Source: Acholoe squamosa (taxonomy: Eukaryota > Annelida > Polychaeta > Phyllodocida > Polynoidae). From it: a DNA stretch of 64,000 nucleotides. The notes under the pieces are model-generated. The model was not told the DNA's origin, searched no databases, and saw only the letters and a program-made list of their open reading frames with translations. Positions 1-64,000 of this stretch are shown here, piece after piece. The translations under genes and the position numbers were made by a program. Each line of letters starts with the position of its first letter. Within the stretch, counting starts at the first letter, position 1. The DNA lies in assembly GCA_949317995.1 (NCBI GenBank), contig OX439036.1:91673920-91737919 (forward strand), written 5' to 3'.

Positions 1-2199
1 TAGTGGCGGCATAGCCTCTCCCACCCCTAGAAACCTTTAAATGTATGCAACCGAGAGCCTTGTACCCGAATTAGCAATTTGCTACTTATACATATGGAGT
101 GCATCGTAGGGTGCAAGTCAGTATATTGCATCCCCTAGAGCGTTAATACAGCTGGGCCAGTCTGTGGTATAACGTTATCTGTGTACTAACGTATACCATG
201 TATGTAGATCGGTGCATCTAGTATGACAATAGACCAGCATGGAGAGCAGCTTGCCGATCCTACTTGTGATACCAGAACTGTGTCAGCCTCCACAATAGAT
301 CCATTTTGTAATTCAAAACAGACTATCTGCAGCTAGAACACAACCCACGCAACCACGCTGTTGTTCTACCAAAGGGCACTCTTCGTGCTGCCACACAGTT
401 AAGCTGAATGATCTTAACAACCTGACCCCCAGATTCTGTCCTTCAACATAATTAGGCTCGTGCAGAAGATCCAGGAATTCATGATCGTCTGATTATGTGT
501 GGAAAGAAAGATTTGGAGTTTGTTGAAAAGAAAAGTAAGAAATTTTATGATTTAAAGAATTTTGGCCACCTCCCAACAGGAAAATAGCTTAATCTAATGA
601 GGGAACCCAGTAGAAACGCTAGAGCTAAAAAGGGAAAGGCGGCATGTCCATGATAATATCCAACCTAGCTACTGCAGAATTTCGCCCACATTTTGGTAAC
701 ATGAAACAGCCTTTTTACCTCAGTGTACAAAAACAGGAGGAGGGAAACGCAAAGGGCAGATGATGGTCCATGGTGTGGCGCGTCACGAGAGGACCCACCA
801 TCATGTAGGCCTAAATCCCGCCGACATCATTACAGGACGGGATCGGATTATCCTTAATGGCGATCTGATGGGCCGTGATCCTGCAGTTGATCCCCATTAG
901 GGCAGACCAGCCTCACTGAATAATTCACAACAAGAGGCCAGGCTACCAGGCTACCAAGGGGAACCAGGGTATCGCCAACATGTAAATGATGCTGATGCTG
1001 CAGAAGCGAGTGGTAACTCCATTTCACTTAGACCGAAAGGGGGAGGGAGGGGATAGAGAAACAAACAGAGGCAGGCAGAGAAACAAGGAATACAGACTAG
1101 ACTGAGACAGAAACTATATAGAGGCAAAGAGTTTAGATACGGTAGTATCCTTGATAGAGGTACAGAATCACATAGATGGTGTAGCAAAAGTACATGTATT
1201 TAGAATAGATTGGATGAGGAGTAAGCATATTATGAATCATATTGAAGGGAATGATCGTCTACCTTGAACTAAGAGTGAGGCCCATCATTGTAAAGGAAGC
1301 GCCCGCATTAATAAGTGAGGGGTACCCACGGTAGGAGAGTCTGTGGTACATTTTGTACAGTCAAGGTGTAACTGGGGCGAGATGGTAGGCGGGCTGATTA
1401 GGCAGGGCCCAGATGCACCACCCCCTCCCCCACGTCTAGGTCGTGTTTTGATCACCTGTGAAGGCTGTATACTTATTGCAGGCTATGAATGTTTAATAAA
1501 CCTGATCTAATTTCAACACAACTAGGGTGACGACTTCATCAACAGGGGTAACAACAACAGCAGACTGTTCACACCCCCTGTCGTGCAAGGTAAGCAGTAA
1601 GTATTCATATGTGGGAGGCTGTGTGGGAATATGCTAGTAGCAGAGTTTGATATATGAGGAGTGACTTCACGTACAGCCACAGATGGTTGTTGAATTGACT
1701 AGGACTGAGGGAGGGGTACCATTCTTGTACTCTACATTAACTATATTATCATGAACGTTGCCTGCTGGACATCCATGGGTCGGACGGTATACTGGAAACT
1801 AAAACGAACCTTCGAGATGAATTTTGACTTTTCTCCAATATGTCATTGTTTAGAAATGGTATACATTGAAATTGAAATAATGCTGACAGGTGTTGATGTT
1901 CAACAATGTACTGGCCCTATGTTGTTATTGTCTTGCTACAGGTCATATGCCCCTTATATTGATATGCAGATACGTGTTGACTAAATGCCAATGTGATATG
2001 TCCATTAACTGTGGTGTATCTGATATGTGTTGGATCTATCCTCCCATCCCCTATTCCCCGCCCTACCTCCTTCCCTACCCAATCCCCTATATATGATATG
2101 CATTATGAAATTGAAATATATGTGATGTATACATGAAATTGTGACTATCCTATGTCATTACACAAAGTTGAAAGGTTACAGTAGTTAGTCAGTTAAAAG
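1..2199. other. Non-coding stretch without a recognised gene
   Basis: I see no gene here; the open frames are short and low-complexity. There is an AATAAA at 1495-1500 in a TTTAATAAACCTG context and a donor-like CAAGGTAAG near 1587. These two could be chance or the remains of a transcript. A pyrimidine-rich patch lies near 2040-2095. Confidence 0.5.
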
Positions 2200-2246
2200 A
2201 AGGCCTGGACGGCGGACCCGCACGACCGTAGTCCAGTGTCCCGGTT

Positions 2247-2300
2247 GTATGTTTTTAAACATACTGTACTGAAATACCCTTAATAAAATTCATTTAAAAA
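2247..2300 (+). promoter_or_regulatory. Possible 3'-end signal: hairpin plus AATAAA
   Basis: A short hairpin (GTATGTTT, two-base loop, AAACATAC; 2247-2264) is followed by TTAATAAA (AATAAA at 2282-2287) and an A-rich run. The layout resembles the 3' end of a polyadenylated transcript or of a retroposed copy of one. No coding frame upstream supports a gene, so it could be a retroposon tail or chance. Confidence 0.25.
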
Positions 2301-2579
2301 GAAACCTTATATTTTTCTTTGCTATTTTTTTATTTCTGTACAGCCTTCCCCCATTGCACCAGGCAACCGTGCAGGAGAATTGGCAGACAGGAAAAGGTAG
2401 ACCCTTCTAAGATAACACCTCTCCAGGCGGCAGACCCAGCCCTGCACTGCTTCCACACCATAATCAGTGTATTATTGGTGACATCAACATCCGACACACG
2501 GAGGAGGCAGGGGGAGACTGCCCAGACCTGTCCTCCTCCAGCTGCTACTACTCCTGACAGGATCGGTTTGTCTTTTAAA

Positions 2580-2822
2580 TTAACCCTCTAAGCACAGCAT
2601 AATTCATAGCGATTCATTTTCCTTTGCCGCCATGATGCACCAATGTAATTGAGTCTATTCACTTAAACTGCACTGGTGCATCATGTCAAGTCTTCGGGAG
2701 GTTATCGAGCTCATATAGATTGCATCACTGAATGGATGCAACCATGGCTCATAGTATTATTAGGACTTTATCAATGCATCACAACGACAAGGTCACCCCC
2801 ATGCACCCCTTTAATGGTTATA
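2580..2822. mobile_element. Cloverleaf foldback element, copy 1
   Basis: It starts TTAACCCTCTAAG and ends CCCTTTAATGGTTA. Inside are CATGATGCACCAATG and its complement-like GCACTGGTGCATCATG. This is one of the clearest copies for the proposed TTAA-CCCTTTAA terminus. Confidence 0.7.
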
Positions 2823-3664
2823 AATAGGGTAGAAATGAGTGAATAGGAACATAGTAGCTGTCGGTTTTCATATTTTCAATATGCAGTTACACCATTAATC
2901 CACAATTATCTACATTAACCTTTTAAGGGTCACCATAAGCTCAAACTCCTCGTATACCAGTAGTTCTATTTGCATTATACAGGTATATTCACACACACAT
3001 TAAACACAAGCTATGGCTAAAGCAACGCATCAGGTACCTGAGGATGCTCGAGTACTTTGGTCATTTTTTATATGGAGATAACAGTGGGCCACTTGTTTGA
3101 GTAAATTATATATCATACCTCTGTTCATGACCAGAATAGATCTGTATGGCAGAGTGTACCGGACACATTCAGTGATTCACTTCTCCCAAATCCCCCAAAT
3201 AGGTATATGTCATGAGTCAGACAATAGTATTTATAGTTGTTTACGCATGGAGAACTCTTATATTCCTGAATCACTGCAAAATTCAAGTGCTATTATCAAG
3301 AATAAAAAGTGTTTTGGTGCAGTCTACTTCAGTACATGGCATTCATAAACATCCAAATAACAAATTATGGCGCCCGATTCATGGTATGTGTACGATTTAA
3401 GGCGAATCTACCCATCAACCCTGTAAGTTGAACTAGGGTTGACCTGATGTGAATTTCTAGACCACCAAATTGGGGCCTAGGGCTCCCCCATTGGTCTAAC
3501 AAAGAAGTCTAGACCTACAACAGTGGGCCGGTGATATTTATAACTAGCATAGGTAGGACTCTGGTCCCCCATATTGGCCGTGCTGCATATGGCACATCAC
3601 GTGTTGGGGCTATTGGGGGACAATGGTCGTCTTCATCTGGGACCTGCGGGAAATTACACCGCTG
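2823..3664. other. Unassigned spacer
   Basis: Mostly AT-rich single-copy-looking DNA. No gene or repeat recognised. Confidence 0.4.
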
Positions 3665-3889
3665 TACCCTGTCATGGCCGCATTATGTCCATCTGTGGTT
3701 ATGATGGAAAACTGCCCTGATGAATCTGCTCACCAGGGCTGCATTCATGCACCATGCTGACCCTGTGAGGTTAGTACACGCTCTAGAAGGTCGTTCTGAT
3801 GCCCCAGCACTGCATTGGAACATTATAGACGGCGCCAGAATAATATGAACTTTCAGGAATCATACAACATGTATATTTTAAAGGGCTAG
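3665..3889. mobile_element. Cloverleaf foldback element, copy 2
   Basis: It has ATGGCCGCATTATG (outer arm), CTCACCAGGGCTGCATTCAT (side hairpin) and GCACCATGCTGACCCTGTGA (central arm). The right outer arm is diverged but ends TTTTAAAGGG. Confidence 0.7.
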
Positions 3890-5027
3890 AGGGGAGGGTC
3901 CCTACACGTGAGATACGCATGAGGCAGTTGATGTCACAAAAAGAAAATATGGAACATTTGACTTTCCATGGATATATGACTCAATAATAACTTGTACTGG
4001 GCGGCGTATTGATGTTTCTCTGCCTGACACAGAATGAGAATACTGGTACTAATACACTGCTATTCTGGACAACCCCGACTTGAAGACAAGAAGACCAGTT
4101 TAAACAGGACATATAGTGGAAAGATTTATGTAAAGGAATCACGCAAGACTTTGTCATTCTCTGGTAATAGTTTCTTGATGGGTAAAAAATGGCGAACGGG
4201 TTTTTATTAATTTTAACTTGCCTCCTTTCACGGTGCTCATAAAAGACTCATGTTTATTGAAGACCAGTTTATAAAATGCAGTATAATACGTGTTCCAAAT
4301 CCCTTCAGCAATCTATGTATGGGCAGGGTTGTAGAGCGTGAGAAATGACCTCTCTGTGTGCGTGTATGTGAGAATGTGTGTGCCCTTCCCATTTCCTATA
4401 CCAGTACTCGACCCACCTAGACACCTACCTGTAGAGGTATTTATGGCCCTGTGTATAGAATCTGTGCTTTGCTGCTACCCCCAGAACATAAGGAGGAGGG
4501 TGGGGACAGTCACCGTGTACAATAATACTTCACATAGAGTCTATGGAGCACAGCGAGGTCTCGACTAACGCAGGAAGTGTCAGGTAACTCTAAACACCAG
4601 AACACAAGTGTCGGGTATATTGGAGACCACCCTCTACATGGACGTACCTTTGATATTTCCCCAGTCTATTGATATAATCTTTGCATTGCTAAGGTTAGTC
4701 GTTAAAATATTAGTCATAATTATATGGGTTTTGTTCATTCATCAAAATGACATTATTTTCCGACCTATCGCGAAGTGTTACCCGTGGTGGTCCATGTCCA
4801 ACCACGGGAAACCAGTGTAGCACTTGAGTCTGGTGGTTGTTCTCACTTAGCGCGGCTCGGTATAAACAAAAGCCGGCAGGATCCAAACTGGTGTGGATCC
4901 CCACACGGCGTACAGGTGGGGGAAGGTAACATGAGACGGGGAGGCACCGGGCAGGGCCCCCACAGCTGATGTATAGTGTACAGGGCTGCCTGACCCCCCT
5001 TCTAGTACTAGTCTATGTATATAGGGC
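3890..5027. other. Unassigned spacer
   Basis: No gene recognised. A TATAAA at 4860-4865 in a locally GC-richer patch (4780-4960) is the only promoter-like feature, and nothing downstream supports it. Confidence 0.4.
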
Positions 5028-5235
5028 TAACTATCTATTGGCTGAATGATGCCTCTAGGTTAGTGGTCCGTTATGCATGACACCTGTGCTGGCGAGTCGA
5101 CTCGCCAGAGCATTGCACATAATGGCGCCCCTGTAGAGGTGTCTCGACCCAAAGGGCTGTATGAATCCAGCCCTGGTGAGTTACCTGTCGGGCAGAGTGG
5201 ATTAAAGCACTATGTTGCATTTACAGAGTTAAATG
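5028..5235. mobile_element. Cloverleaf foldback element, copy 3
   Basis: ATGATGCCTCTAGGTTAG marks the left outer arm. The first side hairpin is a perfect loopless 20 bp palindrome, CTGGCGAGTCGACTCGCCAG (5089-5108). CCAGCCCTGGTGAGTTACC marks the second side hairpin. The right end is degraded. Confidence 0.65.
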
Positions 5236-5769
5236 CTACAGGTTGTGTACAGGGGTGGGAGGGTGAGAAGGGGTACAAGGTCCACGTTTACATTAGGGTG
5301 CATTGGTACAGTTACAAGGACCATAATAACACTTGTCTATTCCACCCCCTGCCCACCTCCCTGCATACATACATACAACACAGAGTAGACCACTTATTAT
5401 GGAGTGGCTGACCTTGGTCATTAGAACGCTACATTTATGTAGAAACAGGTTCCCTTATTAACCACCTGCTCCATTCCTCCACATACCCCCTGCTATACCA
5501 AGGATGTGGAGTCTTCTGTGGGACCGTACTTATGGCGTTGTACAGACTACACCCTACCTATATAAGTATAATCCCACTGTGTCCATTCCTTCATAGGTGT
5601 ACAAAATGTAAACCTTTAGAGGGCAACTTAATGGCCCATGTTTACGTTCCTTTGTTTTGGGAAGAAAGTTGACGCCAGAATGCCTAGAGATGTTCAAATG
5701 AAAGTCCCTAAACGCAAGTGTATTTGAAATTATTATTTGAAAATCCTTCAGGTCGAGGACGTCTGCTTT
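5236..5769. other. Unassigned spacer
   Basis: No gene or recognisable repeat seen. Confidence 0.4.
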
Positions 5770-5944
5770 TTAGCACTGAATTGGTGCATTATGCTAACCC
5801 TCCAGAATTGCAACGACTCTATTGGTTTAGCATGATGCATAAATGTAGCCCTTGTTAGTAGACTCACCAGGGCTGCATTCTTGAATGATGATGACCATAA
5901 AGGAAATAGTACATGAAAGTACCATGCAGTCGTTAAAGGGTTAA
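5770..5944. mobile_element. Cloverleaf foldback element, copy 4 (left-truncated)
   Basis: It begins inside the first side hairpin (TTGGTGCATTATGC) and runs through AGCATGATGCATAAATGTAG and ACTCACCAGGGCTGCATTC to a canonical CGTTAAAGGGTTAA end. Confidence 0.7.
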
Positions 5945-6940
5945 TACCTGGCTGTTAGTGGATGCTGGGAGACCCCATACAGGGTCCCTCAGGTTTGGGG
6001 CATGTATGCACCACTTACCTGGACTTGTCTAACCGTGGTGGTAGGGGTCATTCAGGCTGAGGTAGGCAGCTTTTGGGACGGGGGGTACTCCACAGGAGGG
6101 TTGAATTAAGAAAACCTGACCCATATGATAATTGCAGGGGGTAGACTGGCCGCCTCTTGGGTACAATGGCGATCACACATCTATTGTTCGTAACCCCACA
6201 TACGCTAGTATACCGGTAGTAGGTACATGTAGCTCTCTGTTCACAAATCACAGTTTGTATGCGGTAATATACTTGTCTATAGTATTCTGCATGTCAGCTG
6301 TGACATTTTCTGCACATAGTCTACCCTTCCAATGTCAACCAAACCAATGTCAAACACACCCCGAGCATGTCGTTGTTTCCATGTCCAATGACTATGCACA
6401 TACATTCAATACTGCTGCCAATTCTCCCATCTTATCACACACACAACTTAGTATATAGTTAAGCCAACCAATGTAAACCCACATAGTAGCTGTCCCTTTG
6501 TTTTATGTCTACACCTATTAATATCGCACTGCTTATTTTCCCTGCCTGTCACATATATAAATACTACCTACCACGGTATTTTTCACCATCTGTGTGTCTT
6601 CTCCGCCCATTTCTATAGGCGCCAGGTAAGGGGAGCACTAATGGTGTCCCTGGGCTAGTGCCAGGGGGCACAAACAAGGTAGTGGGGGCCTGGGGACTAC
6701 ACCTGACTGTTGCTTACAGAAACTAAAGTATATGGACGATAAACAGGCCCCTAGAGAGTCATGGAGGCAGTTGGTTGGTGGAAATCTGTTAGTGTAGAGA
6801 TGGTATAGAGGGAATAGTGAGGACAGAGAGAAACGAAGACAGAGAAACATCATGTGAGAGAAAAGAAGACAGAGCCAGAAACAGGGAGGAGCAGTAGAGA
6901 CAAAGACAGCGACGTAGAGAAACAATGACAGAGGAAATCA
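5945..6940. other. Unassigned spacer
   Basis: No gene recognised. GCGCCAGGTAAGGGG near 6619 looks like a splice donor, and a near match occurs at about 28830 (GCCGCCAGGTAAGGGC). Neither has a supporting open frame. Confidence 0.35.
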
Positions 6941-6950
6941 GGGAGGGAGG

Positions 6951-7012
<62 letters not shown>

Positions 7013-7064
7013 GAGAGAGACAGAGGGAGGGAGAGAGACAGAGACAGACAGAGAGAAAGACAGA
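6941..7064 (+). repeat. GA microsatellite
   Basis: GGGA/GA repeats with about 46 uninterrupted bases of GA near the centre, grading into CAGA/GAGA units. It produces artefactual Ser-Leu and Arg-Glu open frames on both strands. Confidence 0.95.
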
Positions 7065-7156
7065 ATATCAATGGGAAATGGGAAGGAAACCCATCAATAT
7101 CTACAGCCAGAGACCTAGCACTAGTGGTGGAGACATGTAGGACTGTACAGGACTAT

Positions 7157-7334
7157 GAGTGAGTAATAGATGTTTAACGCCATTCCGACAGCTAAGGTCA
7201 TATTCATGGTGAGAACTACATTACACAATTTCACAGAAGAATGTGTCGTGCCCGCGCATATGTGCAAAACACACATCCTGAATGGATAGAAAAGAGGAGA
7301 TGTAGACGCTTTTAAGTGGGCTAGGGAAGCCCGC
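7157..7334 (+). mobile_element. SINE-like GAGTGAGT repeat, copy 1
   Basis: It starts GAGTGAGTAATAG, then a TTTAACGCCATTCCGACAGC block and a GCGCATATGTGCA palindrome-like segment, and ends in a small hairpin GGGCTAGGGAAGCCC. The same order occurs in three other copies. No clear RNA polymerase III A/B boxes and no poly(A) tail were seen, so SINE status is unproven. The GA microsatellite lies about 90 bp upstream. Confidence 0.7.
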
Positions 7335-7590
7335 TACAGAACTATAAAATCGATTCGAAACGTATCCTTGAATAGTACAATACATTCAGATCTTCACCCT
7401 AAAGATGTTTTGGTACAGGTTAATGAGTGCGGTGGCTAGCTCTACCTTGCAGTAGTATCAGTATTAGCCTGTGTTCATGTGGCTTCACCCCTGAGTGTAT
7501 GGGTTCACACATGTATGTTTGGGTCCACGGGTTAGTGTGTATATACACAACACCTGATACTGCCCAATAGCATTAATCCAACAAACAAAC

Positions 7591-7820
7591 AATTTAAATG
7601 CCTCGTAATGCATTAACTAAGGCCATTTGCACATGGGTCATCTATTTAGCAGGGCCACATTCATGCATCGTGTCAGGACTGTATGGTTAATACACTCCCA
7701 AAGGGTAGGCATGATGCGCCAACGCAATGCTGTTGATTAGACTCACCAGAACTGCATTAGTTCACATTAACGACCAATGAATATGGACATAGAGGTATCA
7801 TGTGCAGCTGAAAGGGTTAG
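7591..7820. mobile_element. Cloverleaf foldback element, copy 5
   Basis: Central arm reads TTAATACACTCCCAAAGGGT followed by AGGCATGATGCGCCAACGC. This is the stretch most like the 63 bp minisatellite unit at 50 kb. It ends GCTGAAAGGGTTA. Confidence 0.7.
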
Positions 7821-7983
7821 ACCCACAAACAATACTGACCATCCCTAACACATATACACAACACTAACTATATACAAACATGTGTGTACACAGCCCACCC
7901 TCCTCACCCACTGTAAGCTCCAAAACACATACCACTAGTACAATACACACAGTCATTAGGACCCAAATAATGGGCTGAATAGT

Positions 7984-8158
7984 TTGGTATGATGTAGGAA
8001 TGCAGCTCGGGTGAGTAACTCGCAAGGGTTGGCTCAGAGCTGCTACATTCAATTTGATGTACCAATGCCAATGGCGAGTTAGTCACCTGGGGCTGTATTA
8101 GAGCACCATGATAATGGCAAATGAATATGAACTTTGAGCTATGATGCTTTCAAAAGAG
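7984..8158. mobile_element. Cloverleaf foldback element, copy 6 (partial)
   Basis: It has ATGTAGGAATGCAGCTCGGG and GTGAGTAACTCGC (side hairpin), then GATGTACCAATGCC, and a degraded right outer arm ending ATGATGCTTTCAAAAG. Confidence 0.6.
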
Positions 8159-8389
8159 TCTTTCTCCACCACTCTGTTCAGCTAATCCTTAGAATTCCCT
8201 GCTTTCTACAAACACCAACAACACAACAACTATTACAATGTAATACAAAACAAATGGCACCACCCTGTATTAGTGCGGCGCTTCAACAACTTCAAAGTGA
8301 ACGACACTCAGGGGGTTATTTCAAGTTCAGCAGGTTCTCAATGTGCCCCACAGCTGTGGAAGTAGTGGCATCCGCATTATTGCTGTAGA

Positions 8390-8539
8390 ATGGGGAGGCA
8401 GGAGGAGACCGACCGGGGCCGTCTCACCGCCTTGGAGCAAAGGCTGGGGGACCTTACTAAGTTACCAGAATTGCCACTTCACAAATTGTGTTCAAAAGGG
8501 CGAGAAATATCTACATTGCGACAAAAATGCTCCGGGTGA
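8390..8539 (+). other. Exon-like short open frame, 49 codons
   Basis: An ATG-to-TGA frame of 49 codons with unusually protein-like composition. It is about one-third charged, with leucines at residues 12, 15, 19 and 22 (the 3-4-3 spacing of a coiled coil) in the segment RLTALEQRLGDLTKL. The leucine series continues at 25, 28, 30 and 33. Acceptor-like AGs (TTGCTGTAG, GGAGGCAG) lie at its start and a weak donor-like GTGAATAAG overlaps the stop. The same frame is closed by a TAG about 24 bases upstream of the ATG. I do not recognise the protein. It could be a small coding exon, a short ORF, or chance in a GC-richer patch. Confidence 0.2.
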
Positions 8540-8794
8540 ATAAGATGATTCACTCTGGAAATCACAGGGAAAATAATATGAGAATTCCTATACATTTATA
8601 TGAGTTGCAAAGCAGACAACACGGACACTATGTTAGTATATTTATGGGTGTTATCGACTACTGCTACCCTGAGATAAATTAAAGTGAAAGTGAAAGGGAC
8701 GAAACTGGGAACTGCAGAAAACAGTCACTGCAATGGGCAGAGATTTATCATGATGATTGATTGACATGTACCTCAGGGTTTTCATCCATGTTGC

Positions 8795-9110
8795 TGCTTA
8801 TGTCGGACAGACTCATGGTGGTGCTGATGGTGGTATCTATGGTGGAAGCTGCTGTAGCTGCTGTAGCTGAAGAAGTAGTAGACTGTAGCTGCAGGAGAAG
8901 TGCTCTGGTTTCAGCTGGTGGTGCTGGATGAGGTGCTGAAGGTGGTGGTGGTGCTGGTACAGTGGTGCTGGTGGTGGTCAGGGAATCAGTGTACAGCGGT
9001 GCAGCTCGTGTATTATATATTTAATATAATGACAGCAGCAGCAATGGTCAGCAACGTGTCAGTGGTGGCAGTGGTCAACAACAACAGCGACAACTTTGAT
9101 TTTTACTGAT
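8795..9110 (+). repeat. GTG/CTG/GTA trinucleotide-rich tract
   Basis: Imperfect runs of GGTGGT, GCTGCT and GTAGCTGCT units. The simple-sequence bias continues weakly to about 9370. It gives Val- and Trp-rich artefact frames. Confidence 0.7.
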
Positions 9111-11706
9111 TATAACAAGAGTAATCAGGATAATGATCAGAAGCAGAACTAGGAGAACAAAATTGTGACCTGCTGCTGGAGATGCTGCTTTAGTTATTTA
9201 TGTGCTGATACTTTTTGGTGCTGTTTAACAGAGTGACTGACTGACTGGCGTGCACGGCGGCAATGGACAGTGGACAGCAGTGGTGGGTGGGAGATTGCTT
9301 GCTCTTACGATCCCAGCACAGGTGTGTTGTAGAAGTAGTGCTCGTGGTGGTAGTGGAGTAAGCCAACTATGTTGCAGCAGGTGTGCTTGCCTCTTTTTTT
9401 AATATGAATATCTAAACAAGATATGTATCACTATGTTAAGCTGGTGGTGGTGTTTAAGCCGTGAGTAAAGTCCAAGTAGTAAATGCTTATTTAGCAGCCT
9501 GACCACATGATAATGTCGTTGGCTGGGGTGGCTGGAGTATCCCTTCTCTGGTTGTTACAGCAACTGATGTGGTAGGTGATGGCTCCTCTGAGTACTGTGG
9601 CTGGCGCGGTGGTGGCGCGGTGGTGGCTACGGCCGGCGCTGGCTGGGGAGAAGGCAGCAGCCCTGGTAGGTAGTAGTGGCTTCAGGAGGCTGACTGGAGG
9701 TAAGGGTCCAATAGGTGTGTATGCTTGGGTTTGTATGGTGGTAGTCCACTGTATAGAGGTATATAGTCCCTCTGGTCACTTTAACCTGAAGCTGGTGGTA
9801 TGAGAATGGTAGAGGTGTATAGACCAGGTAGTAGTGTCAGTGCTAGTAGAGTCTGAGACAGTGGTAGTAGTCTGTGTGGGGGCTAACTGACTGACTGAGA
9901 GAAGTGAGTAGTAGAGCGTCCACGGTACGTGCGCCTACCTCTGTGGCTGACAGACTAGTGTGGTGTTGGTGTGCCGGGTACGTGCTGAGAGCTCACTGTA
10001 CTCTGTGAGTGGCGGCCCCTGACGGACCCTGTATTGACTATGGCGGCGTGCGGCGGTTCTCTGCCCAGCACTGGGTTCTGCTGCAGACTGCAGGTGGAGG
10101 GCGGACAGGCAGGGCAGGGCGTGCAGCACGCTTTATGAGGTTCAACAGCCAGAATTCAGGCTAGCGGCGCGCTCACCTTAGGCATACTTCTATATGCAGG
10201 ACTGTCAAAGTGCATGCCACTCTTTGCCTAATGAACGGTGGGTTGATAGGTGGGGTTTTCAAACCACTGAACCAGAGTACCACAGGACCAGGTCCAGGGG
10301 CTCTACCAGCGGCAGCCCCTAATTGTACGGGGAGATTTGGGCCGGACAGGTGGGCGCGACCCAGGCTTTGTGAAGTTTGTCCCCCTTTTTTGCTGGGTCT
10401 GCAGTAAATAGGTGGAGGGGGTGAATGAGATAGCTGAGTAGGTGGGTAGGGGTAATAGAGTCTACCCTACCCTAGAGGTCTTCCACCCTTAGTATACAGC
10501 TGTCACACAACTACCTACCTGTACCTACACATAACAGCACACACCACATAGGGACTAGGGGTTGGGGACAAGTGTTCCGTTTACCTCCCTATCAGAATGT
10601 GATGAACCACTTTGCTACTAGATTCTCCTGTAATGATACCGGGGTACATATGCATACATACATATATACATTGCTCACCGACACTGCTGAAATAAGCAGT
10701 TTTTGCTGTTATCAAATACCATATGCTATCTTTGGTAATTCTCATGACTAGGTCTATTTATTGTCTAATGGTCTCTCTTTCTCTTTCTCTCTCGTTGGTC
10801 TAGGGTAATGCTACATGAATCCTTATTCCCAGTGACGACCAGCAGGTAACGCATTATAACACACCTGGACTGTGTACCTCAACTCTGACAGACGGCCCCA
10901 CACCCGGCAGGGCTTTGTTTTACCCCTCACCCACGTGTCAATAGGATGGAGTATATAAGACAAAAGGATGAAGGACCTAATCCTGTTAGTGCTGGAGGAA
11001 ATGGTCCATCAACTACTTCACTACACCAGCAGGCACTTAGGGGGATAGGGACATATGGCTTCCTGACCATGGTATTATTGGTATAGGGGGTATGATAGAG
11101 GACAATGAACCTGCTTATTCTGAACAAATATATTGTAGCATATAAGATAGATGTGTACTCTACACTTATTATCTTATGGAGAACATCCCTTTTCAACTTT
11201 TGAGTAATACAAATAAAAATAATATGTAATTGTACAAAAAGGAAAATATGAATAGCTATTATGCTGAACTACTCTGCCGAGACCCCGCCCTATACACCTG
11301 ACAAAATATATTTTAATGCAAAACAGATCACCTTTACTGTGACAAAACAACAAATAAAGATAGACACGAATGCATCCTTTATTAAATTGAAAATTACATC
11401 CCAAGCATGGGTAGGAGTTTTGTAGATGTAACCCTTTGTCCACTAAGGTGTGCCAGTAATTGGAGCGAAAAGTAATAAAGGGGAAAGGCAACTGTGGCGG
11501 GCCTGGAGCCCGTCTACACCAACTCCTTATTAAACTTTTTCCCTTCCCAACTGTCAATTCACAGTTAACCTCATATAAACAGCCAGCAGTCACCTCTCCA
11601 CAGGGGCTGATGTAGACAACTAATAGACTTGTATTTATGGCCTTGTCCTCGGAGTGTCCTGAATTCTAACCTCCCAACTAGTGTAAAGTCATAACCATCA
11701 ACCCCT
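9111..11706. other. Unassigned stretch with a GC-rich patch
   Basis: 9570-10400 is clearly GC-richer than its surroundings and contains several CpGs (for example GGCGGCGTGCGGCGG near 10040). On the minus strand CAGAGGTAGGCG near 9936 is donor-like. I see no convincing exon. The remainder holds CATA-rich low complexity near 10650 and no recognised repeat. Confidence 0.4.
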
Positions 11707-11970
11707 TACCCTTTGAAGGGCCGCATAATGTATTACTGCATGAAATAACCTTGCTCAATGGTCGTAGGCTTGGGAAGGAACACTCAAGAGATGAATTTAT
11801 GCATCAATCATGCTAACGACAATCATGAACCTTCAGGGTTGATGCAATCCAGAAGGATCCGCAAAATGCTCTGATGCATGTTGTTGAGTACATTGTCCAG
11901 CACTGCACTGATGTGTCATAATGACCAAGAAACATAAACTTTAGGTATTATGCGGCCACCAGAGGGCTGA
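11707..11970. mobile_element. Cloverleaf foldback element, copy 7
   Basis: CCCTTTGAAGGGCCGCATAA forms the left outer arm and TATTATGCGGCC the right arm, with AGCACTGCACTGATGTGTCA inside. The right terminus is altered to CCACCAGAGGGCTG. Confidence 0.7.
11956..11969 (+). promoter_or_regulatory. CTCF-core-like motif
   Basis: CCACCAGAGGGCTG matches the first 12 positions of the bilaterian CTCF core CCASYAGRKGGC. It lies on the altered right end of cloverleaf copy 7. A single motif match is weak evidence of binding. Confidence 0.3.
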
Positions 11971-12605
11971 CCAACCTCCATCTAACCTCCCCTCCCCACC
12001 CTCAGGGCTTTAGACGTAATACCAAAAGTTCACTACTTCACAAGGTACAAATGCATTGTACACACAGTCCCCTTCCTGCCTTAAACTAAAGCAGCCAACC
12101 ATGACGCACAGAATGGTAGATTAGTGTTATTTATATTCACAGGTACTCAAATAACCACCACGTCGACTTCAGACCTTTATATGTTTAGACATTCAATGTT
12201 TAAAACAGCAACGATACACGGTTCCCAATTCTAATGCTGATATTGCTACATAATTTGGGGAGTGGTCATTCCATTAGTACAGGGAAGGGTAGTTTTTATC
12301 CCCCCCCCCCACCCTCCCCTTGAAGAGTGATCGATACTTTTCTGACTCCCCCTCGTCACTGAAAGGCCGACAACCCCCCACCCCGAGTCAGAACTGCCCA
12401 CCCCCTTCCCCATCGATACAGAATGATTACTCCCTCGTGTATTGTGTAACTTCCCAGAGCAATACATGACGAGCTGACTAGACCTCCTTACTATGACTAC
12501 TAAATTAGACAATAAAACAAGTCTGGCTGACCACATGCATAAGTTATACAGGTACTGCATACAGTTAATTGCCTCGTTGTGGTATAAATGCGATGTGGGA
12601 ATTAT
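11971..12605. other. Unassigned spacer
   Basis: No gene recognised; a C10 run sits near 12302. Confidence 0.4.
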
Positions 12606-12785
12606 GAGTGAGTGAGCAATAGATGTTAAACGCCATTTCGACAACTGAGGTCATATTTATGGCGAGAACTACATTACACAAATTCAGAGGAATGTGTCAG
12701 TGCCCGTGCATATGTGCACCACACACATCCGAGGGGATAGGAAAGAGGAGATATATACACTTTCAAGTGGGCTAGGGAAGCCCTG
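12606..12785 (+). mobile_element. SINE-like GAGTGAGT repeat, copy 2
   Basis: It has GAGTGAGTGAGCAATAG, ACGCCATTTCGACAACTGAG and the 3' hairpin GGGCTAGGGAAGCCC. Close in sequence to copies 1 and 3. Confidence 0.7.
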
Positions 12786-13084
12786 TGGGAATTGTGATGT
12801 ACCGTAAATTTCCATTTGTCTGTATGAATCAGTCCAAAACGAGTGAAGCAGATCGATACTGCCTCTTGTTGCAATATGTTACAAGAATACTACGTTTATA
12901 AATAAAATAGAGGATTGTCTCCCTGACATTATACCATATGATTGTGTAGATCGGAATCGACGTGTACTGGTATGGAAGTGTTTCAATCACACAATTACAC
13001 CACGTCAAATCAGAATATACCACTTCTTCGTCACTGCACTGTACCTAGTTCTGTCTAGTCAACGAAAACATTAATAGACCTGGA

Positions 13085-13292
13085 TTGCGAGGTCCCTCCA
13101 GGTCTATGTATCATGATGCACTAATGCGGACATTTTCTTCTCAGCAACACTGCATTGGAGGATCCTACTTACTCCAAGAGAGCATCAACCGTATATGGTT
13201 GGTATATGATGCATAGATGCAGATTGCCAATCGATTAATCACGATCATTAGGCATGACATATTAAAGGACTAAGTGACCCTTAAAGGGTAAA
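13085..13292. mobile_element. Cloverleaf foldback element, copy 8
   Basis: It has ATCATGATGCACTAATGC, ACACTGCATTGGAGGATCC, ATGATGCATAGATGCAG, and a well-preserved CCCTTAAAGGGTAA end. The left terminus is diverged. Confidence 0.65.
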
Positions 13293-16126
13293 TCCAAATA
13301 CAATTACTGGCATCGTTATTTCATGCTGTTGGCATCATTATTGGATATTTATATCATTAAACTAATAAAGGCCCATGATTCATAGAATTGGCTGCGCCCC
13401 AGCAACACCATTCCGCAACGGCATCTACTCTGTAATAAGATATGGCATTGTTGGATGTCTGTACTAACATTATGGATACATGTATGTCAGAATAGGGTCA
13501 TGTATTGTACTGTCTAATACCTTATAACTTCAGGGGGTAATTTAATTGTGGTTCAAGTTAGTAATAGTAGTTTGATTTTAAACCATTAACATTTAACACA
13601 TGTTCTATCTTCTTTGATCTTATAAATCAATAAAAGAGAGAAATGAATGAAACAATTCGATAAATTTGGGGTAAAAAATTACCTAGTACCCGCTTGTTGT
13701 TATAATCTATTGATCATGTTCAGACTACAATCATCAATTAGTAGTGATTAGTGGTATGACCTCTTGAGCAACTTGCCCAAACACCATAGAACCACAATTA
13801 GGTCATATAGGTGTGAAGGCTCAGGGTGGCATATATACTCCTAGCATTATGATGGATTGGAGATATAAAAACAAAAACAAACAAAAAACCAAAAAGAAAC
13901 AACAAAAAACACTCCCACTATGAGTCCTCAGTCACTGAGTTGGTAAGGAGGCGTGGGGCAGACAGAGGAGAGGGGAAATGTTCCACTAGTCAGAGCTGAA
14001 GGTTGGTCTCACCCACGTCTTCTTTGATCGCGTGGTCTGGAAATGTGTGTCTTTATTTTGGAGAAAACGGAGCGGATGCCTGGCAGCCAGTCACCAGAAA
14101 GAAGCCGCATCCCGCGCCTATTTCTTCCACTTTGTTGGAAATGACTTCTCTGATGTCTGACCCTCTTCTCCTCTCTCCCTCCTCTCACCCTACCTCCTCC
14201 TCTACCGCCCCTCTCTCTCCCCCCGCCTGCTACTTGCACCCTACACGCCCCCTGCTAAATCCCCCCTTATTTTACAGCACGAGTTTAGTCTCAACATCAC
14301 CGGTCCATACTGCACTTAATTAAGAAAGTAGTCCCGTTACTGCGAAAAGGTAATCAAATGTTGTTGCATGCATTTGTTTCCCTTATATCTAAAAGAAACG
14401 TTTTTGTTTTCTCCTGAGAGAGTGCATTTTGATCTGAATATAATATTATTATGTGCATGAACTGGAAGGGGCCTCACGAGATTGACCATACGGTCTCGGC
14501 TTGCTGGATTCTACACCAACTAGAACGATGCAAAACCCTTCTCATACGTGTATACTCATTATCATGATCCTCGATATACAAAGCTGAGAGCACGGGATAG
14601 GGGTTTCTGAATATAATCAGCTCCGTTTAAGCTCTTAAGACCTATAATGTCATAGACCTATGGTGTCATAGCATACTCCATCTCGGATCCCCACCCTACA
14701 CCATCTCCTCCTCCCCAACCTCCTTCTGTACCCTTGCCATCCGTCTACCGCTGCACAAAACCTCGAGGATGCATCAAAAGGTGCCTCCTCCAGGGCAGGG
14801 TGAGAAGGGGCATATAGCTCGCACTAAAGTTCACTACTCACTCCCCGGGTACTCACTACATGTGTCTGGTAAGCCATGGCTATGGGTTCATTGAGGTTTC
14901 AAGCACCTGATGAGATTGAACACACTCATACATCAACTATTTGTCTTCAGATCAAGCTCAACTTAATAAATCTCTTAGTAGACTGCAGAAATGATTAAAA
15001 GTCATCATCGACTAACACCGATTGTAACTTCTAATCCACAAGGTAGAAAAAGATGACTGTTTTTACAGTGTTGTGGGGCCTTCAAAGATCGTGCAATGCA
15101 TCAGAACAATATACAACTGTCTTCCAACTTCAATACAAAGGCTGAATTCTGAGACGCTGACTGACAGTCGATGAGAGGTTAGAATGATATGTCTGTTATC
15201 GTTCTGAAAAGGGACCTTCGTCAGCCTAGCCAATAGTTCTGAAATTGAGTATACCATTCTTCTGCAAGGCACCAACCTCTCACTGTTACCGATTACAATT
15301 CCTTAATAATACAACACCAGCCCTGGAGGACCAGCCCCAGTGCACACTGCACTGGCCCTGAAGACACCGGACCGGAGTGGCTTTATTTTCTTTCTTAACC
15401 CCCAATTATCAATGAAAGTTAGGTTTTAAGTCCAATTAGTATTATGTCATGCGGCCGGCATACGTGCTTCACCCTGGTTTTATTAGCAATCAACAATAAT
15501 CACAACTGTCCCCTTGGCATGCTGAAGACGGTGTTTTTAGCTGCATGGAGAGGGCTGAGTGGTAGGTGGATGGAGTTGGTGGAATCCTCCTTGTGAAAAG
15601 TATAAAACCCGTCACAGCACATAATAACATTGATTGTAGACTGCTTTCTGTCTCTAGATGGAAACTGTCTGTTCTCCTGGGTCCGTAATCCCCACAATTT
15701 TACCAGCATTGTATTATATATGAAACATATTCTAATTTTATCATTTCAGAAACCAGTCATACCGCCTCTGGCGTGCAGTCTCTGTCACCATGCCATGGAC
15801 TGACGGTGCAATGGTTAGGCATGACTCCTATAAATCTGCGCGGATTTTATGAAATCTCAAATATTTCAATTTCACAATTTGAAAACCAATGCCTTAAGCG
15901 AGTTAAAACTGCTGACGTCGTGAGAATGTGAGCTGCTGATGGGAAGATGGCGAAAGCTGCACACGTGCCGACAACAAGAGACGCCGCTGTATTCATGATG
16001 ATGCGGATTGGGGTGTGGTAGTAGTGGGGGTCGGGGAGAAGAGGCTAGGGGTGGTTTGGAGGTCGTCGGCGGAATGCACCCTGTGACCCTCCCCCTCCGC
16101 TACACACCTTTCCAGTGGATGAGCAT
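13293..16126. other. Unassigned stretch
   Basis: No gene recognised. It includes an A-rich AAAAAC-type tract at about 13865-13910 and a pyrimidine-rich tract at about 14158-14270 that creates Pro/Ser-rich frames. A CpG-bearing patch at 14020-14120 could be a conserved element but shows no clear exon. Confidence 0.4.
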
Positions 16127-16345
16127 AATCCTTTAAGGTCTAAATGATGCCTTATAATGTTCATGTTCCTTTGTCGTCCTGATGCACCACTGCAGCACTG
16201 CCGTGTGCACCGGACTATCATCCTGACCCTTCAGAGGTGCCTTAGCTCCATAGGGTCGGCATGATGCATGAATGTAGCCCTGGTGAGTAACTCGCCAGGG
16301 CTGGGTTCATGCATCTGACGACCAGAGTGCATTAAAGCACGATTC
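16127..16345. mobile_element. Cloverleaf foldback element, copy 9
   Basis: One of the best copies. It has CCTTTAAGG and ATGATGCC (outer arm), TTCATGTTCCTTTGTCGTCC, TAGGGTCGGCATGATGCATG (central arm) and AGCCCTGGTGAGTAACTCGC (side hairpin). The right outer arm is degraded. Confidence 0.75.
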
Positions 16346-18781
16346 GTCCATAAAATATTGATATGAGGCGTGTGGAGCAGATCCTTACACCACGTAGCTC
16401 CACTCACCTGGACACAGGTACGCCGTGAGTCATGCTGCACGGGGATACAATGCTCATTTACAGGTGTGACGGCATATTAAGGCAGAATTCTACATAATAT
16501 GCCTGTATAACTGAGCATATAACAGTAAATATACATCAACTCTGAAAGCATAGTGTCGAGCTATATGCCGGTTAATCAACAACTGCATCCCATATTACTT
16601 GGGAAAAGTTTTCATCTTACAAATGCTGAATCCAGGAACAAGGAGATAGAAAAGGTGTTCAGAGGCAAACGTGTGATGCCAAGGCTAATAATCCCGATTG
16701 GGAGGTAGGGGTGTTAGGGTGCGACGCTCATTAATTAATTAACCTGCCATATTTCAAACAACACCCAGAAAACAAAAAATGAAGTAAATATAGATTCATG
16801 CGAAAAGATAAAATTATTCAGACAGAGTGTTATCTCTTGGATTGCATTTCCTTGAAGCCTTGAGTCATTACGCTATAGTATGAGTTTTCATTCTATTGAC
16901 ATCACATAGGGCTAATTTGCAAATGGCTAAATAATAAAAAACAAAGAGGTGAAGATGATATTGATATCTTTAATCAGCTAACAGTTATTCAGTGAATATA
17001 ATGACGTCATTATCCAGGACCACACCTATCACTATAACTACAGTTTACCTTACCTGTACTGTCTGTGTTGGTAACTCTATACGAAATGTATATTTGCCAT
17101 GCTAATCATAACTGCTCACTGAATTTACACAGAGTAAATAGCTTTACATTGTACAATGTATACCGTTTTCAGTTTAGCCACATACATGTAGTGTTATAAA
17201 TGTTGATGCACCATAGACCTTGGTGGCTGTGATATTTAATTGTGGTCCTGACCAGATACACTATCGGCTTAGGTTATTAACAGCACTGCTTTTTCTTTAC
17301 ACATGATGCCAAATGAGCACTATCTCGTGGCATCATAATGGCAATCGAGGTAGCATTTCAATCAGTTTGGTATAGCTTCTGTAGAGGCATGACTACAGCT
17401 GTATTAGGATGGACATCTAGAAAGAGCTGATAATGAACACGATTCTGTACAAATATTCATAATACTGGCACAAATCTGTCTGAGGTAAGTATAGTGACCC
17501 ACACACATACATTGGACCTTGGTGCTATCTATAATAAGATAACCCCAGCGGACAGGGCGACAGTATTAAGTCACATCAAACAGATACCGGGACTACCACT
17601 GATATCCTTTTGGCCAGGCTGACCGATTGACCTTCACGTAATACATACAGACAGGTATACGTACCTGTTGTTACCTGAATGTGTGTATATAAATTAAGTA
17701 TACAGGATTTGTGCTGTGATTGGAAATAGGACATATGGAAAACAATAAACACGTGCATACATACATATACTAACAGTTGTGTAATGTACTGCTGGATTCT
17801 GTTTGATGTACAGTCAGAGGACTCGGCATATGTACATGACCGACCATTTCTAGCTCTGATACTATAATTATAGGTCATCCTTAAACTTGGAAATACTTTG
17901 TAAAACAAGATTAATTAATTATTTGTTAAGGTATTATCATAGATTATAATTATTATGCAACTAAATAAAAAAAAAAATGTAATCATTATTCCTGGAATCT
18001 TAAAAAGTACACCCGTGTAAAACTAGGGTATACAATTTCGTGAGAAAAAGAAAGACAAAGGGAAAAAACGTCATTCACGTAATACATTCTTGATACTCCT
18101 GCTGGCTATCATCAATCAATGTCAAAACCTGGTTGCGTAGTCAAAGCAGGTGAGGGGGTGTGAGTGATTCCAGCAGAGGTGAGCAGCTACTGTGAACTAC
18201 TGCTCATCTACTCAGTCCCCTGCTCTGACTAACCCTAAAAATGATCTGGTATATGTAGGGCTGGGAATTTGCCATAAGATCACTCCCATTATGTAGCTTA
18301 TTTTTGTAGTCACACAATCTCAACAGTAACCAGTGCTATTCTACACCACGGGAGGCTAAACAAAAAGTGTTTGGTGTATATCCGCACCAGCAGTTTAGCA
18401 GGTAGCTTTGAGAGTTAACAGGTGTATTATGCACCACAGGGACTCCATGAATAATAAGTTTGCAATTTTGAACAGTTACCAGCGGTGTTTCACATCACAG
18501 TGTATATCTGAAATGTATTGCCAGGACCCTTGTATGTGTTTCGTATACCATTACCAGTTGTAATGTACACCCCCGGTGTACACTACTAGGGTAATCTGTA
18601 CCTGTGAAATTGTATCTGTTTGTATCTGTGTATTGTTATGGTTTATGTTTACATGTGATGTTGATCACTGCAGTGCGGGGTCCCCATGTATCTGTGTAAT
18701 GAGATGGAATCCTTTAAATGGCATTGTACACTACACATACCTTTACCTGTGGCATTATGATTATATATTACACGGTCTCCA
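16346..18781. other. Unassigned AT-rich stretch
   Basis: No gene recognised. ATTAATTAATTAA occurs at about 16730 and similar at 17910. A CRE-centred palindrome is listed separately. Confidence 0.4.
16998..17013. promoter_or_regulatory. 16 bp palindrome centred on a CRE
   Basis: ATAATGACGTCATTAT is a perfect palindrome containing TGACGTCA, the full CREB/ATF site, in otherwise AT-rich DNA. Function is inferred from the motif only. Confidence 0.35.
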
Positions 18782-19324
18782 CGTATAGGGCACTAGCATA
18801 TCAGGTCATGGAGGCCGCCATCTTGCTTTGCATCACGGGTAGGCCCCTGACTCCACAGCAGTGCATTCTGGGTAAATTTCTTATCAGCCACTGTTCACAC
18901 CTCTAAACAATGGTGATTGATAACACTGATAAGGGTGACAAGCTGCACCCTGCCCCTATCTTAATCACCTCAAGTACCTCCCTATTGTTTCAGGTGTGAG
19001 GGGAGTGGATTAGCTTGATAGGGAGACAATGGCCTGGGTGTACTTAATGTGGGGGATATGTGACCTTTTATTGGAATCTTAAAGCTTTATTTTGAATGTA
19101 TTTATTTCTAACTATTAGGTTTAAACTAAGCTTATCTAGTTAAAGTTGGCAGTATTTGCTATACAGAGATATAAATTTCAGAAAATAGCTACAAGTAGTT
19201 AATGAGGAAGTGAGCATCAAAGTAAACTATACAAAGAGGCCAATTGTTGATCTAGCCTCCGAATACATGAGTCACTTAGCTGATTCTCTCAGTACTAGTA
19301 ATAATTATGCTAGTGCCGTATACG
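18782..19324 (+). mobile_element. TA-type MITE family B, copy 1
   Basis: A roughly 543 bp element with 19 bp inverted ends: CGTATAGGGCACTAGCATA at the left, and the right end reads TATGCTAGTGCCGTATACG. The TATA at each end fits duplication of a TA target, as for Tc1/mariner-like elements. An internal foldback pairs CACACCTCTAAACAATGG (about 18895) with CTATTGTTTCAGGTGTG (about 18980). The body is collinear with the copy at 44.4 kb. No transposase frame, so non-autonomous. Confidence 0.8.
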
Positions 19325-19877
19325 GACTTAGCAGGAGTAATTATCAGCCAATGAGATAATCCCAAAGATTCACTGCGGCCCTCTCGGGGGCTGACTGGTA
19401 CCCATCTGATAGGTCTTATCAGTAGAACTTGCTGGTAACAAGCTCCAGCAATGGCGGCGCCCATGGGACAACATGCTACCTCGGAATACAGATATGTGTA
19501 TTGTTATCGCACACTTTTACCTGTGGTATTGTACCTCACACCAGGAGTAGCTCTGAGTCGCTGTGAGCTGTTCCCAATTATTGGGGGTAGCTGGAGGCTG
19601 TAGGGTGGTGGTTTGGTGCCAAGGTTACGGCCAAGGTGGCAGGGGTGGGCGTACAGGGGTATGTGGCAGTGGTTAATTAAGGTGGCTGGTGGTGGAAGCG
19701 TTAGTTGCCAGCTGCCTGCAGGCTGGCCCCTACTGCCCAGCCACATCCATCACACCTACACAACACCCTCATAGGTAAGGGTACAGACTAGAGATTCAAT
19801 TTACACCTATCAGACTCTGCTGTTGCAGTGTAAGCACAGGGCTATAACACTGCCACTTTAAGAGGTCACATAACCCA
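19325..19877. other. Unassigned spacer
   Basis: No gene or repeat recognised. Confidence 0.4.
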
Positions 19878-20002
19878 AATAAATAGAGAGAACTAAACAA
19901 CCATGGTGTACGAGGTGGCCGATCACCCACGAGGGGGGAGACACCCCACGAGGGGTGGATCGGCCACCGAGTACACCAGGGGAGTTTAGTTCTCTATTTA
20001 TT
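19878..20002. repeat. Long inverted repeat, arms about 50 bp
   Basis: The left arm (from AAATAAATAGAGAGAACTAA through GGTGTACGAGGTGGCCGATC) pairs with the right arm (GATCGGCCACCGAGTACACC through TTAGTTCTCTATTTATT). A loop of about 25 bases rich in CACGAGGGG separates them. Arms are imperfect but clearly complementary. It could be a foldback MITE or the end of a longer element continuing to about 20110. Confidence 0.8.
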
Positions 20003-20188
20003 TTATGGTTTTTAGAGGGTTTAATTAACCAAAAATTAACAAAATCTGTTACCATAGTTCCCCGTATGAGTGGTGGTCCACCATTTTGAATGTTTACATG
20101 CACCCAAAACGAGGCTGCAGTACTGGATCGACCGCTGTGGTGGACACGTTATGCCACTGTGAGTGTGGCGATCGGCCCTGCAATACTA

Positions 20189-20420
20189 TCCTTATGGGAA
20201 GAAGTTATTCACATGAAATAATATTAATTTCTAGATACTTTATTGGGGACTGCTGATTCTTATCTGGGAAGTAATGAACTCTGTGGTCAATTATATATTG
20301 CTGTTGAAATCTAAGAAAAACGACCGACCAAACCCAGCACACATAGTATTTATCTCCCGGATTCTTCGGGAATCTGATCTAGTTGTAGAAGAGGTCAGCT
20401 AGGACTGCTTCCCATAAGGA
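20189..20420. mobile_element. TA-flanked miniature inverted-repeat element
   Basis: A 232 bp segment with ends TCCTTATGGGAAG and CTTCCCATAAGGA (the matching extends a few bases further inward with one mismatch), directly flanked by TA on both sides. No open frame. Likely a Tc1/mariner-type MITE; only one copy is seen here. Confidence 0.6.
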
Positions 20421-21172
20421 TATTTACCTAGATGTAACATACAGTACATTACAGGACAATGCACAGTCAGGACCACTACCTCTTTGTGAAATGAGTCTTT
20501 ACAGGATTAGGTGCCTTGCCTAGTGGCAAAAACACTTTATGTTATCAGGATGCTTACATGGCGAATGCAAGAGTCCAGAAAAGACTAGTAATGATCAAGA
20601 CACTTACCTGCTGACAGTGGTAGTCTGGACGGGACTAGATACCACCAGGAGCCCGATGCCTAATACACTAATAGTCTAAAAGGCTTAATACCATCAGTAC
20701 CTGGGATTAGGCACCCGAGTATAATTGTCTGGGGAAAAGTCACCATCAGGATCCTACAAGACCATTGCTTAGTGGTACAACAGGTCCATGCAGGACAACC
20801 AGTAGGTAGCACAGGAACCATTGTTCAGTTCTAGATTGTGTGGAAACATGCAGCATCAGGACCCTCGTCTGGTGATTGGGTACCATCAGGACCCTTACTT
20901 ATTAACAGAAGGTCAAAGAAGGACTAACTGCAGGGATAAAGGGTCCAGGGTGTATAATGTAAGGATAAAGGGTCCGGGGTGTATTCTTTCCTGCACTCCT
21001 CCTGTAGCTACTCGGGCCCCTTTCACCTGTGTAACATGACCACACAAATACATTCCTCACTCCATATGCCACTACTAACACTTCCTTCTCCGCTTCCCCT
21101 CACTACTTCTCAGCTAACCAATTAAAATGTGCTCACCCCGCTCCTCTACGAGCACCTCACAGCTGCCCCCCC
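20421..21172. repeat. Degenerate ACCATCAGGACC-type repeats
   Basis: Variants of ACCATCAGGACC recur near 20470, 20539, 20650, 20693, 20744, 20853 and 20883. A short direct repeat, GGATAAAGGGTCCRGGGTGT, follows at about 20933 and 20962. This suggests an old decayed tandem array. No gene seen. Confidence 0.35.
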
Positions 21173-21362
21173 CCCTTAAGGACAGCATGATGCATTAATG
21201 TATTATGCCCATTGGTCGGCATCATGCATAATATAATCCTAGCGAACGATATGCATGCATCATGGCAACCAGATCTGGTTGAGTGCAGTCCTGGTGAGTA
21301 GACTTGCTAGTGATGCAGATATTTGTGCATAATGACAACCCATGGGCATTGAGGTATAATTT
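21173..21362. mobile_element. Cloverleaf foldback element, copy 10
   Basis: It has CCTTAAGGACAGCATGATGC at the left, ATGCATGCATCATGGC inside, and a GTGCAGTCCTGGTGAGTAGA side hairpin. It is bracketed by a diverged direct repeat of about 45 bp (21125 and 21362). Confidence 0.65.
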
Positions 21363-22282
21363 AAATGTGCTTACTCCGCTCTAAGAGCAACAGACAGTTG
21401 CTCCCCTGTGTAGTGGTGCTCTCTTAGTCTGAGCAGCTATGAGTAAAAATACCTTCTCATAGGACGAAGGGGGTATTGGTGCTGGTAAAAATACAACGGT
21501 AGTGAGTGCTAGTGATTAAGGTAGATTAGGTGGCGTGACCCACTTGGTGATGGGGAGATTGAGGATGGAAAGGTTGATGGGGATAGTAGGATAATACATT
21601 GTTAAACTTGAGTCTGAGTCTGTCTTCAAGGGAGGCATTTTTAGAGGACAGGCCTAGGTCAGTCGTATCTGAAAGCTCCCCAGCCGGGAGGGTGATGTGG
21701 GCAGAGGCAGTGGGGCTCTAAACCTCTGAGGAAATTCTCTCCCATTTTCTATTACCCAAAGTCACAAAATAATTGATAAGTTATAAGAAAAAATTACAGA
21801 AAATCTAAAACAAATCAGGAAATGACTTGATGAAATTTAGAAAAAAAAATCAGCCTATTTAGTAATAGAAATTACCTCTTTAAGAAAAACAGAGAGATTT
21901 CTAAACCAGGGGCCAGGAGTAGAAGGACTCAATTGGACCCTTCTCTTATCTCTTATCTCTGATCTTCTCAAAACTACTCCCGACTGACCACCAACTGAGG
22001 ATGGCGTTTGTTGTGTATCCATCTGGGATTGTGAGAAGTAAAAACCGTTTTCCCGCTTCTCGTGATTATCTTTTTCAGCCGAGCAACTGTAAATCATGGG
22101 TTTAGAAGATATTTTAGTGAAGAAAAAGGGCATGGCACATTTTACACATAAATGGCCGTTGAGGGAGAAACTTTCATCGAGTTCTCTCGGTCTATTCTGT
22201 GGTATATATCACGCACTGTATACTCCATGACCTCTATGGGGCCACACACCAAGAGGATAAGCAGCATGGGAGTGGGGGGGGG
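21363..22282. other. Unassigned stretch
   Basis: No gene recognised; AT-rich from 21770 to 21860. Confidence 0.4.
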
Positions 22283-22345
22283 GTAAACTCTTTGTGTGCT
22301 ACATAATGCTCCAATGCGTTATGTTAATTTGTCGTCATAGTATGG
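22283..22345. mobile_element. Cloverleaf element fragment
   Basis: AACTCTTTGTGTGCTACATA, then ATGCTCCAATGCGTTATG and TTTGTCGTCATAGTATGG, match the outer arm and first side hairpin out of full context. Confidence 0.35.
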
Positions 22346-22393
22346 CTTGTAAAAAGAACGTTTTGGGCCTAAATATGCATTTTGTTGATTTCT

Positions 22394-22407
22394 GTTGCCA
22401 TGGAAAC
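22394..22407. promoter_or_regulatory. RFX X-box-like site
   Basis: GTTGCCATGGAAAC closely matches the RFX X-box (GTTGCCATGGCAAC type). The surrounding sequence shows no promoter or exon. Motif match only. Confidence 0.35.
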
Positions 22408-22529
22408 ATGATTTTCATTCTAAATAGGAAAATCAATGATCCCATTCAAAAGAATCTTTCACCAGGTTTACTATGGTGAAAACAGAACGAAAATACCATT
22501 TCTAGATCAAAAGTTATAAGCAAAAGAAT

Positions 22530-22578
22530 AAGAAAATTATGCTAATTTAGCTAATTAGCATAAATTATGCTAATTATA
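22530..22578. repeat. ATGCTAATT palindromic cluster
   Basis: Three alternating copies of TTATGCTAATT or its complement form an AT-rich palindrome; TAGCTAATTAGCATAA lies at its centre. Confidence 0.5.
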
Positions 22579-22757
22579 GATGTATCTCATGACCAATTAG
22601 GCGTCTATCTTATTGCCATTCCGGAAATGGTCATACCTACCCATATTTAGCAAGCCATTCCCCTGAAACTATCAGGAGTATCTTCTCTTGCAATATATCA
22701 CTGGGAAGCTAGTGATCTGAATCTTAAAGTTGACTTTTAGCACGGAGCACTCTTTCT

Positions 22758-22791
22758 CCTTGCCTCTACACATACAGGTGTAGAGGCAAGG
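22758..22791. repeat. Perfect 14 bp stem hairpin
   Basis: CCTTGCCTCTACAC, a six-base loop ATACAG, then GTGTAGAGGCAAGG. The stem is perfect. A third GCCTCTA occurs just downstream (about 22794). Confidence 0.85.
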
Positions 22792-22942
22792 CATGCCTCT
22801 ATACATGCATGGGGTAGATTCAACAGTGCTTCATTTTAAACTGGATTTCATAGATGAGTTTATTGAAAATAATGCTCAAAGAAGTTTCATATCAGACTGA
22901 TGGATCCCCACCCCTTAAAACAACACACAGAGGAGAAATGAG

Positions 22943-23120
22943 GAGTGGGTGAATAATAGATGTTTAACGCTATTTCGACAGCTGAGGTCATAGTCATGAC
23001 GAGAACGACATTACACAATTTCACAGAGGAAAGTGTCGGTGCCCACGCATGTGCACCAGACACATCGGAGGGGATAGGAAAGAAGAAAAATATACCCTTT
23101 TCAGTGGGCTAGGGAAGCCC
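22943..23120 (+). mobile_element. SINE-like GAGTGAGT repeat, copy 3
   Basis: The start is altered to GAGTGGGTGAATAATAG, followed by ACGCTATTTCGACAGCTGAG and the 3' hairpin GGGCTAGGGAAGCCC. A CT/TA microsatellite begins about 20 bp after its end. Confidence 0.7.
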
Positions 23121-23138
23121 AACCGGAGAAATGTACGG

Positions 23139-23828
<690 letters not shown>

Positions 23829-24066
23829 ACCCCTTAAGGATTGCACAGGTAATGCATTTTGTCGATTTCTGGTCAGAATCAATGAGTGCAGCCCTGGTGA
23901 GCAGCTTCCAGTCCATGGCTGCATTTATAGTGCATCAGGCTGATCCTACTGGGTGAAACAATCTTGTATGACCAGAAACCAATGCAGCAATGTCGAGTTA
24001 CTCACCATGGTTGCATTCATGCACCAAGAAGGCAATTTGGGGACAATATAGTCCTTAAAATGGTTA
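23829..24066. mobile_element. Cloverleaf foldback element, copy 11
   Basis: It has CCCCTTAAGGATTGCA at the left, GAGTGCAGCCCTGGTGAGCA (side hairpin), GAGTTACTCACCATGG (second side hairpin), and ends GTCCTTAAAATGGTTA. Confidence 0.65.
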
Positions 24067-24799
24067 GACCTTTAAGTAATACAAAATTTTATGCTGTCCC
24101 TCACACACATGCCCCATGTTATCTATCAACCTATACAATTCCATTCACACAGGGGGCCACATATGGACAAAGTAGTATTTAAACAAACTTGAATTTTATG
24201 GCACTTATTGCTTCAATTCTCATTTGAAAATCGGTTTATTTCTACTTCATCCTTTCTGGACATAGGAGTTTCTTTGGCTTTCTATTCAGATTTAATTGGG
24301 CATATCAATAATGAATGACGTTTCTCCCAATATCCCCAATGGATGGATGTTTGTCGTAATAGTACAAACATTTATTTAACGTAGTGGTTGCTCATGCACA
24401 AGGCCTATCGCCTCTTATTATCTACTAATTGTTTCCTTCCTTATATTCTTTACGGCCGCCAGTGGGAGGATTTATTTGTATTTAGCTTTGTAATAAGGGA
24501 AAGTTGTGGTTGAGTGATTGGTGTAAGTGGGAGAGTACAGGTAAGAAAGGACGCATACAGTGGTTCCACCTGAGTCATTGTAGACCCACCGTGGGAACCT
24601 GTGGTGGGAACATTCCCGCAGCTACATGTATATGGTACAGCTTTGTTATCCAGTGGCTCTGTAGGTACTGGGATCCACCCTCCCCCCTCCCCCCAAGCGA
24701 ACCTATCCCACTCTGGGCCACGGATCCACTCCAAAGGGGCAGCAGGCTACTTTGATATGCTATGCCATTTCTTGTGGTAAGATACAGCCCGTGCGTATA
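24067..24799. other. Unassigned spacer
   Basis: No gene recognised. Confidence 0.4.
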
Positions 24800-24834
24800 A
24801 ACATTTCTGTATTGAAGTATCGTGACTACACCAA

Positions 24835-26653
24835 CCCAGTAAACACACTACGTGTTTCAACGTAGATTTCTGGTAGATCTAGGTTGGTTTTCTACTGAAC
24901 CTCTATATGAGGTTCCAGTAACGTAGATATCGGTTGGTGGATATATGTTGATAAATAAGGTTTATGCTTCGCAATTTTAAGAGGTTTATCCACATAAATC
25001 TTGATCCATATTTTTGATTGGCTTTGTTCGTAGGTAGAACGATTGTAAGACGTAGATATTGGTTGGTTCATGTATGTAGATTTTGGATAAAAATTTCTAA
25101 TGATAAATAGTATTGTTTCATTTATCTAACCAAACTTTCATTTCATTAACAACTGCATTATAAAGATCAGGGATGAATAATGATGAAAATCAATCACTTG
25201 ATATGAAAAAAGATAACTCAGCTGGGCCTAGGTCTACAAGAATCCTGTACATATCATGGTGTTTAGAGTCCAGTACAGATAGATAGGATAAATAACAGAT
25301 TGACCCTGGAATAAACCATGTTTTCTATCATAATCAAATCTATTGGTGGACAGGCATCTGACCTACATGCAGTAGTTGTAATTATGTGCATTTTTAGGTA
25401 ATAATGGATAATAATTCCTATTTTCATATCCCTATGGGGATTAACACTGTATTGACATTACATCTTAAATATGCATTATTTAAGCAAGAGTATTTGTTGG
25501 TCATATAAAATATATGTACCATATGGGTTAGAGCATCATGTGGCAAAATCTCATTCAGTAATGAATTCTAGATTCCAAACAAACAGTGGAAATGTAGGTG
25601 TGCAGAGGGTGATAATAGGGAATATAGAAAGCACATGGTCATAGAGGTTGGAAATACGTTAGATTACGTCCCACATACGTTATTTTGGCAGCATATCCAA
25701 TACCAGTACAAATATGAAAGCTGTATGGTTACAGCTATCAAACATAGTCTGGGTCTATCTAAATGTAGAAAATAAAAATCACAAGGCAGATTCATTTCCA
25801 TTAATGCTCACCTAATCTGTTCTAAATGTTTCTACACGAAAAGAGGTCTGAAATACGTAAAATTACGTTTATCTACGTATTTCTGTAATTTCAGTTTATC
25901 TCAACAGGTGTCACTATTGCTGAGCATTGTATTTAATTTAGATTTCCATGATGATTGTCATCTATATTAATCAACTATACTAATTAAAACACATTATTGA
26001 GAACTCATTGTATCAACCTTTCATTTGGGAATAGGTTTGTGCAAAATATTCACTGATTGATGATGCTACCATGTATATTTTGGGATCCAGGTATGGTAAA
26101 CACCCATGCTGTAGCATTAAGAAATAGACTTATACACCTAGCATCACAGAACCTTCAACATACAATCAGGAGTTATACTTGACTCTTAATTCAAATGATG
26201 AAACTGATGGCTAAAGCATTGGTGTCTCTTGCTAAATACTGGCCCAGAATATTCCAGTATTATAGAATGAGACAAGGAAATAACATTCTTAAATGAATAA
26301 AGTTAACTGAGGGTATAGGGGTAGGTATATGAACGTCTCTTAGAGGTAATTTTACGTATATTGGAGCATAACCAGAACCTGCAAAACTACTTACATTGTA
26401 GTTATTAGTATAAAAGTATTGAAAATATACGTAGGATATCTAAATATATAGGAATATTTACGTTTAAAGAACATCATTTTTCTTCGTTAATTCGGGTAAT
26501 AATGAGGTATATGTACGTAAATTCTACATCTACGTCAGAAATACGTACATCAGCATACACGTTTATACGTTATTCTATGTTGAGAAAATACGTAAATGTA
26601 CTGAAATTTCTACGTGCAATCTACGTATGTATAACATAACTGTGTTTACTGGG
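24835..26653. mobile_element. ACGT-rich non-autonomous DNA transposon
   Basis: Inverted ends CCCAGTAAACACA (24835) and TGTGTTTACTGGG (ending 26653) enclose about 1.8 kb of AT-rich DNA with no coding frame. At the left end a subterminal motif ACGTAGATNTNGGTTGGT recurs at 24860, 24920 and 25050. The right half carries many ACGT/TACGTA words (for example AAATACGTAAAATTACG near 25852 and a cluster at 26510-26630). A hairpin CTGAACCTC/GAGGTTCCAG sits at about 24895-24917. Short inverted ends plus subterminal repeats are the usual signature of a cut-and-paste element, with the subterminal copies as likely transposase sites. I cannot assign the superfamily; AA on both sides could be a 2 bp target duplication. 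Confidence 0.75.
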
Positions 26654-26745
26654 AATGTACCATCAGCGAGTTACTCTCCCTTGTTATGTTTGTACACCAT
26701 AGTGACAAATGATCATGAACCAAAGGTGAACCCTTAAATGGTTAA
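26654..26745. mobile_element. Cloverleaf foldback element, copy 12, right half
   Basis: GAGTTACTCTCC (side hairpin), GTACACCATAGTGAC, then TCATGAACC and CCCTTAAATGGTTAA of the right outer arm. The left part appears to lie before 24835 (TATCGTGACTACACCAA), so the ACGT-rich element interrupts this copy. Confidence 0.55.
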
Positions 26746-27372
26746 GGAGCTTTCCTTTTTGAGAGACATTGTCCTCTAATACACAGTGATTAGTTTGATC
26801 TCTTTTTACATCATATCAGATCACGAGCCATATTTTGTCTCTGTATGTTGTAATACGGATATGAACGGATATGAACTGAAGAGAAAAGATTGCTGAAAGT
26901 CATCCCATCACCACAGCTAGATAACCTTTCTTCTCTCTCCCTTTCTATCAACAAATGACCACTCCATTGTGGGGATCCTCTCAATCCTTGCACCCTTCTC
27001 CCCTTACCATGGCTCCCACATGCAGTGCTCATTGATAAACAGTGTGTCCACATAAATTGTATGTGTACAATATGAGGCTGGCAAACATTAACCATGGACC
27101 CCATATTATACACCATCTCTGTGTACTCGGTAAATAAGGCCTGATCTGTCTATTTGTACTGCTATAGCTTCAACCAAAGAGGATCATTAAGACGCTTCCA
27201 TTACTGTATATTTCCATGTACATGTACATTTGTACATACCTTTAACATTCCTATATCATGTGTATTGAGAGGGAGTAACAGAGAGACAGAGAGACAGAGA
27301 TAGACAGAGACAGAGAGCGAGTGTGTGTATCGGGGAAGGGTAAAGGGGAAAGATGGAAGTTTTTATGATTTT
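26746..27372. other. Unassigned spacer with GACA/GAGA repeats
   Basis: No gene. 27269-27325 is imperfect GAGA/GACA simple sequence, about 50 bp upstream of SINE-like copy 4. Confidence 0.5.
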
Positions 27373-27567
27373 GAGTGAGTGAGTAAAATTGTTTTACGCC
27401 ATTTCAACAGCCGAGGTCATGTTCATGGCGGAAACTACATTATACATCACATTATACATACATCAGATGGATGTTCCGACGCCTGCGCATATTTGCACCA
27501 GCCACACATATAGGGTATAGAAAATACAAGATTAAGACTCTTTAAGGTTGGGCTAGGCAAGCCCAGA
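27373..27567 (+). mobile_element. SINE-like GAGTGAGT repeat, copy 4 (divergent)
   Basis: It has GAGTGAGTGAGTAAAATTG, TTTTACGCCATTTCAACAGC, GCCTGCGCATATTTGCACCA and the 3' hairpin GGGCTAGGCAAGCCC. It carries an internal short duplication (CATTATACATCACATTATAC) and is more diverged than the other three. Confidence 0.65.
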
Positions 27568-30502
27568 ATATAATTTTGTACATGTAGATTGTTAATATGC
27601 AAATATGTTTTCATTCGGGCACCTTTCTAGAGATAGAGCCAGACACCCAGTAGAGGATGACAGAAGGGGAGGGGCTGGTTTAACTACAACTGTACAACCT
27701 GTGAAGCACCTTATCACGATGTGGTAGTAAAATTTGCTGTGACCTGAAAACGAACTATCAGTATTGTACTTGTTGAACTAAGGGCTGGTTGGTTGGCGGC
27801 CCGGCTGCTACCTTTTGTGTAGACTTAGTGAGTGTGAGGCATCACACGGCCAGTCCGTGTGTGCGCTGCCAGACTGCAGAATGGAGGGGGAGGCGTTGGC
27901 TCACGCGACGCCCGTCATTAGTTGCATGTGCTTGGCAAGACGCTAAAGTCCCCTTCTCCATGGGGTAGTACCCCTGTCACAAGCTAGAGGGTATTGATGT
28001 AGGAGATGGGGGGGGGGGGTTACTCAGGTGTCTAATTAGGTATATATGTTAACGGTTTGTGTCATCTTTCTTTGTTAATATGTGTCTCTCCCTCTCTGCT
28101 CTCTCCCTATGTATCTGTCTCCGCTACCAATTCCTCCATCATTGCCTCTTTCCTTGTGATATTACATCTCTGTTCCTCTGATTCTGCCCCTCCCATCTTT
28201 CCTAAATAAAAAAAAAAGCTCCTTCGATCCTATAATTATTGGCCTCTTACTCCGACTGTTTCTTCTGTTCATTTCCTATATTATCTTCTAGCTATTTGCA
28301 TTCTTCATTGCCTTACTGCAAACAATTACATGTACAGTATCATATACTTGGCATGCTTCGGTATGAATTATGCTTACCACAGTATTTTTCTTTGGCTAGC
28401 ATATTGTTCTGTCGAAGCAAGTAGATTTTACAATACTTGTTAGGGTGGGATGGAAGGAAAAACTGCGTTTCTCTATCTTTAGTGTATCTAATCTATTACT
28501 AGATAAGTGATCCGGTCATCACTCCACATTTTATCAATGTATGGTTACATTGAACGAGCAGGATGAGAAGGGGAAGCACGCTTAGGGTCACGCAATTGGT
28601 CTCTTCTCAAAACGATTGTGGCACCCATTAATTATATCATCGCCTTCTGGAGCAGCAAAAAGGAAGACACCATTGTATTGTAGTGATTAAGTAGATGCAT
28701 TGCCATCCACGTATTGTAGCATACCATCCCTTTCCTTTACCCAGAGGACGATTTCTTGTGCCCTCCCATGGCCCCACACCCCACGCCTGTGACGTCACCA
28801 TTCCCAGCAGTCTTTGCTGTATACAATGGCCGCCAGGTAAGGGCCCTTTGGTTGATGGATGTGAATATGGCATGCCTACCTATCCCCTGATACTACCCTA
28901 CCCCTCTAGCTGCCTTCCTCTTCCAGTGCCTACCTGTCCCATACAGCCTGTTATACTTACGCCCACTTCTCATGCACATACATGTACTGGATTTCCTATT
29001 TTCCTATTATTTGGCGTGTCCCTGGGTTCTGTCCGATGGTCTCATGTTAACCCCCGAAGTAACTCACCTCGTCCTCTTATTTAGCTCTGGAAAGGAGTTC
29101 AGCAGAATCTCCCTCTTGACCAAGATTTATCTAAATCAGCTGATATGATGGGCCAAAATCTGTACTGGTACATTCCTCGTGGGTTGGCATATATTTAATT
29201 GGTCCTCTCTGGGGTCCTGTTTTACACACTCAAGTATAGCCCCGTACAACTCCCACGCCCCATCTCACTGATAACGGCCTACCATACCTACCCAGGACTC
29301 ATGCGCACCTCTCCAGTTCCGGTGCTGCTAATACCTGCCCCTAGAGCCGCTGACACGCAAGACGTCACGTGACCGGGCTTCTACGAGGGCTATCCCTACT
29401 CTTTCATGGACCTACTCCCTTTTATTTCTGCCAGCAATGCATAAAAAGGTTCCTCCTCAGTTTTTGTCATTCACCTGAATCATATTAACTCAGGCAATTA
29501 GTCCAGCACACTCCAGGGACCGATCAAAAAAGGAAGTTAGTGAAAGTGGAAAACAAACTAATATCATTGAAGTATTCAGTGCGGTTTTGCTTCAGAAAGG
29601 ACCCAAAGTTTTCCGTACTGAGACAACCAGTGTTTAATTTATCGGCTTAATTATAGAGTTCATGTTACCGTACTCCTGTTTTATTGATAATACAATCCTA
29701 GACTCTCTAGGGGTAGGCTGATATATTGTGGCTCTAAACTTCTGTGCAATGGAAACTGTAATGTATTCTAAGAGTAAAAAAAATCAAAAACGCATCGTAT
29801 GGAAAATCATTTGCAAAACAAATTACTTTGGATCCCCCTTTTTTTGTTTTCATTTTATTTTTTAATCACAGAGAGTTGATGAAAGGAAGGTGTATTGATT
29901 CAAAATCACCCTCTATAAAATAAATGGATAGGTGGTGGTCAGAAGTAGGGAGTCACAAAGGGATTCAGATTTAAGTGATCTTATAAGCGGGCCCAACATC
30001 TGAACACTTATTGTCTTTTGCTTTCCTTGATAACCTAGAAAGGAATTCTAGCAATTGAGTATTCCTGTCATTATCAAGACATGTTACATTGTATTATTTC
30101 TTTCTGTGTATCAAAACATGTGCAACACTCGGGGGTAGCTCACAACTACCCCACAGTGACGGCACAGGGTACAGAACGTTTGGTGATCAGAAGATAGAGA
30201 CACTTCGACAGTCATGGGAACCAGAAAGGGACTACATGAACAGAGTGGGAAGAACAATTAGATGTGTTACATAATCTCCACAATCTCTGGCTAAATCTCC
30301 AAATAAGTACCCTGGACTATCTGTTGTTGTGAAGGACATGATCCCGGGTGGAGGTTTCTAGGCTTAACACGAGTGGTTGTGGGCCCAGCATGTATTCCCT
30401 GTCCTAACACACTAAAGATAGCTTGTCTCGTTAATTGAGTGCCTCTTAATATCCATGATAATTCAAATGTCAGACGTGTCCTGAATATCATATCCTGTTT
30501 GA
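27568..30502. other. Unassigned stretch
   Basis: No gene recognised. 27790-27950 is CpG-richer (GGCTCACGCGACGCC) and may be a conserved element. 28695-29084 is an open, Pro-rich frame without domain character. G12-like runs occur near 28008. Confidence 0.4.
29364..29373. promoter_or_regulatory. Palindromic E-box GTCACGTGAC
   Basis: GTCACGTGAC is the ideal USF/TFEB (CLEAR-type) E-box, here fused to a half CRE as GACGTCACGTGACC. Its flanks hold several CpGs. No promoter is otherwise visible. Confidence 0.35.
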
Positions 30503-30742
30503 CTATTTAAGAGCTGCATGATGCCTTTGTGTCCATGTTCCTCTGTCGTCATGATGCACCAATGCAGTGTTGGAAAGTCTTCTCACCAGAATTGCATAGC
30601 TATAAGATGCCAGCCATTTGGGAGTATATACCTGCGAGGAATAGCTTTAGCCTTTGTAAGTAGAATTATTGGGGCTGCATTAATGCATCTTGGACAAAAT
30701 GAACATAGTGCATTACAGCAATATGCACCACTTTAAGGTTTA
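30503..30742. mobile_element. Cloverleaf foldback element, copy 13
   Basis: It has TTTAAGAGCTGCATGATGCC, TCCATGTTCCTCTGTCGTCA, TGATGCACCAATGCAGTG, TTGGGGCTGCATTAATGCAT, and ends CACTTTAAGGTTTA. Confidence 0.7.
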
Positions 30743-31361
30743 CTGGGGGTACTTAATAGTCAGGTTATGAGCTGAAGGTGATGGGATGGGGAGAGAGTGG
30801 GTACTTCTTCAATTGCAGGTTTTTGTTGGTATATTCCCATCTGTATTTATGTTGCTTTGTTCGGTGGATACTCCATGCTGATATCCTAATTGTTAAGAGT
30901 GACTGTCAACAGGTAGAGTAAGTTATATAATTCAAAGACAAAATATTCAACTTAGGATCTGGGTTATGTTAATATTTAAACAAAAAAGAAATCCCTCGCA
31001 TCATTCTGTAATTTTAACTTAAAAACATGTACCAATCCGCGTGTGTACCTTTACTTTATTACAACCATGTCTACGCACTACATATCTATTTATACATGTC
31101 CAAGCCAAGGATGTGTTAACAGCATATAACATGTAGATCTATCTATACAGGCGCCCACCACCACTAAAACCCTTCACGTACTCACACGCTTATGTTGCAC
31201 TGACAACGACATACTAATGGCGGAGGGGAGTATTTTTAAAGGTGTGTCATGGACAGGTGGCCCACCTGGCCACAACTAACACCTCCAGTACCGTGCAGAC
31301 TGCTGCTGTTACTGCAGCCTCCTCCCGGGTCTCAGGGGTTGAACAGGTGCGCAGCCCCATC
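30743..31361. other. Unassigned spacer
   Basis: No gene or repeat recognised. Confidence 0.4.
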
Positions 31362-31588
31362 AAACCTTTAAAGGGCGTATAACGGTTAAATGATTTTGTT
31401 CTTTAGTTTAGATGATGCACAAATGCAACCCTGGCGAGATACGTTCCGCGGTTCAAACATTACCCAAGAGTTGACATGATGCTCCAAACCAGTTCTGGAA
31501 AGAGTTATCACCAGTGCTGCACGGTGGTGGGTCATGGCGATAATGAAGCATTTAACCTGGAGGCACCACGCGGCCCTTGAAGGGTTTC
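31362..31588. mobile_element. Cloverleaf foldback element, copy 14
   Basis: Outer arms AACCTTTAAAGGGCG and GCGGCCCTTGAAGGGTTT are well kept. Inside are GATGCACAAATGCAACCCTG and CACCAGTGCTGCACGGTGG. Confidence 0.7.
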
Positions 31589-32569
31589 CTTGCTGGGTGT
31601 GCACGCATGGAGGAGTGGTATGTATGGTGCAGATAGCATTAGATAGGAAGCTGTCTGGGTGTTTGTACATACTGGAGAATATTGTACATATGTACTACAT
31701 GTGGGTGGTACACTGAGCTAAAGATAACGGTGTAGGTATAATAAATATCTATACGTTGTAGATATACCGGTAGATTTATATTATTTTATATGTGCATTTA
31801 CAGGAGGTGAGACTAATAACTCAATAACAGGCTCATGTACAGTATACATGTAATAATGTCACACAATGTCAGACAACTGATTCTCACACGCTTGGCCAAA
31901 ATTTAACCACCACTCTACACTACTACTCCACGATATCATTCTATGTGAGAAAATATGAATTAATCAAATTACTCCAACACTGCTCGTGTGCTGTTTAAAA
32001 AGCACACTATGCAATTATGAATCATTAAAGCCATTCCACACTTTTTTTATATTGAATTCGGAATAACTGGTGATAATTAGTATATGTTTGCCAGATGGTG
32101 TATAGTGTAACAATGTACACTGTTTTGTATTGACACCAACCCTGACTCAAACTGTCCATCACCAGGAGTCTCCAAGTTGGCATAACCTTTACAGCTCCAC
32201 CTTAGAGTGACAACATGTCTGAAGATGTCTGGTATACGAACTACAACTATGCAGGTAAATACAGCAACTACAAACATCTGACCCGGGGATGAGGGGTGGG
32301 GGTCAACTTTACCATGGCAATGGAATTTGTTGTCAAGCAGTAAAAAGAAACATCAAGTTCAAAACATGTGGAAAGATCCCTGTACTTGGCATTGGAAATG
32401 GCATGTACTATGCTTCTAGGAATGAAAAGTTATTGACAGTAGACATTAAAATGATGGATGAGCAGTGTTGTTTACATGATAACTAACACCTTTTCATTTT
32501 TTAATATCCCCATAGCATGGGACCAGACCAGTTGCCATGTAGCATGTGGCCTGTGGGGTATGAACTGTC
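31589..32569. other. Unassigned spacer
   Basis: No gene recognised; AT-rich near 31740-31800 and 31930-32060. Confidence 0.4.
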
Positions 32570-33290
32570 TTAACCCTTACGTGCCCATAATAGCAAAAGT
32601 GTGCTCTTAAGCATGTATGTATGTTTAACAGACCACCATGGGTTTAATATCAGTCAGATCAAGATGATTTTACCACCAGAAGACTCGTAATGCCAAGGGC
32701 TTTCCAACAATACCAAAAGTGTCATGTTGCGTTAAATATGTAACTATTTGTAGGTCCTATTGCAGAAAATATTGAATTGAAAATAGGCTTAAAATACATG
32801 AAAAGTGTGCTCTCTGGCCATGGGGGGGACAGATTAATTACAGAAAATTCACTAAAATGACAGAATTAATGATAATAAAATGAAAAGTTAGTTTTAAATC
32901 TTATTTTCATAGCTTTTTCGAAGGATTCCAACGATGATGTCGATGACCTTCGGTTTTCATTGGAATAAACTTATATTGGGTGCCAAAATAATGATTAAGA
33001 AGTATAAAATATCCTTTATACATCAAAAAGATACAAAATATGGCCTACTGGGTAATTCCATCTAAATCAGCCTAATTCAACCTCTTGGACTAGAATCAAT
33101 TCCTGTTATTTCATAAATTGTTCTTATGTGTGCATTATATCACATTTTCTGAAAGCTGTTTGAATGCCCTTTTCCATCAAACATGAATCCACAATTCATT
33201 TTCAAAATAAAATGGGTAATGACCTGCACAATGTGAACTATGTTGAACAAGCTACCTTCCTAAACATAATTCTCGGCACGAAAAGGTTAA
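32570..33290. mobile_element. TTAA-flanked element, piggyBac-like ends
   Basis: TTAA-CCCTTACGTGCC at the left and GGCACGAAAAGG-TTAA at the right: 12 bp inverted ends with two mismatches, inside a TTAA duplication. TTAA targets with CCCTT-type ends are typical of piggyBac-like elements. The interior (about 0.7 kb) is AT-rich with no coding frame, so it is non-autonomous if real. The word AAAAGTGTG(C/T) recurs inside. Only one copy is seen here. Confidence 0.6.
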
Positions 33291-33405
33291 GAACGACAGA
33301 CAGACAGCACCACTTGAGGTGTGTGCGTGTGGATGTGTTTAGGGTTGTCATGTAAGGTCGAAGGTAAGAGGCATGGGTATACGACTGCCAGGTGGATGAG
33401 AGGTA

Positions 33406-33665
33406 TTAACCCTATAAGGGTGGCATTGTGTGTTTAATGCATCATGTCGCCATTATACTGTAATGCAGCCCTGTCGGGTAACTCTCTATCTATAGCTACA
33501 GTCATGGATCATGCTGACTCTATCAGCTTGATACACCCACAATGGTTCAACATGCTGCACTAATGCAGTGCTGGTGAGTAGGCACGCCAGTGCTGCATTT
33601 ACGCATCATGCCAACCACAGAACATAAACCTGGAGGGATGATGGAGCCCTTGAAGGCCTTAAGGG
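33406..33665. mobile_element. Cloverleaf foldback element, copy 15
   Basis: It starts TTAACCCTATAAGGGTGGCA. It has AATGCAGCCCTGTCGGGTAA, a TTGATACACCCACAATGG central arm, the side hairpin GCAGTGCTGGTGAGTAGGCA, and ends CCCTTGAAGGCCTTAAGGGC. One of the longest copies. Confidence 0.75.
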
Positions 33666-33774
33666 CCCTGTAGTACCCACCTGGAGTACTGGTGTCCACA
33701 TGGAGTAGATAGCACGTACATATATTGCCAACGATGACACCAGAACCCCTTCTGTCTACTTCACTATTTAGGGG

Positions 33775-34160
33775 TATGGGGTCGGAAGAGCAGAGAGGGG
33801 AAGAGCAGAAGTATGTCATGTTTGGGTGGGTAGTGGGATGTTCAAGTGACTAGGGAGGGGCAAGGTAGATTCTAAGATGGCATTGTTCAGAGGATATGGT
33901 GGCAGGGTGGTAGGAAAGATACGATTGTGAAGAGATGGAAAGGTGAAGGAGGGAGGGATAGGCCGGGGGTGGGGACAGGGATGGGAGGAGGAGGGCATTA
34001 GGGAACTGGAGAGGGAGAATTCTTTTGGGAGGACATAAGGAGGACAGTGAAGGGAAAGTAGAACATAGTAATGGAGGGTATGAGATAGAGGTTAAAGGAC
34101 ATAGATGATGGGGAAGGCAGGAGAAAGTAAGCGGAGAGACAGGGAAGTAAGGTTATTCGG
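33775..34160 (+). repeat. Purine-rich, strand-asymmetric tract
   Basis: The plus strand is dominated by G and A for nearly 400 bp. Runs such as GGAGGGAGGGATAGG and GGGGGTGGGGACAGGG at 33949-33984 are G-quadruplex prone. It yields Pro/Ser-rich frames on the minus strand that are not genes. Confidence 0.6.
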
Positions 34161-34300
34161 TAGTGTAGAACAGACCAAGTAGAAGTAGATTCTGGGCTGA
34201 TCGTGTTAGCAGAGGACCTACATTTTGTAGTAGTCTGTGTCAGTGTCACATTGCAATTACTCATCTCTACCCCCCCCCCCCCTCCAGCCCCTCTGCCAGG

Positions 34301-34405
34301 CGTCGAGTGGCGCTGTCTGCTTTAATGGCCTCATCCCATGCCGCCCGGGCACACTCCTAATTAATAGGTCAAAGGCTGCGGCCGGGGCGGCCCGATAACG
34401 GAGGC
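34301..34405. promoter_or_regulatory. CpG-rich candidate conserved element
   Basis: It has CpG-dense sequence (GGCTGCGGCCGGGGCGGCCC) beside TAATTA (34358) and AGGTCAAAGG (34366), the latter a nuclear-receptor-type site. It stands out from CpG-poor flanks. No exon is evident; enhancer status is inference. Confidence 0.25.
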
Positions 34406-34556
34406 ATGTATGCACACTTGGCCTACTCGTGGTTTTTATCTGCTGCTACTTATGTAGTGTACACAGGGACTGAGGAGTAAAAGCTGTTGTAGCCAATACA
34501 ATCTGTGTACACAGTGTCACCTCCGCAGACACAGGGTACATCAACCTGTATATATT

Positions 34557-34609
34557 AGAAATACCTGAGTAGTATAGGAATTGAGCAGAAATACCTGAGT
34601 AGTATAGGA
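34557..34609 (+). repeat. Short tandem duplication
   Basis: Two near-identical units beginning AGAAATACCTGAGTAGTATA, spaced 30 bp apart. Confidence 0.8.
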
Positions 34610-34749
34610 ATCGGGGTTCAATCTCAGGGGAGGCATATTGACCTAATTTGTATCTGTAATATTCTGTACTATTGAGAACTAGGCACTACACAATATACTT
34701 GAGTGTTTTGGCTTTGGCTAGTGGTTTGGGTTTGGTTTAAGGTTACGGA

Positions 34750-34880
34750 AAACGGAGCAGTGCTGAGCAACTTGTAATGCATCGGTGCATCATGACCACC
34801 CTTTGGGACTCTATCAAACCTATACGGTTGACAAACTGCATTCAATATCATCGGAATTCCACGCAGGTCTGGAAAGAACG
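34750..34880. mobile_element. Possible cloverleaf element remnant
   Basis: GTGCTGAGCAACTTGTAATG and CATCGGTGCATCATGACC, then a CCTATACGGTTGACA central-like piece. The rest is too diverged to align by eye. Confidence 0.35.
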
Positions 34881-34905
34881 GCCACATTTATGGACCTACA
34901 ACATT

Positions 34906-37777
34906 GATGCACTAAATGTGCCTTGAAAATCTTAGAGACGTAGGTTATCACCAAGATTAGCATTGAGAATGTGTTCAGTATGGCTACACTGAAAAAAGTC
35001 TTCCTGACAACATGACATTTATACCCATGTCAACTTGATTTGACACAGAGAGAACACGTCATTGGGACATGTGCACATATGTCACCATGACAACTGTAGC
35101 ACACAGTAATTAGCAATGAGAACGCGATTTTAAATAAACAAGCTACCTCTGATCAGATTGATTTCATTGGTAGAGTTAATCTTGAGGATTAACATACTTT
35201 TTGAATTTTTCAAAAATTCAAAATATTTCCAGAGTAATTGAATATATTAATGCATCCATCTCTAATAGAAATATGTCAGATTTGAGATAGATGTCTATGG
35301 AGTTATAACATAGGGGGCTTACTGCCCCATGGACTAAGAAAATAACCCTTCTCCTGCCATCTGTCCTCCAGGGGAGAGGGGATTACAGCATGGTCACGGC
35401 CTTCCCCCCTCCATCCTCAGTCAGTGTGGCTACTCCAGACCCTGTCCCCTAACTTTTACTTCAAAATTACTGACCATTTTTCACTAAGCCACAGATGTTG
35501 ACTTCATTTATATCAATAAATTCAACCAAATGAACATGTTTCTACTCCTCTAATTTCAACAATTAAAATGGTGCTTAGAGTATTTTTCTAACTTAGATAG
35601 TTTGTAATCGGCATCACATCAAACTTTTCACTACCACGAATTGTAAACTTCTAATCTGAATAAAGAGATGCTCTATATACTGTCATGTAGGGCTGGATGT
35701 ACTCTATGACACTGTACACAACCCCATTAGCTAACCCCCCTTCAAGAGGTCAACATTTGTTGTGAAAGACACAGGGGTTGTGATGGCAGTGGTCCATGGC
35801 AAGGGACAGGGAGTAACAAGAGCTGAACATACACCCCTCCACTTCCACACCCCTGTTTGTCCCCTTAATCATTGCACATGTACAAACAAATTTGCCCTGT
35901 GATAAAATAACTATTTCTGTCTAATATACAGTTTAGAGCAAGAAAATCCATGCAGGGGTTGTGGAGGTATAGGACAGTAGAGAGAGTGAGGTGAGGGGGC
36001 TGTGTACGGCAGCTGGTTGTAGTGGAAATGTTCGCCACCTCCTGCACGGCCCCTCTCGCCTTGCTACAGTAATCCTCATATGATTTGTCATGCCTTAAAA
36101 TGCCACGTCATCTGTGAGTTGACTAGGGTCACGGCCATGTTGAAGGCACTTGACATACATAATTGTTCTAGGATATTCCACTAGATGGGGCAAACAACCA
36201 TTTTGGTACCAGGATTAATCACTACCAAGAGGTACTACCAACACTTGAGACATTGATGTATCTGTGTCATTTTGTTTTCATGAAGAATAGATCACTAAGG
36301 TCTGTAAATACTATTAAGGAATGGTAGTGAATTCTATTTCATTGTTAAATTTGCATTTGTTATTGAATATCAAAATATACACCCACAATCCTGAATTCTT
36401 CAACTGGAGAGGTTAGACACCTTGTGTGTGGGTCAGTGAAGATACCAAAACATTGTATGCTAACCCACAGTCTATAATCTCAGTATCTTCATTACATGGA
36501 GACAGATGGCATTGCCATACACCTCCATGCCCTTGTCTTATGGACTGCATAGAGGTTCTCAGTCAAGTAGAAGTTCTGTAGATAGGAAAAAGTGCCTTAG
36601 TGTTGCAGGCCTGTGGGACTAGGTTATCCCCTGCCTTCTATTATAGGCCTGCCTTGATTGAACCATTGGTACATAGCTATTGACTGCTCTTGACCCTTAC
36701 ATAATTGTCTCATAATATTACCTAGTGCTCAGGTGAAGGGATCAGAAATATGTGACGTGTCTTCATTACGCATTTCAAGTGGAGTTGATGAACCAAATAT
36801 GACAGCGTCAACCTCATTTGACATACATGTCATGTGGGAGACAAACTGTGACCTGTGTAGTATGCTTCAAAGCGATCAGTGTTCTTCTTTCTGTGTATGT
36901 ATAAGTCTCGACTACAAGACCAGCACATGACGTGTGGTGGATGCTGCCATCATGACTAAAACACGCATTACTGGAGTAGAAACTAAGTCACACAGTAAAA
37001 AAAAAGGCTGCTTGTTGATCACAACCAGGCCATGGGGTTCTAGGTATACACTATTCAGGCCTATATTTCGTGATCATATGTCTGAATTTAGAATTCAGTT
37101 GCCGCACCATCACTTATAAAAGTTCTGGTCAGTAATTGGGCAATGTTGCAACATGCTGACCATACCAAGTTGATGAGCTTAGAATTAATTATCGTGAACT
37201 TTGGGGTGCCATTGGGGCATCATTTATCTAATTCAAATCACTCACGGAAGGAAAACTACACTTCCATGTAGTATTTTGATTACACTTTCATATTATGTTA
37301 TTTATCTCCAGTTTTCCTGCACTGTAATAAATGAGTGACTGGTATTACTTTCAAATGTATCACCCCATGTCTATGTTACCTTATACATGTATCTAATAGT
37401 GGGAGTAAAGACTGAATACCATTATGACAAATCTCTCAGTCAGCAACCCAAGGACTGACAGGGGTATAGTACATGAAGTGCAGGACAGGTGGCATCACCC
37501 AGGAGGCTGGTATAATAAAGTGAGTGGATGGTTCTAGTACAATGCTGACCCAATACGTTGTACTGACTGACAACACCCATCACATACTAACCCTCCAGGG
37601 GCTGTATGATACACAGGCATGGTAAGGAGTGTCAAGATTGGAGGGTATATGTAAATGCTTTTTTGGGCCATTCTGTTGTTTTTTAACCTTGTTTTCCTTT
37701 TTGCTTGGCCTCTCTCAGTTGTTGTCAAATATGGGGCATCACAGAAGGGCTTGTAAAATGAATGGAGAGACATGCCA
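34906..37777. other. Unassigned stretch
   Basis: No gene recognised. TTTTGAATTTTT-C-AAAAATTCAAAA at 35199-35223 is a perfect 12 bp stem foldback. A possible very worn cloverleaf scrap lies at 37140-37220. Confidence 0.4.
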
Positions 37778-37804
37778 TCCCCACCCCCACCCCCACCCCC
37801 ACCA
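37778..37804. repeat. CCCCCA hexamer tract
   Basis: Four to five CCCCCA units in tandem; the G-rich minus strand could form a quadruplex. Confidence 0.85.
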
Positions 37805-37812
37805 CCACACCG

Positions 37813-37996
37813 TTTTCATAGTCATATGATACATCCGTATTTCTGTTGCTTTGTCTTCGTGATACACCAATGCAATATTGGGAGAGTCACAAGCAGTGTA
37901 TTGCCCGGGGTGTATTGGCCCTGTAATATCGGTATGATTGATGAATGCAGCATCCATGTATTATGAAGAGAAAAGCGTACAGTGCATTAAATCACT
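37813..37996. mobile_element. Cloverleaf foldback element, copy 16
   Basis: It has TTGCTTTGTCTTCGTGATAC and ACCAATGCAATATTGGGAGA (first side hairpin), then GATTGATGAATGCAGCATCC. The outer arms are largely gone. Confidence 0.55.
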
Positions 37997-38040
37997 ATAC
38001 ATGTATAATATAAATTATGCGGTCTTTGTGCACATGCAGG

Positions 38041-38430
38041 TACATGTCGTAGTGACACACTACAGTGGTACATGTCGTAGTGATACACCACACACGTCGT
38101 AGTGACACACTACAGTGGTACATGTCGTAGTGATACACCACACACGTCGTAGTGACACACTACAGTGGTACATGTCGTAGTGATACATCACACACGTCAT
38201 AATGACACACTACAGTGGTACATGTCGTAGTGATACACCACACACGTCGTAGTGACACACTACAGTGGTACATGTCGTAGTGATACATCTCACACGTCGT
38301 AGTGACACACTACAGTGGTACACGTCGTAGTGACACACTACAGTGGTACACGTCGTAGTGACACACTACAGTGGTACACGTCGTAGTGACACACTACAGT
38401 GGTACACGTCGTAGTGACACACTACAGTGG
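38041..38430 (+). repeat. 28/22 bp higher-order minisatellite
   Basis: Exactly 390 bp: one 28-mer, then five 22+28 dimers, then four 28-mers (ten 28-mers and five 22-mers). Each 28-mer contains the hairpin GTAGTG-ACA-CACTAC; the 22-mer (TACATGTCGTAGTGATACAC plus 2 bases) lacks the right arm. Units are nearly identical, so the array is young. It begins about 45 bp after cloverleaf copy 16. Confidence 0.95.
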
Positions 38431-39200
38431 TCAGTGTACAGGTGGTATGAGAACTCACGTGGACGTAACCGGAGAAACAGCTGGTCAGCATTGCACCCCA
38501 TTGCATAGATAGGTCATGGAGCAAGGGGCAGGGGAGGGGTATACACCCCCTGCAGTGTACACTAGTAGTGGTGACTGATTGAAACTGCATAGAGCTTGCA
38601 AAGAAAAGAATCTCAGTGAAAAGGTGATTTTTTTTCAGGGAATTTTAGCCAAGGCCCAACACAGTTTTGCCTTTCCAAATTCTTGTCAAGGGAATAAGAG
38701 TAGGGTCAATCCATGCCGGTACCAGCCAAAGGAAGAAGTTGATGGGTTGACCATGTCGGTGTTCTGGAGGTCTGGGGGGAGCGGAGAGGGGTCAGTAGTG
38801 GTGGAGGGGCGGGGGGGGGGGGTGTCCTGCCTGACAGATGCCGTTACCTGGACACGCCAATTACGTCAGGCCGCGTGCCGTATTGTTATCGTGCTTAGCG
38901 ACATGCAAGGTCGGACCCCCGTGCTCTGATGACCCACCCCCTCCTCATAGCCCATATGGGGACAGTAAAGAGGGGATGAGGTGTATGTGTGAAATAGTGG
39001 TGGAGGAGGTGGGGGGTTGGTCCCTGTACAGGCTGTGGAATGTTACATGGATCCTAATAATGTAGTAACCCATATCTAACAAAGGTCATTATATCAATTC
39101 AGAAAACTAACATACATTAGACATGTGTAGGAGATGCCAGGGGATTCACCACCAGCCCTGTAGCCCTTGCCAAATGTTAAGCCACTCAAAGACCAAATGC
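38431..39200. other. Unassigned spacer with a CpG-rich patch
   Basis: 38841-38920 is CpG-dense (CAGGCCGCGTGCCGTATTG) and stands out from its flanks. It lies inside an open frame but has no recognisable domain. Could be a conserved element or a fragment of an exon. Confidence 0.3.
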
Positions 39201-39466
39201 TGACCCTTTACGTGCAGTTCAATGGATTAACGCACAATGGCAATTTGTCAGCACGATGCAGAAATGCAGCCCTGGCAATTGACTCAACAGTGCTGCATCC
39301 ACACAGAATAAAACCCTTACTACATGTAGTACATGTATAGGGATGTTGCAACCAAGGGTGGCGGCATCGTACATTGGTACAATCACTGTCAATGCGGTGG
39401 TGCATCGCAACGACAAATGGTAGGAGTGAAGTTTTAATGCACCATGCCGTCCATAGGGGATTAAGC
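39201..39466. mobile_element. Cloverleaf foldback element, copy 17
   Basis: It has TGACCCTTTACGTGCAGTTC, ATGCAGAAATGCAGCCCTGG, CAGTGCTGCATCCACAC, GGTGGTGCATCGCAACGAC, and a right end ATTAAGCC. Confidence 0.6.
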
Positions 39467-39969
39467 CACTTATAAACCACCATTATTATAGGATTATACC
39501 GGACCTTATAAGTCTGCACACAGCCTGATGTACCGTGTATATTTGGGAGGACGACAGAAGGGGCGGTCTATCCCATTGATTAATCCTCCATATTAGATAA
39601 TAATACTAACATAATAATGGCAGGTTTAACAGAACCGGGGTGGTCTGTCTGTCCTCAAAGTAACTGATGGAGACCTGGAGGCTGAAGGGGATGGAGGCTG
39701 AGGGGGTGGTCCATGTTTACATTGGCTAACACAGGCTCTGCCTATGCAATAGTAAAGGGGAAGTATATGAGTACATGTAATAGGAAGGGTGTCCGAAGGC
39801 AAAAAACAGATGGTCTGTTTAAGTAACCCCTGTTCACCTTGTTATAGTTTATGGCATTGTACACACACAAAACACAGTTATAGTGTTCCGGGCCCTGAGA
39901 GGACCAGGGTAGAATTAATTGTGTTTTCCCCCTTTTTTGAATAAACATGGGTCTATTTCTATATTTTAA
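39467..39969. other. Unassigned spacer
   Basis: No gene or repeat recognised. Confidence 0.4.
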
Positions 39970-40112
39970 CAGGGACGTAGGGAAAGGTGGGGGGCCTGCC
40001 CCCAATAATTAATGGGAAGGTTCCCTATGTATGCCTATATAAAAGTATAGCAGTCCCTTCTCACCAGGACCCCTGCCCCCCCCCCCATAAAGATTTGTTT
40101 CCTACGCCCCTG
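39970..40112. mobile_element. hAT-like miniature element
   Basis: 143 bp with inverted ends CAGGGACGTAGGGAA and (read on the plus strand) TTTCCTACGCCCCTG. Both are versions of CAGGGGCGTAGGAA, a common hAT-type end. TTTTAA flanks both sides, although hAT elements normally duplicate 8 bp. The interior is C/G-run rich with no open frame. Confidence 0.7.
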
Positions 40113-40823
40113 TTTTAATATACAATATACCCCGGTAGTCTTTATGCATGCACGATCCCATATCTATCACTATAATGTAGTAATATGTCATAATAGACGT
40201 GCCATGTTATATATGTAACTCAGTTACAAACCTTTCACTGTTTATCCCCATCATGGAGGTGTGTGCGGTGGCGTGGTTCACAGTGACAAACCGTGGGAGA
40301 GGCTCACAGTTATACAAGTGTTAGTGACCAGTTGACAATAGAATCTACAGCTTTCACTTTTACCAGTTTTCACCATGTGAGACATGTCACTACAAAGCTG
40401 ATAGGAGCCATCTACAGATTGACTAGACCAGGCAACTGTTGGCATAGGTAAATACAGAGAGAGATCCAGGAGGTATCGCAGAGAAAATTGATATTGTGTG
40501 CCACTGGCTGAAAGACTAAGCAGGCTGTGTTTGGAGTTTCCATTTGAACACCTCAATACTTCTTTGTTAGAATCTTATCTAGGACTTTAAAGTTTTGGGC
40601 TACCACCACCCAGCAGTGATTATTATCTGAATATCTAACCAGATAGAACAAAATGGAGATATTTATGCATTGGGTCGATCTTGAATTGTTAATTGAATCC
40701 CTTCCCCTCCATAACCACGGTATAGTAGTGCCCGTCTGTGGCGACCATTGACAAGTGTTAATTGGCACGTTCCCAGCCGCAATGTAGCCCCTATGACTTG
40801 TTCATTCTCCATTTCACACTTTT
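40113..40823. other. Unassigned spacer
   Basis: No gene or repeat recognised. Confidence 0.4.
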
Positions 40824-41032
40824 CAACTCTTTAAGGCCAACGTGGTGTCTCCCTGTTCTTATTCATTGGTCGACAGGATGCATTAGAGCAGTGCTGGTAG
40901 ATCTTTCCCTCGGCAGTGCATTAGGGCATCATGCCGCTAGCAATTCAATGCCATGTAACCATGATGCATGGATGCAACCTTTGCGAGAAGAATCGTCAAA
41001 GCATCATGACGACAATTAGGCATTCTGGGAGG
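40824..41032. mobile_element. Cloverleaf foldback element, copy 18
   Basis: It has CAACTCTTTAAGGCCAACG, GAGCAGTGCTGGTAGATC, GGCAGTGCATTAGGGCATCA, ACCATGATGCATGGATGCAA and GCATCATGACGAC. The right outer arm is lost. Confidence 0.65.
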
Positions 41033-41087
41033 GCTACCCCAGTCTTCTCCATACAAGTGGTCGCCATACCCTCAGAGGCGGAGATAA

Positions 41088-41288
41088 GCCGTCCCACATG
41101 ACGTGCACACCAGTGACAAATTGACTCAGTGGGTGATGGCTTCATCATTTGACCTTCAGCGGGCTAGCAGTGACCTTCAGATGGATGTAGATGACCTTGA
41201 GGGCGACATGTCCCCCGGGCGCCTGACGGGGGTACTAGGACCACGTGACCCATGGTGCGCTGGTGCCCTGCGGCCAGCTGCCCACTAA
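41088..41288 (+). other. Exon-like frame or receptor half-site cluster
   Basis: An open frame ending TAA at 41286 contains three in-phase 7-codon repeats: DLQRASS, DLQMDVD, DLEGDMS. Exact 21 bp phasing and the acidic, heptad-like repeats look coding. The same bases can be read as three TGACCTT(C/G)A sites at 41150, 41171 and 41192, exactly two DNA turns apart. The last, TGACCTTGA, is the extended ERR/SF-1 half-site in reverse. TGACTCA (AP-1) lies at 41122 and CACGTG at 41242. I see an acceptor-like CACCAG before 41112 but no good donor. I do not recognise a protein; enhancer and exon are about equally likely. Confidence 0.25.
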
Positions 41289-42339
41289 TACGCCTGGATT
41301 AGCACAGGAATCGGTACCAGCGTGCGATAATCCCGCACGGTATTTAGACCAGATTCCGCTGATGTAACAGCCCATTTGATTGGCGGAGGGAATTGGCTGT
41401 CTGACCCTAGGCTAGGCACGGACTTGGGATATATATGTACGCCATTATTATATATATGTGTATGCACTGGGCGGAGATGGGGATTCAATCATAAGGGCTC
41501 GTCTATTAACCAAACATCATACGTGATGTTTACAACTAGCACATGGGTATACAGTTAGCATAGAGCCACTTATCTATTCTTTGCATCAGGTCTCTTTGTA
41601 TTGGATTAAAGTTGATCATGTTATATCGGTGATTCAGCATTCGCCATTAAACCAGTACTGTATCTGAGTATGTCAGGAATCAATATCTTAAAATAGAATG
41701 TATAATCATATCACTTTTTTTATACCTAGGCTGTGTTTCTTTTGAGTGGGGGTGCATTGTATATTCATATGAGTATATTATCCTCCAAGTTACACGTTTA
41801 TAGATGGGTATAGACAGTGTACCACCCTTGATGTACTGAAACTATCTGGAGCCGACAATGGATCACTGACATAAGTGATTCTATCAAGGCTGATACGGTG
41901 TCGGCCTGCAGGAGTGCAGGGAATCTATAACCATATAAGCGCTACATAATAACTCTAGGTTCATGTGTTGTTTTTTTTTTTCTGGTTATCAGGCAACAAT
42001 GCCATGTTGGGAAGGAACCAAACAACCATGCACTGGTATCCCACACTATGTATAAGGTCAGCATTACCCTATATAAAATGTATGAATACCCATTTGGCAC
42101 TTAAAGGGTGGTCCCATAAAGTAAGTACAGGCAGCAGGCCGTGATGGTAATATCATTGGGGCTTAGGTTGGCTATTATCGTGAAGGTAACCTATAGGGAC
42201 CAAGGTCATCCTCCATCCACCCTTCATATCATCCCCCACCATATTATCCCTTTATGGGGTGCAAAATATATTATAACCATTCAATGTACTGTGCTGCTAC
42301 CAGTATGTTGTTAACCATTCATGCACTATGCGGGGTTGG
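41289..42339. other. Unassigned spacer
   Basis: No gene or repeat recognised. Confidence 0.4.
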
Positions 42340-42478
42340 GACATTCCCGAAGGGTTGTCATGATTGGCAACATGGCTGCATTCTGAATGAACACAATCAA
42401 AAAGTGTCAGCATGCGAATGCAGCATCTTTTCAGTACACTTGCCATTGCCGCATTCATGGTACATCCACGAGGGATTT
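42340..42478. mobile_element. Cloverleaf foldback element, copy 19 (partial)
   Basis: It has AAGGGTTGTCATGATTGGCA, ATGGCTGCATTCTGAATG, CAGCATGCGAATGCAGCATC and TGCCGCATTCATGGTACATC. The outer arms are missing. Confidence 0.5.
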
Positions 42479-42605
42479 CATTCGCAGCGACCTTGGGAGT
42501 GGGGGGGGGGGGGGCACCGAACCATTGATTGGTGATAAAAACTGCGAAACTACAGCCCCCCTTTTTTTGGCAGGTAGATCGACTAATGGAAAACAATGTA
42601 ACCTA

Positions 42606-42840
42606 TTAACGACATAACCTTTTAAATGCCTCCTAGTGCTTGTTATGTTACCTGTTGTCGTCATGGTGAGAGAATACAGCAGTGATATTGGACTAATGTT
42701 GCGTGACTGAGAATAACCAAATAATCTTTAGGGATGCATCATTGAAGAACAGGTGATTAATTTAATGGCACTGCATTTGCGTATCATGTCGACCATGAAC
42801 ATGAAGCTTGATGACATCATATCATCATTTTAAGGATTAA
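42606..42840. mobile_element. Cloverleaf foldback element, copy 20
   Basis: It has ACCTTTTAAATGCCTCC, TGTTGTCGTCATGGTGAG, CACTGCATTTGCGTATCATG and TCGACCATGAACATGAAG, ending TTTTAAGGATTAA. Copy 21 begins five bases later. Confidence 0.65.
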
Positions 42841-42845
42841 TATCG

Positions 42846-43078
42846 AGCCCTTTAGGGCCCCATCAGTCATTATAGGTGATACATTATACATCTGCCCACT
42901 AAGATGCACCAATGCCCTGGAGGTTAAGTCACTGGGGTTGCATTTATAATATCATTTCAACCCTTTGGGATTGATAGAATTCCGAAAGGTCATCATGATG
43001 TACAAATGTGGATCTGGAGAGGAGCACAGAATTTGTGCTCAATGACAAACCACCAACGCCTCCTCTGAAGGGCTAAGA
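42846..43078. mobile_element. Cloverleaf foldback element, copy 21
   Basis: It has GCCCTTTAGGGCCCCATC, AAGATGCACCAATGCCCTGG, CACTGGGGTTGCATTTAT and TCATCATGATGTACAAATG, ending TCTGAAGGGCTAA. Directly adjacent to copy 20. Confidence 0.65.
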
Positions 43079-43548
43079 CATCGTCATCAGTACACCCACC
43101 CATCCTTAGTGGTGTATTATCCACCCCTACCCCACAGCATCAGACCGTACTCTGGAGGGAGGCTGCAGGCTGGGTGGTCGGCCCTGTGGTTGTAGTGGTG
43201 GTGGTGGGAATAGTGGCCCTGGATCCAAATGCTTCTACTGTACAGATAATCCCACCACCACAGCAACCCCCCCCCCCCCACCTCCGCTGCCGGCACGGTC
43301 TCCCCTGGGAGGCCCTCTATTCTGGATCTCCATGCTCTATAGAGGGGTGCTGGGCGGCTTCAGGGAGCAGGGGTTGGTGCACCCGGAGGGACACTACAGG
43401 CAGGCTATGGTTTGGGCTGGATGTTAGTGATGGGGTTCGGTTTTGGGGTTTTGGCGATTATGTATTATGTACTGTTTAGGATGGAGGATAGGGTCGGGGA
43501 ATGGGGATTTCAGTGATCGGATCACAGATGAGGGTTGTGGTGAATGAA
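43079..43548. other. Unassigned G-rich stretch
   Basis: GTGGTGGTGGGA (about 43198) can pair with TCCCACCACCAC (43250-43261). From 43380 the plus strand is strongly G/T-rich. The open frame through it has no domain character. Confidence 0.4.
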
Positions 43549-43589
43549 GGGTTTGGGTTTAGGGATGGGTAAGGGGAAGGGGTATGGGG
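43549..43589 (+). repeat. Strong G-quadruplex motif
   Basis: Seven G-tracts of 3-4 within 41 bases, loops of 2-4 (GGGTTTGGGTTTAGGGATGG, then further GGGG tracts). The first part resembles telomeric TTTAGGG. Confidence 0.75.
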
Positions 43590-43969
43590 TTCGGAATATC
43601 TAATACATGTATATAGGTTTTAAGGATGGCTATTGGGGATACTGAAGTTTTTTTTTTGTGGGACGGGGTGAAGATTGGGATGAGGCTCTGGAGTAGAGTA
43701 TGGGGGCTTCCTATGTTAGGGATGTGTTTTGGGGCTTGGGAAGAGCCAGGAAAGAGGTTAGGTTATTTTTTTTTGTATGAGGCATTGGGGGTGAGGACGC
43801 AAGATGGTATGGAGACAAAGTGTACGTTGTACCCACAAACAACTCACTTTAACAATAGCATTGTATTTGCAGTGGATTGTAGGATTCAATATAGAGTATC
43901 ATAGGATCGAATATAAAGGACTTCAGTCAGAATAACAGGGGAGTGTGTTGCTGCTCCAGTGCATTATGG
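43590..43969. other. Unassigned spacer
   Basis: Continues the G/T-rich bias to about 43830. No gene recognised. Confidence 0.4.
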
Positions 43970-44216
43970 AACCTTTAGGCGTGGCAAGCACCCTTTTGGT
44001 GATTATGATACATCCATAGCTCAAGCTTGTCTACTCACCACAGCCGCATCAATGCATCATGCTGACCCTGTAGGGTTGAAACCCTCATAAATAGTCAACA
44101 TGATGCCTGAATACAGGACTGGAGAGTGGGAACACCAGGGCTGTATTCTTGATCTTGTATCACGATGACAAATGATCATAGAGCGTAAAAGCACTATGTG
44201 GTTCTTAAAGGGTTAA
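43970..44216. mobile_element. Cloverleaf foldback element, copy 22
   Basis: It has CTACTCACCACAGCCGCATC, ATGCATCATGCTGACCCTGT, a GGTTGAAACCCTCATAAAT central arm and CACCAGGGCTGTATTCTTG. The right outer arm TGTGGTTCTTAAAGGGTTAA is well preserved. Confidence 0.75.
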
Positions 44217-44396
44217 TGCCCTATACTCAGATTGATGCTGCTATTTAAGGGGACCATTCAGGGATGACAGCTCCCGTGACAGCTTATAGTGTACTTATTG
44301 GATACTCTGAATGATCATCCACAGTCATTGCTGTTAGCACTAGAATTAATTCCTCTTTTTCAAATTTACAAACACAATAGTGGCAGTGAACCGTGT

Positions 44397-44927
44397 ATAT
44401 GGAACAGAGCCATTCCTGTATGGAGGTGGCCATCTTGAAATTAGTTATGTAACTGGCCCTCGACGGCCATTTTGGATCTGGCAGAGGATTGTGGATAATC
44501 TCTTATCTTTCTCTCCACCCACAGAAAACAATGGGAATTGATAAGACTGATAAGCTGCCCCTGCCTCTATTTTAATCACCTTAAGTACCTGTCCATTGTT
44601 TTAGGTGTGAATGGATTGGGTTAGCATGATAGGGAGACAATGGCTTGGTTTTACTCAGCCTGGATTATATTTTCCCTCTAAGAAAACTTTTAAAGTTTAG
44701 TTTCTCTTGTATTTGAAGTACTAAGTCTATATAAAGCTAACATTGTTTAAGTTTATAAAGTATTTACTATCCAAAGGTATATATTTTTAGAATATACCCT
44801 CATATAGACTTTTAGGAAGGGCCTACCAAAGTAAACTGTACAAAGAGGCCAACTGCTGATCTAGCCCCCGACTACATGAGCCACCTAGGAAATTTGTTTG
44901 GTACTAGCAATGGCTCTGTCCCGTATA
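44397..44927 (+). mobile_element. TA-type MITE family B, copy 2
   Basis: 531 bp, collinear with 18782-19324 across the whole body (for example CAAAGTAAACTGTACAAAGA and GCCAACTGCTGATCTAGCCC here). Its inverted ends are TATATGGAACAGAGCCATT and, on the plus strand, AATGGCTCTGTCCCGTATA. These match each other at 17 of 19 positions but differ from the ends of copy 1. Confidence 0.8.
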
Positions 44928-44989
44928 GATCCAGCTCTTTAAAGTAGTGCAAAGTTTTTGATTATACACTGTCACTTTGCCACACTATT

Positions 44990-45172
44990 GCATGAAGGTA
45001 GCCCCTGCAAGTTGTTCACCAGTGTAACTGTGTTTCATTCGTGCATCATGCAGTAAAGGCTCTGCATGATGCACCGATGCAGTGCTGGCTACCCATCAGA
45101 ACACGATTGGTGCATAACAACGACAAAGGAACGCAAATCTGGAGCCATCAAGTAACCATTTAGGAGTTAACG
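44990..45172. mobile_element. Cloverleaf foldback element, copy 23
   Basis: It has GCATGAAGGTAGCCCCTGC, TTCGTGCATCATGCAG, GCATGATGCACCGATGCAGT and GGTGCATAACAACGACAAAG, ending TTTAGGAGTTAA. Confidence 0.65.
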
Positions 45173-45482
45173 TCACTCACTTTATTACCAATGTAGGATG
45201 GTTTTGGGATTGATTAAGACCGATTTATATAATCTAACTACAACATCAATCCAGGGATAGTCCCTTTTGAAAAGCATAAAAGTACAGATACCGCGAGATG
45301 CGCCTAATACCCTGGGCCTTTTATAAAAGATATCTAGGCCATAAAAAAATGTTGACATGCATTTTCTCCTGCTCAGTGAGTGATCTGCCTGGTTACATGA
45401 AATAGAAATGCACCACAACTGATAACAAACGCAGACGGTTACAGCACATATAGATAACACTGATTAGCTAACAGTGATAGAG
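45173..45482. other. Unassigned spacer
   Basis: No gene or repeat recognised. Confidence 0.35.
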
Positions 45483-45900
45483 TTAACCCCTTTGTAGCTG
45501 AATAGTGTTTTACTTCAGAAAACCGTTTATTGTTCATGATGCGTAAATATCCCACCAGTGCTACATTCATCAATGAAGAATAATCTAAGATAACGAAAAT
45601 AATGGAAAACTTTGAACAATGTGAAGCTTCTGAACACATGTATTCCATATGTGAAAAGACAGGGATAGGAAGTCCTTTGAACCGTAAAACTCAGGAAAAC
45701 CTTGAAAGATTTTGTTCTTAATTCACCCATCTTGCCAACCCTTAGGGAGTGACACATTACTAAAGGATCATCATGGTCAACTGATGCAATGCCTATCTAG
45801 TGCCTTTTAGACACGCACTGCCACTTAGCCGATGCGTCACGGTGGTAGCTGAACCTTCAAGCTTAGATCGAGACATCATGCTTTCCTTAATGGATTAATC
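45483..45900. mobile_element. Cloverleaf foldback element, copy 24, interrupted
   Basis: The left part starts TTAACCCCTTTGTAGCTG and runs to ACCAGTGCTACATTCAT (to about 45575). The right part starts CCAACCCTTAGGGAG (about 45737) and ends TTCCTTAATGGATTAAT. About 160 bp of unrelated AT-rich DNA separates them, without clear ends of its own. Confidence 0.45.
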
Positions 45901-47003
45901 CCAATGTCCTGTCTGATAGCAGCTACATCATGATAACCAGCACGCCTGTCAACACATGTCATCTCCAGCAAACCTACTATCTAGAACAGAACATCACTTA
46001 AAAAGCACCTTTCATCATAGACTTGCTCACGGATTTTTGATGGCATAGAACTGGCACATGATGTAAAATGTAAATTATAATATTATTGAAACGGACACAT
46101 AGTCTATTTCTATCAGGACCTTTGATTCGGGAGCCTCTATAGTTTACCTGAGAGTCCATTCACCAAATCATGACTTTGATCAACCAGTTTGTCATCCAAA
46201 AACAGAGGCTGTGGCAGGAGAACATGAACAACCCTGGTATATATAGAGACTTTATCAAGTCTATATCGATGGTTATGAATTGTGCCGACGTGGTCACTGA
46301 CAGTCTAACATTATCATACATGTAGCATATATTCAGCCAAACAAACCTTTCTCCTACATAATTTCCCCATTTTCCCCTATCCCTCGTCATTTAAATGTAG
46401 TTTGACGATTTGAGTTTTTCCGTTGGCACAGATTTGGCGGCCTGTCTGTGGCTGTGCAGTGATGTGTATGGGGGTACGTCAAGTGTGTAAGTACGTCACG
46501 TCCACCATGTGACGTGTCCACTACCGGAAAGATGAAAACTAAACACAGCCAGGGAAGCAGGCCTGCTAAGGGTTTACATGTTTTTCACCTGCTTTTACTT
46601 TTTTTGCCCGAATAAAAGAACATTAGGAAACAGTGGCCACAACAAGGCCTGAGAACATGTGTACAACTGTGTTACGACCCAAGAGGCACAACCACCTGTG
46701 TTGAACTGTTCTGACACACTTACTGAAAATCAAAGCTTAGACTCTGTAAGTGAGGCATAGTGTTTCATTATACTACACACATCAATGGTCATGATGCAGG
46801 AATGCAGCCCTCACAGTTCTACTTGAAAACACTTTCACTTTTTGTTATTGTTGGTAGTCGGGCTGGGCTGGTGGTGAAGCTGGACATTGGGTGGTAGGAT
46901 GTTGTTGACGGGGTCCATCAAGCTGTACATAAAGATGTGTGGTGCACAGTCAGGGGGGGGGCTACAAAGGTCAGCCCCCAGGTATACAGTCACCGTTTAA
47001 GAC
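45901..47003. other. Unassigned stretch
   Basis: No gene recognised. ACGTCAC (46493) and GTGACGT (46509) form an inverted bZIP-type pair 9 bases apart, followed by an ETS-like ACCGGAAA (46523). A cloverleaf scrap TCATGATGCAGGAATGCAGC is at 46788. Confidence 0.35.
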
Positions 47004-47227
47004 CCTCTAAGGGCCTATTCATGCCACAAATTTGTGTTGCTTTGCCATCATGATACAATAATTGGAGCATCATTCCGATCTTTTGGAATGTCAGAATGTC
47101 AGAATGATGCTTGGATGGAGTCCCGGATGGAGTGCTAGCATGTAGACTTGTCAGGGAGAGCATTCATGTACCATAGAGACAAATTGACACGATACATTGA
47201 TGCACCGTGCGACCCATAGATGGTTAG
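47004..47227. mobile_element. Cloverleaf foldback element, copy 25
   Basis: It has GACCCTCTAAGGGCCTATTC, TTGCTTTGCCATCATGATAC and GATGCACCGTGCGACCC. Inside, GGAATGTCAGAATGTCAG is a short tandem duplication. Ends TAGATGGTTA. Confidence 0.6.
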
Positions 47228-47443
47228 AACTACGCTGGTGGTAGTAAGGTGGCGGGCATCTACAGTTACACGTTAGACTTTGGTCAGGCTGACCCCTACA
47301 TGGGCTAATGAGGAGGGATCACTCGTATACACCATTTCTGATTTTTTGGCAAAGACTACCAGAGATAGGATCCATAACGTAGACACCGAAGGGTAGGGGT
47401 TCACTTCCATGCTTTCCCTCGCCATCTCCTTCAGTATTAATTC

Positions 47444-47541
47444 ATGATGCACTAATGCTGGCCTAGATCGCTGGGGTTGCATTTCTGTATCCTGTAGACA
47501 CGGTGGGATTCATACACCTCAAAAAGTCTTTAAGTGGCTAA
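47444..47541. mobile_element. Cloverleaf foldback element, copy 26 (half)
   Basis: It has TTCATGATGCACTAATGC, GCTGGGGTTGCATTTCTG, GACACGGTGGGATTCATACA, and TCTTTAAGTGGCTAA at the end. Confidence 0.5.
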
Positions 47542-48302
47542 CAAAGCTAGCCGGATGCTTGGAAATGAACTTTATTCCTAATGTAACCCCATATACCAGC
47601 ACCCTGCTGGCACCCTTCCAGTCCTGTGTATAGTAGATACAACACGATATGTCACACAGAGCTGGGTGCCTTTTATATCAGCGACACCCTAGCCATGTCA
47701 GACATATGGGCCTTTATACTCCAGCCACATTCATGTCATCGAACTATTTTTGGGATGCATGGAAGGCCCGGGGGCATCTCAAAGGGACGCGAATGCTGAA
47801 TGGAGAGACTAGCTTGCAGAGTTTAAATGATTTTGTCAGGGGAGACATGTTTATGGTAGCAAGTTGCTGGTCTAGTTTTGGTCAACACATAAACAGTGCT
47901 GGATTCTGTAAGTTCAGGCTGCTAAAATACCATAACATGTTTATACATTACAGACATACCAAGTTTTAGAGCTGCTGATATCTAACACGACCTTGGTTGA
48001 CTATTAAAATATCTATAAATGACATCAAATGGCATTTCACAATGTTTTGATAATATTTATCAGTTGTCAGAACCAAAATGGGACAGGCCCCAGTGCCTGT
48101 TATCATATATTCAAATACCAATATCTATATTGTGACAAGTATATGGAATGATAATATTTCCTACTGCAATCCTAATAACAAATAACTCAACACTTAATTT
48201 GAAAGTAAACACAAAAGAATGGTAACATTTTCTAAAGTGCTTTGGTAGTTCTAATACCTAGCACAATAATAAATTGAGTGCTCTACTTTTTCTATAAAAC
48301 AG
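47542..48302. other. Unassigned spacer
   Basis: A 106-codon frame at 47649-47969 has no recognisable domain. The remainder is AT-rich. Confidence 0.35.
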
Positions 48303-48496
48303 AGGCAGTCCAGCCAAATGATTCACCAGGTCTGCGTGCTAAAGAATTGATACACTCCGAACAAATATTTAAGGTGGACTATGATGCCAGTGTGACCAGC
48401 AGTAGACTGTATGATCATGAAAACAACCATAACAAAAATCAACATAAATTTTTTACCAACTTTAAATGGTTAATAACGTATAAACACTCCAACTGA
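48303..48496 (+). other. Exon-like segment after a good splice acceptor
   Basis: A pyrimidine tract and acceptor (CTACTTTTTCTATAAAACAG, ending 48302) precede an open frame that reads EAVQPNDSPGLRAKELIHSE at its start. It continues with a mixed, protein-like composition before turning Asn/Lys/His-rich, and the frame closes at 48496. No strong donor was found; AAGGTGGAC at about 48371 is weak. I do not recognise the sequence. A chance frame is quite possible. Confidence 0.15.
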
Positions 48497-49990
48497 ACTA
48501 GTGTAAGTGAGGAAACATCCATATGTTACAGTAAAGGGTCCTACCTCTGTTTGTACAGCTGGTTCTTCTAACAGTACACCATGCTTAAATGTACATACCT
48601 GCAATAGGAGAAGGGAGGTATTAATACATATATTCTACACTTAATGAACACATAATTTCAGTGGAAAATAATTCTGCCTGTTTGTCAGCACAAAAAGATA
48701 TACAAACAGGTGGTCGGAAAAAAGTTTTAATTCAAAAATGATAAAAATTTAAACTCTGCTCGATTGCACACGGTATTCTTTAAAATTGAACTGGATCCAC
48801 TGACCAACCAATTCGACCTTGATAGCTTTGTTGTCTCGGCCACATGGATTGGCGATCCAACACGAGCACTCTATATATAAAAACGTAAATTTAACTTTCG
48901 TGTTTGGTGTAACCTAAATTTTAGACAATCGCAATTTCATCTAAGAGCAGGGCATTAGTAACGCCATGTCCATGGCCCACACAACAAGATCGTAAGATGA
49001 AGCGATTGCTTAATCGCGAAGAATATATGAAAAGAGTTTAAAAGGGGTGCACAATAGATTCATCCCACTAATGATCCCTTTTTACTTTAAGTATGGGTTA
49101 CGTTTGTCTTCCATGGCCTTCTCTTGATCTTTCCCCTTTCTCCTTGTGGATGAAGGGCACTCGTGCAGACAGCATATAGTGCTAATGTAGCTATTCCATT
49201 ACCTGAGAATTGTCAGAGCATAACAGTCTCTGACGGCGACATAGGGGAATGTTAACACCAAGGAACATGAGCCCATCACCTCCTATCCCTCCCCACCATC
49301 TCACCAACCACCCCTCACCAACACCGATAAATCAGCACTGCGCACCAACCACTGCTCCATCACCCCAGGGTCATTAGGTGCAAGGTCAAGGTGAGCTGAA
49401 GGTCAGAGATGGATCCTCTACCTGTGTGGGTTGTGTAGTGGGTGCTGATTGGTACATCAAAGTGAGGCCAGCCTCGTTTTCACTGTCAGACTCCCCCGCA
49501 GACATTACCCCTGTACACCAGCAGGCACAGGTAGGGTCTCAATTTGCCCCAATGTAAGTCTAACTTACTCCATGGTCGGTGGACTTGGTATTTCTAGCCT
49601 TTATCCTTCGGGTGCTCGGAGCTGTAACCCCTGAGGGAGCTAGCTACTTTTAGCCCCTTAGCCTGGTAGTGCTTTAAAACCTTCAACATGTCCTTTGGCT
49701 GTAAGGATGCAAAGCGTTCAAAGTAAATGAATCATTGGTAGTTAAATTGCTGGCGCTACATCTATACATAGAGTCCACCCTGTAAACAAAAATTGATTCT
49801 TGCTATTATGTTGGAAACATATAAAAAGAGTCAGCATGTTAAGATGTACGAGAGTAGGGATTGTGAGTTACTTGCCCGTCTTGGATAAGTGCATCCTGTC
49901 GGGCGATGGGACAACATGAACCGGGAAGCACGTCTTTTGAAAGGAGTTGTGACGAGCAGAATGAAAAGAATGTAGCTCTACTGCACCTGC
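48497..49990. other. Unassigned stretch
   Basis: No gene or repeat recognised. Confidence 0.4.
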
Positions 49991-50793
49991 CAGGCTGATA
50001 CACTCCTGTAGGATTGGCATGATGCTCTAACAGCTGATATAACTCTACAGCACCAGGCTGATACACTCCTGTAGGATTGGCATGATGCTCTAACAGCTGA
50101 TATAACTCTACAGCACCAGGCTGATACACTCCTGTAGGATTGGCATGATGTTCTAACAGCCGATATAACTCTACAGCATCAGGCTGATACACTCCTGTAG
50201 GATTGGCATGATGCTCTAACAGCTGATGTAACTCTACAGCACCAGGCTGATACACTCCTGTAGGGATGGAATGATGCTCTAACAGCTGATGTAACTCTAC
50301 AGCACCAGGCTGATACACTCCTGTAGGATTGGCATGATGCTCTAACAGCTGATGTAACTCTACAGCACCAGGCTGATACACTCCTGTAGGATTGGCATGA
50401 TGCTCTAACAGCTGATGTAACTCTACAGCACCAGGCTGATACACTCCTGCAGGATTGGCATGATGCTCTAAGAGCCGATATAACTCTACAGCACCAGGCT
50501 GATACACTCCTGTAGGATTGACATGATACTCTAACAGCTGATGTAACTCTACAGCACCAGGCTAATACACTCCTGTAGGATTGGCATGATACTCTAACAG
50601 CTGATGTAACTCTACAGCACCAGGCTGATACACTCCTGTAGGATTGGCATGATGCTCTAACAGCTGATGTAACTCTACAGCACCAGGCTGATACACTCCT
50701 GTAGGATTGGCATGATGCTCTAACAGCCGATGTAACTCTACAGCACCAGGCTGATACACTCCTGTAGGATTGGCATGATGCTCTAACAGCTGC
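49991..50793. repeat. 63 bp minisatellite, 13 units
   Basis: Units begin CAGGCTGATACACTCCTG at 49991 and then every 63 bp to 50747; the last unit is partial. Each contains GATTGGCATGATGCTCTAAC. The unit is 21 codons long with no stop in several frames, so 222- and 229-codon minus-strand frames run through it (peptide unit VYQPGAVELHQLLEHHANPTG in one frame, 21 residues when complete). Identity of units and multi-frame openness argue for a young non-coding array. GATACACTCC...GGCATGATGC matches the central arm of the cloverleaf elements. Confidence 0.95.
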
Positions 50794-51391
50794 GAGTGCA
50801 TTGGGACTAGGGCCTGTGTTTAGGTTTAAGAGAATATAAGAAGTACCCCCCCCCCCAGCAGAGCTCATTTCACAGTCACTTACTCCTCAGCAGGCTTCTC
50901 ATCATGAGGGTATTCCCACAGGGGTATTCCCCACAGGTACTCCTTAGACGACTGGCAACGTTGCACACATATATGCTGAGTATTGCTTCCATCAAGTTTT
51001 GATCTGATACTATTAAAGAGATGAAGTATGGATATCATGATCATAGCTGTATATGATTGGGCAGTTATATACTAGTACCTAGCAGCATAATCAGTGACTT
51101 TATAACTCTACCACTACCTCCTTTTTTAAATGCAGGGATGTACGTCAGTTATGGGCAAAAATCAGGAAGCCATACATTTACTTGATATAAAAGCCTTCTG
51201 TTTTTTCCCAACCAGCCTTCTTTACCACTGGTATAGGGAAAATATATGTCATTCAAAATTTTTAGAAATCAGGAAATCCTGATAAAACCTGAAGACTTAC
51301 ATCCCTGTAAATGGTAAGAAGGATGAAGTAGCTAGTATATTACATGTCTAGGGATTGCTTTAGACGTACAAGGCTCACAACACAATTCATT
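50794..51391. other. Unassigned spacer
   Basis: No gene recognised. Confidence 0.4.
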
Positions 51392-51653
51392 TCAAGGGTC
51401 GCATAGTATTAATGCATCAGGTACATTTGTCGTCATGGTGCATTCACGCATCCCTGGTGAGTAACTCTCCAGTGCTGCCGCCATTTTTCATGGCGACTAT
51501 TTGGAATTGAAACACCCCAAAGCCAGGATTGATATGAAAAATTAGCAAATTCGACTAGCTATTATTTTTTTCTGTCAGATCGTGCGAATGGACCAGGCGT
51601 GGGTCTAACCACGCAGCAGGCACCATAGAGATCATTTGAGCCATAAAGGGTTA
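51392..51653. mobile_element. Cloverleaf foldback element, copy 27
   Basis: It has TTTCAAGGGTCGCATAGTAT, TTTGTCGTCATGGTGCATTC and CCCTGGTGAGTAACTCTCCA. The central region is replaced by unrelated DNA; ends GCCATAAAGGGTTAA. Confidence 0.55.
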
Positions 51654-51709
51654 AGACAAACTCTAGGGTATACTGCTATATTTTCTCAGTTCTTTTTTTT
51701 TTCTGCCAG

Positions 51710-51796
51710 TGTAGGTTTGTCTATGAGTTGGTGGTGGCAGCAAACACTGTCTTTAGGAGACCTACAGGAGGCTGGGCTCCAGTGAGGCGGGCCTGA
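51710..51796 (+). other. Possible terminal exon after a textbook acceptor
   Basis: TTCTTTTTTTTTTCTGCCAG (ending 51709) is the best 3' splice site I noticed in the window. In one frame the following bases encode a 28-residue tail ending in TGA at 51794-51796, with segments YELVVAANTVFRRPTGGW and then a basic C-terminus. Other frames stop sooner or at similar length. No protein family recognised. Supporting evidence is only the splice signal and composition. Confidence 0.2.
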
Positions 51797-53496
51797 GCGG
51801 GTCAATGGTGACCAGCACGTCCGACATGCCTGGTATGGGCGGCATCCATGCTGCCTGATGAGCTGCTCATTCTCTACATTGGCCCCTGAACATATTCTCT
51901 ACCTCAGCAGCTCCCCTACCCCGCACTCCACCTTCCTAGCAGACACTATCCGCATTATGGAAAATGTTGTCCCACTTATGGCAGCTGATGGCAGCTTTTG
52001 CCGTCATTTAAATAGCCCCAACGACATATTTTTCCAGTAGGAATTTTGGAAAAGGGGCCTCATGTGAGTTACTTGGTTACTTGGGAGCTTCTCAAAGACA
52101 GTTTAAGGGTCTGAGAAACGGTATGGGGAGAGGGTATAAATTTTCATCTCACGATTAGAATGGTGTCAGTTTGAGCCCGGAGTGCGGGGACCGGCTCACA
52201 TACCCCGGGTACCCCATACCACAGGAGGAGGAGTCTCCATTACTGCTGAGATATTTCTCTGTACCAGGCACATTTACCACCCACCTTCTCACTCATTGCC
52301 ACTCATTGCCAACAACACTCTCCTCTAGCACCTGGACCACTGAGTCACTCATGGCGGTCACGACCTACTTAATAGACTTACTCAGGTCTCGCAATATGAT
52401 TATTGGTATGTCAAAAGGTAGAACCATAACGACCACAATAAATGGGGAAACAATTTAATAGATCATAACTAGTCTATAATTTTGAGATGAATGATCTGCT
52501 ATGCAGTTCTCAGTTGAATCTCGGGGTTGAATCATTTGTATCCATTCTATTTTATAAGAGTTACAGGGATATGCATCTAATAGCTCGCCAGTTGAGCTTT
52601 GACAACAAATGAGCAGAACTTTTACACTCATTAAAGGGCTCAGTATAGTATATGCCTGTATCACATCCATGGAAGATGGTGACCTAAAAACGCTGAGATC
52701 CCCCTCTACAGTGGCCTAAGGCATTTCACATAAAATATACATGCAATTAATTCGGTGTATAAAAGGGATTTACAGCTTAATAGGACGTCAACGTGGCACG
52801 CTGAATTCAATACCCGTGTTAAATCTGATTAAGATGTGAGAAGGAGGACCTGTTTTCCTACGGCCCACTCATTTTGTACCGTATGAGCCTGAGGAGAAGG
52901 GCTGGTGGAAATCTCTGCAGTTTATCTTTCAGACTGGCTGCAGTCTTCAGAGTTTTGACAAAATATATCACCTATAATACCGTTAGTCATTTAGTATTGT
53001 ATGGCGAATTTCATTTGTGATCATCTCTTGTTTACCTGCATCCCAACGCCACACCAATTTGGTAGGAATAATTTACGGCCCGGAATGTTAAAATGATGTG
53101 TCATTTGATTCCGCGCCTCCATTATCGTGACCGTTTTACCGTTAACCCACCGCACCATAACATACAAATGCCCCCATCCTTCCCCAGAGCAACCACCATC
53201 GGGCAAAAAGAAATGACATGCCCCTTCTACAGTAGACATGTATTTGGGGGTGGGGGGGGGGGGTTAGAGGGCCCGTGTTTCCGTCAGTAGATGATGTGTT
53301 GACGGGAAGCACGGCAGTGCGGCCTCAGATCTGTCAGTAGCCAACAGCCCCAGCCTCTCCCGTACTGACGGCCCATCCATCTACCTCCAACATAGACCCC
53401 CACCCGGCCAATAAACACTTTATGTGCCACCCGCCGCCACCAGCCAGCCTCCCGCACTGCTCAATGCTATCAGCCCCCTCCCCCAGTCTTAAACCA
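51797..53496. other. Unassigned stretch
   Basis: No confident gene. 51800-52460 is slightly GC-richer with two short open frames (51858-52040 and 52171-52458) lacking domain features. A G12-like run occurs near 53255. Confidence 0.35.
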
Positions 53497-53690
53497 TGTA
53501 AGGGCCGCATGATACCTCCGGGTCCATATTCTTTTATCGCCATGGTGCACCAATGCAGTACTGGGTCTTGTCACGTTGAGTGCATCAGCTCCGTAAGATT
53601 GCCATGATGCATGAATAAAGCCCTGACTCACCACGGTTGCATCTATGTACCATGGCGGCGACCAATGGGGATAATGCATTAATGCCGACA
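53497..53690. mobile_element. Cloverleaf foldback element, copy 28
   Basis: It has TGTAAGGGCCGCATGATACC, TTTTATCGCCATGGTGCACC, AATGCAGTACTGG, GATTGCCATGATGCATGAAT and GCATCTATGTACCATGGCG. The right outer arm is lost. Confidence 0.75.
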
Positions 53691-54024
53691 CTAGTCCTCC
53701 AGCTGCAGCAGAAGGCAGGAGTGGGTATTGATAGCATAACCATCCCGCTGTAGCCCACCGCCACCGGGCCAGGTGATCCGTCCATAGCCGCTGATGGCAC
53801 ACGGCTTCAGGACGATCTGCCATAGACGTGGTGGGACCGGGGGGTCGAGTTGGGAGGAGGGGTTGAGAGTATGTCGATGAGACAATTTAGGGTTGAGGCA
53901 GGGAAGGAAAGGAAAAGACAAAATGACGAAGTAAAGGATGTTAAACGAGGAGGATTAAGGGTACATGTAAATAGAGGCAGCCTATGCATGACGCTGGTAA
54001 TGAGTAGCGATACTCATCACTTAC

Positions 54025-54027
<3 letters not shown>
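53691..54027. other. Unassigned spacer
   Basis: No gene recognised. Confidence 0.35.

Positions 54028-54109
<82 letters not shown>
54028..54109. repeat. (CT)n microsatellite
   Basis: 82 bases of uninterrupted CT. Confidence 0.97.
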
Positions 54110-54111
<2 letters not shown>

Positions 54112-54326
54112 ACCTCTCTTTGTCCTCTCTCAAATTATCTCGCCCCTCTTCTTTTTCCCACGCCCTTCCCCTCTCCGTATCTGTGTGTCCTCTCCCGTTC
54201 ATGGCATTACCATGCCTGGTAGGAGGGTGACCAGTGGCTTCCCCGGTGGCTTCCTCGCTCTCGTTCTTCTGTAACCACTACGTGCCATGTTGTGTCCACT
54301 GGTGCTTATCCTCCTACGACTGACTC

Positions 54327-54464
54327 TATGAATGTAATATATGATGATTATGTTTGCGCTATTGCCTTTTAGGTACTGATAGAGGCACGAGGCAGAGCTG
54401 AGTGCCTCTATCAAGTACCTAAAAGTCAAGCGTGCAAGCATAATCATCACGCATTGCATTTATA
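54327..54464. repeat. Long hairpin, stem about 60 bp
   Basis: CTTTTAGGTACTGATAGAGG and following bases pair with TGCCTCTATCAAGTACCTAA downstream. The outer stem ATGATGATTATG pairs with GCATAATCATCA and weaker pairing continues to TATGAATG/CATTTATA. The loop is about 13 bases. The inner 23 bp stem has one bulge; the outer stem is more diverged. Candidate foldback MITE; a precursor of small RNA is also possible. Confidence 0.8.
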
Positions 54465-54592
54465 CCACGGTCTACACCTTTAGGATGCATTAGAATTCAT
54501 CAGAATGCCTTCTGCTTTCACTGACATACAAGTATATATATGGTTTCCATAGGGTCCCAGACATATGACTCATCTAACCCAACACTATTGTC

Positions 54593-54642
54593 CAGCCCCA
54601 TGGCCTAATGGATAAGATACAAAACTTTATATCAGAAGGGGA
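54593..54642 (+). pseudogene. tRNA-Arg-like fragment
   Basis: CCATGGCCTAATGGATAAG matches the 5' half (A box, D arm) of animal tRNA-Arg, and TATCAGAAG follows where the 3' anticodon strand should be. The anticodon stem does not pair well and no B box or T arm follows. It is therefore not a working tRNA gene: either a broken tRNA or the head of a tRNA-derived SINE. Confidence 0.5.
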
Positions 54643-55522
54643 GGGTAATGTTGAGCTTTTTCAATATGAACCACTGTCAAAGCCATGTCATAGCTGCTGT
54701 CACATATAAGAACAATATAGAAAAAGAACACTGTCAATATTCAAGTATCAACTCTCAGTGCCTCTATCCTGAAATAAAAGCACTCAGATTGTATAGATAT
54801 ACCTATTCTGTAGAGGAGGACCTAGTATACTGCTGTTAGTAGTGGTGCTAGCTCTACCGACACATTCTATGACGAGGAAGGGTGCTAGTTGAATTAACCA
54901 GCCTATGACTTAACAGAACTTTTCCCATCGGCATCCAATGGCAAGGTGCGTTGATTTAATCAAGTTTTACCAAAACTGTTCGAGGTGAGTGACATCGTGC
55001 AAGAGACTTGGAACCCATAAAGAGCATCTTGAACCAGCCGCAGACTGCAACTACAGTGTGCCCCTTTGTATTGCAATCAGTCAATAAAAGACAAGCCGTA
55101 GAGTGGCCAGCTGCTAATGGTGTATATCAACAGCAGAAATGCCTATAAGTAATCGATTCTCAAGAATAACGTCAAAATTGTAGATAAAAAAAAACACTTA
55201 GTTTGGTGAAGGGCAGGGGGAGGGGTGATCAAGTAATGGTTCTCACTTTGCCCACAGGTTGTTTATACAAATGATGTACCGCTTCCAACGAAAAGGTCAT
55301 TGAAACACACTAGTACTAAGTTACATTTTATGTCAGGCTGGCCGGAATCAACCAGGTATATTTCCTGAATCTACAGAAGTCTACAATAGGCTTTATAGTG
55401 TAGACTCCATGCTCCTATATTGGCATTATACTATCACCAGGCCTCACATACAACCTGTGTTTGCTGACTGATAATACCCTACACAATAGGCACTGGAGGC
55501 CCCATCCAGCACCGAGCCCTAT
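54643..55522. other. Unassigned spacer
   Basis: No gene recognised. An A-rich motif AAAAACACTTAGTTTG (about 55190) recurs as AAAAACACTTAATTTG at 56933. Confidence 0.35.
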
Positions 55523-55767
55523 AACTCTTTAAGGGCCGCATGATACCTTGGGGTTCAGGTTCCCTTATCGTCAAGATGAAACCAGTCTACTCAGCTGCAT
55601 CTGATTTGGTGTATCATGCCGTATCAACCCCATAGGGTCGGCATAATGACTTCTTAGAGCCTTGATAATTAGACCTGCCATGACTGCATTCATGCATCAT
55701 GACAATACTTAATGACAACAAGTAGGAATACATATCATGTCCACTATGCGGCAGAAGAAGGGTTATA
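55523..55767. mobile_element. Cloverleaf foldback element, copy 29
   Basis: It has AACTCTTTAAGGGCCGCATG, TTCAGGTTCCCTTATCGTCA, ACCCCATAGGGTCGGCATAA (central arm), GCATTCATGCATCATGACAA and TATGCGGCAGAAGAAGGGTT. A well-preserved copy with both ends. Confidence 0.75.
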
Positions 55768-55911
55768 CCTCCACCACTTCCCATGGACATAGTTCCCCCA
55801 ATTGGTGGATAATGGTATTTGGTGTGTGGAAATGGCAGAAAGCAATCATGGCTGCTGACCCGGAGCACTGCTGGGTATGGTGAGGTAGGCTGCAGCAGGA
55901 TCACAGAGTCT

Positions 55912-56106
55912 TTAACTCTTTAGGTTCCGCAGTATATACCTCGATATACATATTTCTTGGTCGTCATGACACATCCATTCATTGTTGGTGAGTCTACTAA
56001 CTAACAATGTTTTATCATATGGGCCCTTTAGGAGTGCTTCAGTTCCAAGGGGTAGATAATGCATACATTTATGCATTATCCTGCCCTTAAAGAGTTGACC
56101 CTTTAA
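55912..56106. mobile_element. Cloverleaf foldback element, copy 30
   Basis: It has TTTAACTCTTTAGGTTCCGC, TTCTTGGTCGTCATGACAC, ATTGTTGGTGAGTCTACTAA, and ATAATGCATACATTTATGCA (a near-perfect palindrome), ending CCCTTAAAGAGTTGA. Confidence 0.6.
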
Positions 56107-56337
56107 GGAACACATACTACTTCATGACTGGGTCTGGAGAATAAACACCAAGTAGTCCAGCATGCTGCTTCTTCTGTTCCAGCCTATAGATGGTATGGCA
56201 TGTGGTCATTTTGGCTGAGATGAAAGTGGCATCATTGACTGGCAACACCCATATCCACTGACCCACTACCATGCAATATGGAGGTCAATGGAAGCGCTTT
56301 TACTGTTCATTGTTTAGGCCGGCTCTGGTCTTGTATC

Positions 56338-56545
56338 AACCCTTCAAAAAGAGACCACAGGGCTTCATATCATCATTATTTATTTACAAACAGCATGTGA
56401 CAATTCAGTGGACATGGGGGACTTGTCAGCATCACATTGGTGCATTATGCTGATCCTTTGAGCGTATGAATGTAGCCCTGGTGAGTTACCGGAGTGAGAG
56501 CTGCATTCATACATTATGGTCAACAACGGACAGTGCATTAACGAA
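56338..56545. mobile_element. Cloverleaf foldback element, copy 31
   Basis: It has CATTGGTGCATTATGCTGAT, GAATGTAGCCCTGGTGAGTT and GAGCTGCATTCATACATTAT. The left outer arm is poor. A related scrap GATGCATGTAGCCCTGTGG lies at 56834. Confidence 0.6.
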
Positions 56546-57001
56546 CTATCATAACACAGTCTGAGAATAATTCCTGAACCTACTGGCAAATTATCAACAT
56601 TGCAAGAAAATATTGGCAATATGAATATGATTGCAGAAATCCCAACACTTTCAATGTACAACCTCATATATAAAGGTGCCAATTCTATCTGTGTAATCTG
56701 GATAATCTTCTCAGACACTACAAAAATCTTCACATAATCCCGGCATGTTTCTTGTTTAATGGTAAAACAAGGCCGCAGTGTAGCATAGCTCTTGAAAAGA
56801 ATATTAATGTTCTCACTCGTACTGACAGTAAGACGATGCATGTAGCCCTGTGGTCATTTCTCGGGCAATAATCAGTTTAAACTCACTCACACTTAAGCAA
56901 TAACAATAAGCTTGGTGATGTTGATAAAAGAAAAACACTTAATTTGATTGATATGAATTGGTGGACTGTCCCTCCTACATTCATAAGTAAATCAGTTCAA
57001 C

Positions 57002-57533
57002 AGCAAGAACAGCGGCAGTAACATAGGCAGCAGTTCGCGTGGCATTTAATTGCAGTCCTTGCCCACAGAATGCCCAACATCCGCGGGACAAGTGCCTCCT
57101 GGTACAATTGGGGTCCAGTCTCCTCAACCTCCAGGGTCCAGCAGCACTTTAAACCTTTCAAAGCTGAATAGTGTCATGTCCATATGATGCATAACTACAG
57201 CCCTGGTCTACTCGCCAGGACTGCATTCCTTCACAATACTAGGCTGATAGACGGCCAATGGGATGGCACAAATGCAGTTCTAGACTAACTACTATTACAT
57301 TGGTGCACAATAACGGCAAATGTATTCCTAGAGCAGCCCTACAAGAGTTTTATTGATCAGCGTAATGTGCTGTCTGCACAATCCTGCACGTGCCTCACCC
57401 CTACTGACCATTCACATCACCAAGCTAGAATGGTCTGGGGCAGAATGATGTTTACACTTGCAATTCCATAGTGAATTGGTACATTAGGAAAGAAGTCAAC
57501 AACTGCTGTCTATGTTACTGCCGCTGTTCTTGC
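57002..57533. repeat. 33 bp inverted repeat around cloverleaf copy 32
   Basis: Left arm 57002-57035 (AGCAAGAACAGCGGCAGTAA onward) is the complement of 57501-57533 (ACTGCCGCTGTTCTTGC at its end), nearly without mismatch. The 465 bp between them contains cloverleaf copy 32. Confidence 0.85.
57148..57356. mobile_element. Cloverleaf foldback element, copy 32
   Basis: It has AAACCTTTCAAAGCTGAATA, CATGATGCATAACTACAGCC style side hairpin with TACTCGCCAGGACTGCATTC, and TTGGTGCACAATAACGGCAA. Confidence 0.65.
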
Positions 57534-57540
57534 CGATAGC

Positions 57541-57590
57541 CATTGACAAAATCCAGCAACATTTATTATTTTCTATACATATGGACCGGC
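57541..57590 (+). repeat. Dispersed 50 bp repeat, copy 1
   Basis: CATTGACAAAATCCAGCAAC through TTCTATACATATGGACCGG. Nearly identical to 58978-59027. Flanks differ, so it is a fragment of a longer unknown element. Confidence 0.85.
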
Positions 57591-58977
57591 ATTATCTCGA
57601 AGTCGATAAAAAAAAAGTACCCATATCCTCTCATTTAAGGCTACTCTGTGTTCACCCCACAAGCTTCATTTCTATAGGCCCAGACTGACATTTAGTTGTT
57701 GTATTGAACATTGAACCCCAGACTGTCCCTGTAGAGAGAGTGGAATAGGCGCTGGCTGGCCGGGACTTTGCACGTGCCTGACCAGTGTGGAGCATTGCTG
57801 ACCACTGGCCCTGGTCAACACTGGATTGTGTGAATCAGCTGTAGAGCAGTGTTTGCACTAACCACTACCGAGCACTCAGTACTGCTCAGCCAATGGACAC
57901 ACTGGTCCACTGGGGCCAGGCTACAGTGCTAAATAGTTCAGGTAACCAGAGAACCTTACAACTTAAGGAATGGTCATCCAAAATATCGGAATATCGCTTT
58001 GGACTAATACTGAAAGACATGGCCTCTTCATCTCCTATTTTGTTCACGGTCGTTATAACAAGTGCCGATAGAAAAGAGGAGCTAAATGGCAGTCATCATG
58101 ATAGGTATAATAATTGCCCTTGAATTCTGAGGTAAATACCACGAAAATTATCACTATTAACACAATTATAATTACGATTAATTGGAGAATGAAAGATAGA
58201 GTACATAGACACTTCTATAGCAGTGATTCTAAAGGTACAGTGGCATTTATTCACTGCATGGGTCCAGTGTTCCAATGGCTTCCTCCAAACAGAGATAGCC
58301 CCAGTCAGACACACATGGACTATGGGAGAAGATGCAATTACAGGCCCCTCATATAACAATATAGGTCCACACAGGCCCATCTCACACACAGAGCCTGAGA
58401 GATGGAGGGGCATTCAGGCCAGGCTAGAGGCTATTCACACATGGAATGGCCGCTGTAGACCCAACTAGTCACTGTTCTATATTACTATAATGACAGAACA
58501 GCCACTGCATTCAGGACTCCATGTCCATGTCTCACCCTAGGGAAAGCAGAACAAACTATGTTTTGATGTATGGTTAGACACTCTATAGCTTGTGTAGACA
58601 GGTAAGATGGTTGTTGCAGGCATGGCCTATACAGGAATGCCATGACCTGATGTCCACTGTTAATGATGTTTTAAAAGTCGTTTGCGTCGACCCTAAGTCT
58701 TTCTTTGTCTCTTCTAGTATAGCTGGTTATGGCATTGGCGTTCTTTCTGTTCAGAATATACTGCCATAATAAGAAACCAGGCTATGGTTGTCGTCTACAA
58801 CTAACCCATCCAGAACCAACCCCACGGACCCCACAAGGATGGGGTAAACACGGCTTGCTGATTAGATGACCTGGAGATGCACTCTGAGCTGCTCACAGTT
58901 TGTGCTGAGCCATGTACTGCTCATCAACGGCTCATCTCAAGATTAACTTCCATTGCTTGATCCCTCAATCTGTTAGT
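57591..58977. other. Unassigned stretch
   Basis: No gene recognised. TGCACGTGCCT occurs at 57383 and 57768; the second lies beside a CCAGTGT...ACACTGG foldback (57782-57824). Confidence 0.35.
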
Positions 58978-59027
58978 CATTGACAAAAACCAGCAACATT
59001 TTATTATTTTCTATACATATGGACCGG
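58978..59027 (+). repeat. Dispersed 50 bp repeat, copy 2
   Basis: CATTGACAAAAACCAGCAAC through TTCTATACATATGGACCGG; pair of 57541-57590. Confidence 0.85.
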
Positions 59028-59875
59028 TTTTACTGATGTGAATTATGCTATGCTTCCTTTGATTCTTTTGTTAACAAGATCATTCATCCATCAAGCCAAA
59101 ACACAGAGACTTTACCTTACAAATCCGTGTTGCTGCAGAAGGGGTAGACTTTGGGATTGGCTGCTACAACTGAATACTCTCTTAGGACCACTATCATCCT
59201 GAATGTTGCCAGAGCCACCTGGTATGGATACACCTATGACCGTCCTGGGTGGCCAACTGGGGACGATTCAACCTTATGCCACGAGAGAAATGTCAAATAG
59301 TATGGCTGAACCTGCCTTTAAAAAGGTGTTGCTTCAGTACAGCAAAAAGTTTAAAGGGGATAGCATTTCATACACCATACATACCTGACCCCATTGCACT
59401 ATCCAAATGACCACCCATTGGTTTGTGATACATAAAATGCTTTCAACGCGTAATCTACCACTCTTAATTCATGATAACCGTCTGGCGTATATATGGGAGT
59501 GGTCAACAGAGGTTTACTCCTTCCTTTCAGCATTATAGTTATCAGTTGTCTATACCAGTCCATGTAAAAAGAGCCAATACAATCACAAGGAATGTCATAG
59601 TGTGATGAAAAATCCCAGACTCGTGAGAATCGACCACAAACAATATCTGTGAGATTATCTGGGTGGATTGATACGATTCAACACCAGCAGAAACAAATAG
59701 GACACTTGGTGATGCCACGGCCTAGGGCGTGTCATTACAATGACGAATTGAATATACTTAGTATATGTAACTAACGAGTTTGACCTGACTGGGGACACAC
59801 CAATTGTAGTTTTCTAAGATCCATGGGGTATATTGTACAGTTATGTTAACTGTGCATTTTGCAGAGAACCATGTC
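59028..59875. other. Unassigned spacer
   Basis: No gene or repeat recognised. Confidence 0.4.
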
Positions 59876-60105
59876 CCTTCATGATGCAACAACGTAGCAA
59901 GAGTGATCAGCTCTGATCAACCGAGTTTAGCGACTTTTCAGTACCTAGTCGATATTAAATGCCAATGCGATCTCCCAGAGGCATCCACATGGGGGCTTGC
60001 TAAGGCTGCATCCAGGCATCATGCCAATAGAATGTATTATATTAATATTTCATAGGCCTCGATGCATCAGTGCATTATACCCATTGGTGCATCACCTAAC
60101 CTCCC
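59876..60105. mobile_element. Cloverleaf foldback element, copy 33 (diverged)
   Basis: It has CCCTTCATGATGCAACAACG, TGCTAAGGCTGCATCCAGGC, ATCATGCCAATAG and CGATGCATCAGTGCATTATA. Outer arms not recognisable. Confidence 0.5.
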
Positions 60106-60771
60106 AGGAGGGTATCGATGCATGTTGAATAAATATAGCCACGGGCCTGGTCAGGTGGCAGTTGGTAGCCACTGCAGATTTTATGAGCAGGTTATTGGAG
60201 ATGGTGCGTTATTCTTCCCCCCACCTGCCAAGCCCTTACATTTTATAGACTCCTTATCAATGTGTGGGGTTAACCATACTCCCCAATGTCTGTCATGCCC
60301 CTTTTCCTATTTTCTGGCTGCTGTCTCTTGGTGCCTTGATAGGTTAAGCTAAGTTAACGTCCTTCTTTCTATTTGACCCAAAAAATAGCCTTCCGGGTGG
60401 AGCTGTGGCAGCGTCATACCTGTTCTAGGTTTACTACAAATGGGACGTTTCAAATTGAATTCCTGATTGTATTACCAAAGACTTGAGCAAGTCTAGACAT
60501 GAATTACACAGAGTTCCCACGCAGTCCTTATAGAGAGCTCGTGCTTCTAAGTGATTAGTAATGCACAGCACCAGATGTGAGGTCCTAAGGGGTTATTGTT
60601 GTTACACATATTGATTACTGAACATCATGATTTATTACTTACCAGAATGACTACTACATAATTAATACTAACACCCAGCACAAGACGGTGCTTGTAATTA
60701 AAGTCTACAACAAGTAAACCGTTACATTCACAATATGTTAGGTATCATGATTTGTAACTCCTCATATTGGT
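60106..60771. other. Unassigned spacer
   Basis: No gene or repeat recognised. Confidence 0.4.
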
Positions 60772-61000
60772 TAACCCCTTCATGGCTGCATGTAGCTTCA
60801 ATGTACCTAGACGTCAACTATATGGACACCATCTCAGGGGCGTAGTCATGCATCACACTGACACCATAGGGTTGATGAACATCTAAAGGATCTCTCCATC
60901 GCTGCGGTGTTTGTCACTAGCTAAATAGATGGGAATTAGGCATGGAGTCTTGAGGTATCAAGTCATGCTAAAATGCAGCAACATGATATAAAGGGCTTGT
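60772..61000. mobile_element. Cloverleaf foldback element, copy 34
   Basis: It has TTAACCCCTTCATGGCTGCA at the left, GCATCACACTGACACCATAG and GGGTTGATGAACATC (central arm), and ends AACATGATATAAAGGGCTT. Confidence 0.55.
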
Positions 61001-61949
61001 GACGTCGGTTGAAGCTGTGGTTTCTATTGGTGCCCCTTCTCATTACTAATCTAGCAGTTATATTACTGGCAATAGAGGTCGTGTGGTGGAACATATGTAC
61101 ATTTGATATAGCAGTACTTGGTGTTATTAGGTTGACCACAATGGAAACACTTCATGGTAATACTGATAAGCACTTTATACTCATGAGTCCCAATTTCCAG
61201 AAGTTTCGGTTCAGGCTGCTTTTCTCCTTGTGCCTAATAATCGAACTAAAACCATGTGCATAACCTTTGTCCTTTATACGGAATTGGAAAGGCAATTCAA
61301 GGCACATATTTGCAGTAAAGCGAGACTGGTTTTGTGATAACATCTTGTGAAAAAAAACCCAATGTATTCAAGGATCCATTCATTGAAAAAGAAAATCAGT
61401 CATGCTGGGCCACGCTGCTCAAATCGCAGACTTCTCTCATTACGTTTCATTATTTTCGCTATCACCACGAGCTTTACACATAAATCTGTGTGCTCTGTTG
61501 GGGTGTAGGCTCCTTTAGCCAGGTTACAGAGCTCAACTGGAAATTTCACAATTTCACAATTTTCTTTTAGATGAGGGAACTTGTATAACGTACATTGTCT
61601 ATTGAGAGGAACCATGCTTTAGGCATTTCCCCTCCAAGAAGCAGTCCTTTCTAGTGGTGGGTATTGCTATAGCCGTCAATAGTGAAGGGGATGGGCAGGG
61701 AAGTGAGGCTGTGTAGCCTAGTCCGAAGAGCATGACCCAACCTTTTACCAATATGATTATGACACAGTGTGGGGTTGGGGGGGGGCAGGGCCTGCTAGAC
61801 CCTAATCAATAACCCTATTGGGGTCAGACACTGCCGCCCTCATTACGTATTCCCGGGACAATACCCCCGAGGCTGATCACACTTACAATGAGTAGCCATA
61901 AAATCCAGGTCACCCCTGAGCCACTATAGAGCAGCTCTCTTGGCTACCC
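61001..61949. other. Unassigned spacer
   Basis: No gene or repeat recognised. Confidence 0.4.
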
Positions 61950-62235
61950 TGTAAGGACTGTGTAGTGAAGTGTTAACATTTTAATACACATGTACCTATC
62001 GACATGATGCATGAAGGCAGCCGTCGTGAGTCTACCCTCCAGGGGTGCATTTATACACGATACCGACCCTATGGGGTTGGTACAGTCCCACATAATGCCT
62101 CTAGGTTCATGATGCTCTGCCACCATGATGCAGTACTAGTGAGATCACTGCATTAGCACGTTGTGCCTGTAAACATGGCAATCCTATCAATAAATGACTA
62201 AAGGGCATAATGTAGTATGTCTATAAAGGGTTAAG
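61950..62235. mobile_element. Cloverleaf foldback element, copy 35
   Basis: It has CGACATGATGCATGAAGGCA, CTCCAGGGGTGCATTTATAC, GACCCTATGGGGTTGGTACA, ATAATGCCTCTAGGTTCATG and GCCACCATGATGCAG. It is longer than usual and has outer-arm sequence in mid-element, so probably two overlapping copies. Ends TATAAAGGGTTAA. Confidence 0.65.
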
Positions 62236-62734
62236 GTGTGTGAGTAACCCATTTAGGGGTGTTTGGGGTGCTCATTTGGGGGGGGGGTGGAGGTTCAAGG
62301 CAAGTTAAAGGATGCTGCACTTGATTGTCATCGAATTTAAGGCAGAGTCCATAAATATTTCATGATGTCCCAAGCTGCCGTGCACTTCATGCATGGAACT
62401 GGTCTATTTTTAATGCCCTGAAGTCCACCACCTTGATCTATAATGAATGATCAAGTCAATAATATCGAACAGGTTGTCGGCGCAGGGCATATCAAGCCTA
62501 GAGCGTAAAATAAACACGCGAATTGAAAAAGAGAACGCTCTAAATAATGAAAAGTCATGGATGTGACCAAACTGTATTGTTCGCAGGTTCTTCAAGTGAA
62601 CTTCCCTCCACTAAATCACACACAGAGTGAGAGTGTTTAAGATCTGTATAGCGTCTCATATTTTCTGTTCTTTTGCTGTCTCTATATGACAATGTATTTT
62701 TGCCGACCTATATCAGGAGTTCATCAACCACACA

Positions 62735-62822
62735 GTGGGTTGGTATGAATATGGCGTGGGCTTAATTCAAGCATCGTGATGATCAAGTGCAATAAAAACC
62801 CATGAAGGCCTTAAAGTATTAA
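62735..62822. mobile_element. Cloverleaf foldback element, copy 36 (right half)
   Basis: It has GGTTGGTATGAATATGGCG, TCAAGCATCGTGATGATCAA and CCATGAAGGCCTTAAAGTAT. Confidence 0.45.
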
Positions 62823-63506
62823 AAGAACGGCGTCGGGCGTTCTTTCAGTGACAAAAGCTGTGTAACTGTTTCAAACGGCCATAGCCTTAGGGTAGAAATA
62901 GGAGAATCCAACGTAGCAGAAGTACACTTGTAGAAATAGCACTGCCAGACAGGGAAGGGACTAGAGGAAAGATTGTTCATAGAGGGAAAGCCCAATGGAC
63001 TGTCCGCCGTGATATATCGGGAATTTCACAGTAAAATTATACAATGTATGAATAAGTGTAAGAAAGTCTTTAAGTGAAGGAATCTTTTTTCTATAGCAAA
63101 TGTCTGGACCAAGAAAGGTTCTCAAATCTCGCGAGATTTCGGCCCATTTTTACTGGTCAATTAAAACTAATCTAGAAAATACATGTATCGTATACTTTTG
63201 AACTCTTTTTTCGGTACAAAATGTTTAGCTTGAATATTGGAATAACAGTCTGTAGCATTACTCTGACTACGTTTGGAATGGCAGACCCCTAGACTACCGG
63301 CAGATCCTTCCTGCACACGGCGGCCCACAGGAGATATGCAATAAGTTGGCCGTATTAATCAGCACAGCCGGGCGCTGTGTCGCAATAAGGTCGTGTTCCC
63401 TTTGTACGGCCATTACCTGCAGGCACCCCGCCCTAAGGGGCTGCTACATCCAACACCGCTTCCAGCTCATGGTAGATAGGGAGGCCTCCAAAGATAGAGA
63501 GATGCC
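62823..63506. other. Unassigned stretch with a CpG-rich patch
   Basis: 63316-63440 is CpG-dense (GCCGGGCGCTGTGTCGCAAT) with TATTAATCAGC and CCTTTGT words. It differs sharply from its AT-rich flanks and could be a conserved regulatory element. No exon recognised. Confidence 0.3.
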
Positions 63507-63660
63507 AACTCTTTATGGGCTGCATGGTGATTTAACCCTATACAGATCCCCCCCAGGTTCATATTCCTTCCCTTTAACGTCCATGTTCCTTCCCTTTAAC
63601 GCCTCTTGATGTTATGTTACATGGATGTAAGCCTGTAGAATGATGGTCCATAAAGGGCTG
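63507..63660. mobile_element. Possible cloverleaf element remnant
   Basis: CAACTCTTTATGGGCTGCAT and a twice-repeated TTCCTTCCCTTTAACG. ATGTTACATGGATGTAAGCC and ATAAAGGGCTGAA lie further right. Very diverged. Confidence 0.4.
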
Positions 63661-64000
63661 AATTCGCGACTCAAGAGCAGCTCCACATCCTAGTGACTAT
63701 GTGCCTTACCATGAAGACCCTTCTCTAAATGCAGAAATAGGGGCCAACGAGAAAGCGATCCCATTTCTGTCACCCCCTACTACAGCGGCGGCAGGCCGTA
63801 TAATGGCTGGTTTATATACGTCATGGGAACCATGGTCCCTCAATCCTCAGCCAATGCCATCTTCTCCCTCTGTAATCCTTTGATTGCTTTCACGTGCCCC
63901 TAATGCCCGCTGTAAGCCTTGGGAGACTGGTAGTGAGGCTGATGGTGCAGGGGCTGAGTAGCACCTGTAGGGACCTGAGCTAAACACACATCTACCATTA
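63661..64000. other. Unassigned end of window
   Basis: No gene or repeat recognised. Confidence 0.4.

What the first reader, a model, noticed from the sequence alone, without database searches (positions are those of the whole stretch)
2580..63660. A dense family of three-hairpin (cloverleaf) foldback elements
About 40 diverged copies or fragments share one architecture. Outer inverted arms enclose two side hairpins (GCAGCCCTGGTGAGT / ACTCACCAGGGCTGC) and a central arm (GACCCTATAGGGT, GGCATGATGC). The word GCATCATG or its complement recurs about six times per element. Ordinary MITEs are a single inverted repeat; a nested design that could fold as a four-way cloverleaf, recalling viral or replication hairpins, is unusual. 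Side-hairpin pairing seems kept in diverged copies (copy 3 has a perfect 20 bp palindrome), which may mean fold matters for spread. Arm order and copy count are seen; the fold and its role are inference.
Basis: partly seen in the sequence, partly recalled or inferred. Interest (0 to 1): 0.85.

Follow-up and report, generated by a model that had tools for sequence, protein, structure and literature searches.

The report
Three-hairpin piggyBac-type miniature transposon family
The window is crowded with old copies of a 258-letter DNA parasite that carries no gene, looks like a piggyBac-type transposon, and whose reconstructed sequence could fold almost completely on itself into a cross with three hairpins.

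Summary
A family profile finds 51 hits in the window: 38 dispersed copies or fragments and 13 units of one minisatellite; they cover 11.3% of the bases. The consensus from genome-wide copies is 258 bp; 236 bases pair as a four-way junction with three hairpins (-137.6 kcal/mol, z -27). It has the hallmarks of a non-autonomous piggyBac/TTAA transposon: ends CCCTTTAAGGGC...GCGGCCCTTAAAGGG flanked by TTAA. One family member lies at the TTAA of an abundant repeat whose uninterrupted copies have one TTAA. The 16-base end TTAACCCTTTAAGGGC occurs 6,600 times, 0 in the reversed control. piggyBac transposases exist in the genome; none was shown to share these ends. The fold is real in the consensus, but copies decay almost neutrally: stem columns rank like any others in a mutual-information test; another test is mildly positive. 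Two subfamilies differ by four compensated pairs, and hairpins are lost, multiplied or swapped. Unexpectedly, the 40 scored best copies all lie within 15 Mb of a chromosome end. Verdict: an unusual new variant of a known kind; a role for the fold is unproven.

The parts
16126..16354 (+). Best-scoring window copy (model 2-251); left hairpin shortened, right hairpin nearly perfect
   Evidence: family profile 169.3 bits; fold z -6.1
33407..33656 (-). Near-full copy with GGGTTAA end (model 6-257)
   Evidence: 153.0 bits
5757..5943 (+). Copy lacking the 5' part (model 75-257)
   Evidence: 124.2 bits
7643..7819 (-). Copy (model 2-178)
   Evidence: 112.2 bits
30501..30741 (+). Near-full copy (model 3-256)
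   Evidence: 110.6 bits
43992..44215 (+). Copy (model 40-257); the family is palindromic, so the strand call is uncertain
   Evidence: 109.6 bits
53492..53685 (+). Copy (model 3-235)
   Evidence: 109.0 bits
11707..11955 (-). Near-full copy (model 15-257)
   Evidence: 94.7 bits
31363..31586 (-). Near-full copy (model 3-256)
   Evidence: 91.4 bits
39202..39463 (-). Near-full copy (model 2-256)
   Evidence: 90.8 bits
40825..41023 (+). Copy (model 3-222)
   Evidence: 89.7 bits
55522..55705 (+). Copy (model 2-211)
   Evidence: 89.7 bits
2581..2790 (+). First copy of the window (model 2-214)
   Evidence: 88.8 bits
21172..21350 (-). Copy (model 36-254)
   Evidence: 87.8 bits
61981..62232 (-). Last copy of the window (model 3-232)
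   Evidence: 85.5 bits
3678..3863 (-). Copy (model 19-229)
   Evidence: 85.3 bits
23827..24040 (+). Copy (model 2-219)
   Evidence: 84.8 bits
42846..43052 (-). Copy (model 44-256)
   Evidence: 84.3 bits
44966..45167 (-). Copy (model 4-225)
   Evidence: 81.6 bits
47002..47226 (+). Near-full copy (model 4-257)
   Evidence: 67.1 bits
49985..50786 (-). 63-bp minisatellite whose unit contains the central-hairpin part of the element (model 71-144). The 20 rows above are 20 of the 38 dispersed hits; the other 18 are not listed here
   Evidence: 13 tandem hits; period 63

Best explanation
A family of non-autonomous, gene-less miniature DNA transposons (MITEs) of the piggyBac/TTAA kind. It inserts at TTAA and is presumably cut and pasted by a piggyBac-type transposase supplied in trans. 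Its 258-bp master is built from one repeated motif (CATGATGC plus a stem) laid out in inverted arms, so 236 of 258 bases can pair as a four-way junction. The CATGATGC words stand around the junction, so it can branch-migrate. I infer two things. First, the repeated inverted motifs act as internal transposase-binding sites. Second, arms stay complementary in the replicating lineage mainly through hairpin-templated repair, template switching and slippage, which also delete, multiply and swap whole hairpins; selection on the fold is possible but not needed. SHOWN: boundaries, palindromic ends, consensus fold, a hairpin difference between sister loci, near-neutral decay of copies. SUPPORTED BY ONE CASE: the TTAA duplication at an empty site. 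INFERRED: the transposase, binding by the motifs, the arm-correction mechanism.
For: Sharp edges at TTAA|CCC...GGG|TTAA: the eight TTAA columns are 57-77% conserved, the next columns outward 46% or less (35 aligned rows, one of them a duplicate of the window copy). Empty site: at C15:51560683-51560964 two patterns, each end of the element joined to one side of an abundant SINE-like repeat at its TTAA, match with 2 mismatches each (left repeat side 7 of 8 bases, right side 11 of 11), 263 bp apart including both TTAA; 151 bases read between them match the family at 115.9 bits (L073). Uninterrupted copies of that repeat have one TTAA (L062, L007, window 7,227-7,332). A different short element with the same 12-base 5' end CCCTTTAAGGGC sits in the same TTAA, read with both flanks (L072). 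6,600 exact 16-base ends, 0 in reversed control. 90 matches to the piggyBac transposase family PF13843, 0 of 14 control genomes; one locus, L065, has a 470-aa open frame (PF13843, 5.6e-91), CCC ends, its own TTAA empty site, and an imperfect 56-bp palindrome next to its 5' end. TTAA and CC[C/T]T ends as hallmarks of piggyBac MITEs: PMC2872659 (abstract and passages). piggyBac C-terminal domains bind palindromes inside the ends: PMC11707139 (passages). Hairpin dynamics: L068 lacks one 57-bp hairpin that L070 has at the same duplicated insertion; L070 matches the model's left half from both ends; L003 has an inner unit in four overlapping hits spaced about 96 bp.
Against: No autonomous element with the CCCTTTAAGGGC end was found; three transposase loci were read and the one with recognised ends has CCCATTTAACCC. 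A second empty-site test (L018) found only the filled site. Only 3 of 33 two-ended copies keep TTAA exactly on both sides (counted from the list), as expected of old copies but weak by itself. Arm correction and selection are not separated by my data.
Confidence: 0.85

Rival explanations
1. The four-way fold itself is under selection: the element extrudes as a cruciform or folds as single strand during replication or excision, and the fold is read by transposase or junction enzymes.
For: Near-complete self-complementarity of consensus A (z -27); subfamilies A and B differ by compensated pairs 40-219, 46-213, 67-96 and 76-87 (random placement gives 1.4 doubly changed pairs on average, P 0.031 for four or more, 0.005 for the observed five); all five measures exceed shuffles (cells paired 77.7% against 76.4 +- 0.3, 0 of 500; pairs changed on both sides 58 against 48 +- 4, 7 of 500; cells 111 against 81 +- 8, 0 of 500; further pair types 172 against 160 +- 5, 4 of 500; covariation score 0.118 against 0.105, 0 of 500) and the covariation score exceeds the slid versions (0.039-0.057); 162 Watson-Crick double changes against 141 +- 9, 4 of 300.
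Against: Mutual information over 31,109 column pairs gives stem pairs AUC 0.51 (slid controls 0.47-0.56), and the one strong pair (67-96) ranks among unpaired diagnostic columns. Pair 76-87 is a CpG site that old copies lose on both sides. Subfamily B, the one filling the window, does not pair along part of its outer arm. The structure was drawn from the consensus and the shuffles ignore relatedness, which inflates; its counts of doubly changed pairs and cells are matched by slid controls.
Confidence: 0.12
2. A foldback (FB-like) element or a chance build-up of local palindromes spread by recombination, not a TTAA cut-and-paste transposon.
For: Long modular inverted arms; tandem amplification of parts (63-bp minisatellite, L003).
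Against: TTAA boundaries, an empty site, thousands of identical ends.
Confidence: 0.05
3. A retroposed RNA (SINE or tRNA-like cloverleaf).
For: Cloverleaf shape; about 260 bp; dispersed.
Against: No tRNA by ARAGORN and no Rfam match at the gathering score in the window; inverted terminal repeats and TTAA boundaries; no poly-A tail in the aligned right flanks.
Confidence: 0.01

Closest known systems
Coral CMITEs (piggyBac/TTAA MITEs of Acropora; PMC2872659, abstract and 12 passages read)
   Same: TTAA duplications; ends such as CCCTTTAAGCCCTA (family II), sharing the first nine bases with ours; no gene; tandem arrays; relation to piggyBac-like transposons in the same genome
   Different: About 100 bp; 'hairpin', 'palindrom' and 'secondary structure' have 0 occurrences in the main text; our family is 258 bp and folds almost fully as a four-way junction
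mPok MITEs of the Daphnia Pokey family (piggyBac; PMC4912750, passages read)
   Same: Non-autonomous piggyBac relatives; Pokey inserts at TTAA with target duplication
   Different: About 760 bp on average, 12-16 bp ends, few copies; no nested hairpins in the passages seen
piggyBac and piggyBat transposon ends (PMC11707139, passages read)
   Same: A palindrome inside an end, bound by two cysteine-rich domains, offers a reason for repeated inverted motifs
   Different: The passages describe single imperfect palindromes within an end; ours form whole hairpins throughout the element
Foldback (FB) elements of Drosophila (recalled, not looked up)
   Same: Long inverted arms made of repeated units, variable in number
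   Different: Recalled 9-bp target duplications; ours is TTAA

Membership tests
piggyBac/TTAA MITE | TTAA target-site duplication | tested here: met
   Consensus edges and one empty site in a SINE-like repeat, its flanks seen only as short patterns; 3 of 33 two-ended copies keep TTAA at both ends
piggyBac/TTAA MITE | Terminal inverted repeats of 12-19 bp starting CC[C/T]T | tested here: met
   CCCTTTAAGGGC / GCCCTTAAAGGG; hallmark as stated in PMC2872659
piggyBac/TTAA MITE | Short, high copy number, no transposase gene | tested here: met
   258 bp, too short for a transposase; 2,247 first-look candidates, the 40 scored cover 224-258 of 258 query bases at 86-92% identity
piggyBac/TTAA MITE | Autonomous partner with the same ends in the genome | tested here: inconclusive
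   PF13843 present (90 matches); three loci read, one with recognised ends, CCCATTTAACCC, not the same
Foldback (FB) element | Long modular arms with 9-bp target duplications (recalled) | tested here: not met
   Target duplication is TTAA
SINE / tRNA-derived element | tRNA or 7SL/5S head | tested here: not met
   No tRNA, no Rfam match at gathering score in the window
Helitron-like element | No terminal inverted repeats, no target duplication (recalled) | tested here: not met
   Palindromic ends and TTAA duplication
Viral terminal hairpin | Associated viral replication genes | not tested
   No viral gene search was run; nothing in the boundaries points that way

The most novel reading that the evidence does not exclude
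A cut-and-paste MITE whose spread depends on a branch-migrating four-way DNA fold: arms share the same CATGATGC base, so the extruded element mimics a mobile Holliday junction, and arms are kept complementary by selection or by self-templated correction in each cycle. The strong clustering of the best-preserved copies towards chromosome ends would then reflect where such junctions form or are repaired.
Probability: 0.12. Interest if true: 0.8.

Novelty: new variant of a known kind. Interest (0 to 1): 0.48.

Why it matters
MITEs are usually a single inverted repeat. A high-copy family whose consensus is 91% self-paired in a three-hairpin, modular layout, with sister loci differing by exactly one hairpin, makes a general question testable: are arms of foldback transposons kept complementary by selection on a structure or by hairpin-templated DNA repair? 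The placement of its best-preserved copies near the ends of chromosomes is a second, separate lead about where such elements insert or survive.

Tried and rejected
Copy-level covariation as proof of a selected fold: not accepted. Searches (72 copies, 118 pairs: 334 double changes against 316 +- 11; 162 Watson-Crick double changes against 141 +- 9, 4 of 300 shuffles as high, 19 of the 162 from one pair; right hairpin 22 against 15 +- 3, 8 of 300; AUC 0.51; 111 of 118 stem pairs could be ranked; 41 copies plus the typed consensus; positive on all five measures against shuffles, relatedness not removed). Rows dropped: L001 (the window copy again) but not from the 35 rows; L024 (segmental copy of L025) from the 114-copy set only; copies under 110 or 130 model positions or under 25 or 35 bits left out. 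The random-stretch density of 0.57% (18 stretches of 10 kb) is not a genome average: the stretches lie at relative positions 0.35-0.94. Empty-site tests within the sequence in hand: none passed the filter; the listing was cut, so it was not read in full. L018's flanks are single-copy. Viral-hairpin reading: no evidence, but no viral gene search was run. Host species: not identified; a gastropod-like genome is only my recollection of similar repeats.

Literature: eight listing searches (one search listed 12 of 338). No title or abstract start listed there described a three-hairpin or cloverleaf transposon family; this covers open-access papers only, and no repeat library such as Repbase or Dfam was available.
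Full report
WHAT IS THERE. The window is 64 kb of an unnamed 1.48-Gb genome (63 contigs, the window on C2:91673920-91737919). GCATCATG/CATGATGC occurs 43 times against 1-7 in ten Markov sequences. Iterated profile searches joined the pieces into one element. The family profile finds 51 hits in the window (7,203 bases, 11.3%), 44 in 60 kb of immediate flanks (7,069 bases, 11.8%), 10 in 180 kb of 18 other stretches (1,033 bases, 0.57%) and 0 in the same 304 kb reversed. The other stretches lie at relative positions 0.35-0.94 between chromosome end and middle, so 0.57% is not a genome average. Thirteen of the 51 window hits are units of a 63-bp minisatellite that contains the central part of the element.

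ANATOMY. Aligning 35 two-ended rows (L001 repeats the window copy; L024 and L025 are segmental copies) gives sharp edges: TTAA|CCCTTTAAGGGCCGC...GCGGCCCTTAAAGGG|TTAA. The TTAA columns are 57-77% conserved, the next columns outward 46% or less. The 258-bp consensus A folds as DNA with 118 pairs: outer stem 58, left hairpin 19, central 22, right 19, -137.6 kcal/mol, z -27 against 200 shuffles. It has six CATGATGC/GCATCATG words; minimum-energy and centroid structures differ by moving pairs between arms at the junction, that is, the junction can branch-migrate. Left and right hairpins look related to each other (CATGATGCACCAATGAAGTGCTGG against CATGATGCATGAATGTAGCCCTGG, by eye).

SUBFAMILIES AND THE FOLD TEST. 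A two-class mixture of 114 copies gives A (55) and B (59). Of 61 copies from the window and its flanks 53 are B. Window copies are 27.5% from the nearer consensus (median of 30), copies from the genome-search loci 15.8% (median of 50, chosen as best matches). The class consensuses differ at 32 columns, 26 in stems: five pairs changed on both sides, four staying Watson-Crick (40-219, 46-213, 67-96, 76-87), 16 changed on one side. Random placement gives 1.4 doubly changed pairs on average, P 0.031 for four or more, 0.005 for five; 76-87 is a CpG site. B loses pairing over part of the outer arm. Across copies the signal is weak: 334 double changes against 316 +- 11; mutual-information AUC 0.51, slid controls 0.47-0.56. 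Against this, (41 copies and the consensus) exceeds shuffles on all five measures: cells paired 77.7% against 76.4 +- 0.3, pairs changed on both sides 58 against 48 +- 4, cells 111 against 81 +- 8, further types 172 against 160 +- 5, covariation score 0.118 against 0.105. Slid versions match its double-change counts but not its covariation score. I read this as near-neutral decay after insertion, with some upkeep of pairing in the few lineages that replicated.

HAIRPINS AS MODULES. L068 and L070 are the same insertion in inverted copies of one locus (flanks match as reverse complements); L068 lacks exactly one 57-bp hairpin. L070 matches the model's left half from both ends, so the left hairpin stands on both sides. 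L003 has an element with an inner unit in four overlapping hits spaced about 96 bp. L071 is a 65-bp remnant with both ends. This is what slippage and template switching at hairpins would produce (inference).

HOW IT MOVES. An abundant SINE-like repeat (window 7,156-7,332, 12,609-12,783, 22,946-23,120 and others) holds a TTAA in ...AGACCCTTTTAAGTGGGCTAGGG. Two pattern searches joining element ends to that repeat, 2 mismatches allowed, gave 53 left and 9 right matches genome-wide (reversed control 1 and 0). One pair, C15:51560683 and C15:51560939, is 263 bp apart including both TTAA, and the 151 bases read between match the family at 115.9 bits. Uninterrupted repeat copies carry one TTAA. The same TTAA also received a different element, 223 bp with both TTAA, with the same 12-base 5' end (L072; my measurement), and the transposase-bearing L065. 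L065 has a 470-aa open frame matching DDE_Tnp_1_7 (5.6e-91) and an imperfect 56-bp palindrome beside its 5' end. TTAA duplication and CC[C/T]T ends are hallmarks of piggyBac MITEs (PMC2872659), and piggyBac transposases bind palindromes inside their ends (PMC11707139). Which transposase moves this family was not found.

ABUNDANCE AND PLACE. TTAACCCTTTAAGGGC occurs 6,600 times, 0 in control; other families share this end, so this is not a copy count. Consensus A gave 2,247 candidates, of which only 40 were scored: 86-92% identical over 224-258 of 258 bases. These 40 lie within 14.7 Mb of a chromosome end (mean relative distance 0.21, KS 2.6e-15); 38 piggyBac transposase places, grouped by eye from the 90 matches, do not (0.57, KS 0.10); the 39 places of the first search, seeded by a window copy, lean to the ends (0.31, KS 2.7e-6). 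On C1 the 100 listed exact ends fall within the first 8.3 Mb, 12 per Mb against a genome mean of 4.5 (arithmetic). The window itself is 24 Mb from its end (relative 0.42), so dense B copies are not confined to that zone; B's genome-wide placement could not be searched.

VERDICT. A well-supported piggyBac/TTAA-type MITE family with an unusual nested, modular, nearly fully self-paired design. I found no description of such a design in the searches named in Tried and rejected; the kind is known. The role of the fold remains open.

Noticed in passing
G000 chromosomes (one search places): The 40 scored best subfamily A copies all lie within 15 Mb of a chromosome end, while piggyBac transposase places do not cluster there.
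   Followed up: partly
window 7156-7332, 12609-12783, 22946-23120, 27376-27564: An abundant SINE-like repeat of about 178 bp (GAGTGAGTGAGTAATAGATGTTTAACGCC...AGTGGGCTAGGGAAGCCC); its TTAA is an insertion site for several TTAA elements.
   Followed up: partly
L072 53-275 (C5:52579590-52579930): A different short TTAA element with the same 12-base 5' end and tandem GTCGACTATAGTCGAC palindromes; ends with the same 216-base spacing also at C5:35448660 and C2:34360591 in the same repeat.
   Followed up: partly
C16:23824428-23826208: About 1.76 kb between like ends in the same SINE-like repeat, possibly a longer or coding relative; not read.
   Followed up: no
window 49864-50919: 63-bp minisatellite whose unit contains part of the element, with stop-free frames of 240 and 235 codons on the minus strand.
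   Followed up: partly
window 37992-38431: Tandem array of 50- and 28-bp units (ACATGTCGTAGTGACACACTACAGTGGT and the like).
   Followed up: no
window 18948-19302 and 44559-44911: Two copies (74%) of another dispersed repeat, about 25.6 kb apart.
   Followed up: no
L066 417-652 and L067 540-790: Inverted repeats of another kind (CGTATAAGNCGCGTC...) near two piggyBac transposase loci.
   Followed up: no
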